Position numbers and translations under genes: made by a program. DNA of 35,798 nt from Hyphomicrobiales bacterium 4NK60-0047b. Lineage in GTDB: Bacteria > Pseudomonadota > Alphaproteobacteria > Rhizobiales > HXMU1428-3. Shown piece after piece: positions 1-35,798 of the stretch (the stretch's first letter is position 1; each line of letters begins with the position of its first letter). The notes below the pieces were generated by a model, which saw nothing but the letters and a program-made list of their open reading frames with translations, did not search any database and was not told where the DNA came from. The stretch covers positions 1 through 35,798 of the forward strand of contig BAABWY010000011.1 in NCBI GenBank assembly GCA_040367435.1, written 5' to 3'.

Positions 1-2
1 GC

Positions 3-329
3 ACACCAGACCTCATCACACATCTCGACATGATTATCTGGATGACTTTTATTGGATGCTTAAATGAAAAAGAATGCCCAGAAGTTAAACAAATCGATTA
101 CAAACTCATGCCCAATGCATATTGGACAAACGAAGCTAAGAACGACATAGCTGAACTATGGGAGTTTCATAAAAAACAACAAACGCCCTATCATGGATAT
201 GTAGATGTTGCCCTGATATTTAGAACAATAAAACAAAGAGGAGAAAAAGCCTTATCAATAACCATTGAGAAAAAAGAAGAAGGACCGTTTAAATGGCCGG
301 TTATGCGAACTAACTTTTATGTAGAATGA
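3..329 (+). CDS. Unknown protein, 3' end of a gene that begins left of the window
   Basis: The reading frame is open from base 3, so the gene probably starts upstream and only about 108 C-terminal codons are present; the first in-window ATG is at 30. The visible part is mixed hydrophilic sequence with aromatic patches (AYWTNEAKNDIAELWEF), no clear membrane segment after the first ~20 residues, and a lysine/glutamate-rich stretch before the end (EKKEEGPFKW). I recognise no family. It converges on the caspase gene with about 360 bp between them, and no terminator with a T-run is evident after its stop. Confidence 0.5.
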   Translation, partial: TPDLITHLDMIIWMTFIGCLNEKECPEVKQIDYKLMPNAYWTNEAKNDIAELWEFHKKQQTPYHGYVDVALIFRTIKQRGEKALSITIEKKEEGPFKWPVMRTNFYVE

Positions 330-691
330 AAGCTAATAAATGACGCATTAATCTTAGAACGCATACATCACGGTCTTACTAAACTGTAAAACAGCTAAAT
401 TTTTTCAATTTCTGCTTTCAGAACTATTGTGGACTTATTAACCCATCCAACTCTGACTCTGCTATGTGCCAAGGGGAGACTTTCTCAATTTTTTTGGTAG
501 TGTGATTGTGAAAAACATGCAGTGATATTTAAAAACGTATTTCTGATCTAAACTGCAATGTCTGCAAACAACCCCATTTAAGAAGTTAAGATTGTCAAAA
601 AATGTTACAAAATGGGGTATTCAGTAACAGATTTTGCAGATAAATCCTTTTGTTTTGAGTTTATCTAAAACAATCTTCGTTTTAAGAACAA
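330..691. other. Convergent intergenic region with one palindrome-like motif
   Basis: No coding potential seen. It contains a TGTTAC...GTAACA motif at 603-629 that matches a palindrome upstream of the neighbouring caspase gene. An imperfect inverted repeat (AGATAAA / TTTATCT, about 639-668) lies just past the caspase stop codon. No strong rho-independent terminator was found. Confidence 0.5.
603..629. promoter_or_regulatory. TGTTAC-N-GTAACA motif at the 3' side of the caspase gene
   Basis: TGTTACAAAA, then TGGGGTATTCA, then GTAACA. The outer six bases pair (TGTTAC/GTAACA). The element matches the perfect palindrome at 3120-3145 in nearly every position, including the GGGGTATT core. The two copies bracket the TPR-caspase gene. 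Function is unknown; it could be a regulator site or an RNA hairpin. Confidence 0.4.
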
Positions 692-3022
692 CTATTCAGC
701 TAAGTAAACATCACCAATAACTTCATTATAAACAGCTGGTGTTTGTTTATGCCCAACGCTTTTTGCTAGTTTACGAACTTCAAACTTTACCAATCTAGCA
801 AGACGAGAGAGCTCCAATCCTTCTCGTTTAACCATAGGCAAAAATGTACGAGTAAATACTGAGTTTGGATTACTATCATCATCACTTAAACGATCAAGAG
901 CTTCCTGTCCGGCTCCTGCTGAGAATAAAACCAGTGTTCCTTCAGGTGGATCCATTGGCGCAAGACCACGAGTACCGCCAACTGAGCGGCCTCGACTATT
1001 TTTATAAGGGTTATTGCGGCAAGCATCCAAAACGAGAAGGGATAATCTGGCACCCTTTTTACGAAACATATCTGATATTGTATCAACCCTCAAAGATTCC
1101 GATTTTAACAGATCTTCGTTTGCATCACTGATTGTTGGTATGTCAGTCGGCAATAAGTAATTTTGCCCCTCTATACGAACACCATGACCTGCAAAGAAGA
1201 ACATGACTTCATCACCGGGCTCTATTTTATTGGCTAATTTCGTGAGTTGCACATTCATATCACGACGTTTTAGATTAAACCCACGCATAACATCGAACCC
1301 TAATGAGGTAAATGTTACAGCTGTTGAACGGGCATCACTTTGTGCTTTTTTCAGTTGAGAATATTCTGGAAGATTATCATAGTTATCATTGCCAATTACA
1401 AGAGCTAAGCGTTTGCCAGTTCTATTAGAGATTTTTGTTTTTTTATCTGCATTTATGATATCCATATTATCTTTTTGTTTTGCAATATCACTAGATAGTA
1501 ATTGGGCTAAAGCCAGCTTGAAATCCTTATTATTGGGATCAAGAGACAGAGCTTTCTTTAGATCAGAAATTGCATCATTCCGTCGACCAAGTGATACAAA
1601 AACAGTACCACGGTTCTTATAAGCCTCTGCATAATTAGAGTTAATAGATATGGCTTTATCAAGATCTTTGAGCGATCTATTAAATAAGCCTTTTTTATTA
1701 TACGCATAACCACGGTGATTATAAGGATTTGCAATATTTGGAACCAAACGAATAGCATTATCAAGATCAATGATTGCCCTATCAAATAACTTCTTTTCAT
1801 TATAGGCTTTACCCCGATTATTATAGGCTTCAGCATATTTTGGATTCAATCGAATGGCTTGATCATAATTTGCTATGGCTTTATCAAATAATTTTTTTCG
1901 ATAAAAGGCAAAACCCCGATTACCATAGGCAATAGCATCTTTCGGTTTTAGATGTATGACGCGGTCAAAATCAGCAATTGCATTATCGTAGATTTTTTTG
2001 TTCAAGTATGCATAGCCACGGGTATTAAGAGCATTAGTATCTTTCGGGTTCAATCGAATGACTTGATCAAAATCAGCTATGGCTTTATCGAATAGCTTCT
2101 TGCCAATATAGGCTTTACCCCGATTATTATAGGCTTCAGCATATTTTGGATTCAATCGAATGGCTTGATCATAATTTGCTATGGCCTGATCGAATAGGCC
2201 TTTGTTCAAATATGCACGGCCACGATTCATATAGGCAAAAATGAATTTTGGATTTAATCTAATAGCCTCATTAAAATCTATTATCGCCTTATCGTATTCA
2301 CCTTTGCTCCTATATATATACCCCCTATAGTTATAGGAAGCGGCATATTTGGGGTTTAACTGAATGGCTTGGTTGAAATCTGCAATTGCTTTATCGTTGA
2401 TCTTTAAATTCATATATGTAAAGCCACGATTGTGATAAGCGTCAGCATCTTTAGGCTTTAATTGAATAACATAATTATAATCAGCAAGGGCCTTATCAAA
2501 TAACTTTTTATTATTATAGGCGAAGGCTCGAAGAAAATAAGCATAATGAAATTTTGGTTTTAATCGAATGGCTTGATCAAACTGAACTATCGCTTTATCA
2601 AATAACTTCTTTTGAAAATAGCTAAAACCTAGTTGATAATAAGCATCTGCAAATTTTGGATTTAATTGAATGGTATGGTCTAAGTCCGCTATAGCCTTAT
2701 CAAATGAGTTCTTTCTAGCATAGGTCAAACCACGACGATAATAAGCGTCAGCATCTTTAGGTTTTAACCGAATGGCTTCGTTATAATCTGCTATCGCTTT
2801 ATCAAATAACCTCTTTGTATAATAAGCAGTACCTCGATTAAAATAGATTATAGCCAAGCTGCCATTGGAGACCTGCTTCCCTGATAATCTTTTAGTTTTT
2901 ATGATACGCGAGCAAGCTTCAATTTGATCCTCTCCTGATTGCTTCCAGCAGCTAGATTTTTCTGCGGATGCTGGTGAATTGGCAAATAAAAGAAACAAAG
3001 GCAATAAGAAAATTAGGCGCAT
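692..3022 (-). CDS. Exported TPR-repeat caspase-family (C14) protein
   Basis: A 776-residue protein in three parts. A signal peptide (MRLIFLLPLF..., cleavage near SPASA at about 20) is followed by about thirteen back-to-back 34-residue TPR units from about 57 to 499. Each resembles AYxNRGxAYxxKKLFDKAIADFDxAIRLNPK in pattern. A C-terminal caspase-like domain runs from about 537 to the end. The catalytic dyad is visible: His613 in FFFAGHGV and Cys668 in LVLDACRNNP. The family comprises bacterial metacaspase-like cysteine proteases; the TPRs are expected to bind a protein partner. The signal peptide implies action in the periplasm. Its substrate and role are unknown. TPR units 7-8 and 10-11 carry a near-identical DNA segment, suggesting recent internal duplication or conversion. 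The start is preceded by GGGGG about 10 nt upstream. Confidence 0.9.
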   Translation of the reverse strand: MRLIFLLPLFLLFANSPASAEKSSCWKQSGEDQIEACSRIIKTKRLSGKQVSNGSLAIIYFNRGTAYYTKRLFDKAIADYNEAIRLKPKDADAYYRRGLTYARKNSFDKAIADLDHTIQLNPKFADAYYQLGFSYFQKKLFDKAIVQFDQAIRLKPKFHYAYFLRAFAYNNKKLFDKALADYNYVIQLKPKDADAYHNRGFTYMNLKINDKAIADFNQAIQLNPKYAASYNYRGYIYRSKGEYDKAIIDFNEAIRLNPKFIFAYMNRGRAYLNKGLFDQAIANYDQAIRLNPKYAEAYNNRGKAYIGKKLFDKAIADFDQVIRLNPKDTNALNTRGYAYLNKKIYDNAIADFDRVIHLKPKDAIAYGNRGFAFYRKKLFDKAIANYDQAIRLNPKYAEAYNNRGKAYNEKKLFDRAIIDLDNAIRLVPNIANPYNHRGYAYNKKGLFNRSLKDLDKAISINSNYAEAYKNRGTVFVSLGRRNDAISDLKKALSLDPNNKDFKLALAQLLSSDIAKQKDNMDIINADKKTKISNRTGKRLALVIGNDNYDNLPEYSQLKKAQSDARSTAVTFTSLGFDVMRGFNLKRRDMNVQLTKLANKIEPGDEVMFFFAGHGVRIEGQNYLLPTDIPTISDANEDLLKSESLRVDTISDMFRKKGARLSLLVLDACRNNPYKNSRGRSVGGTRGLAPMDPPEGTLVLFSAGAGQEALDRLSDDDSNPNSVFTRTFLPMVKREGLELSRLARLVKFEVRKLAKSVGHKQTPAVYNEVIGDVYLAE
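1801..2185 (-). repeat. Exact ~79-bp internal duplication inside the TPR array
   Basis: Bases 1801-1879 recur at 2107-2185, offset by 306 bp (three 102-bp TPR codon units). They are identical or nearly so at the DNA level, whereas other TPR units differ widely at silent positions. At the protein level the shared part covers the end of TPR 7/10 (AIANYDQAIRLNPK) and the start of TPR 8/11 (YAEAYNNRGKAY). Confidence 0.8.
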
Positions 3023-3119
3023 TTAGAAACATCCCCCAAAGACTATTCTGAATTATTTTCATAATACAACGATTATCATTCTTGAGAAATTAAATATATG
3101 TAATGAGAAAAAGGCCTCA

Positions 3120-3145
3120 TGTTACAAAAGGGGTATTTTGTAACA
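3120..3145. promoter_or_regulatory. Perfect palindrome TGTTACAAAA / TTTTGTAACA upstream of the caspase gene
   Basis: Ten-base arms pair perfectly around a GGGGTA spacer. It lies about 98 bp upstream of the caspase start codon, a reasonable place for an operator. A second copy lies past the gene's 3' end (603-629), and a weaker relative with arms TGATACAAT/ATTGTAACA is at 3213-3241. The cognate protein is unknown. Confidence 0.5.
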
Positions 3146-3253
3146 TTTCTCGACATTTCAAAAATCTGGCGCAAATAAAACCAATGGGTTAGCTCTATTG
3201 CTATTTGCAAAAAATGATACAATACTCCTAGCGAATTGTAACATCCAATGGTT

Positions 3254-3549
3254 TTAGGCCTCGCTTATTGTTAAAATAGTCCGGTTACAGACATATATCC
3301 GAAGCTCTTTAGGCATGAAAAGCATCTTCACAAGAATAGGCTTATTTATAAAAATGTTGAGGTCATTCGGTGTAACTGGGATCATCACGATCTTCCGAGT
3401 TGGGTCAAAAGCACGCTTTCTTATAAGATGATAATTTTGTCTGTAATTTCGACATGAACTGCCATAATCGATAGAGGCTAATTTGATATCTTTAGCAAAG
3501 TTTAAAATGACACGTAAAACCCAAAAATTTAAACAAGACTAAGCTTGTG
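3254..3549 (-). pseudogene. Start-less open frame, possible gene remnant
   Basis: On the minus strand about 98 codons are open between a TAG near 3550 and a TAA at 3254-3256, in a very AT-rich stretch where stops should be frequent. No ATG, GTG or TTG lies near its beginning; the first Met is in KIVMIPVTPND, past the middle. Composition looks protein-like (RNYRQNYHLIRKRAFDP, PILVKMLFMPKELRIYV) but I recognise no family. It may be a decayed gene or chance. Confidence 0.2.
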
Positions 3550-3705
3550 CCTAAACTTGCTTTAAATCCAGGATTTTATCCACAATTTAAAACTAGATAT
3601 TTTAGTTCAAAAATTGCGCTACCTATTTGCCACCTTAGAGATGAAAATTGCCATTTCTCTCAAATGTGAATTTAATATAATTACTTGATTTTATTGGATA
3701 AAAAG

Positions 3706-3782
3706 TGGCGATCCCACGAGGATTCGAACCTCGGACCTACTGCTTAGAAGGCAGTTGCTCTATCCAGCTGAGCTATGGGACC
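3706..3782 (-). tRNA. tRNA-Arg (anticodon UCU)
   Basis: The minus strand reads as a full 77-nt cloverleaf. The acceptor stem pairs GGTCCCA with TGGGATC, followed by discriminator G and an encoded CCA (3706-3708). The anticodon loop CTTCTAA is closed by a five-pair stem, giving UCU. The T-loop is GTTCGAATC and the D-loop AGCTCAGCTGGATAGAGC. A hairpin array begins 8 bp beyond its 5' end. Confidence 0.95.
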
Positions 3783-3790
3783 TATTTATC

Positions 3791-4006
3791 TGCCCTTCAG
3801 GTTGCCCACTAAGCAACCGGGCTGTTTTATCTGCCCTTCAGGTTGCCCACTAGCAACCGGGCTGTTTCAAATGCCCTTCGGGTTGACATTTCTGCCCTTC
3901 AGATACCCGCTAAGCATCCGCGCTTTTTTGGTTTGCGCTTCAGATGCCCACTAAGCATCCGCGCTTTTTTGGTTTGCGCTTCAGATGACCACTAAGCATC
4001 CGCGCT
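3791..4006. repeat. Array of two-stem hairpin repeats (about 5 copies, 41-bp spacing)
   Basis: Copies at 3791-3824, 3832-3864, 3892-3922, 3935-3964 and 3976-4005, plus a truncated one at 3872-3889. Each has an outer stem, spacer TTCA, inner stem, loop CCACTAA or CCACTA, inner stem, outer stem. The first two use outer GCCC/GGGC and inner GGTTGC/GCAACC; the last two use outer GCGC/GCGC and inner GATGC/GCATC. The third is a hybrid whose left half matches the first type and right half the second. Adjacent copies 1-2 and 4-5 are each exactly 41 bp apart. Confidence 0.85.
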
Positions 4007-4074
4007 ATATATACGTTTTGATGCGTTTATTCGCAACAAGAAATTCATGTATTGGAGCTATTTATTAAGGCTAG

Positions 4075-4380
4075 TTAGTGTGTCCATGTACCGATGCGGC
4101 CGTAACGAAAATTATCAGCGTAAGTGCGTGGACGATGCTTTCTGGATTGCTCTTCCATGACTTCAAAAGGAATACCATGACGCTTGCAATAGTCAATTGC
4201 GTCCACTTGACTTTCAAAGTTTAGCTTGATTTGTGATTTCATGTCTGATGAGCTGCAATAGCCCATTACATGATCAAAACTTTTAGGAGATTCAGGGGCA
4301 TATTCTAACCGCCACATCTTAGTGGAGCCTATGCCAGACTGCATTGCATTCTTGCTTGGACGATAAATGCGTGCGACCAT
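4075..4380 (-). CDS. NDUFS4-like complex I accessory subunit (ETC complex I subunit family)
   Basis: A 101-residue protein matching the alphaproteobacterial form of the NADH:ubiquinone oxidoreductase 18-kDa subunit. Recognisable parts are the N-terminal ARIYRPSKNAMQSG, the central WRLEYAPESP and MGYCSSSDMKSQIKLNFES, and the C-terminal YADNFRYGR...WTH. The family binds the peripheral arm of respiratory complex I at the inner membrane, where it stabilises the enzyme rather than catalysing. A ribosome site AAGGAA is at 4387-4392. A composite hairpin repeat fills 4398-4478, directly upstream in the presumed 5' leader. It sits between tRNA-Arg and tRNA-Pro, all on the minus strand. Confidence 0.85.
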   Translation of the reverse strand: MVARIYRPSKNAMQSGIGSTKMWRLEYAPESPKSFDHVMGYCSSSDMKSQIKLNFESQVDAIDYCKRHGIPFEVMEEQSRKHRPRTYADNFRYGRIGTWTH

Positions 4381-4397
4381 TATATTTCCTTAATGTC

Positions 4398-4478
4398 GTT
4401 CAGCTTTTCTGTGCTGTTTCTTAATATGCGCTTCAGGTTTCCCAATTAAAACCGCGCTGAACTCCGCTCAGGCTGAAC
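4398..4478. repeat. Composite hairpin repeat in the leader of the NDUFS4-like gene
   Basis: Outer arms GTTCAGC (4398-4404) and GCTGAAC (4472-4478) enclose a short hairpin at 4428-4457 with outer stem GCGC/GCGC and inner stem GGTTT/AAACC, a third inner-stem variant. The same nested design occurs at 25767-25847. The nearer arm is 17 nt upstream of the start codon at 4380. Confidence 0.75.
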
Positions 4479-4496
4479 TTACTTAGCAATTTAACT

Positions 4497-4529
4497 ACGA
4501 TTTCATCTCATTTGAAATGATAAAATCGT
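4497..4529 (-). terminator. Hairpin immediately after tRNA-Pro
   Basis: ACGATTT pairs with AAATCGT, extending inward through a TATCATTT-like arm with a small bulge. It directly abuts the encoded CCA of tRNA-Pro. There is no clean T-run, so it may act in 3' end processing rather than as an intrinsic terminator. Confidence 0.4.
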
Positions 4530-4605
4530 GGTCGGGGCAGCAAGATTCGAACTCGCGACCCCTGGTTCCCAAAACCAGTGCTCTACCAGGCTGAGCTATA
4601 CCCCG
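4529..4605 (-). tRNA. tRNA-Pro (anticodon UGG)
   Basis: A complete 77-nt cloverleaf on the minus strand. Acceptor CGGGGTA pairs with TGCCCCG, followed by discriminator A and encoded CCA. The anticodon stem CTGGT/ACCAG closes loop TTTGGGA, giving UGG. The T-loop is GTTCGAATC. Confidence 0.95.
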
Positions 4606-4928
4606 CAATTGCTGAGAGGCATTGATTACCTTTAATTTTAAGGTTCGGCAAGCCTTATTTTATCAATAAATGAAAAATATTCATAAAAAGATAAAATCTG
4701 CACAACTATATCAGGATACACCCTAAAATTGGTGATAAAACTTATGTAACAGGTGCCTTATTTATTAAATTAAGCCAGTCTTTAACCCAAATTACAAGTT
4801 TTAAACTTGTCGCAGCCCCCTTATCCATTGATGATTTTACACAATAAAAAACGGGGCGCGCTTGCACCCCGCAATCTATATTCTAAACCGCAAAGCTGAT
4901 TTAGCTACAAAACATTCTCATTCTCAAA
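4606..4928. other. Intergenic region between tRNA-Pro and the cold-shock gene
   Basis: It holds the cold-shock gene terminator at 4844-4871 and, presumably, the tRNA-Pro promoter. No gene is seen in the rest. Confidence 0.5.
4844..4871 (-). terminator. Rho-independent terminator of the cold-shock gene
   Basis: Read on the minus strand, CGGGG-T-GC and GC-G-CCCCG form a stem with one mismatch around loop AAGC. It is followed by six T residues. It lies about 57 nt past the stop codon at 4929. Confidence 0.85.
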
Positions 4929-5513
4929 CTAATGTGAGAAAGGAAGATTTGTTGGTGCACCATCTGGTTTTAATTCAGCTGCCATCAGACCTTTTGATCC
5001 ATAACCATAACGAACCATAACAGTCTGACCTGGACGAAGCTCTGCAAATCCGAAACGACGTAGAGTTTCCATATGTACAAAAATATCTTCTGTACCTTCA
5101 CCTCTGGTCAAAAATCCAAATCCACGAACTCTATTGAACCATTTAACTGCTGCACGCTCGAAATCGCTTTCAGGAACAACTGTTACATGAGTTCTTTGTG
5201 GTAATTGTGATGGATGTACTGCTGTTGATTCATCCATGCTTACAATGCGAAATGCCTGCAAACCTTTAGGACGATCCAGAACTTCTACAACCACTCGTGC
5301 TCCTTCATAAGCAGTTTGGAAACCACCTGCCCTTAGGCAAGTTACGTGCAAAAGCACGTCTTCCATTGCTGAATTATCTGGCACAATAAAACCGTAACCC
5401 TTTGAAGCATCAAACCATTTAATTGCTCCTGCTACCTCAATAACATCAAGCGCTCCATCTTCATCGAGCTGCGTGATTTCTTCTTCGGTAACTGGCGATA
5501 TTTTCGCCGCCAT
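4929..5513 (-). CDS. Two-domain cold-shock protein (CspA/CspD type)
   Basis: 194 residues with two cold-shock domains, the long form common in Alphaproteobacteria rather than the ~70-residue enteric form. Domain 1 is about 27-95 ([17 protein letters not shown], then DVLLHVTCL). Domain 2 is about 119-187 ([18 protein letters not shown], then DIFVHMETL). The RNP1 (KGYGFI, RGFGFL) and RNP2 (VLLHV, IFVHM) single-strand nucleic acid binding motifs are present in both. It likely acts as a cytoplasmic RNA/ssDNA chaperone. A GGGGG ribosome site lies 8 nt before the ATG. The ~500 bp of gene-free DNA upstream leaves room for a long regulated leader, which is common for csp genes but not demonstrated here. 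Confidence 0.92.
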
Positions 5514-6020
5514 GCCGCTTACCCCCGCTAATAACTAATTAACAACAAGATCTGACGCATCTTCTTAAACGCTGCACTTCTTCATCATTCGAATGGATGT
5601 TTTTTGAAAATCTTTGTTTGATTTTCTATCAAACTATTCAACTTGAAAGAGGCTGTCGTTCAGACCCTTTAAATGAAGCTCGTCAAACCATTTCTAGCAA
5701 CTTGAAAATAGCATTAACTATGAAAGAGACCAGCAGAAAATTTGCTGTTACCTGCGTTCTCCACATTCAAATATTGCAAAATGGCGATAATCTTTTTGCT
5801 GAAAGCACTGTTTTCAAAGCAAAAAATCAGCAACCGAGATGAGCTTTTTAAAGAGTAAAAAAACTCTTAATAAAATTTTGATTTTTTATCTCTTGGTCGT
5901 TTTTTATCTTTTTTTCCATGAATCCCTTTAAATTTTGACGAATCACTCAATTATTCACAATTTTCTCCTTGTAATGTCTTATGGTGTTTTTGGTTTTAAA
6001 TTTTAAGGATTTAAGAATTT
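5514..6020. other. 507-bp divergent region between the cold-shock gene and gloA
   Basis: It must contain the promoters of both neighbours. An 81-codon frame at 5597-5842 (+) has no ribosome site, no family resemblance and a composition like random AT-rich DNA, so I do not call it. A T-rich run covers about 5858-5920. Confidence 0.5.
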
Positions 6021-6440
6021 ATGCGCTATTTACATACTATGGTTCGAGTTACTGATATTGAGCAATCACTCGATTTTTATTGCAATAAATTAGGGCTTGT
6101 TGAAATTCGCCGGAAAGACTCGCAAGCGGGACGTTTTACTCTAATTTTCCTAGCGGCACCTGGAGATGAGACAGCGCAAATTGAGCTCACTTACAATTGG
6201 GATCCTGAGCCTTATGATGAAGGACGTAATTTTGGTCATTTAGCTTATGAAGTCGATAATATCTATGACACGTGCCAGAAGTTGATGGATCTGGGCGTTC
6301 TAATTAACCGCCCCCCCAGGGATGGTCGTATGGCCTTTATCCGCTCACCTGATAATATTTCCATTGAACTTTTGCAAAAGGGCACTTCTTTACAAAAACA
6401 AGAGCCTTGGGCTTCTATGGAGAATAGCGGCACATGGTGA
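6021..6440 (+). CDS. gloA: Lactoylglutathione lyase (glyoxalase I)
   Basis: 139 residues, the usual size of bacterial glyoxalase I. It isomerises the methylglyoxal-glutathione hemithioacetal to S-lactoylglutathione, the first step of methylglyoxal detoxification in the cytoplasm. The four metal ligands of the family are visible: His5 (YLHTMVRV), Glu55 (AQIELTYNW), His73 (NFGHLAYEV) and Glu116 (NISIELLQ). The C-terminal tail is rather long. Transcription ends at the strong hairpin that follows, shared with the opposing chemoreceptor gene. Confidence 0.93.
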
Positions 6441-6456
6441 GTTCTTAGTTAAAACA

Positions 6457-6491
6457 ATAAAGCCTCTTAAATAAATTAAGAGGCTTTATTT
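6457..6491. terminator. Bidirectional terminator between gloA and the chemoreceptor gene
   Basis: A perfect 15-bp stem (AATAAAGCCTCTTAA and its complement) around a 5-nt loop ATAAA, flanked by T-rich sequence to the right and A-rich sequence to the left. It lies 16 bp after the gloA stop and 26 bp from the opposing stop at 6518. Confidence 0.9.
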
Positions 6492-6517
6492 ATATTTATT
6501 TTTGGCTCTGGTTGAGT

Positions 6518-8659
6518 TTATGCAGCTCGTACTTTTTCTAAGAAACCATCAATAATCCCTTTAAGACTATCCGCCTCTGATTTTACTGATTGTGATGAGC
6601 TTAAAACTTCATTTGCAGATTCTTCTGTGTTCTTCACAGACTCTGTAACCACTTTTAAGTTCTCAGTGACATCTCTTGTCTTATCTGCTGTTGAGAGCAC
6701 ATTGCGAGAGATTTCTGTAGTCGCAGCTCCTTGCTCTTCTATTGCGCTTGCAATAGCTGAAGTAAACTCATTGATTTCAGAAATTTTATTTGCAACCGAT
6801 TTAATAGCAGCTACAGAACCAGAGGTCTCTGTTTGGATATTTGCAATTTGTGTTGAGATTTCTTCAGTCGCTTTTGCCGTTTGTGTGGCAAGTCCTTTAA
6901 CCTCAGCTGCCACAACAGCAAACCCTTTACCTGCATCCCCTGCTCTTGCTGCTTCAATTGTGGCATTGAGAGCCAGGAGATTGGTTTGTTCAGCAATTTC
7001 CTGAATGATGTTTATTATCTCACCAATTTTCTCAGCTGCATGTGTCAGGCTTGAAACTTTCTCGTCTGTCTGCCTGGCTTCATCTGTTGCAACATTTACA
7101 AGCTCTTTGGTTTTCACCACCTGATGCTCAATTTCACCAATGGCTGAATTCATTTCTTCACCAGCTGAAGACGCTGCACTTACATACTCTAGAGCTTCTT
7201 CAGTTGAAGAGCCCATAATTCTGGTTTGTTCTGCGCTTTCATTTGAGCTTTCTCTCATTGTGTTGGCACATGATTGCATTTGCTCTGAATTTTGCGAAAC
7301 AGTAATCAGCGATTGAACAACTTCACTTTGGAATTGTTCAATATACTGCTCAATCACACCTTGGCGTGAGCGTTGTTTTTCTTCTTTTAATGCATTATCT
7401 TTTTGCAAACGCTCACGTTCAATTGCGCTTTCCTTGAAAGTTAAGACCGTTTTGGCAATGTCACCAATTTCATCTGCTCTGTTGGTACCTGAGATTTTTA
7501 TGTCGTTATTACCGCTGGCCAGACTTTCCATGTCTTTTAATATTTTGGCAATCGGTGTGGTTATAGATTTTGAAACGAAGTAACCAGCAAGAGCCATTAT
7601 CGCCATCAAGATAACTGAGATTAGGATAATTTCATTCCTCATCGCGACAATTGGCACCTCAACTTCATCTACAGCTTCTACAGCCATCACAGCCCATGAT
7701 GTGCCCCGATATTTGAAAGGCTCCGCCACAATTTCCATATTGGTATTTCTATATGTATCTGACTGGGTAATGCCTTCTTTGCCTGCTATGGCTTTTCTTA
7801 TTGCCTCGTTATCGACACGTGTTTTCAAAATATCATTATCTGTAGTGAATTTTGAATCGTTGCGCAGTAGAAAATCAGACCCAACAATCACCGCTTCACC
7901 AGATTTACCTAAACCTGTGCTTTTTTCCATGACTTTGTTGATCCGATCAATCGGCATTTGAAAAACTAGCGCCCCGATTGTGGTACCATTATCAATGATT
8001 GGGATAGACATAAAACTAGCGGGGGCTCCATGCGACGGAGCATATGGTTTGAAATCAAAGAAACTAATTTCGGAACCTTTCATTGCTGCACGATATGCGT
8101 TTCCTAAGTCTGATCCTTTATATTTCCCGTTGTTCAGATTGGTCGCATAATCAAGTTCTTTGAAAACTGAGTAGACTAAATCCCCTTTTTTATTAATCAG
8201 GAAGATATCGTAATATCCCCGACTTTCCAGTAGGCTACGAAACTTTCCATGATGGAATTTATGTATTGCATCATAAGCCGTTCCATCGTTGGCAGAAATG
8301 AGTTTTTCTTTTTGACCTAGAGGATGCGGGTTTTTTTCGATATATGTTTCTTGTAAAGTCTTTGTTTTATCCCCCTCTATGGTCTGCCAAGCCGCATCGA
8401 ATGCTTTTAATGCACTAATTGTTTCTTTTGATGTCGCTTCAACCTTTAGATCTTCTTCAATCGTTGCTAAATAATTTTTCAGCTCATCTGTTTTTGCTTC
8501 AAGCACTGCTGCAAAGTTTTTCTCGATTAAATTATAAGTCATTTGTTTTGCTGTGAAGTAGCTGATGCTACCAATCACGATTGCCATAACAAAAGCTGCC
8601 CCTGTTATGACAACCGGCAATTTGGTTGCCAAACGGATTTTATTCATTGCGCTAAACAT
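6518..8659 (-). CDS. Methyl-accepting chemotaxis protein with dCache-type sensor
   Basis: 713 residues in canonical order: transmembrane helix at about 14-36, a ~300-residue periplasmic sensor resembling a double-Cache domain, a second helix at about 343-363 ([16 protein letters not shown]), HAMP to about 418, then a long cytoplasmic signalling coiled coil. The conserved tip is present near 545-580 ([20 protein letters not shown], then [15 protein letters not shown]); it contacts CheA and CheW. There is no C-terminal pentapeptide for CheR/CheB docking. The ligand is unknown; dCache receptors often bind amino acids or other small metabolites. Start preceded by GGGG. No chemotaxis kinase gene is nearby. 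Confidence 0.93.
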
Positions 8660-8933
8660 TTAATTTCCCCACTGTCTTTCGACCTTGATTTTGCTCTGGT
8701 GACAGAAGCAAATGATCCCTCTCAAGTCCGAAAGTAATGCGTGAACTGTTAATGTTGCGTTGCCACACTATTGGTACAAAAGTGCAAAAATATACTATTA
8801 TAAGTTTTTAAACCGCTATTTTTGCCTGAATTTTAGGCAATTATTCGGTACCATTTAGTATCAACGTGTGGAGTATCGGCATATGGAATTCGTTGACCTA
8901 CAATGGCAAATTGAGAGAAGTAATGTGGGTTTT

Positions 8934-9779
8934 TTATTTGCTTGTTTTTTTCGTAATGAAAAAAGCTGCAAATCCCGAGATAAATATGATGAATAACCCC
9001 AATAAACTCCATTTATCGGGATAGGTATTAAATATAAAAATGCCATATGCAGTTGCGGCCAGAAGCTGGGTATAAATCAGAGGGGCTAGTTTGCTGGCAT
9101 CTTCTCTTTGATTGGCTATGATCAGTAGTAGGTTTCCAACTGCCGATGCCACCGCACTTAAAAGAACTAAGAGGGTAATATCTAGGCTAAATTCTGGAAT
9201 TGATTGCACTCCAACGGGTGTGAGTAGAAGGCTACCAACTAGTAACTGCGATAAGAGAAGTTGTTTTGAGCTTGCTTGCTCTGCCAGCCACTTGCTTGAT
9301 ATTAAGAAGCACCCATAAAATAGACCGGCTAAAAAAGCGAAGCCAATTCCAGCTGATAAATTCGCTGCTGGTTTCACAACCATTAATACACCGCAGAAAC
9401 CAATGAATAATAAGAGTGTTCGGCTTTTATTGATGGCTTCTCCAAGGAACAGAGCTGAGCCAAAATAAGAAACGATTGGACCAATGAAGAATGCGGCAAA
9501 TACATTTGATATAGGTTCCGTTGAGAGTGCCGTTAAAATTGAAAGTATGCCACCTGTAACAAAGCTTCCGCGCAACCAGATACGCCAATCAAGTAATAAT
9601 TGTAAATTAAGGCTTTTGCCGGCCATTATAATTAAGAGTAGACAGGCCCCCAATAGGAACCTGCTCCACGCGATGAAATATGGCTCTGTCGCATAGAAAT
9701 TGCTTAGCAGTTTTCCTGCTGCATCTCCTAGTGGAATGCAAAGCATTCCTAAAACCATGATTATCGCTGATTTCAGCAT
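8934..9779 (-). CDS. EamA/DMT-family transporter
   Basis: 281 residues with about ten predicted membrane helices arranged as two EamA repeats, typical of drug/metabolite exporters. The first half includes IPLGDAAGKLLS and an ISNVFAAFFIGPIVSYFGSA helix; the second repeats the pattern from LSAGIGFAFLAGLFYG. Substrate cannot be told. No strong ribosome site precedes the ATG. It follows the desaturase on the same strand with about 175 bp between, so a shared operon is possible but not shown. Confidence 0.85.
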   Translation of the reverse strand: MLKSAIIMVLGMLCIPLGDAAGKLLSNFYATEPYFIAWSRFLLGACLLLIIMAGKSLNLQLLLDWRIWLRGSFVTGGILSILTALSTEPISNVFAAFFIGPIVSYFGSALFLGEAINKSRTLLLFIGFCGVLMVVKPAANLSAGIGFAFLAGLFYGCFLISSKWLAEQASSKQLLLSQLLVGSLLLTPVGVQSIPEFSLDITLLVLLSAVASAVGNLLLIIANQREDASKLAPLIYTQLLAATAYGIFIFNTYPDKWSLLGLFIIFISGFAAFFITKKTSK

Positions 9780-9954
9780 TATTGGTTTTTATACTCTCAG
9801 ATCAATATTAGAAATCGTTATTTGTTACGATGCCTAACAGGTCTGTTTCATTTTTTGGAATTTTCATATTTAGTGTGAGAATTGTTATCTTAAGGGATTA
9901 GAGATAACTCATTTTTCCCTAAAGCTAACACTCCTACCAATATGCCTAAAACAC

Positions 9955-10962
9955 TTATGCTCTGGCAACAGCTGAAAATGGAACCAGTTTCTTTAACTCT
10001 TCGTCCCACAAAGACAATTTCGCGTATTTCAAGCTTTCACGAATGGTTAGATAATTTATCTTTTTTAATTCTGGCTCATCATCAACACATTCTTGCAAGC
10101 GATAGTTTGGTATTGAACTACACAAATGATGAACGTGATGAATGCCAATATTACCCGTGAACCATTGTAGAACTTTTGGCAAAGCATAATAAGAGCTGCC
10201 ATACAGCGCTGCTGTTTTACGATCCCAATGTTCACTATTTTCCCAGTGGGTGTCTTCAAATTGATGCTGAATATAAAATAACCAAACTCCAATTGAGCTT
10301 GCGACCAACGAAACAGGTATTGCCAACATTAAGAACGGTAGCCAACCGATATACCAAATTATGGCCCCATAAAAGATCGCCATAGAGAGGTTTAACCCCA
10401 TAACACTGCCCCACATTTGCAATGATGGTTTTGAGAATGATAAAGGCCAACGCTGTAAAATTGCAAAATGAACAGGCCCACCAACAAGCATGAGGAAAAA
10501 TGGGTTTCTATAGATTCTATAGCCAAGGCGCTTGATTTTTGACAGGGCGTTATATTCTTTGACGGTAAGCGTATCTATGTCGCCATAACCACGTTTATCT
10601 AAATTGGCAGACCCTGCGTGATGAAGCGCATGGAGACGACGCCAATAAGCATAAGGTGTGATTGTAAAAACAGATAGACACCGGCCGACCCAATCATTGG
10701 CGCTGTTGTTGTTATAAAACGAGCCATGGCCGCAATCATGCTGAATGATGAAGAGGCGCAAAACTAAACCAGCGGTTGGTAAAGCCAGTAAAAGTGTGAG
10801 CCAATAGCCGACATGAATGAGGCTTTGATACATGGCTAAACAAGACCCAATGAACAAGGCTACTGTGGTGATAAGCTGAAAATTAGCCCGTGCTGAGCTT
10901 GACTCTCTATAGTTTAGACAATGCTTTGCCAGCTGCTGGACTTGATCAGTCATTTTTGGCAC
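9955..10962 (-). CDS. Membrane fatty acid desaturase
   Basis: 335 residues with the three histidine clusters of the membrane di-iron desaturases: HDCGH at 75-79, HALHH at 111-115, and HHVHH at 275-279, with multiple hydrophobic segments between. The order and spacing match the fatty acid desaturase superfamily (PF00487, DesA-like), which inserts a cis double bond into lipid acyl chains at the inner membrane using O2. Regiochemistry cannot be inferred. HQFEDTHW at 233-240 is also typical of the acyl-lipid group. A GAGGGTG ribosome site precedes the ATG. Regulation by temperature would fit but is not visible. Confidence 0.9.
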   Translation of the reverse strand: MPKMTDQVQQLAKHCLNYRESSSARANFQLITTVALFIGSCLAMYQSLIHVGYWLTLLLALPTAGLVLRLFIIQHDCGHGSFYNNNSANDWVGRCLSVFTITPYAYWRRLHALHHAGSANLDKRGYGDIDTLTVKEYNALSKIKRLGYRIYRNPFFLMLVGGPVHFAILQRWPLSFSKPSLQMWGSVMGLNLSMAIFYGAIIWYIGWLPFLMLAIPVSLVASSIGVWLFYIQHQFEDTHWENSEHWDRKTAALYGSSYYALPKVLQWFTGNIGIHHVHHLCSSIPNYRLQECVDDEPELKKINYLTIRESLKYAKLSLWDEELKKLVPFSAVARA

Positions 10963-11181
10963 CCTCTATAATTTTTTTAAACCCGTATCTTATTTTGGTT
11001 TATTTTCTTTCAGTTGGTGCCATATAAGTGGCAGATGGTCAAGTTTGAGAACCAAAACTATGTTCACAATCCCATCATATTTTTTTATCTTTGTATGAGT
11101 TTCTCTTCTTTAAAAGAGAACATTTTTCAAGGTTATTTGAAGTTGTTTATAAACTCTCAAAGCATAAAAACTGTTTTACTC

Positions 11182-11222
11182 TAGAACATATCACATTGTG
11201 TTGAGCTAAAAGACATGTTCTA
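11182..11222. repeat. TAGAACAT...ATGTTCTA palindrome
   Basis: Eight-base arms pair perfectly over a 25-nt loop. It is a variant of the TAGAGCAT...ATGCTCTA palindrome at 19793-19835 with a compensated G-to-A / C-to-T change in both arms. Confidence 0.55.
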
Positions 11223-11249
11223 TCTTTTTGTTTATGCGTGTCTTTCTTG

Positions 11250-11279
11250 TTGCTTCAGATGCCCATAAAGCATCCGCAA
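11250..11279. repeat. Short two-stem hairpin repeat, TTGC/GCAA type
   Basis: Outer stem TTGC/GCAA, spacer TTCA, inner GATGC/GCATC, loop CCATAAA. It is another compensated outer-stem variant of the family. Confidence 0.8.
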
Positions 11280-11281
11280 TT

Positions 11282-11308
11282 GCACAAAACCGGTACCCAC
11301 TTTTGTGC
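11282..11308. repeat. GCACAAAA...TTTTGTGC inverted repeat
   Basis: Eight-base perfect arms around CCGGTACCCAC. From memory, the core resembles an interspersed motif common in Rhizobiales intergenic DNA (ACCGG...CCACTTTT), but I could not check this. Confidence 0.55.
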
Positions 11309-11320
11309 GACACGCACTAA

Positions 11321-12286
11321 CTATTTGGCAAATAGATTTAAAGGAATGAGGTCTTGTTGGAATAATAGCAATAGTGCTGAAATTGTAACAAATGAAATGA
11401 CCGTACTAATCAAGATGCTATTCGATGTACCATCTACATATGTTTTATAATCCGATGCCATGACAAACACATTCGATGCTGTTGGCAGTGCCGCCATCAA
11501 TACAGCCACTCCCATCCAGGTTTTATCGAAACCACCTATGTAACTAAGAATAAGGAAGGTCAAGATTGGATGAATGACAATTTTTGCAAGAATAATGATT
11601 GAAAATTCCATCTTAAATCTAAGAGCTGGTTGTTGAGCGACCGTTACACCCAGCGCAAACAATGCACATGGCCCGGCTGCTCGCTCTAACATTGTTAGTA
11701 GTTTATCTAAAGGAATTGGCATTGGAATATCGCCAACAAGAAATAGCCCTCCTGCCATTGTGGCTAAAAGAAAGGGATGTAGAAAAACCTTAAGCATGAT
11801 CTTTTTGATCAATTCCCTTATTTTCACCGGGCCATCATTATCTAAGGCGTTAAATAAAGGAACAAGTACGAATTGAAGAGTGTTATCAAAACAAAAAACA
11901 AGAATGGCCGGAATTGCGGCTTCTGTTCCAAATATGCCAAGACAAAGTGGTAGGCCTATGTAACCGATATTACCATAACTCGCGGCAGCACCTTGAATGC
12001 CCATTTTGGTTAAAGACGCTTGATAGACTAGGCGCATTGTTATTGCTGTTAGCGCGAAAATTATGAAGGTGCTTAAGGTCGTGCCCATAAAGAAGGGTAA
12101 ATTTAGCAACCCTTCTGGCGGCGCTTTTCTTATGATTTGAAAAATCAATGGTGGCAGGGCGGCATAAATAATGAAGCGGTTGAGCCATAACAGGCTGTTT
12201 TCCTCATGCCTGAAAATTTTTCCACCAATGTAGCCTAAAATGATCAAACCAAAGAAAGGGACGATGTTATTTAAGAGACCTGCCAT
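11321..12286 (-). CDS. AEC-family transporter (auxin efflux carrier-like permease)
   Basis: 321 residues with about ten membrane helices and the two-half organisation of the AEC/PF03547 family. Typical features are the N-terminal NNIVPFFGLIILGYIGGKI, the central GNIGYIGLPLC, and the C-terminal VLMAALPTASNVFVMASDY. Bacterial members export or take up small carboxylates such as malate, but the substrate here is unknown. Weak ribosome site. No linked regulator. Confidence 0.88.
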   Translation of the reverse strand: MAGLLNNIVPFFGLIILGYIGGKIFRHEENSLLWLNRFIIYAALPPLIFQIIRKAPPEGLLNLPFFMGTTLSTFIIFALTAITMRLVYQASLTKMGIQGAAASYGNIGYIGLPLCLGIFGTEAAIPAILVFCFDNTLQFVLVPLFNALDNDGPVKIRELIKKIMLKVFLHPFLLATMAGGLFLVGDIPMPIPLDKLLTMLERAAGPCALFALGVTVAQQPALRFKMEFSIIILAKIVIHPILTFLILSYIGGFDKTWMGVAVLMAALPTASNVFVMASDYKTYVDGTSNSILISTVISFVTISALLLLFQQDLIPLNLFAK

Positions 12287-12537
12287 ATCACTTTTACGCC
12301 TTGTTCATTCTTCTTGTTTTTAACGTTGCTTAATGTGACTGAAATTCTTTGATTTGAAAAATCGGATGCAAACTTGAAAGCCTGATTAAAACTATGACTT
12401 CCTAGCCTTTAGTATAGTTTTTATTTATACGCATGGGTTTTCGAGTGTAAAGGGTTTTTAGTGTTTCACTCATGAAATAGATTTATTAAGGTGAATGTGT
12501 TTCAAGGAAGCCTAATCCAAAACTTAAGGAATTTAAA

Positions 12538-13020
12538 ATGGGTCGTCAGGATATCATCTCAAAACTCGGTCTCATCCGTCATGAGGAGGGGGGATGGTTT
12601 AAAGAGACGTTTCGCTCACCCGAAGAAATTGACTGTCCAGACAGAGAGGGGGGGAAGCGTTCTCTTCTTACAACCATCCACTATATGCTTGACCTGGAAA
12701 AACCACATGGTCTTCTTCACCGGAATAAATCACCGATTATTCACTTTTACGAAGGGGGCGGGCTGTTACGCTATATCACAGTTTCACCTGATGGAGAGTT
12801 GAATGAGACGCTTTTGGGAGATAACCATGAACGACAGCTAACTGTTCCTGGTGGCTATTGGAAAGCCAGTGAATTACTCTCAGGAGACTATGGCTTGGTT
12901 GGTGAGGCTGTTAGCCCTGGATTTGATTATCGTGATTGGGAAATAGCAAACGAGCGTGAGATCCTTGAACTCTTCCCTGAACATGCCGAAACTCTACGGC
13001 CATTTCTACCAAAAGAGTAA
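12538..13020 (+). CDS. DUF985 / cupin_5 family protein
   Basis: 160 residues with the recognisable features of the DUF985 cupin family: HEEGGWFKETFRS near the start, TTIHYMLD, LLHRNKSPIIHFYEGG, PGGYWKASEL and LVGEAVSPGFDYRDWE. The fold is a single small beta-barrel; most members have no established biochemical role. Start chosen at the ATG preceded by AAGGAA. A frame-shifted alternative starting at 12491 is a shadow. Confidence 0.88.
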   Translation: MGRQDIISKLGLIRHEEGGWFKETFRSPEEIDCPDREGGKRSLLTTIHYMLDLEKPHGLLHRNKSPIIHFYEGGGLLRYITVSPDGELNETLLGDNHERQLTVPGGYWKASELLSGDYGLVGEAVSPGFDYRDWEIANEREILELFPEHAETLRPFLPKE

Positions 13021-13094
13021 AATTACAAACTTTATAATATTTGGGAAAGAACTGCTAAACAGCTTTTTGAAAGTGGCACACTCTTTTAGGAAAG

Positions 13095-13169
13095 TGGCAC
13101 CCCCTAGGAGAATCGAACTCCTGTTTCAAGAATGAAAATCTTGCGTCCTAACCACTAGACGAAGGGGGC
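13095..13169 (-). tRNA. tRNA-Glu (anticodon UUC)
   Basis: A 75-nt cloverleaf on the minus strand. Acceptor GCCCCCT pairs with AGGGGGT (one G-U), then discriminator G and encoded CCA. Anticodon stem CAAGA/TCTTG closes loop TTTTCAT, giving UUC. The T-loop is GTTCGATTC. An 11-bp segment covering its 3' end and flank (GAAAGTGGCAC on the plus strand) is repeated at 13069-13079. Confidence 0.95.
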
Positions 13170-13286
13170 TTAAAGATCTGAAGAAACTGCTATAAAAAAG
13201 TTTTACCAGCTTTGCAAGCATTGTTTTACAAAAAGACCACTTTTTTATGATTTTTTTGAGTTTTACACTTTGTAAAAATGTAAATA

Positions 13287-15119
13287 TTAAAACGACTTCA
13301 CTGGCTTTGCCGCATCTTCAATTGTTAATTCAATGGTTTCACGGCCATTCCAACTATTGCGTCGCAACTGTCCCACTATATGCAATGGTTCTCCTGCCCG
13401 GTCAAGCAACAACTCACCTAATTCTGTGTTTGCCACACGAAATGCAATGGCGTTGATCCTGGATTGGTCACTTGCTTCCAATGTGCATTTAACGTGATTG
13501 TCACCAACCACTTTGGAAAACTTCACTCGATGAGAGGGCAACACAAAGCGCGGCGTTGGATTTCCGGCACCAAAGGGGCCTGCCCGCTCTAATTGATCCA
13601 TAAAATTAGGCGAAACCCCATTGGCTGTCAGGGCGCCGTCTATATCAAGTCCCATTTTAGCGCGCTCGGTCGTCACGGCATTGCCGAGTTGCTCTGCGAA
13701 ATAAGCTTCGACTTCTGCTAATCTCTCAGTTTCCAAGGTGAGGCCTGCTGCCATGGCATGGCCGCCTCCTTTTAAGATCATCCCGTCATCTTTGGCTTTT
13801 TGAACAACGCGGCCAATATCAACGCTTGAAATTGAGCGCAGCGAGCCTGTGGCTGTTTTTGACTTTTCATCCATGCTGAGGACACAAGAGGGCCTGCGAA
13901 ACTTTTCAGTTAAACGGCTTGCTACTAGACCGACCAAGCCCTTGTGCCAGTCTTTAGAGCCCGTGAAAATAATCGGCATATCCGGGGTCTCATCAATGAG
14001 ATCCCCTACTCTTGTTGTGGCTTCCTCTAAAGTAACCTTTTCCATTTCTTTGCGTTCATCGTTCAGCTTGTTGAGCAAAGCGGCGATACGGTCTGCCTCA
14101 ATATCATCTTGCTCAGATAATAGCTTTGCGCCGAGCTCTGATGAGCCGATCCGCCCGCCGGCATTGATACGGGGGCCAAGTAGAAACCCTAGATGATAAG
14201 GAGTGGGCGCTGTGGTTAGCCCTGCTGCGTCTCCTAAAGCTCTGAGGCCAACATTATGACGTTTATGCATAACTTGGAGGCCTTTAGCTACAAACGCTCT
14301 GTTCAAGCCTTTGAGGGGCACGACATCGCAAATGGTAGAAAGAGCAACAAGGTCAAGATAGGACATCAAATCAGGGGGACTTAGTCCCTCATTTTTATAA
14401 AATTCCTCTTGTGATAGCACTCTCTTCGTAGCGACCAGCAGCATGAAGACAACGCCGCCGGCACATAGATGACCAAGATCTGACAGGTCATCTTGCCGAT
14501 TTGGATTGATAACTGCTGTCACATCCGGCAGGGTTTCTCCCGCCAGGTGATGGTCGACGACAATCACATCGATATTTCTTTTTGTCGCTTCTGCTAAAGC
14601 TTCATGGCTAACGGTGCCGCAGTCTACTGTGACGATTAACTCAGCCCCATTATCAACCAGACTGTTAATGGCATCTGGGTTTGGGCCATAGCCTTCAAAG
14701 ATACGGTCGGGGATGTAGATTTGCGGCTCGACTAAACCATGAGCATTGAGGAACAGTTTCATCAACGCACTGGAGACCGCTCCATCCACGTCATAGTCAC
14801 CAAAGATCGCTACTTTTTGTTTTTTCTTAATTGCTTCGGCTAAGCGATTGGCCCCCACTTCCACATGCTGCATGGTGTATGGATCAGGCATGAATTCTTT
14901 TAAAGACGGGTTCAACCAATTTTCAACGCTATCTATCGTGGCGCCTCTGGCTGCCAAAACACGGCCTAATATTTCTGGAATACCGGCAATTTGTGAAAGA
15001 GCCAACCCTTGATTGCGCCCAGCTTCATCAAGGCGCTCACGCCAGATCAACCCCTTGGCTGATTTGGTAATGCCGAGGAAACCCGCTTCTTCTAAATTTT
15101 CAGCTAATGCTTTAGCCAT
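13287..15119 (-). CDS. recJ: Single-stranded-DNA-specific exonuclease RecJ
   Basis: 610 residues, normal for RecJ. This 5'-to-3' ssDNA exonuclease acts in RecFOR recombination, mismatch repair and base excision repair. DHH-superfamily motifs are visible: GDYDVDG at 107-113 (motif I), VDCGTVSH near 165 (motif II), and VVDHHLAG with DHH at 189-191 (motif III). The DHHA1 part shows SGSL-like ATGSLRSI and LKGGGHAMAAGL, and a C-terminal OB-like region follows. It lies downstream of glpX on the same strand but is separated by 466 bp filled with two large repeat elements, one of which begins 19 nt before its ATG. Confidence 0.96.
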   Translation of the reverse strand: MAKALAENLEEAGFLGITKSAKGLIWRERLDEAGRNQGLALSQIAGIPEILGRVLAARGATIDSVENWLNPSLKEFMPDPYTMQHVEVGANRLAEAIKKKQKVAIFGDYDVDGAVSSALMKLFLNAHGLVEPQIYIPDRIFEGYGPNPDAINSLVDNGAELIVTVDCGTVSHEALAEATKRNIDVIVVDHHLAGETLPDVTAVINPNRQDDLSDLGHLCAGGVVFMLLVATKRVLSQEEFYKNEGLSPPDLMSYLDLVALSTICDVVPLKGLNRAFVAKGLQVMHKRHNVGLRALGDAAGLTTAPTPYHLGFLLGPRINAGGRIGSSELGAKLLSEQDDIEADRIAALLNKLNDERKEMEKVTLEEATTRVGDLIDETPDMPIIFTGSKDWHKGLVGLVASRLTEKFRRPSCVLSMDEKSKTATGSLRSISSVDIGRVVQKAKDDGMILKGGGHAMAAGLTLETERLAEVEAYFAEQLGNAVTTERAKMGLDIDGALTANGVSPNFMDQLERAGPFGAGNPTPRFVLPSHRVKFSKVVGDNHVKCTLEASDQSRINAIAFRVANTELGELLLDRAGEPLHIVGQLRRNSWNGRETIELTIEDAAKPVKSF

Positions 15120-15138
15120 TTTTGATCTCTCTGTTCTT

Positions 15139-15247
15139 TCTCACGGGCTATTCCACTGCTATCGCAGTGGGCCCTCCGAGGGGCTGCGCTTCCGCCGGAC
15201 AGCAAAGCTGTCATGTCCTGACGCCGAAGTGGCGTCACTCCTTCTTC
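15139..15247 (+). repeat. Modular multi-hairpin element upstream of recJ
   Basis: In order: linker CTCACGGGCTATT; hairpin CCACTGC/GCAGTGG; GCCCTCCGAGGGGC; hairpin GACAGC/GCTGTC; ATGTCC; hairpin TGACGCC-GAAGT-GGCGTCA; then CTCCTTCTTC. All stems pair perfectly. The left end lies 19 nt upstream of the recJ start codon. Confidence 0.85.
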
Positions 15248-15456
15248 TGTCCGCAAGTTTATACTTTACTCTAACGGCTCATTCGAAAGCTTAAATGTTT
15301 TATTGGCTAAGAGCATAACTCATTCGATTGAGAGGGCAATAGGGGAGTGAAATAGAGTGTTTATAACTCTTTTCCTATATTCTTGAAGCTCGTGCGTTCC
15401 GCTCAAGAGTGAATTTGGTTTTTGCGGGAAAGGAACGCTCTTTTGGGCTGCATTAT

Positions 15457-15570
15457 GAAGAAGGGAGTGCTCTTTTTCAGAGCACGGACATGGCGCTGCT
15501 AAGCGCCCGGCGCTTAGCGCCGCCCGTCGGAGGGCTTTTCGCTTCTTCAGCGAAAAAATAGCCCGTGAGA
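15457..15570 (-). repeat. Modular multi-hairpin element downstream of glpX
   Basis: Read on the minus strand it has the same linkers (CTCACGGGCTATT, GCCCTCCGA, ATGTCC, then CTCCCTTCTTC). The hairpins differ: TTTTCGCT/AGCGAAAA, two GGCGC/GCGCC stems, and GTGCTC/GAGCAC with a loop containing TGAAA. Its right end is 15 nt from the glpX stop codon. Confidence 0.85.
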
Positions 15571-15585
15571 CAGAAAAAAGCGTTT

Positions 15586-16551
15586 TTACGCTTCGCCGTT
15601 TACTTGTTTTTGTGTTTTCACCCAGCGCACAGATCCGGTGCTTACATGCATGATCAATGTTTCTGTTTCGATCATATCACCATCGCGGCGGACACCATCA
15701 AGCATTTGACCTGTTGTTACACCGGTTGCTGCAAAGATCACATCACCTTTGACCATGTCAGCAATAGAGTAGATTTTTGATAGATCTTCAATGCCAACTT
15801 TCGCAGCGCGTTCATAATGACTTTCATGTAATGGCGTTAAACGGCCTTCCATTTGCCCGCCAATTGAGCGAAGGGCAGAGGCAGCTAACACACCTTCAGG
15901 AGCACCACCAACGCCCATATACATATCAATACCAGTTTCAGCAGAGTCTGTTGTTTGGATGACACCAGCGATGTCACCATCACCGATTAATTTAACAGCT
16001 GCGCCCGCTTCTCTGACTTCTTCAATCAGCTTTCCGTGACGAGAGCGATCAAGGATACAAACTGTCAAATCATTGACAGATACATTCTTGGCATTTGCTA
16101 ACGCCTTCACGTTTTCTGTTGGAGATTGCTCCAAGCTAACCAAGCCTGGCTCAAAGCCTGGACCAATCGCTATTTTTTCCATGTAGATATCTGGTGCGTG
16201 AAGCAAGCTTCCGCCTTCAGCCATTGCCAGAACTGCAAGTGAATTTGGCATTGACTTAGCACAGAGCGTTGTGCCTTCCAATGGGTCAACTGCGATGTCG
16301 ACTTTTGGGCCTTTCTTGGTGCCTATTTCTTCACCGATGAAAAGCATTGGCGCTTCATCACGCTCACCTTCACCGATGACGACACGGCCATCTATGTCCA
16401 GACCATTTAATTCGCTGCGCATTGCGTCAACTGCGGCTTTATCTGCCGCCATTTCATCACCGCGTCCGCGTAATTTTGCAGCCTCAATTGCTGCAACTTC
16501 CGTTACACGCAATACATCCCAAACTAGGCTTTGATTTAATGGTTCTGACAT
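15586..16551 (-). CDS. glpX: Class II fructose-1,6-bisphosphatase
   Basis: 321 residues. It hydrolyses fructose 1,6-bisphosphate to fructose 6-phosphate for gluconeogenesis, in the cytoplasm and metal-dependent. Family motifs are clear: VVIGEGERDEAPML at about 58-70, the metal-binding DPLEGTT at 89-95, DRSRHGKLIEEVREAGA, and GVGGAPEGVLAASALR. It lies 123 bp downstream of hom on the same strand. The recJ-glpX-hom-aminotransferase order recurs in Rhizobiales. Confidence 0.95.
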   Translation of the reverse strand: MSEPLNQSLVWDVLRVTEVAAIEAAKLRGRGDEMAADKAAVDAMRSELNGLDIDGRVVIGEGERDEAPMLFIGEEIGTKKGPKVDIAVDPLEGTTLCAKSMPNSLAVLAMAEGGSLLHAPDIYMEKIAIGPGFEPGLVSLEQSPTENVKALANAKNVSVNDLTVCILDRSRHGKLIEEVREAGAAVKLIGDGDIAGVIQTTDSAETGIDMYMGVGGAPEGVLAASALRSIGGQMEGRLTPLHESHYERAAKVGIEDLSKIYSIADMVKGDVIFAATGVTTGQMLDGVRRDGDMIETETLIMHVSTGSVRWVKTQKQVNGEA

Positions 16552-16674
16552 TTTTTAACTCTTCGATCTTTCTTCTATTCATATGTGGCTAAGCTATATA
16601 ACTCATGCCATTGTTTTTTCTCAAATTAAAGCCTTTTTTCGACTTTAATTTTGTTTGTGATTAACGCCGCATTG

Positions 16675-18015
16675 TCATAATCGTTCAATGCGGATCATAT
16701 TTGGTTGGCCCACAATATGCCCATCTTCCTCAATTGCTTTCAAAGCTTCTGAGACTGCTTGCTCTGTTGTGTCATGAGTGATGATTACAACCGGGGCAGC
16801 AGCGACACCAGCTGCATCAATTTTCTCATCCGTCTCAGCTCCGTGACTACGCTGTACGATACTCTCCAATGAAATACCGAATTCTGCCATTCGCGTTGCC
16901 ACGGCTGCGAAGGTGCCTGGGCGATCAGAAAGGTTCAAGCGGACATAATACCCACCTTCATGAGCTTTCAAAGGTGCTCTTTGATATGGCGCCAATTTAC
17001 CTACTGGCATGCTGAAAACTGTTTTTGTGACATTAGCCGACTTATCAATACGGGCCGTTTCAATAAGATCTCCGACCACACTTGAAGCTGTTGGACCTTC
17101 ACCAGCGCCAGGGCCCACTTGCATAATTTTGCCGACATAATCACCGTCAACACAAACGCAGTTTGTCACACCCGAGACCTGACCAATCGCAGATTCGCTT
17201 GGGACAAGTGTTGGGTGCACACGCTGCTCGATGCCTTCATCTGTTTTCAAAGCTACGCCTAGCAATTTAATTCGATAGCCAAGATCGTCAGCTGCTTTGA
17301 TATCTTCAGGTGTGATTTTCTCAATGCCTTCGATATAGATGTCATCAAACGATGTTTCCGTGCCAAAGCTCAACGTGGTAAGCAAGGCCAATTTATGGGC
17401 TGCATCAATGCCGCCTACATCAAACGATGGATCAGCTTCAGCGTAGCCTTCAGCTTGTGCTGCCTTCAGGATTTCATCAAATGGTTTTCCTTCATTTTGC
17501 ATGGCGGTCATCATGTAATTACATGTGCCATTTAAAATGCCATAGACCCTTTGAATGCTGTTACCTGAAAGGCTTTCTTTGATGGATTTTACAATTGGAA
17601 TACCGCCAGCAACTGCTGCTTCAAACAACAGAGCGCAGCCATTTTCTTCAGCGAGTTTAGCAAGCTCAGTACTGTGGACCGCGAGCATAGCCTTGTTCGC
17701 AGTGACCACATCAAGACCGCGCTTTAGAGCTATTTTTGTCGCCTCTAAAGCTGGGCCATCTGTTCCGCCCGTGAGTTCAACATAAACATCAATGTCGCCA
17801 GACGTGGCTAATTCTTCTGGCGTGTCGAACCAACTATAGCCGCTGATATCGACGCCACGATCCTTGTTTTTGTCCCTTGCGCAAACGGCTGTGACCTTAA
17901 TTGGGCGTCCGATTTTGCGGGCAATGTCATCACCATTGCTGTGGTCTAGCATGCGGATAACGCCGCAGCCTACTGTTCCTAGGCCAGCTAGCCCTATTTT
18001 TAAAGGCTCATTCAT
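16675..18015 (-). CDS. hom: Homoserine dehydrogenase with ACT domain
   Basis: 446 residues. It reduces aspartate semialdehyde to homoserine, the branch point to threonine and methionine. The N-terminal Rossmann motif is GLAGLGTVGCGV. The catalytic half carries NGTCNYMMTAM and EADPSFDVGGIDAAHKLA, with the family's conserved Asp and Lys. A C-terminal ACT domain at about 355-435 (GYYVRLNLSDRPGTFAAVA) suggests feedback control by threonine. It follows the aminotransferase after 17 bp, so the two are probably co-transcribed. The product could feed the metY enzyme encoded at 23815. Confidence 0.96.
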   Translation of the reverse strand: MNEPLKIGLAGLGTVGCGVIRMLDHSNGDDIARKIGRPIKVTAVCARDKNKDRGVDISGYSWFDTPEELATSGDIDVYVELTGGTDGPALEATKIALKRGLDVVTANKAMLAVHSTELAKLAEENGCALLFEAAVAGGIPIVKSIKESLSGNSIQRVYGILNGTCNYMMTAMQNEGKPFDEILKAAQAEGYAEADPSFDVGGIDAAHKLALLTTLSFGTETSFDDIYIEGIEKITPEDIKAADDLGYRIKLLGVALKTDEGIEQRVHPTLVPSESAIGQVSGVTNCVCVDGDYVGKIMQVGPGAGEGPTASSVVGDLIETARIDKSANVTKTVFSMPVGKLAPYQRAPLKAHEGGYYVRLNLSDRPGTFAAVATRMAEFGISLESIVQRSHGAETDEKIDAAGVAAAPVVIITHDTTEQAVSEALKAIEEDGHIVGQPNMIRIERL

Positions 18016-18032
18016 TTTGATAATTTTCCGTA

Positions 18033-19247
18033 TTAACGTGCGATTGGCACAACGTTATGCATGTTTTTTGGCTCTTCGGCGAGAAATCTTTTTACATTTC
18101 TTGCTGCTTGGCGAATTCTTTGTTCATTTTCCACAAGTGCAATACGAACAAACCCTTCACCATATTCTCCAAAACCAATACCAGGAGCGACAGCGACATC
18201 AGCTTTTTCCAATAGAAGCTTAGAAAATTCTAATGATCCCATTTCCTTACAACTTTCAGGAATTGGCACCCATGCAAACATGGTTGCGGGTGGTGACGGG
18301 ATATCCCAGCCTACGCGCTGGAAATTGTCGACCAAACAATCACGTCGTTTTTTATAAAGTGACCGCATATCATCAACGCAGGATTGATCACCTTTAAGCG
18401 CCGCCGTTGCGGCAACCTGAATAGGTGTAAATGCACCATAATCAAGGTAAGATTTCACGCGGGCTAGTGCGCCGATTAATCGTTCATTACCGACAGCAAA
18501 GCCCATGCGCCAACCTGGCATTGAGTATGTTTTTGACATCGATGTGAATTCAACAGCCACATCTTTCGCCCCATCAACCTCAAGAATAGAGGGAGGTGGG
18601 TTATCATCAAAATAAACTTCCGAGTAAGCTAAATCTGACAGAAGGATCAGATCATTCTTTTTTGCATAAGCTACAACTTCTTTATAGAAATCGAGGCTTG
18701 CAACCTTTGCCGTTGGGTTTGATGGGTAATTTAGAACCAAAGCCACAGGTTTTGGCACTGAGAAACGCATTGCTCTATCCAACGCTTCAAGGAAGGTATG
18801 GTCTGGCTCTACAGGCAGATGGCGTATAACACCTCCGGAAATGATAAACCCAAACGCATGAATTGGGTAAGTCGGGTTTGGCACTAGCACCACGTCACCT
18901 GGAGCTGTGATGGCTTGCGCCATATTGGCAAAGCCTTCTTTTGAGCCGAGTGTTGCCACAACTTCTGTATCTGCGTTTAATTTCACACCAAAACGACGCT
19001 CATAATAAGCTGCCTGAGCTTTACGAAGCCCGGGGATTCCTTTTGATGCAGAATAACGGTGGGCACGTGGATCACGTACCGCTTCAACCATTTTCTCAAC
19101 GATATGCTCAGGCGTGGCACCATCCGGATTTCCCATGCCGAAATCAATAATATCCGCTCCGGCCGCTCGTGCATCTTGCTTTAAGCGGTTAACTTCAGCA
19201 AATACATAGGGGGGGAGCCGTTTGATACGGTGAAAATCGTCGAGCAC
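18033..19247 (-). CDS. Class I/II PLP-dependent aminotransferase (AlaC/aspartate aminotransferase-like)
   Basis: 404 residues. The fold-type I signature is present: PLP lysine Lys239 in TSMSKTYSMPGWRMG, the NYPSNPTA substrate/phosphate loop, and SDLAYSEVYF upstream. The closest recognised relatives are alanine/aspartate transaminases of the AlaC group, often labelled LL-diaminopimelate aminotransferase; substrate preference cannot be settled from sequence alone. The start is a GTG with a good GAGGA ribosome site 7-8 nt upstream. It sits 17 bp before hom on the same strand, which fits aspartate-family amino acid metabolism. Confidence 0.9.
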   Translation of the reverse strand: MLDDFHRIKRLPPYVFAEVNRLKQDARAAGADIIDFGMGNPDGATPEHIVEKMVEAVRDPRAHRYSASKGIPGLRKAQAAYYERRFGVKLNADTEVVATLGSKEGFANMAQAITAPGDVVLVPNPTYPIHAFGFIISGGVIRHLPVEPDHTFLEALDRAMRFSVPKPVALVLNYPSNPTAKVASLDFYKEVVAYAKKNDLILLSDLAYSEVYFDDNPPPSILEVDGAKDVAVEFTSMSKTYSMPGWRMGFAVGNERLIGALARVKSYLDYGAFTPIQVAATAALKGDQSCVDDMRSLYKKRRDCLVDNFQRVGWDIPSPPATMFAWVPIPESCKEMGSLEFSKLLLEKADVAVAPGIGFGEYGEGFVRIALVENEQRIRQAARNVKRFLAEEPKNMHNVVPIAR

Positions 19248-19491
19248 GAGAATTCCTCATTGATTTATAGGTTGAAAGATATGAGCGCTTTTAAGATGAA
19301 TTATGTAACACTTCATTCAATAAATGCATTCTCACCAAATTTGAGAGAGTTTATCTAATTTTTTGAAAAATTGGAAACATAAATCTCAGCATTTCATTCT
19401 AAATCGAATTTCGCTCTACAAACAGATTTGGTCAATCTTTTTTTAGTTTGTGTTGGTTGTTTTTAGAATGAAATAAGAGATGGGACGCTAT

Positions 19492-19746
19492 TTAGCGGCT
19501 TTCGATCTCTTTAACGGCGTCTTGTCTGTGAGTTTTTTTCTGTGTGTCTAAAAGCTCTGACAATAAATCTTGCTCTTTGGCGGTTAGGGCCTCATCGGCC
19601 TCGTCACGAGAAATAGACATATCTGGCCAAGGCAAAGTTGTCGTTGAACAACCCGCAAGCGACATTAGGCTCAACGCGGTTATGATAATGATGAGCGGTT
19701 GTCTAATATTATTAAAGAGACAATTATTTAAAAGGCCTTGTTTCAT
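19492..19746 (-). CDS. Small lipoprotein
   Basis: 84 residues with a basic N-terminus, a hydrophobic stretch (LIIIITALSLMSL) and a lipobox LAGC with Cys33, so it should be lipid-anchored to the envelope after cleavage. The mature ~50 residues are charged, predicted helical and end in a Lys/Glu-rich tail (LLSELLDTQKKTHRQDAVKE). Function unknown. The leader is somewhat long before the lipobox; no closer in-frame ATG has a better ribosome site. Confidence 0.7.
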   Translation of the reverse strand: MKQGLLNNCLFNNIRQPLIIIITALSLMSLAGCSTTTLPWPDMSISRDEADEALTAKEQDLLSELLDTQKKTHRQDAVKEIESR

Positions 19747-19792
19747 TATCTTCTGCTTGATTTAAGATTGATTACGCACACGAAATGTTTCA

Positions 19793-19835
19793 CTAGAGCA
19801 TAACCTTTTTAAATTGGTTCGACTTAATGCTCTAG
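19793..19835. repeat. CTAGAGCAT...ATGCTCTAG palindrome
   Basis: Nine-base perfect arms over a 25-nt interior. From memory, the AGAGCAT...ATGCTCT frame is a widespread intergenic repeat in Rhizobiales; the match is by recollection, not a search. A compensated variant is at 11182-11222. Confidence 0.65.
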
Positions 19836-19849
19836 TCATTTATTTTGAC

Positions 19850-19891
19850 GCACAATTTACAGATCTTCGTTGTACTCCGGTCTGATTGTGC
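19850..19891. repeat. GCACAAT...ATTGTGC inverted repeat
   Basis: Seven-base perfect arms 28 bp apart, adjacent to the previous palindrome and reminiscent of the GCACAAAA/TTTTGTGC repeat at 11282-11308. Confidence 0.45.
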
Positions 19892-20056
19892 TCAAGCGTA
19901 ACATTGTTCACTAAATATGGCTATTATTTGATTCTTTTACTTGCCCCAAGCAAAATCTGGTCCTCAAGTATAATATTACCCCATGAAGCGCTTTTTCTTT
20001 AACAGCTTTATTTGGATTTATGGAAATTACATATTTTTACAGTTAATCTATTTGGC

Positions 20057-20668
20057 TTATCCTCTCAAGATTGGGTAAAGCGAAGCAAGTAATAGAAATG
20101 CACAAAGATAATTGAAGATTTTTCTGCTTCTATCATTATGTATTATTCGCCTCATTTTTTCTCCCAAAGTTGCCCAGATATTCGTTGAAAAAATAGCTGC
20201 AAACACAAAGGCCCCGGCGACGATTGCGACATTGCCAATTTCCTGGCCCGATGGTGTGTAAAGACTGATAGCCGTTAAAGCCATTGTCCACGCTTTGGGA
20301 TTGATCCATTGAAAGGCCACAGCTTCCAGGAATGTCAGTGGTTTATTTTGAGGGGTATCAATTGTTAGCGTTTCTGTATTGGGTTTGCCAGCAGTAGCTA
20401 TTCGCCATGCCAAATATAGAAAATATAATGTGCAGCAAATTTTGAGAACCAAATAACTATTTGGGACCACATCAAACACCTTTGATGCCCCCATACCAAC
20501 AAGAAACACCATTAACGGAAAACCAATTCCGATGCCAAACATATGAGGAATTGTGCGCAATACCCCATAGTTCATGCCTGAGGCTAACAACATTATATTG
20601 TTCGGCCCTGGTGTGCATGTTGAGATCAATGCGAATAGAAATAGCGATATAAGCAGGTCATATGTCAT
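20057..20668 (-). CDS. LysE/RhtB-family amino acid exporter
   Basis: 203 residues with about five or six membrane helices. The N-terminal family signature is present (CTPGPNNIMLLASGMNYG), as is the central FQWINPKAWTMALTA. The family exports amino acids across the inner membrane; substrate unknown. It is transcribed divergently from an Lrp/AsnC regulator only 72 bp away, the usual arrangement in which the regulator controls the exporter in response to the amino acid. Confidence 0.9.
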   Translation of the reverse strand: MTYDLLISLFLFALISTCTPGPNNIMLLASGMNYGVLRTIPHMFGIGIGFPLMVFLVGMGASKVFDVVPNSYLVLKICCTLYFLYLAWRIATAGKPNTETLTIDTPQNKPLTFLEAVAFQWINPKAWTMALTAISLYTPSGQEIGNVAIVAGAFVFAAIFSTNIWATLGEKMRRIIHNDRSRKIFNYLCAFLLLASLYPILRG

Positions 20669-20740
20669 GGACCGATGTTAAATCGAACTCAGAGCAATTA
20701 GCTTGCTTTTATTCTGTATATATATATCATTTCACAATAT
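20669..20740. promoter_or_regulatory. Divergent promoter region between the LysE exporter and its likely Lrp regulator
   Basis: 72 bp, very AT-rich, with TATATATATATCATTT near the regulator. Neither gene has an evident Shine-Dalgarno sequence at its start, so one or both transcripts may be leaderless. The likely regulator binding site lies here, but no clear palindrome is seen. Confidence 0.5.
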
Positions 20741-21193
20741 ATGACGAAAATTGATAAAATAGACAGAAGAATATTGCGCGAACTGGAGTTAGATGGCCGT
20801 ATCAGCAATTCTGATTTGGCGGAAAGAGTTGGATTGTCGGCCTCAGCTTGCTTGCGCCGGGTTCAGGAACTTGAACGACGTAAAATTATTCTTGGATATA
20901 AAGCCATGTTAGATCGCTCTTATGTGGGCGGTGGTTTTACTGTTCTTGTTACTGTTGGGCTTTCTCGGCACCTGAAGACCGATCAAGAAGCATTTGAAAA
21001 GGCAATGAAGGCCGCACCTGAAGTTCGCGAATGTCATAATGTATCTGGGGCTATAGAATATTTTTTACGTGTAGAGGTGGCTGACCTTGAAGCCTATAAA
21101 TTTTTTCACACAGAAGTTCTCGGCACTGTGCCACAAGTGAGTAGCATCACCTCTTATATCTGCATGGCATCGGCGAAAGATGAGCGAGGCTGA
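20741..21193 (+). CDS. Lrp/AsnC-family transcriptional regulator
   Basis: 150 residues: an N-terminal winged helix-turn-helix (DKIDRRILRELELDGRISN, then DLAERVGLSASACLRRVQEL), followed by the RAM/AsnC effector domain (FTVLVTVGLSRHL, VRECHNVSGAIEYFLRVEV). Such proteins oligomerise and sense amino acids. Divergence from the LysE-type exporter makes that gene its most likely target. Confidence 0.92.
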   Translation: MTKIDKIDRRILRELELDGRISNSDLAERVGLSASACLRRVQELERRKIILGYKAMLDRSYVGGGFTVLVTVGLSRHLKTDQEAFEKAMKAAPEVRECHNVSGAIEYFLRVEVADLEAYKFFHTEVLGTVPQVSSITSYICMASAKDERG

Positions 21194-21254
21194 AGTTGTT
21201 ATTACATTGCAGCCTCTAGAAATTATTTTCGCAATAATCTGATAATTACTAGCT

Positions 21255-22304
21255 TTAAGGAAAGAGCGGCAATTGCTCTAAGCCTGTTTGCTCATCAATG
21301 CCAAAAGCTAAATTAAAGTTTTGCAAAGCTTGGCCTGCTGAGCCCTTCACCAGATTATCAATGGTTGAAATGACAATGAGTTGGTTTTCCACTCGCCCTT
21401 CAAACAAACCTATGAGGCAATGGTTTGAACCTCTGACATGCTGTGTGCCTGGGGTAACCCCCTCTGGTGCAAGATGAATGAAGGCCTCGTCTTTGTAAGC
21501 CGCTTCCATTGCGTCCCTAGCATCAGAAATTGTTTGCCCTTCTTTTAAGGTGAGGTAGCAGGTAATCAGTTCGCCTCTGCTCATTGGCACAAGGTGCGGG
21601 GTGAACGTGACTTGAAGATCGCTCAACCCGGCAGCTTTGTTGATCTCTTGCTCGATTTCAGGTGTGTGGCGATGATTGCCAATGGCGTATGGGCTAAAGC
21701 CTTCGCCGGCTTCACAAAAGAGTGTGTTTTGCTTTAAACCACGCCCTGCCCCCGAGACACCGGAGACCGCGTTTAAAATCATGTTGTCAGTTTTAACGAT
21801 TTCTGATTTTACCAATGGCAACATCGCCATTAGAACAGCGGTAGGATAACAGCCAGGGCACGCTATGATCCTTGCGTTTTTAATGTCGTCTCTATTGTGC
21901 TCCGTTAAACCATAAGCGACTTCTTTATAGAGCTCCTCATGATCATGAGAGCGGCCATACCATTCGCTATAGATTTTCGTATCCCTAAGGCGAAAATCAG
22001 CAGACATATCAATGACTTTAACGTTTTTAGACAGCGTTGAAATGATGTCTTGCGCCGTGCCATGTGGAAGCCCGCAAATAGCGGCATCGACTTCATTCCA
22101 ATTGATGTCATCTGACTTCACCATGTCTGGCAAGCCTGCCATACGAAGATGCGGAAATACATCTGCAACTGGCTTTCCTGCATGCGTATTAGCGACTAAA
22201 CCTGTTAGCTCAATATTTTCATGCGGCACAGCCAATCGCATAAAGTCGCCGCCTGTATAACCAGAAGCGCCAATGATAACTGTGCGAATTTTTTGAGCTG
22301 TCAT
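21255..22304 (-). CDS. argC: N-acetyl-gamma-glutamyl-phosphate reductase
   Basis: 349 residues from the chosen ATG at 22304, which has a purine-rich AGAAGAGA upstream; a longer frame to 22370 adds 22 residues unlike the family. It makes N-acetylglutamate semialdehyde in arginine biosynthesis using NADPH. The NADP-binding IIGASGYTGGDFMRL opens the protein, the catalytic Cys152 lies in IACPGCYPTAV, and GVSGAGRGLK follows. It lies downstream of rpsI on the same strand, behind a terminator. Confidence 0.95.
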   Translation of the reverse strand: MTAQKIRTVIIGASGYTGGDFMRLAVPHENIELTGLVANTHAGKPVADVFPHLRMAGLPDMVKSDDINWNEVDAAICGLPHGTAQDIISTLSKNVKVIDMSADFRLRDTKIYSEWYGRSHDHEELYKEVAYGLTEHNRDDIKNARIIACPGCYPTAVLMAMLPLVKSEIVKTDNMILNAVSGVSGAGRGLKQNTLFCEAGEGFSPYAIGNHRHTPEIEQEINKAAGLSDLQVTFTPHLVPMSRGELITCYLTLKEGQTISDARDAMEAAYKDEAFIHLAPEGVTPGTQHVRGSNHCLIGLFEGRVENQLIVISTIDNLVKGSAGQALQNFNLAFGIDEQTGLEQLPLFP

Positions 22305-22387
22305 GATCTTAATCTCTTCTTGAATATAAACTTTGCTGTCCTGTTTAGTATGTGAAACTGATTTGGACAATATAAAAACTGAGCAAT

Positions 22388-22421
22388 AAAAAAGGGCCTT
22401 GCAATTTGCAAAGCCCTTTTT
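22388..22421 (-). terminator. Rho-independent terminator of the rplM-rpsI operon
   Basis: On the minus strand AAAAGGGCTTTGCAA pairs with TTGCAAGGCCCTTTT (one G-U) and runs into six T residues. It lies 24 nt past the rpsI stop. Confidence 0.88.
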
Positions 22422-22444
22422 GAAATATCGAGTTTCGAAAAAAC

Positions 22445-22927
22445 TTAACGTTTCGAGAACTGGAAGCTACGACGGGCTTTTGCTCTACCGTATTTCTTAC
22501 GTTCAACAACGCGGCTATCACGTGTTAGGAAGCCACCTTTTTTCAGAACTGGTCGAAGAGCTGGCTCATAATTTGTTAGTGCTTTTGAAATGCCGTGACG
22601 AATTGCACCAGCTTGGCCTGAAAGACCACCACCGTGAACAGTCGCCACAATATCAAACTGAGTTTCGCGATCAGCAGCTTTTAAAGGCTGACGGATGATC
22701 ATTTGCAAAACAGGGCGTGCGAAATATTCAGTATCAATCTTTTTATTGATAATGATTTTACCGCTACCAGGCTTTACCCAAACACGCGCAACGGCGTCTT
22801 TTCTTTTGCCAGTTGCATAAGCACGGCCTTGAGCATCTAGTTTTTGAACATAGACAGGAGCATCAGATACGACTGCTTCTTCGCTGTTACCACCTAGTTC
22901 TTCCAGTGATTTAATTTCTTCAGCCAT
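22445..22927 (-). CDS. rpsI: 30S ribosomal protein S9
   Basis: 160 residues, including the ~30-residue N-terminal extension usual in Alphaproteobacteria. S9 signatures are present: [37 protein letters not shown], and the C-terminal [17 protein letters not shown] that reaches the P-site tRNA. It starts 5 bp after rplM, so the two form an operon. Confidence 0.98.
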
Positions 22928-22932
22928 CTAGA

Positions 22933-23397
22933 TTAGCCCTTCCGATTGTTTTTATCATTCATGGCGCCAACATCCAACGGTTGTGGATCTTGTGCTTCGT
23001 GAGTGTGCTCACCGCCAGTGAAGATACGTAGATTTGTCAGTTGCTTACGAGATAGAGGCCCACCAGGCATCATACGCTCAACAGCTTTTTGAAGAACACG
23101 CTCAGGAAAGCGGCCATCTAAAATTTGATGAGCTTTACGAGACTTGATGCCACCTGGGTGACCTGTGTGCCAGTAATATGTTTTGTTTTCGCGTTTTTTG
23201 CCTGTTAGAACAACTTTATCCGCATTGATAACTACGATGTTATCGCCACAATCCATGTTTGGTGTGAAAGTTGCCAAGTGCTTACCGCGCAAACGGTAGG
23301 CAATAATAGATGCGAGCCGGCCAAGTACTAGGCCTTCCGCGTCGATCAAAACCCATTTTTTCTCAATAGTTGAGGGGGTTGCATTAAAGGTTTTCAT
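22933..23397 (-). CDS. rplM: 50S ribosomal protein L13
   Basis: 154 residues from the ATG at 23397, matching the family; the frame extends upstream to 23478 but those codons look non-ribosomal. The chosen ATG has AGGAAAAATAAA before it, a good ribosome site. L13 features include [38 protein letters not shown], and [14 protein letters not shown]13 is an early-assembly protein of the large subunit. Confidence 0.97.
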
Positions 23398-23814
23398 TTT
23401 ATTTTTCCTATTGCACATAAAGAAGTGCGCAAAATTAAAGACTGCCAAACATACACGGGACCATAATTTGTATGCCACCGTGTAGAGATTTATATTTTGA
23501 TGCTCTAAATTTTAGCCGATTTAAAACAAAAGGCGCCAAGAACACTTAGCGCCGAAATTCGATAGCGCTTTTTAGACAATGCGAGTCCTTGTGTCAACAA
23601 GTAATTATTTCATCATACATTACAACAACTTAACTCTGTGGTAAAATAACACCTTACGCAAATTTCATACGTTGAAAATCTATTGCTTCCTTGGCCTTTC
23701 TCTCTTTAAAAGGCGTAATTCATACTTTTTACTGACTTCTCATCACTTAAGGCTTGCCTTTCAACTGATAGATTGCTGCTATGTTTTTAAAAAATCAATC
23801 GGGAGGGATCACTG
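23398..23814. other. 417-bp divergent region between rplM and metY
   Basis: It contains the ribosomal operon promoter and the metY promoter. Upstream of metY I looked for a SAM-II type riboswitch, which often precedes methionine genes in Alphaproteobacteria, and saw no convincing match. A GGGAGGG ribosome site ends the region. Confidence 0.5.
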
Positions 23815-25092
23815 ATGACCGAAGGACCAAACCAGAAATTTTCCACACTTGCTATTCATGCTGGCGCCGCTCCAGACCCTACAACAGGCGCTAGGGCTAC
23901 ACCTATTTACCAAACCAGTTCTTACGTTTTTGAAGATGTAGATCATGCGGCGTCTCTTTTTAATCTTGAGGCCTTTGGTAACATCTACACACGCTTGATG
24001 AACCCTAATAGCAATGTACTTGAAGAACGCATCACGGCGTTAGAGGGAGGAACAGCTGCACTCACCACAGCTTCTGGCCATGGGGCACAATTACTTGTCT
24101 TTCACACCTTAATGGAGCCCGGCGATGAATTTATCGCTGCTAAACAACTATATGGAGGGTCTCTCAATCAGTTTGGGCATAGTTTTAAAAAGTTTGGCTG
24201 GACGGCAAAATTTGCGGATATTGATGACCCGGCAAGTTTCCAAGCGCAGGTTACTGAAAAAACTAAAGCTATTTTTGTTGAATCCATTGCAAACCCGGGT
24301 GGTATCGTCACTGACCTTAAGGCCATTTCCGAGATAGCTAAAGCTGCTGGTGTTCCTTTAATCGTAGATAATACGCTAGCCACGCCTTATCTATGCCAGC
24401 CCAAAGAACATGGCGCAGATATCATTGTTCACTCCATGACAAAATTCTTAGGTGGGCATGGTAATTCACTTGGCGGCGTTCTTGTTGATTGTGGCACCTT
24501 TGATTGGATGAGTTCAGGTAAGTTTAAAACTCTTTCAACACCGTGCGATAGCTATCATGGCATGGTGCTTGGCGAAGCATTTGGACCGATTGCCCTTGCC
24601 ATTGCGTGCCGTGTTCTTGGCCTTCGTGATCTTGGACCCTGCATCTCCCCTTTTAATGCCTTTATGATTGCAACAGGCATGGAAACTCTGCCCCTTCGCA
24701 TGAAACAGCATTGTGAAAATGCACTCGAGGTTGCACGCTTTCTTTCAAACCATGAAAAGGTTGCTTGGGTGAATTATGCTGGTTTGCCTGATAATGCCTA
24801 TCATGAACGCGCCAAAACTTACTGCCCGCGCGGCGCCGGATCTGTTTTCACTTTTGGTCTCAAGGGTGGCTATGATGCTGGTGTGAATTTGGTGAATTCG
24901 GTTAATCTCTTTAGCCATCTGGCAAATGTTGGTGACACGCGCAGCTTGATCATTCACCCAGCCTCTACAACACACAGACAGCTTTCAGACGAAGATCGTA
25001 AAACCGCTGGTGCTGGTGATGATGTGGTTCGACTTTCTGTCGGCATTGAAGATGCACTCGATATCATCCAGGATTTGGAGGGGAATCTCTAG
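23815..25092 (+). CDS. metY: O-acetylhomoserine (thiol)-lyase / aminocarboxypropyltransferase
   Basis: 425 residues. This PLP enzyme of the Cys/Met metabolism family joins sulfide or a thiol to O-acetyl- or O-succinylhomoserine, giving homocysteine for methionine synthesis. PLP Lys210 lies in VHSMTKFLGGHGNSLGG; other signatures are LEGGTAALTTASGHGA, VDNTLATPYLCQP and SVGIEDALDIIQDLE. Its length matches the MetY group (~425) rather than the shorter MetZ. The acyl acceptor precursor derives from the homoserine made by the hom product. Strong ribosome site GGAGG 8 nt upstream. Confidence 0.93.
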   Translation: MTEGPNQKFSTLAIHAGAAPDPTTGARATPIYQTSSYVFEDVDHAASLFNLEAFGNIYTRLMNPNSNVLEERITALEGGTAALTTASGHGAQLLVFHTLMEPGDEFIAAKQLYGGSLNQFGHSFKKFGWTAKFADIDDPASFQAQVTEKTKAIFVESIANPGGIVTDLKAISEIAKAAGVPLIVDNTLATPYLCQPKEHGADIIVHSMTKFLGGHGNSLGGVLVDCGTFDWMSSGKFKTLSTPCDSYHGMVLGEAFGPIALAIACRVLGLRDLGPCISPFNAFMIATGMETLPLRMKQHCENALEVARFLSNHEKVAWVNYAGLPDNAYHERAKTYCPRGAGSVFTFGLKGGYDAGVNLVNSVNLFSHLANVGDTRSLIIHPASTTHRQLSDEDRKTAGAGDDVVRLSVGIEDALDIIQDLEGNL

Positions 25093-25097
25093 TTAAA

Positions 25098-25392
25098 CTC
25101 ACGGGCTATTCTACTGCAAAGCAGGCCTACTTTTTAGTCGTGCTTCAGGTTGCCCACAAGCAACCGCACTGTTCTCTCTCACGGGCGATGGCAGCAAAGC
25201 TGCCGCGCTCTATTTACTCTCACGGGCTATTCCAAACGCTTATAGCGCTTGAACCTCCGAGGGGCGGTGCTTTTTTGCGATCAGCTTATCCGTACTCGCT
25301 CCGCTCCGTTCGGGCTGATCTTTTGCGCCGGGCTGCGCTAGCGCTTCGCAATGTCCTACCTTCCTGAGAGAGGGCAGTACTCCCTCTTCGTT
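25098..25392 (+). repeat. Three consecutive modular elements with a nested short hairpin
   Basis: The CTCACGGG start motif occurs three times (25098, about 25178 and 25219). The first copy has CTGC-AAA-GCAG, GCCTACTTTTTAGTC, then a short hairpin (25140-25169, outer GTGC/GCAC, inner GGTTGC/GCAACC). The second has GGCAGC-AAA-GCTGCC. The third has an 8-bp first stem with one mismatch, then GAACCTCCGAGGGGCG, a GATCAGC/GCTGATC stem (25279-25320), ATGTCC, and the CTCCCTCTTCG end. Confidence 0.8.
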
Positions 25393-25418
25393 ATGAGAGC
25401 TCAGTCATAGCTCATAAA

Positions 25419-25446
25419 AAAACCGGTCTCTTTTGAGACCGGTTTT
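25419..25446. terminator. Bidirectional terminator between metY and the small secreted gene
   Basis: Perfect 12-bp stem AAAACCGGTCTC/GAGACCGGTTTT around loop TTTT, with T-rich DNA on one side and a run of A on the other. It lies 33 bp past the stop at 25480 on the minus strand. Confidence 0.9.
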
Positions 25447-25479
25447 CTTTTGTTTCCAATTCTATTCGTTCTTTAGATC

Positions 25480-25746
25480 CTAGCGGCGGAGCTTGCGACG
25501 GAAGTTTCTGCGGAATTTGCGGCCATTTTTGAATTTCTTAAATTTGAAGTGACCTTTTTTGTAGAATTTGTGGCCGTGATAACCGCGCTTATATTTGTAG
25601 CCATAGTTGTAACCGTAATAGTGGTTGTGGCCGTAGTGTTTTTTCCAGCCGCCAGCGCTTGCGCCTGTGGCTGATGCGGTTAGGGCTGTGAAGCTGATTG
25701 TTAGAATTGCGATTGCGCTTACGATCATTGTTTTTAAAGTGCTCAT
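25480..25746 (-). CDS. Small secreted His/Tyr/Gly/Lys-rich protein
   Basis: 88 residues. A signal peptide (MSTLKTMIVSAIAILTISF..., cleavage near ASA at about 31) precedes a mature ~57-residue chain almost entirely of Gly, Tyr, His, Lys, Arg and Phe (HYGHNHYYGYNYGYKYKRG, ending RRNFRRKLRR). It should be strongly basic and might bind metal, nucleic acid or polyanions; this is speculation from composition. I recognise no family. A GGAG ribosome site precedes the ATG. A composite hairpin repeat lies 20 nt upstream of the start, and the perfect terminator at 25419-25446 follows the gene, which argues it is expressed. Confidence 0.75.
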   Translation of the reverse strand: MSTLKTMIVSAIAILTISFTALTASATGASAGGWKKHYGHNHYYGYNYGYKYKRGYHGHKFYKKGHFKFKKFKNGRKFRRNFRRKLRR

Positions 25747-25766
25747 TTTAAATCTCCGATTTTGAC

Positions 25767-25847
25767 GTTCAGTTTATCTGTGCTCGCTCTCTTCTCGCGC
25801 TTCAGATGCCCACAAAGCATCCGCGTTAAACTCCGCTCAGACTGAAC
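25767..25847. repeat. Composite hairpin repeat in the leader of the secreted His/Tyr-rich gene
   Basis: Outer arms GTTCAGT (25767-25773) and ACTGAAC (25841-25847) enclose a short hairpin (25796-25826) with inner stem GATGC/GCATC and loop CCACAAA. The flanking words (TTATCTGTGCTCGCTC and AACTCCGCTCAG) parallel those of the element at 4398-4478. Confidence 0.8.
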
Positions 25848-25971
25848 TTGTTTCTCTGTTTAAATTTTATCTCTTTTGCGCTTTGCTTTGTTTCTTGCCC
25901 CGCGCTGTTGATGATTTGAATTTAGGAGATGGGGGAAATAATAGATGTGTGAATTATCACAAAACGCTTTT

Positions 25972-26300
25972 TGCGCTTCAGATGCCCACGAAGCATCCGC
26001 ATTATTTTTTATCTCTCACGGGCAATGGCAGCGGAGTTGCCGCCCTACGAGGTGCAACTGCTCACGCGTTGACGGTTTTTTTTAGTTGCGCTTTAGGTTG
26101 CCCACTTGCAACCGCGCCGAGGCCTACGTTTTTCGTTCTCAGCTGATTGAGGTCTTGCTTGGTGCTTCAGTTGCCCTCTCTTTTAAGTACGCCTCCAGAT
26201 GCCCACAATGCATCCGGCGCAAGCACCCCACGCTGTGCGGTGCTAGGCACAAGACGCCTCTGGCGTCATGTCCTATTGCCCGAAGAGGGCAATACTCCTT
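25972..26300 (+). repeat. Cluster of short hairpins and modular elements
   Basis: Short hairpins at 25972-26001 (outer TGCG/CGCA), 26088-26117 (GCGC/GCGC with GGTTGC/GCAACC) and 26191-26218 (GCC/GGC), the last inside an outer GGTGCTT/AAGCACC stem at 26161-26227. A modular start CTCACGGGCAATGGC is at 26014. A modular 3' end is at 26253-26300: GACGCC-TCT-GGCGTC, ATGTCC, ATTGCCC-GAAGA-GGGCAAT, then CTCCTTTTTC. Confidence 0.8.
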
Positions 26301-26399
26301 TTTCATATAAGAGACTTTTCTCTTTTTCATAGTGATTTGCTGTTTTTTAAAGGTGGCTTGGTTCAGCTGTTCACGGGAATGCGAGGATGAGTTAGGTCT

Positions 26400-26452
26400 T
26401 CGCTCTCTTTTTTGTGCTTCAGATGCCCACAAAGCATCCGCATATGTGAGCG
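26400..26452. repeat. Nested short hairpin repeat
   Basis: Outer arms CGCTC (26401-26405) and GAGCG (26447-26451) enclose a short hairpin with inner GATGC/GCATC, loop CCACAAA and outer TGC/GCA. Confidence 0.7.
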
Positions 26453-26632
26453 ATCTTCACGCCAGCGTGAGAATTGATCACGAAACACCTCTCTTTCCAC
26501 CTCAATTATCAAACGATTTCACGGGGCTGTGAGGTGCCCTTTTTTTTCTTATTCCGATGGTCCATGTTCTTTTCAACGCAAGCCACACGGCACGAAGCAA
26601 GGTGGCAGAAAATTTAATTGGAGACTAAATTC

Positions 26633-26845
26633 ATGAAAAAATTATTCGCTTTATCAGTTGTTCTATTCGCTCTTGTTGGTGGTTCTGTTTCAGCTTTTGC
26701 TGGGTTTGAAGATTCTATTGATACACACACTCAAGAATTTCCAAATTCTTTTGATCTTAACAGTCTTGAATTTCCTAATTCTTTTGACCTTAACAGCCTT
26801 GAATTCCCAAATTCTGAAGATGTTAATGATGTGTACTTTCCATAA
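26633..26845 (+). CDS. Small secreted protein with 11-residue tandem repeats
   Basis: 70 residues from the ATG at 26633, which has GGAGAC 7 nt upstream; an in-frame TTG at 26618 overlaps that site and is rejected. The signal peptide (MKKLFALSVVLFALVGG, cleavage near AFA) leaves a mature ~48-residue chain. It is built from an EFPNSFDLNSL unit repeated nearly three times, with a degenerate lead-in and a C-terminal YFP. The mature part is acidic and has no lysine or arginine. DNA copies differ at silent sites while the protein unit is kept, suggesting selection on the sequence. Family and function are unknown. Confidence 0.75.
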   Translation: MKKLFALSVVLFALVGGSVSAFAGFEDSIDTHTQEFPNSFDLNSLEFPNSFDLNSLEFPNSEDVNDVYFP

Positions 26846-26857
26846 GCATTAAGTTTT

Positions 26858-26924
26858 ATATAGATCGGGCTGAGATTTTATCCCCCTCCCTCCCCCCTCA
26901 GACTAATTTTGGCTGGGTCTATAT
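26858..26924. other. Structured pyrimidine-rich segment after the repeat-peptide gene
   Basis: Outer arms ATATAGA (26858-26864) and TCTATAT (26918-26924), and inner CTGAG/CTCAG, bracket an almost pure C/T tract at 26881-26899. Its complement has G-runs of five, three and six and could form a G-quadruplex on the minus strand. It lies 12 bp after the stop codon. Confidence 0.45.
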
Positions 26925-26932
26925 TTAGTAGT

Positions 26933-26985
26933 AAAAACGTCAGATCATATTTACGCTTGTATGCTTGAATTGGTCTGGCGTTTTT
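26933..26985. terminator. Hairpin terminator between the repeat-peptide gene and the AraC regulator
   Basis: A 15-pair stem (AAAAACGTCAGATCA with TGGTCTGGCGTTTTT, two G-U pairs) around a 23-nt loop, with a T-run on the right and A-run on the left, so it could serve both converging genes. It lies 36 bp from the AraC-gene stop. Confidence 0.7.
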
Positions 26986-27021
26986 ATTGGGAGGCGCTGA
27001 TTTTTCTGAAGACGGATTGGT

Positions 27022-27864
27022 TTATCCCATATAATGATTGCGCAATTCTCCGGGTGTTATACCGATGGATCTTTTTATTTGAGATGTCATATGTGCTTGA
27101 GAAGCAAATCCACAATTGGCAGCAATGGCTGCTAGTTTTTTTCTCGTCGTGATGATCTGTTTTCTTGCATTAGCGATGCGCCTATCTAATAGATAGCAAT
27201 GAGGTGTTTTTCCCATTGAAGCTTTAAATGAGCGGTTAAAAAAACCTTCAGACAAATTTAACATTTGCGCAACGTCTTTAACCTTCAATTGATTAGCCAT
27301 TTCAACTTCAATAAATTCATCGACAAGTTTCAATCTACGTTTTGTCATCCAACGTCCGGCATTTTTATCAGTCAATAATTCTTGCGAATTAGAAATGCTG
27401 GAACATAGCTTGGTAATTTGTTCATCATACTCAAGAGGATCAAACATCACGTTAGACATCATCATTCGCCTCAGATATTCAGCTGTTGGTATAACTTTAG
27501 GGTCAACAAGATCAGTAAATTGATTTAGCAGCCGCAGCTCCTTCGACCTTACTCCCCTGATTTTTATATTTAAATATTCTCCGCCCTTTTTTGACCGTGA
27601 GATAACTTCACAGTCTGCCGGTAGAAACGCCACGCCATTGGCCCTGGCTTGATAGGGCTTCACTTTATCAGACGCAAAGCCGTGCATACCCTCCTGACTA
27701 TCGAAGGCGTAACCAATTATTGGGTCTGACGGGACATATTTTACATCATAGCTGGTTGGTGGCAGCAAGCTGAGTTCAAAATCTCCTACCGTCATTATGA
27801 GCGGGGCTTGAATGCGATTTTTTCCCAGATAAGACCGATGGTCTGTTTCATTTGAGTGTTGCAT
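27022..27864 (-). CDS. AraC-family transcriptional regulator
   Basis: 280 residues. The C-terminal ~100 residues carry the two helix-turn-helix motifs of the AraC/XylS family (VKDVAQMLNLSEGFFNRSFK and KLAAIAANCGFASQAHMTSQ), ending in IKRSIGITPGELRNHY. The N-terminal ~170 residues are a presumed effector-binding cupin-like domain with no clear family. It is transcribed divergently from the threonine dehydratase-like gene 147 bp away, its most probable target. Confidence 0.88.
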   Translation of the reverse strand: MQHSNETDHRSYLGKNRIQAPLIMTVGDFELSLLPPTSYDVKYVPSDPIIGYAFDSQEGMHGFASDKVKPYQARANGVAFLPADCEVISRSKKGGEYLNIKIRGVRSKELRLLNQFTDLVDPKVIPTAEYLRRMMMSNVMFDPLEYDEQITKLCSSISNSQELLTDKNAGRWMTKRRLKLVDEFIEVEMANQLKVKDVAQMLNLSEGFFNRSFKASMGKTPHCYLLDRRIANARKQIITTRKKLAAIAANCGFASQAHMTSQIKRSIGITPGELRNHYMG

Positions 27865-28011
27865 GATTTTAAAACTCTAACTCTTTTCATTTGTTCAATG
27901 CAAGAGAGCCTTAAAAAATTAGGTCTGTTTTTTGAAAGACTTTTATTCTCTTCTTCTATTAGATGATTTACCTTTAACTCTTCTTAGTTACAAAATTCGC
28001 GGAGCTTTATC

Positions 28012-28986
28012 ATGCCTCTATTTTCATTAGATGACTTACACCAAGCAATTAACTTTGTTCAAAAGCTTGTTCCACCAACAGCGACCCATCATTGGCCTCT
28101 ATTATCGAAACGCACTGGTGTGCATGTCTATGTAAAGCATGAAAACCATACACCTATTGGAGCGTTTAAGGCACGCGGTGTTCCGCTTTTTGTTCATGAA
28201 CTTTCCCAATCTGGTGTACCTCTCAAGGGATTAGTCGCTGCTACACGCGGCAATCATGGTCAAGCTGTCGCACTAGCAGCTACACAGCATGGCATTCCGA
28301 GTGTGATTGTTGTGCCTGAGGGAAACTCACTTGAAAAAAATGCAGCTATGGAAGCTTTTGGCGGCGAGCTTATTATTGCTGGGGCTGACTTTGAAGCAAG
28401 CCGTGTCGTTGCTGCACAAATTAGTGAAGAGCGCGACTACCATATGGTCCCTCCTTTTCATGCTGACATAGTCAAAGGCGTTGCGACTTATGCTCATGAA
28501 CTCTTTCAATCAGCCCCTCCGCTTTCTGCCGTATATGCTCCTATTGGCATGGGTTCCGGTATTTGCGGTTTGATAACAGTGCGCGACTTGCTCGGACTTG
28601 AGACTGAAATAATCGGCGTTGTTGCAGAGAATGCGGCTTCTTATGGCTTATCGTTTGATGCGGGAGAAATCATTGGAACAGATACGGTTTCAACTTTTGC
28701 TGATGGCATTGCTTGCCGCGCACCAGATAAAGGCGCCTTTGAGATTATCAAACATGGTGCGTCGCGGGTTATTCAATTGAAGGAAGATGAAATCGCAAAT
28801 GCGATGCGTTATTTCTATTCTGACACTCATAACATCGCAGAGCCTGCGGCGGCTGCCTCCCTTGCAGGTTTGATCCGTGAGCAAGAGCAGTATGCCGGGA
28901 AAAATGTCGGTGTTATTTTATCAGGCTCGAATGTTGACGCTCCTGTTTACCAAGAGGTGATGGCAGGGAAGACGCCTGTGGTTTAG
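28012..28986 (+). CDS. PLP-dependent threonine/serine dehydratase-like enzyme
   Basis: 324 residues, fold-type II PLP family. Lys53 in PIGAFKARG is the expected PLP lysine, TRGNHGQAVA is the substrate loop, and GMGSGICG is the phosphate-binding glycine loop. It has no C-terminal regulatory ACT domain, so it is like catabolic threonine dehydratases or the hydroxyectoine-utilisation enzyme EutB rather than biosynthetic IlvA. No other ectoine genes are nearby, so the specific substrate stays open. A GGAG ribosome site precedes the ATG. Hairpin repeats begin 12 bp after its stop. Confidence 0.88.
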   Translation: MPLFSLDDLHQAINFVQKLVPPTATHHWPLLSKRTGVHVYVKHENHTPIGAFKARGVPLFVHELSQSGVPLKGLVAATRGNHGQAVALAATQHGIPSVIVVPEGNSLEKNAAMEAFGGELIIAGADFEASRVVAAQISEERDYHMVPPFHADIVKGVATYAHELFQSAPPLSAVYAPIGMGSGICGLITVRDLLGLETEIIGVVAENAASYGLSFDAGEIIGTDTVSTFADGIACRAPDKGAFEIIKHGASRVIQLKEDEIANAMRYFYSDTHNIAEPAAAASLAGLIREQEQYAGKNVGVILSGSNVDAPVYQEVMAGKTPVV

Positions 28987-28998
28987 TTTTGTTTATTT

Positions 28999-29090
28999 TC
29001 TCTCACGGCTATGCTTTTTAGAGGCGCTTTAGATTGCCCACTAGCAACCGCTTTTTAGTGGCGCTTCAGGTTGCCCACAAGCAACCGCGC
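28999..29090. repeat. Modular start motif plus two short hairpins, the second inside ctaA
   Basis: CTCTCACGGCTATG at 28999 leads into a short hairpin at 29024-29051 (inner GATTGC/GCAACC, one mismatch). A second follows at 29061-29090 (outer GCGC/GCGC, inner GGTTGC/GCAACC, loop CCACAA). The ctaA reading frame, on the minus strand, runs through the second hairpin and ends in the first. Confidence 0.85.
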
Positions 29091-30135
29091 TGTATAAATT
29101 CCGGCTGTGCCAGAGGCTGGCGCTTAGGAGGATGACGGCGCCACCTTGGTGGTAGAGCGCGAGGTCTAGGGGTACGAATTGCAAGAGAGTTACGATACCC
29201 AGCGCGATTTGCGCAAGAGTTAGGACAAGCAACGGCATTGCGCCTTTGATAGCCAATTCACTTTTTGAAAACAAACACTGGATAAAATGCAAGAGCACGA
29301 CGATGGCGACCACATATGCGATCATGCGGTGATTGAACTGAACCGTGAGGACATTTTCAAACAGGTTTTTCCAAAAAGGTGTCATCACACCGAGACCTTC
29401 TGGAATGAAACGACCATCCATTAACGGCCAGGTGTTGTGGACTTTACCAGCTTTTAACCCTGCAACAAAAGCACCTGCGATGATTTGGAAAAAGATTAGC
29501 CCGGTGATGAAGTATGCCGGGCTCGCTAGCGAGTTTTTGTCCTGAGCTTGTACACTTTCTTCTCGTCTCAACCCTATAGCGACCCAGAAGATATAAGCAA
29601 ACAACAAGACGGCTAAGCCTAAGTGAGCGGCGAGGCGGTATTGGCTGACATCAACGCGCTCAGTTAAACCACTTGCGACCATGTACCATCCCACAAAACC
29701 TTGCAGGCCGCCGCCGAGGAACATGAGCCAGAATTTTGGTTTTAATGAACTTTCAACGCGCTTGGTGAACAGAAAGAATAAAAAGGGGAGCAAAAAAGCG
29801 ACGCCAATGAAGCGACCTAAAAAGCGATGTGCCCATTCCCACCAGAAGATGGATTTAAACTCATTAAGGCTCATTCCTTCATTAATTCTGGTATATTGAG
29901 GGATTTGTTTGTATTTCTCAAAGGCATCGTTCCAGTCTTCGATATTCAAAGGTGGAATGGCGCCGACAATTGGTTTCCACTCAGTAATCGAAAGTCCTGA
30001 GCCGGTGAGGCGTGTGGCACCGCCAACGATGACCATTGCAAAAATAAGTGCGCAGATAATAAAGAGCCAGAGCTGAATGGCTGGACGGGCTTTGATTTGT
30101 TTTTCTGTTGGAGTGTTTGCTACAGAACTTCCCAT
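29041..30135 (-). CDS. ctaA: Heme A synthase (COX15/CtaA family)
   Basis: 364 residues with about eight membrane helices. It oxidises heme O to heme A for cytochrome aa3 oxidase in the inner membrane. The alphaproteobacterial COX15 pattern is clear: GGATRLTGSGLSITEWKPI near the N-terminus, WEWAHRFLGR, an internal repeat with FNHRMIAYVVA, and ALYHQGGAVILLSASLWHSR near the end. The histidines in these motifs are the expected heme ligands. The last ~15 residues (AVACGQPEAPLKSGC) are encoded entirely by the dispersed hairpin repeat and are not part of the family. The ATG lies 22 nt from another pair of repeats. It is divergent from the DUF2842 gene. Confidence 0.94.
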   Translation of the reverse strand: MGSSVANTPTEKQIKARPAIQLWLFIICALIFAMVIVGGATRLTGSGLSITEWKPIVGAIPPLNIEDWNDAFEKYKQIPQYTRINEGMSLNEFKSIFWWEWAHRFLGRFIGVAFLLPFLFFLFTKRVESSLKPKFWLMFLGGGLQGFVGWYMVASGLTERVDVSQYRLAAHLGLAVLLFAYIFWVAIGLRREESVQAQDKNSLASPAYFITGLIFFQIIAGAFVAGLKAGKVHNTWPLMDGRFIPEGLGVMTPFWKNLFENVLTVQFNHRMIAYVVAIVVLLHFIQCLFSKSELAIKGAMPLLVLTLAQIALGIVTLLQFVPLDLALYHQGGAVILLSASLWHSRNLYSAVACGQPEAPLKSGC

Positions 30136-30157
30136 TCGGAGATTTACCTCTTTTAGC

Positions 30158-30265
30158 GTTCCTTCAGATGCCCACTACGCATCCGGAACATTTTTAGCAT
30201 TCCTTCAGATGCCTACTACGCATCCGGAACATAGCGTTCCTTAAGATACTCACGATGATACGCAC
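30158..30265. repeat. Two short hairpin repeats plus a degenerate third, upstream of ctaA
   Basis: Copies at 30158-30189 and 30199-30230, exactly 41 bp apart, both with outer GTTCC or ATTCC pairing GGAAC and inner GATGC/GCATC. A decayed third copy begins with GTTCC at 30236. The first begins 22 nt upstream of the ctaA start codon. Confidence 0.85.
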
Positions 30266-30363
30266 ACCTGCATATCCCTCTCAGATGGGGTTTATAGCGC
30301 AGTGTTTTGGTCTCGTATAGGTTTATCCAGTATTTTTAATGGTGGGACATATTAGCGCGGTTT

Positions 30364-30380
30364 GTTTATACCGTATAAAC
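30364..30380. promoter_or_regulatory. Operator-like palindrome GTTTATA-CCG-TATAAAC
   Basis: Seven-base perfect arms around a 3-nt centre, with further GG/CC pairing outside after a short gap. It lies about 98 bp upstream of the DUF2842 start. The cognate protein is unknown. Confidence 0.35.
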
Positions 30381-30477
30381 CCTAATATTAGTATGGCGCT
30401 CTTCGGTCTTGTTCATTATAAGAGGAGCGGCTAAACTTACATTTCGTCCACTTTTTACTTTAAAGGCCTTTTGTTTT

Positions 30478-30675
30478 ATGAACCCTCGACTGAAACGATT
30501 AATCGGCTCACTTCTATTTGCGCTGTTTCTTATTTTTCATATTACCCTTGTTATCGCGCTGGCTTATGGCCTTTTGCCAGGCACATCGCAGGGTATTCAG
30601 CTTATCTTTATGGCTGTGGCGGGGACAATTTGGGTTTTGCCAGCGGCTTATATTATTAAGTGGATGAATGGGTAG
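30478..30675 (+). CDS. DUF2842 small membrane protein
   Basis: 65 residues from the ATG at 30478; an upstream in-frame start at 30409 adds residues unlike the family. Two membrane helices (LIGSLLFALFLIFHITLVIA and IQLIFMAVAGTIWVLPAAYI) separated by a GLLPGTSQ turn match the alphaproteobacterial DUF2842 family. The protein is of unknown function but regularly sits next to ctaA/COX15, which suggests, without proof, a link to cytochrome oxidase biogenesis. A weak ribosome site (AAAGG) lies about 12 nt upstream. Confidence 0.8.
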   Translation: MNPRLKRLIGSLLFALFLIFHITLVIALAYGLLPGTSQGIQLIFMAVAGTIWVLPAAYIIKWMNG

Positions 30676-30682
30676 CTTTTTT

Positions 30683-30792
30683 CTCTCACGGCTATTCTGC
30701 CGCTGAAGCGGCAGGCCTACGAGGTGCGGCGCAACGCGCCGGACGCCCCTGGCGTCATGTCCCCCAGCCGAAAAGGCTGGGCTCCTTCTTCG
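30683..30792 (+). repeat. Complete modular multi-hairpin element filling a convergent gap
   Basis: The clearest copy. Linker CTCTCACGGCTATT; hairpin CTGCCGC-TGAA-GCGGCAG; GCCTACGAGGTGC; hairpin GGCGC-AAC-GCGCC; hairpin GACGCC-CCT-GGCGTC; ATGTCC; hairpin CCAGCC-GAAAA-GGCTGG; then GCTCCTTCTTCG. It begins 7 bp after one stop codon and ends 11 bp before the opposing one. Confidence 0.9.
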
Positions 30793-30803
30793 TTTAGCAC
30801 CAT

Positions 30804-31238
30804 CTAGTTTTGTTCATTTTTAGTTTGTTTTTGTTCGTGGAAGGTGACGCCGGGGCTGGTTCTGAAGACGTGTTGGATTAGTTTTATGGCGATGTTTGGT
30901 TTTTCTGGGTGTTGATCTTGATACACTCTTATGGCCTCATCTTTTTCAAAATAGACCCGAAACAGTAAATCTCCTCGAAATGGTAGCTCTTCAGGATTTC
31001 CTACCCTCTCCTCTTTATCTGCATTCCTTTTTATAATCTGCTCACTTTGCCAAGTTTCATGTCTTTTTGCTTCTTGTTTTTTTACTTCGATCTTTTTCAT
31101 GGAAATCTGATACCAAAAGTAGAGTGCTAAGCAGCTAAGGAGAAACAGAGGCGGTACCACAATCATCAAAGCCTTTATGCCCTCACCCAAGGATTGATAG
31201 GTATCAAACACCTCTTTCCAGAACTCTATATTTTGCAT
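30804..31238 (-). CDS. Small membrane-anchored protein of unknown function
   Basis: 144 residues from the ATG at 31238, which has GAGGGGG 9 nt upstream; an in-frame GTG at 31256 overlaps that ribosome site and is rejected. A membrane helix lies at about 23-44 (LMIVVPPLFLLSCLALYFWY), followed by a charged region rich in Lys, Glu and Gln that may be coiled coil. A more globular C-terminal part follows. No family recognised. It is divergent from two XRE regulators. Confidence 0.65.
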   Translation of the reverse strand: MQNIEFWKEVFDTYQSLGEGIKALMIVVPPLFLLSCLALYFWYQISMKKIEVKKQEAKRHETWQSEQIIKRNADKEERVGNPEELPFRGDLLFRVYFEKDEAIRVYQDQHPEKPNIAIKLIQHVFRTSPGVTFHEQKQTKNEQN

Positions 31239-31331
31239 GATGTGTATCCCCCTCACTCTTCCACAACAATAACACTAAATATGTATTATAGTACATGGTA
31301 AATGTTGAGCTATCACAGCTCACTATGTCTC

Positions 31332-31535
31332 ATGGAAATCAAAAAGAAATTCGGCTCGAATGTAAGAGACTTGAGGAAGCTAGCGAACATTTCTCAGGAA
31401 GAACTTGCTTTGCGTCTCAATGCCGACCAAGCCTATGTTAGCCGCATCGAAGCTGGACAAATGAATGTCACTTTGGAGACAATCGACGAAATTGCCAAAG
31501 CGCTTAATGTTTCAGCTAAAGAGTTTTTTGAATGA
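31332..31535 (+). CDS. XRE-family helix-turn-helix regulator
   Basis: 67 residues from the ATG at 31332; an upstream ATG at 31302 is possible but adds no family sequence, and neither has a good ribosome site. Nearly the whole protein is a Cro/cI-type helix-turn-helix (VRDLRKLANISQEELA, then DQAYVSRIEAGQMNVTLETI). It is followed after 18 bp by a second XRE gene, probably in one operon. Confidence 0.8.
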   Translation: MEIKKKFGSNVRDLRKLANISQEELALRLNADQAYVSRIEAGQMNVTLETIDEIAKALNVSAKEFFE

Positions 31536-31553
31536 TTTTTTTAGGAGCACTCA

Positions 31554-31796
31554 GTGAATTCTGTTCATTCCACTCTCTACACTCAGCTGATCGCAGGCTT
31601 AAAACAAGCTCGTCTTGATGCTGATCTTACTCAAGTGGAACTTGCTGAGCGCTTAGACAAGCCTCAACCTTACATCGCAAAAATTGAAGGTTGTGAGCGC
31701 CGTTTAGACATTGCAGAATTTGTTGAATATGCCACAGCTCTTGGCCATGAACCCGATGCCTTGTTTAAAACGTTGCTTCTTAATGTGAAGCTGTAG
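31554..31796 (+). CDS. Second XRE-family helix-turn-helix regulator
   Basis: 80 residues starting at GTG 31554, supported by AGGAG 6-7 nt upstream. The helix-turn-helix is LKQARLDADLTQVELA followed by LDKPQPYIAKIEGCERRLDI, a pattern similar to the preceding gene but clearly diverged. Such small XRE proteins act as repressors or antitoxins; no toxin is adjacent. It converges on the pentapeptide-repeat gene with about 20 bp between. Confidence 0.82.
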   Translation: MNSVHSTLYTQLIAGLKQARLDADLTQVELAERLDKPQPYIAKIEGCERRLDIAEFVEYATALGHEPDALFKTLLLNVKL

Positions 31797-31817
31797 AAAA
31801 CTCCCACTATTGTTAAC

Positions 31818-33662
31818 CTACTTAATCTTGAACTGGTTGCGGATTGCGAGCAGGAGTAGGAAGATGAAGAGTAGGCTTAGGAGTGAGTGGGCTATTCCTT
31901 GGACGGCGGCTTTGAAGGGGATGTCTGTTTTTGTGGTGTCTGCTTTCGTTGACTTCGCCTGATAGGTTCTTTTGATTTTTGGGTCGTATGGTTTGGGCTT
32001 GTTTTCAGAGTCTCCGTTTTTGTTCGTGCCATTTTTGTTAAGTCCGTAGAGACAGAGCTCGGCTTGTTTGACGATGTTTGTTTTGGTTAGCCCTAGGATG
32101 AGCAATGAGTTTTTCAGGCCGATTGTGTAGGCGGCTTGTTTTGGGGTGAGCTGGCTGTTGTGGCATTTGGTTGTATCAACTAGCCCAGCGCCTGAGAGAG
32201 TTAGGTTGGCAAAGAGCCAAAGGCAGGCGAACCACCAGAGAGTTGGACGGATGAAAGAACGACCAAAATCTGAAAAGGCTTCATAAAAGACACCTGCCCA
32301 ATAGCGCATTGAACTTGCTATCCCTTTTTTCCAAGGGAAGAAGAAGTCCGTGATGTGTCTTCGCGAGCGGATTTCTCCGGCGAAGAACTTCATTTCATTT
32401 TCATGATCATGCGCCTGAATGGCGAGACGCTTGAGAGCCCGGTAGTGGGCTTCTTCGTCTGGGTTCAGGCGTTTGTTGGTGAATTTATTCCAGATGTGTT
32501 TAAGTATCTCACCCTTGTGATAGAGCTTTCGATAATTTGAAGGTGTTAATTTGTAGACAGACCTCCAAAACAGTCTCATAAGGTAAGCTCTATACTGTAA
32601 ATTCCACCAATATCGTTGCCGTTTTAATGAACTTTGAATTTTTTTTAAGGGAAATGGATAATTCTCATATAGTGGTGCTGGCAACAATTCGATATTGTCT
32701 AAACGAGGACTTTCTGCAAAGTTAGCTTGCAAGAAGTTTGGAATGCCACTGTTAAATTTGCAACTTTCCAAAGAGAAATGACTAGTCGATTTAATAGCTA
32801 AAAAACTAGCATTTGATTTGAAGTTAACATCTTCAAAAGCTGTGTATCCATTAAATTCAGCTAAGTTGAACAACACTTCTTTATGAAACTTAGATTTTGT
32901 AAAATTTGAGTTTCTATTAAATTTTGTTTCACCGAAGTTAGAACTCCCTTCAAATATCACGTCAGCAAAATCAACAAAGTCATTAAAAATTCCATTGCTA
33001 AATTTTACATCATCAAAAAATTTAACTTCATTTAAGAATACAAACTTATCAAATTTAAATTCATCAAAAATAATTTCTTTAAAAAATTTAGCATTCTCAA
33101 AATGCGCTTGCTTGTTAAAAGCTACATTAAAAAAATGAGACCGTTCATAAAACCTACAATTAGAGAAATTCACTAAGCCATGATAACTGGCTCCATTCAT
33201 ACTTGTTGGAAAGCAAAAGTGTGTATTGGAAAAGTCCAAGTCAGAAGGAAAAATATAATTACTAAAGTCTATATAACCCTGTTCTATAAAATTCTCTCTA
33301 AACGATGGATTTATTTTCTTAGCCTGATCAATGTTGTTTTGAAATCTTGGGATCACAAACTTTTTTTTTGAAAAGATAAAGTTAGAAAAATCGACTAAAC
33401 ATTCTTCAAGCCATTCCTGAGTTTCGGGGTTAGAACTTTTTGTATAATTTTTCCCCGCCTTATCTCCAGTTAGCACCAAAACATTATCCACTTCCCACTT
33501 ACCAGAGTTTAATAGTTTTTTTTTGTCTTCTAATTTTTTTCTTGCCCATTTGTTCCAGATCTCTCTGCCTTGCAAAAACCGGTCTAAGTGTTTTTGGGTT
33601 TGTTCGTCTATTTCGCGGGCGGGCTTTGTTTCTTGGCTGGTTGGTGTTTTGGGCTCTGACAT
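31818..33662 (-). CDS. Pentapeptide-repeat membrane protein
   Basis: 614 residues. From about 85 to 330 runs an irregular pentapeptide-repeat region of the A/N-xx-F type (examples ANFxxxxF, FNKQAHFENAKFFKE, KFNRNSNFTKSKFH), expected to form a right-handed quadrilateral beta-helix. A charged linker follows, then two C-terminal membrane segments at about 470-490 (WWFACLWLFANLTLSG) and 583-609 (IAHSLLSLLFIFLLLL). Such proteins occur widely with mostly unknown roles. The coding region is more AT-rich than its neighbours. Signal peptide not evident at the N-terminus; weak ribosome site. Confidence 0.8.
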   Translation of the reverse strand: MSEPKTPTSQETKPAREIDEQTQKHLDRFLQGREIWNKWARKKLEDKKKLLNSGKWEVDNVLVLTGDKAGKNYTKSSNPETQEWLEECLVDFSNFIFSKKKFVIPRFQNNIDQAKKINPSFRENFIEQGYIDFSNYIFPSDLDFSNTHFCFPTSMNGASYHGLVNFSNCRFYERSHFFNVAFNKQAHFENAKFFKEIIFDEFKFDKFVFLNEVKFFDDVKFSNGIFNDFVDFADVIFEGSSNFGETKFNRNSNFTKSKFHKEVLFNLAEFNGYTAFEDVNFKSNASFLAIKSTSHFSLESCKFNSGIPNFLQANFAESPRLDNIELLPAPLYENYPFPLKKIQSSLKRQRYWWNLQYRAYLMRLFWRSVYKLTPSNYRKLYHKGEILKHIWNKFTNKRLNPDEEAHYRALKRLAIQAHDHENEMKFFAGEIRSRRHITDFFFPWKKGIASSMRYWAGVFYEAFSDFGRSFIRPTLWWFACLWLFANLTLSGAGLVDTTKCHNSQLTPKQAAYTIGLKNSLLILGLTKTNIVKQAELCLYGLNKNGTNKNGDSENKPKPYDPKIKRTYQAKSTKADTTKTDIPFKAAVQGIAHSLLSLLFIFLLLLAIRNQFKIK

Positions 33663-33843
33663 GGCTTCACTTAATGGGTTTTCTCGAGGTTCTTCTTTGT
33701 CTCTTTTCTTTTTACTTCTTCACTCAAAGTAAAGTTTGCATTGATGTCAAATGGTTAGAGTATTGAGGGGCGTTATTTTGGGGGAGTGTTGTATTTTGTT
33801 GGCTGGATGAGGGTGTGTTGGAGGGATACGGGATGATAGTTTC

Positions 33844-33991
33844 TCTCTCACGGCTATTCCTCGCTACGCTCGGGCCTACTTTTTTGCTGTGCTTCAGTTG
33901 CCCACCTGCAACCGCACTGTGCAGCACTCACCCCGGGCTGCGCTGGCGCTTCGCCATGTCTTGACGCCGAAGTGGCGTCACTCCTCCTTCG
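33844..33991 (+). repeat. Modular element with nested short hairpin
   Basis: Linker CTCTCACGGCTATT; an imperfect first hairpin; GCCTACTTTTTT; a short hairpin (33889-33917, outer GTGC/GCAC, inner GTTGC/GCAAC); ATGTC; hairpin TGACGCC-GAAGT-GGCGTCA at 33962-33980, identical to the one at 15219-15237; then CTCCTCCTTCG. Confidence 0.85.
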
Positions 33992-34041
33992 TAAAGGGAG
34001 ATAGTGCTTTTATCTTTGGGAGCTTCGTGGAGAGTACTGAG

Positions 34042-34127
34042 CGAAAAACGTAGGCCGAATGGCCGTCAGCGCTTAGCGCTGCACCTCCTAGGGCGGCCAC
34101 TTTGTGGCCATTGCCCGTGAGAGAAAA
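34042..34127 (-). repeat. Modular element downstream of the polysaccharide deacetylase gene
   Basis: On the minus strand: CTCTCACGGGCAAT; hairpin GGCCAC-AAA-GTGGCC; GCCCTAGGAGGTGC; hairpin CAGCGC-TAA-GCGCTG; a GGCC/GGCC stem; GGCCTACGTTTTTCG. The same start and GGCCTACGTTTTTCG word occur in the cluster at 26013-26150. Its right end is 16 nt from the deacetylase stop. Confidence 0.8.
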
Positions 34128-34143
34128 CAGATAGGCTAGCCTG

Positions 34144-35199
34144 TTAATTTACATCCAGTTTTTGCCACTTATTCTTGAGCCTGAAAGGCAAGCCGGAGAG
34201 AAAGGTTTTTATGTAGCTTTGGTGTTGGTATTCGCCGTTGAGGGATACGCGTGGCAAAGCCATCATGTGATCTTTGTGCTCTTCGTAGAGCACGGCTTTT
34301 CTTGTGGTGACCGCTGTTTTGAAGTTGAACTGTTTTACCAATTCAAAGTCTCGGCTATTTGCGGCGCAATTGCTGCCGTAGGGAAAGGAAAAATGAGTGG
34401 CCTTCTCACCCAGTTCTTTTTCCATGATCTCCATACCGGTTTGGATTTCTTCTACCGCTTCATCTTCGCTCAATCTTGCGATGGCATAATGTGATTTTGT
34501 GTGAGCGGCCAGAGTAATGAGCGGCTCTTTATTCAGCTCGCGCAATTCTTCCCATGTCATCACGAGCTCTTTGCTCAGCGCGTCTATGTCATAGTCATGG
34601 GCCTTTGCCATTTCGCGAATGGTTGCGCGTTGCTCTTGTTGGTTGCTTCTGCGCATGGGCCAATAGATTTTATCAAACGCGCGGTATTTTTGCTCGGTCG
34701 TGACCGCCTCTAGCATTTCGCCCTTGTTATATGGATTTAGGATCGAGCTCGATTTTTTGATGATATCTTCTAATGCAAACCACCAAAGCTCGCCTTGATG
34801 ATTGCTATAATCTGAGACGATATAAATGGCCAACGGCACGTTGTACTTTTTCAAAACTGGCAATGCGATGTCGCGATTGTCTTTATAACCATCATCTGCT
34901 GTGAAGACGACATATGGTTTGCCGGATTTATTACCGTGTTTTTGGCGTTCATAGAGCTCATCTAGTGAGATGATATCATAGCCTTCTGATAACACGGTTT
35001 GGATGGTGGTTTCTAAAAATTCTGGTGTGATTTTTAGAATTGAGTTTGGTGAGAAGTCTTCCACTCGATCATTATTGATTTGATGCATGGTGAAGATGAT
35101 GCCTTCACCGCGGGTGGCGGGCGCAAAGAGCTTATAAAGCCCACTGTAATAGAGGGCGTTTAACGCAGCTTTATATATCACTAAAACTATATTTGCCAT
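34144..35199 (-). CDS. NodB-type polysaccharide deacetylase
   Basis: 351 residues, carbohydrate esterase family 4 fold. The NodB motifs are present: VVFTADDGYKDN at about 97-108 (motif 1; the usual TFDD is TADD here), AHTKSHYAIARLS (motif 2, HTxxH metal ligands) and HFSFPYGSNC (motif 3). The family removes acetyl groups from GlcNAc-containing polysaccharides. A hydrophobic N-terminus (IVLVIYKAALNALYYSGLY) may be a membrane anchor. It lies beside a Wzz/GumC-like gene on the same strand, so exopolysaccharide or cell-surface glycan modification is the likely role. Confidence 0.88.
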   Translation of the reverse strand: MANIVLVIYKAALNALYYSGLYKLFAPATRGEGIIFTMHQINNDRVEDFSPNSILKITPEFLETTIQTVLSEGYDIISLDELYERQKHGNKSGKPYVVFTADDGYKDNRDIALPVLKKYNVPLAIYIVSDYSNHQGELWWFALEDIIKKSSSILNPYNKGEMLEAVTTEQKYRAFDKIYWPMRRSNQQEQRATIREMAKAHDYDIDALSKELVMTWEELRELNKEPLITLAAHTKSHYAIARLSEDEAVEEIQTGMEIMEKELGEKATHFSFPYGSNCAANSRDFELVKQFNFKTAVTTRKAVLYEEHKDHMMALPRVSLNGEYQHQSYIKTFLSGLPFRLKNKWQKLDVN

Positions 35200-35505
35200 A
35201 ACTCTTGCGTCAAGCTTCTTACATCATACGAATTCTGACATATGCCATATGAGATAAAACTTATGTCATACTACTTCTGTCAATTGATCACTCAAATTGT
35301 TAAAATGACGTCTGGTTTCATCATTTAAACAGCTATTCAACTTTTTAAAAATTGGAATTTAAAGCGGGTGCTTTAAGTTTTTTATTTATTATTAGACCAA
35401 CTGTAGCACGGCTGTCTTAATATTCCATGATAAATTCACTCACACTTTTGGTTTGGTTGCGTGAATTTATAGTGATGCGCAGTAATATACTTTGTTTCAG
35501 ATTAT
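35200..35505. other. 306-bp region between the deacetylase and the GumC-like gene
   Basis: It carries the deacetylase promoter and one strong hairpin (35430-35470). No gene seen. Confidence 0.5.
35430..35470 (-). terminator. Hairpin after the GumC-like gene
   Basis: Perfect 10-bp arms ATAAATTCAC and GTGAATTTAT around a 21-nt loop, 35 nt past the stop codon. There is no T-run directly after the stem, so termination is only one reading. Confidence 0.4.
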
Positions 35506-35798
35506 TTAAGCTTCTGCATCAGCTTCTTTGCCTAGCGTGCCTTCTTTTTTTTCTTCTTCCTCAGTCTCTTCAGATTCTAAAATCACCGCCCTTAATATGA
35601 CAAGAGCCATTGAAACAAGGAACATGGCGACAAAGATCAAGAGGCTATAGGGCAATGGTCTTGGAAAATATGGCAGGCTTGGAATATGCGCTTTAGAGAC
35701 GATTGTTGCGTAAGCTGGTGCGATGGCGCTGTCTTTTCTTGCTTGCGCGTCTCTGAAACGGGCAAGATATGTGTTCAGCAGGTCTCTGTTTGTGCGGG
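35506..35798 (-). CDS. C-terminal part of a Wzz/GumC-like polysaccharide chain-length or export protein (truncated by the window)
   Basis: About 97 codons, open to the right edge. The sequence reads RTNRDLLNTYLARFRDAQAR, then a region ending IVSKAHIPSLPYFPRPLP, a membrane helix (LLIFVAMFLVSMALVILRAV), and a Glu-rich tail (EETEEEEKKEG) to the stop. A helical region, a proline-rich linker, the second membrane helix and a short cytoplasmic tail are the usual end of GumC/Wzz proteins. With the adjacent polysaccharide deacetylase this suggests an exopolysaccharide locus continuing beyond the window. Confidence 0.7.
   Translation of the reverse strand, partial: RTNRDLLNTYLARFRDAQARKDSAIAPAYATIVSKAHIPSLPYFPRPLPYSLLIFVAMFLVSMALVILRAVILESEETEEEEKKEGTLGKEADAEA

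Follow-up and report, generated by a model that had tools for sequence, protein, structure and literature searches.

A repeated multi-hairpin element with fixed linkers and exchangeable hairpins in an uncultured Hyphomicrobiales genus, possibly working as single-stranded DNA

Excerpts of the literature on REP, BIME and REPIN sequences describe short extragenic palindromes that occur at high copy number and in clusters, form hairpin DNA and show compensatory stem changes (PMC3116915, PMC6006769, PMC3733652), and REPs alternate in orientation according to an excerpt of PMC2817692. The orientation of IS200/IS605 elements follows replication, with the lagging-strand template preferred, in the excerpted text of PMC5371812, and their hairpins are recognised as single-stranded DNA in that of PMC6006769. 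Fungal and sponge mitochondria carry repeated hairpin elements, some of them doubled by tandem insertion, in which the stems are conserved and change falls mainly in the loops (PMC2800124, in excerpt); that text uses neither "orientation" nor "same strand".

Here we describe type A, a non-coding, interspersed multi-hairpin element of about 110 bp in an uncultured Hyphomicrobiales genus. No published description of it was found in the openly licensed PMC literature (CC0, CC BY, CC BY-SA). It runs from CTCACGG(G)CTATT through hairpin 1, CC(T/C)xCGxGG(G/T)GC, hairpins 3 and 4, ATGTCC and hairpin 5 to CTCC(C)TTCTTCG, and a T-run and then TCT stand before it. Type A resembles the REP, BIME and REPIN sequences that go with TnpA-REP (RAYT), as excerpted above, in its high-copy hairpin DNA, compensatory stem changes and clusters. 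It differs from them in being a five-helix string with fixed linkers rather than one hairpin or an inverted pair, in having no RAYT in its genome, in exchanging whole hairpins and in lying in one orientation per contig where the excerpted REPs alternate. In addition, inspection by eye of aligned copies of type A and of S, a second palindrome of these genomes, showed no GTAG/CGTC-type sequence at the 5' foot. Type A shares a replication-linked orientation with non-autonomous IS200/IS605 elements (Y1, single-stranded DNA), whose excerpted hairpins are recognised as single strands. Unlike these it has no tnpA in its genome and no ORF-bearing parent that we found, and it has several variable hairpins with S and K palindromes in their loops. 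With the excerpted mitochondrial elements it has repeated hairpins in common, but in type A the stems vary and the linkers are fixed. We give a probability of roughly 0.5 to the reading that type A is a multi-hairpin REP-like DNA element that functions in single-stranded form within the template of the lagging strand.

The window, a stretch of 35,798 nucleotides that was analysed whole, had been given a preliminary description that named seven elements with all linkers in the same order. Reading of the window together with a covariance search confirmed elements at the named sites, with coordinates shifted slightly, and the common order held for type A. Two of the seven did not share all four linkers because they belong to type B, a shorter form (CTCACGGGCAATGGC ... 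CCTACGAGGTGC or CCTAGGAGGTGC ... CTACGTTTTTCG), which is without ATGTCC and without CTCCTTCTTCG. The window's cleanest type A copy was at 30685-30791 (+, 114.4 bits), and DNA folding of 30686-30795 gave z = -3.9. A copy with complete linkers and hairpins lay at 15140-15247 (+, 110.1 bits to model R1) and one in the minority orientation at 15457-15569 (-, 112.3 bits), while the copy at 33847-33990 (+, 40.3 bits) had linker 2 separated from hairpin 4 by an S palindrome (core at 33892-33913, +). What had been taken for a single element at 25098-25392 was read as four parts on the + strand: a truncated element with linker 1, hairpin 1 and the start of linker 2 (25098-25130), an abutting S palindrome with its T-run (25131-25171), a one-hairpin fragment with the linker 1 variant CTCACGGGCGATG (25178-25206), and a type A element (25219-25389, 43.2 bits) with a K palindrome (GATCAG...CTGATC) at 25279-25320 (+) within hairpin 3. 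Similarly, the element placed at 26013-26300 was a type B element ending in CTACGTTTTTCG (26015-26135, +, 19.0 bits) with an S palindrome in its last hairpin (core at 26091-26113, +), plus a type A 3' half comprising hairpins 3-5 alone (26211-26304, +, 53.7 bits). The other type B element lay at 34042-34121 in the minority orientation (-, 37.8 bits). The GAA-type loop noted in the final hairpin was frequent but not invariant.

The preliminary description had been staked on the linkers recurring elsewhere in the genome, and they did. Linker 1 followed by ATGTCC gave 17 exact matches genome-wide compared to 0 for the reversed pattern, and linker 1 at up to one mismatch gave 72 compared to 2. Within the window, CTCACGGGCTATT with up to three mismatches occurred 17 times against 6.7 expected, a count reached by none of 100 shuffles. 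Collecting the genomic copies, a check proposed at the outset, revealed a larger family than first seen, with at least 150 type A copies in the window's genome (G000), which is a lower bound because scoring by the model search covered 150 of 804 candidates. Type A was present in all eight genomes of the genus, at 27 to at least 150 copies per member in assemblies of uneven quality. The exact type A pattern had no match in viral contigs, and one window copy searched against plasmids and phages had none.

The hairpins had also been described as unrelated in sequence yet well paired, and this held up in the alignment. Covariation was measured over 29 pairs in 45 of the 46 copies returned by a regular expression; linker conservation in this set is partly by construction because the pattern demanded the linkers, and stem pairing is unaffected. 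In these copies 93.7% of cells were paired as compared to 73.3% when shuffled and 35-43% in slid controls, and 265 cells were changed on both sides as compared to 75.5 and 31-52, respectively. Further pair types were less clear (56 against 51.5 shuffled, with 20 of 500 shuffles reaching 56). Strong covariation of this kind would be expected of a structured non-coding RNA or mRNA-end element selected for RNA folding, as would the stable RNA consensus fold (-40.6 kcal/mol) and the copies that lie just past stop codons (25092 to 25098; 15586 to 15569, where 16 bp separate the glpX stop from the 5' end of the element). A structured RNA was one of the two possibilities first suggested. However, G.U mispairs were no commoner than A.C mispairs (67 each) over the five helices of 109 type A rows, which are related copies with non-independent cells and from which 5-18 gappy or unfolded rows per helix were left out. 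By comparison, tRNAs gave 25 G.U to 1 A.C (25 of 26 tRNAs, with an acceptor-stem filter that took G.U as paired and so mildly favoured G.U). Pairing is therefore maintained at the level of DNA and not as RNA. A model-free count of H1 and H5, with unfolded hairpins removed (21 of 113 and 7 of 163), gave G.U 16 and A.C 23, and H1, H3 and H5 together gave A.C 53 over G.U 24, the opposite of what would be expected if the element strand were an RNA. G.U exceeded A.C in stem H0 (30 to 6) and slightly in H4 (13 to 8), and a version with RNA or hairpins of the opposite strand, where A.C would become G.U, is weakened. Rfam returned three tRNAs over the window and no match to the elements. Given these counts and an orientation independent of genes, the RNA reading was rejected and we regard it as very unlikely.

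Orientation was uniform within contigs. In total 144 of 150 scored copies lay in one orientation per contig, whereas the best of 10,000 shuffles reached 107, and in a second genome (G004) 52 of 55 copies agreed within their contigs. No orientation switch was seen inside a contig, and an apparent inversion between G000 and G003 was dismissed because their element loci aligned colinearly. Strand-balanced third-codon GC skew assigned copies to the G-rich strand in 75 of 80 stretches and, taking means, in every one of the 11 contig groups (three genomes); here base skew serves as a proxy for replication direction and the G-rich strand is assumed to be the leading strand. Plain GC skew gave a weak or opposing signal: where copies were on +, it was -0.010 in C7 and -0.020 in the C5 loci, and where they were on -, it was +0.060 in the C8 locus. 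Gene direction failed to explain the orientation because the upstream gene ran the same way as the element in 34 cases and the opposite way in 28 (19 and 15 in G003), and 3 of 68 elements overlapped an ORF. That nearly all scored copies lie one way relative to replication suggests that type A acts as single-stranded DNA at the fork and not as RNA, and by base skew it shares with the IS200/IS605 type an orientation that follows replication. Covarying stems are usually read as proof of a functional RNA; in type A very strong covariation goes together with equal counts of G.U and A.C and with an orientation that follows replication skew, which makes it a counter-example. The G.U/A.C count combined with a strand test is thus a cheap safeguard in RNA searches.

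A one-way arrangement of 144 in 150 copies could also be kept by selection rather than insertion if type A were a strand-polar chromosomal signal, comparable to KOPS, Chi or a single-strand priming hairpin, that is read on the template of the lagging strand. Consistent with this, many orthologous sites share copies, hairpin 5 and its linkers are identical in three species at one locus, and in the 16 of 22 orthologous pairs that exceed 90% identity, taken as a pool, the element is better conserved than the flanking DNA (95.0% versus 91.7%), a likeness that could reflect a selected function. The S palindrome, unrelated in sequence to type A, has the same orientation and sits inside type A hairpins, which argues against such a signal. 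S was one-way in 58 cases versus 1; among the 100 listed places out of 309, which lay entirely on C1 and C2, 93 agreed. Wrong-way copies also persist. Palindromic MITEs, which we take to belong to the RIME-like kind of Rhizobiales, occur in the same genomes with a sequence and ends that differ from those of type A, and some carry a type A copy. Within the loci examined eight MITE-borne copies were flagged by pattern and five accepted by eye, plus one further copy (L155); 5 of these 6 lay in the opposite orientation as judged by eye, and MITE-borne copies make up 4 of the 6 exceptions among the 150 scored copies. In addition, one site is absent from G003 and copy number varies across the genus from 27 to at least 150 (again with uneven assemblies), and we consider a chromosomal signal unlikely.

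The suggestion that fixed linkers carry swappable stems, recombining as cassettes, was supported by two measures. The arms of hairpins 1, 3, 4 and 5 showed no linkage beyond shuffles in the 87 rows, out of 109 distinct ones, that had every one of the four arms, in agreement with an earlier strict-pattern test on 33 parsed copies, and the modules are thus independent. Between orthologous sites, in 19 hand-picked pairs, 6 of 76 hairpins were replaced whole and a further 8 carried one or two compensated pairs, with 9 of the 76 unfolded in one genome. One pair of doubtful orthology, C7:22402, supplies 3 of the 6 replacements, and C7:37962, outside the 19 pairs, may likewise be different copies at one site. 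At one locus in G000, G002 and G006 hairpin 5 was identical and hairpin 4 differed in G006. Across 417 orthologous paired positions, 31 were changed on both sides (12 of them at C7:22402) and 29 otherwise, so that one-sided changes are about as frequent as double ones. Replication template switching, which can generate and keep perfect stems according to an excerpt of PMC8794818, might by itself make and renew the hairpins, by duplicating locally and correcting arms in a strand-polar way, with no transposition. Multi-base compensated changes at orthologous sites and the tandem copies of both S and type A are in keeping with this. On the other hand, dispersal is needed as well to account for the 150 or more scattered copies whose fixed linkers keep a fixed order, and identical arms recur across many copies, which indicates exchange between copies and not fresh arms each time. 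Template switching alone therefore appears quite unlikely.

The other early suggestion, a mobile element under structural selection, fits best if the element is single-stranded DNA, although an enzyme and a clean new type A insertion are missing. At E <= 0.001 neither a Y1 transposase (PF01797) nor a reverse transcriptase (PF00078), the mark of a group II intron or retron, was found in G000. Y1 was above the cut-off in one of eight genus genomes, as two genes in G003, and the 3.3-kb loci around them contained neither S nor an end or middle motif; these genes are not beside type A or S. A resident Y1 transposase or reverse transcriptase was rejected as the means of spread. In IS200/IS605 elements, insertion takes place 3' of a short, fixed target and duplicates nothing. 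The type A ends, CTCAC and CTTCTTC, are not inverted repeats, unlike the terminal inverted repeats of DDE MITEs. No ORF-bearing version (tnpA parent) with the same ends was present in the stretches scanned. Four "orphan" end pairs were considered as an autonomous version and dropped, as all four starts were complete elements that the pattern had missed (three by sequence letters, one by model match). No clean new type A insertion was seen: the sole empty site, in G003, reads as a loss because it is filled in G000, G002 and G006, and the other presence differences were a MITE carrying a type A copy and a tandem copy.

For type A as single-stranded DNA we infer an enzyme, a single-stranded intermediate, a conversion route and movement of the element itself. 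The fork would expose the lagging-strand template, in which the element would fold into a string of hairpins, and their shape and the unpaired linkers may be recognised by a strand-specific nuclease or transferase, HUH-like in behaviour, or by the replication machinery. New copies would join T-rich single-stranded stretches and hairpin loops, which on this proposal would give them one orientation relative to the fork. Existing copies would have their hairpins renewed singly through conversion or template switching, for which the fixed linkers would supply the homology, and the arms could in this way stay matched while their sequence changes. Tentatively, type A may represent a new class of replication-coupled single-stranded DNA element whose spread and evolution proceed without a Y1 transposase. 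Its linkers would be recombination or template-switch joints, its hairpins would be exchangeable, and type A and S (perhaps also K), unrelated in sequence, would have a fork-oriented insertion process in common and nest in hairpin loops. If the mechanism is true, these genomes, whose sister species provide many replicate loci, would be a natural record of hairpin exchange and renewal at forks and would point to a new fork-coupled DNA-inserting activity.

S and K palindromes sit in the hairpin loops of type A. The exact S pattern matched 309 copies compared to 0 for the control, and its size fits a REP-type palindrome of 20-40 bp. Between G000 and G003, in an indel list filtered to remove alignment noise, several S and K presence differences fell in loops, including a K insertion in the hairpin 3 loop of another copy; the S differences had no evident target duplication as judged by eye. 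The pattern matched 13 S cores in the window, every one on the + strand, and three of them (3795, 3836 and 3938, within 3795-3960, +) lay beyond the preliminary description.

The type A element, about 110 bp long, was built in a fixed order of (T-run)-TCT-CTCACGG(G)CTATT, hairpin 1, G(C)CCT(C/A)CGAGG(G/T)GC, hairpin 3, hairpin 4, ATGTCC, hairpin 5 and CTCC(C)TTCTTCG. The GCC or GCCC after hairpin 1 pairs with the GGC or GGGC of linker 1, and the lengths of both mostly co-vary. The shorter type B has the first part in common with type A and ends in GACGGCC...GGCCTACGTTTTTCG. Across 45 type A copies, double changes were detected in 23 of 29 stem pairs and 265 cells were changed on both sides, as compared to 75.5 after shuffling and 31-52 with slid partners. 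DNA folding of the element strand placed three window copies 3.9 to 5.3 s.d. below shuffles.

An RNA fold under selection tolerates G.U mispairs and does not tolerate A.C. Mispairs were counted in five helices of 109 distinct rows from the window's own genome (G000), leaving out 5 to 18 rows for each helix. RNA-level pairing of the element strand was rejected, as G.U and A.C were equal at 67 each while 25 control tRNAs gave 25 and 1. A model-free count of hairpins 1 and 5 gave 16 G.U and 23 A.C. By helix, the G.U/A.C counts were 30/6 (H0), 4/10 (H1), 13/24 (H3), 13/8 (H4) and 7/19 (H5). The G.U lean of H0 was probably due to misalignment of GGC and GGGC variants, and H1, H3 and H5 together leaned to A.C (53 vs 24 G.U). 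As this A.C excess is G.U on the opposite strand, the pairing may be that of a bottom-strand hairpin.

Type A orientation was uniform by contig for 144 of the 150 copies scored in G000 (C1, 37 minus and 3 plus; C2, 27 minus and 1 plus; C3, 17 plus and none minus; C7, 23 plus and none minus) and agreed for 52 of 55 copies in G004, of the same genus. No orientation switch was seen inside any contig; dnaA is at C5:256785. Genes do not set this orientation, since the upstream gene was co-directional with 34 elements and opposed to 28, and 3 of 68 elements overlapped an ORF of at least 150 aa. Orientation relative to replication was judged by strand-balanced third-codon GC skew and not by plain GC skew, which was weak and mixed. 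On the element strand the mean third-codon skew was positive in 11/11 contig groups from G000, G003 and G004, and the skew was positive in 75 of 80 stretches. With the G-rich strand assumed to be leading, the best explanation for this string of DNA hairpins on the lagging-strand template would be an element that is recognised and joined at the fork in single-stranded form. The process would be IS200/IS605-like, and hairpins would be renewed at the linkers through conversion or template switching. IS200/IS605 elements are described as behaving in this way (PMC5371812, PMC6006769), and template switching is described as able to create and maintain stems (PMC8794818).

The main rival is a selected strand-polar signal, in favour of which 16 of 22 orthologous copies were slightly more conserved than their flanks (95.0% vs 91.7% pooled). 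Four of the six orientation exceptions in G000 were located, as judged by eye, within a RIME-like MITE that can be mobile as a unit. Wrong orientation is therefore tolerated, and insertion is the likelier source of the bias. One MITE copy carrying type A was a 211-bp insertion that G000 has and G003 lacks. The MITE (TAGAGC...GAATTC...) bears type A at loci L012 (G000:C6:196390), L001, L033, L155 and L200.

G000 and G003 were colinear where compared (mean identity 90.3-92.5%). Among 76 hairpins at 19 common sites, 36 had identical arms, 17 had one-sided changes, 8 had one or two compensated pairs, 6 were replaced and 9 did not fold in one genome. Three replacements came from C7:22402, possibly not the same copy, leaving 3 of 72 without it. 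C7:111088 showed replacement of both hairpin 1 and linker 2, along with different bases just upstream and a nearly identical remainder; at C6:191160 hairpin 4 was swapped and hairpins 3 and 5 had compensated changes. At one further locus hairpin 5 and its linkers were identical in G000, G002 and G006, hairpin 4 differed in G006, palindrome S was in hairpin 1 of G000 and G006, and palindrome K was in hairpin 3 of G006. The whole cluster was absent from G003, most simply by loss, and the other four genus genomes had no full match. Within G000 no linkage among four hairpins was detected beyond shuffles (87 rows; lowest tail 181/2000, H1 with H5).

S has the structure TTTTTAGTGGCG-CTTCAG-GTTGC-CCACnn-GCAAC-C-GCGC, with 309 exact-pattern copies and none in the control. 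Its orientation was that of type A in 58 of 59 copies on the contigs tested, in 93 of 100 listed places, all on C1 and C2, out of the 309, and, using a wider pattern, in 13/13 window copies. Unpolarised length differences between G000 and G003 included S beside a T-rich stretch as well as inside hairpin loops, and K inside the hairpin 3 loop. The T5 run seems to come with S, judging from the three S cases, in which the empty site lacked it. No clean new type A insertion was seen, so present-day type A may be largely immobile, with changes continuing in S and K.

Type A works like a single-stranded DNA element of the REP/IS200 type, yet the defining features tested, a resident Y1 enzyme and a parent element, were missing. 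It can thus be read as a variant of that type, with a real chance that it is something newer. Neither a Y1 transposase nor a reverse transcriptase was found in the G000 genome, and no ORF-bearing version occurred in the stretches scanned. G003, the only one of 8 genus genomes with Y1 over the cut-off, has two such genes, at G003:C1:15047 (L231) and G003:C1:11499 (L235), neither beside type A or S, and AATTACGGTGACAGTTTACTT repeats lie on either side of L235.

G000 (3.47 Mb, 26 contigs, the window being C11) carries at least 150 type A copies by model R1 (150 scored of 804 candidates, all matching), and the seven other genus members carry from 27 to at least 150 each. The exact linker pattern was detected in 8/8 genus genomes and 0/53 others of the order. 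Scanning named genome contigs found it in 63 stretches of metagenome-assembled Hyphomicrobiales, carriers being Methyloligella sp. DHS20C07, Rhodomicrobium sp. DHS20C08, HXMU1428-3, OFTM222, OFTM213, OFTM288 and IP29b_bin.21. Viral contigs had no exact match, and blastn of one window copy matched no plasmids or phages. Outside the genus, model R1 found a few distant relatives, with 5 in G059, 3 in G008, 4 in G009 and 0 in G015. Six of nine such loci read combined a CTCACG start with a CTCCG-GGGC core, and their linkers and ends were different; two of these six adjoin. Relatives with this start and core are at G059:C2:341240, G008:C1:575107 and, in G009, L170 and L189. Distant relatives are rare in G059 and G008, as only 3 matches occurred at E 0.001 within 800 kb. 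These rare relatives suggest a wider origin in the order and expansion in this genus.

Tandem copies were also observed. A 177-bp unit of a mini element plus type A is repeated twice with a third start at G000:C5:110543-110909 (L045), and C7:129643-130029 has three tandem type A copies in G000 and two in G003. Between two element clusters the window has an 88-aa ORF (25480-25746, minus strand) with no Pfam match at E 0.001, and at 31818-33662 (minus strand) it encodes a protein of 614 aa that matches pentapeptide repeats (Pentapeptide_3).
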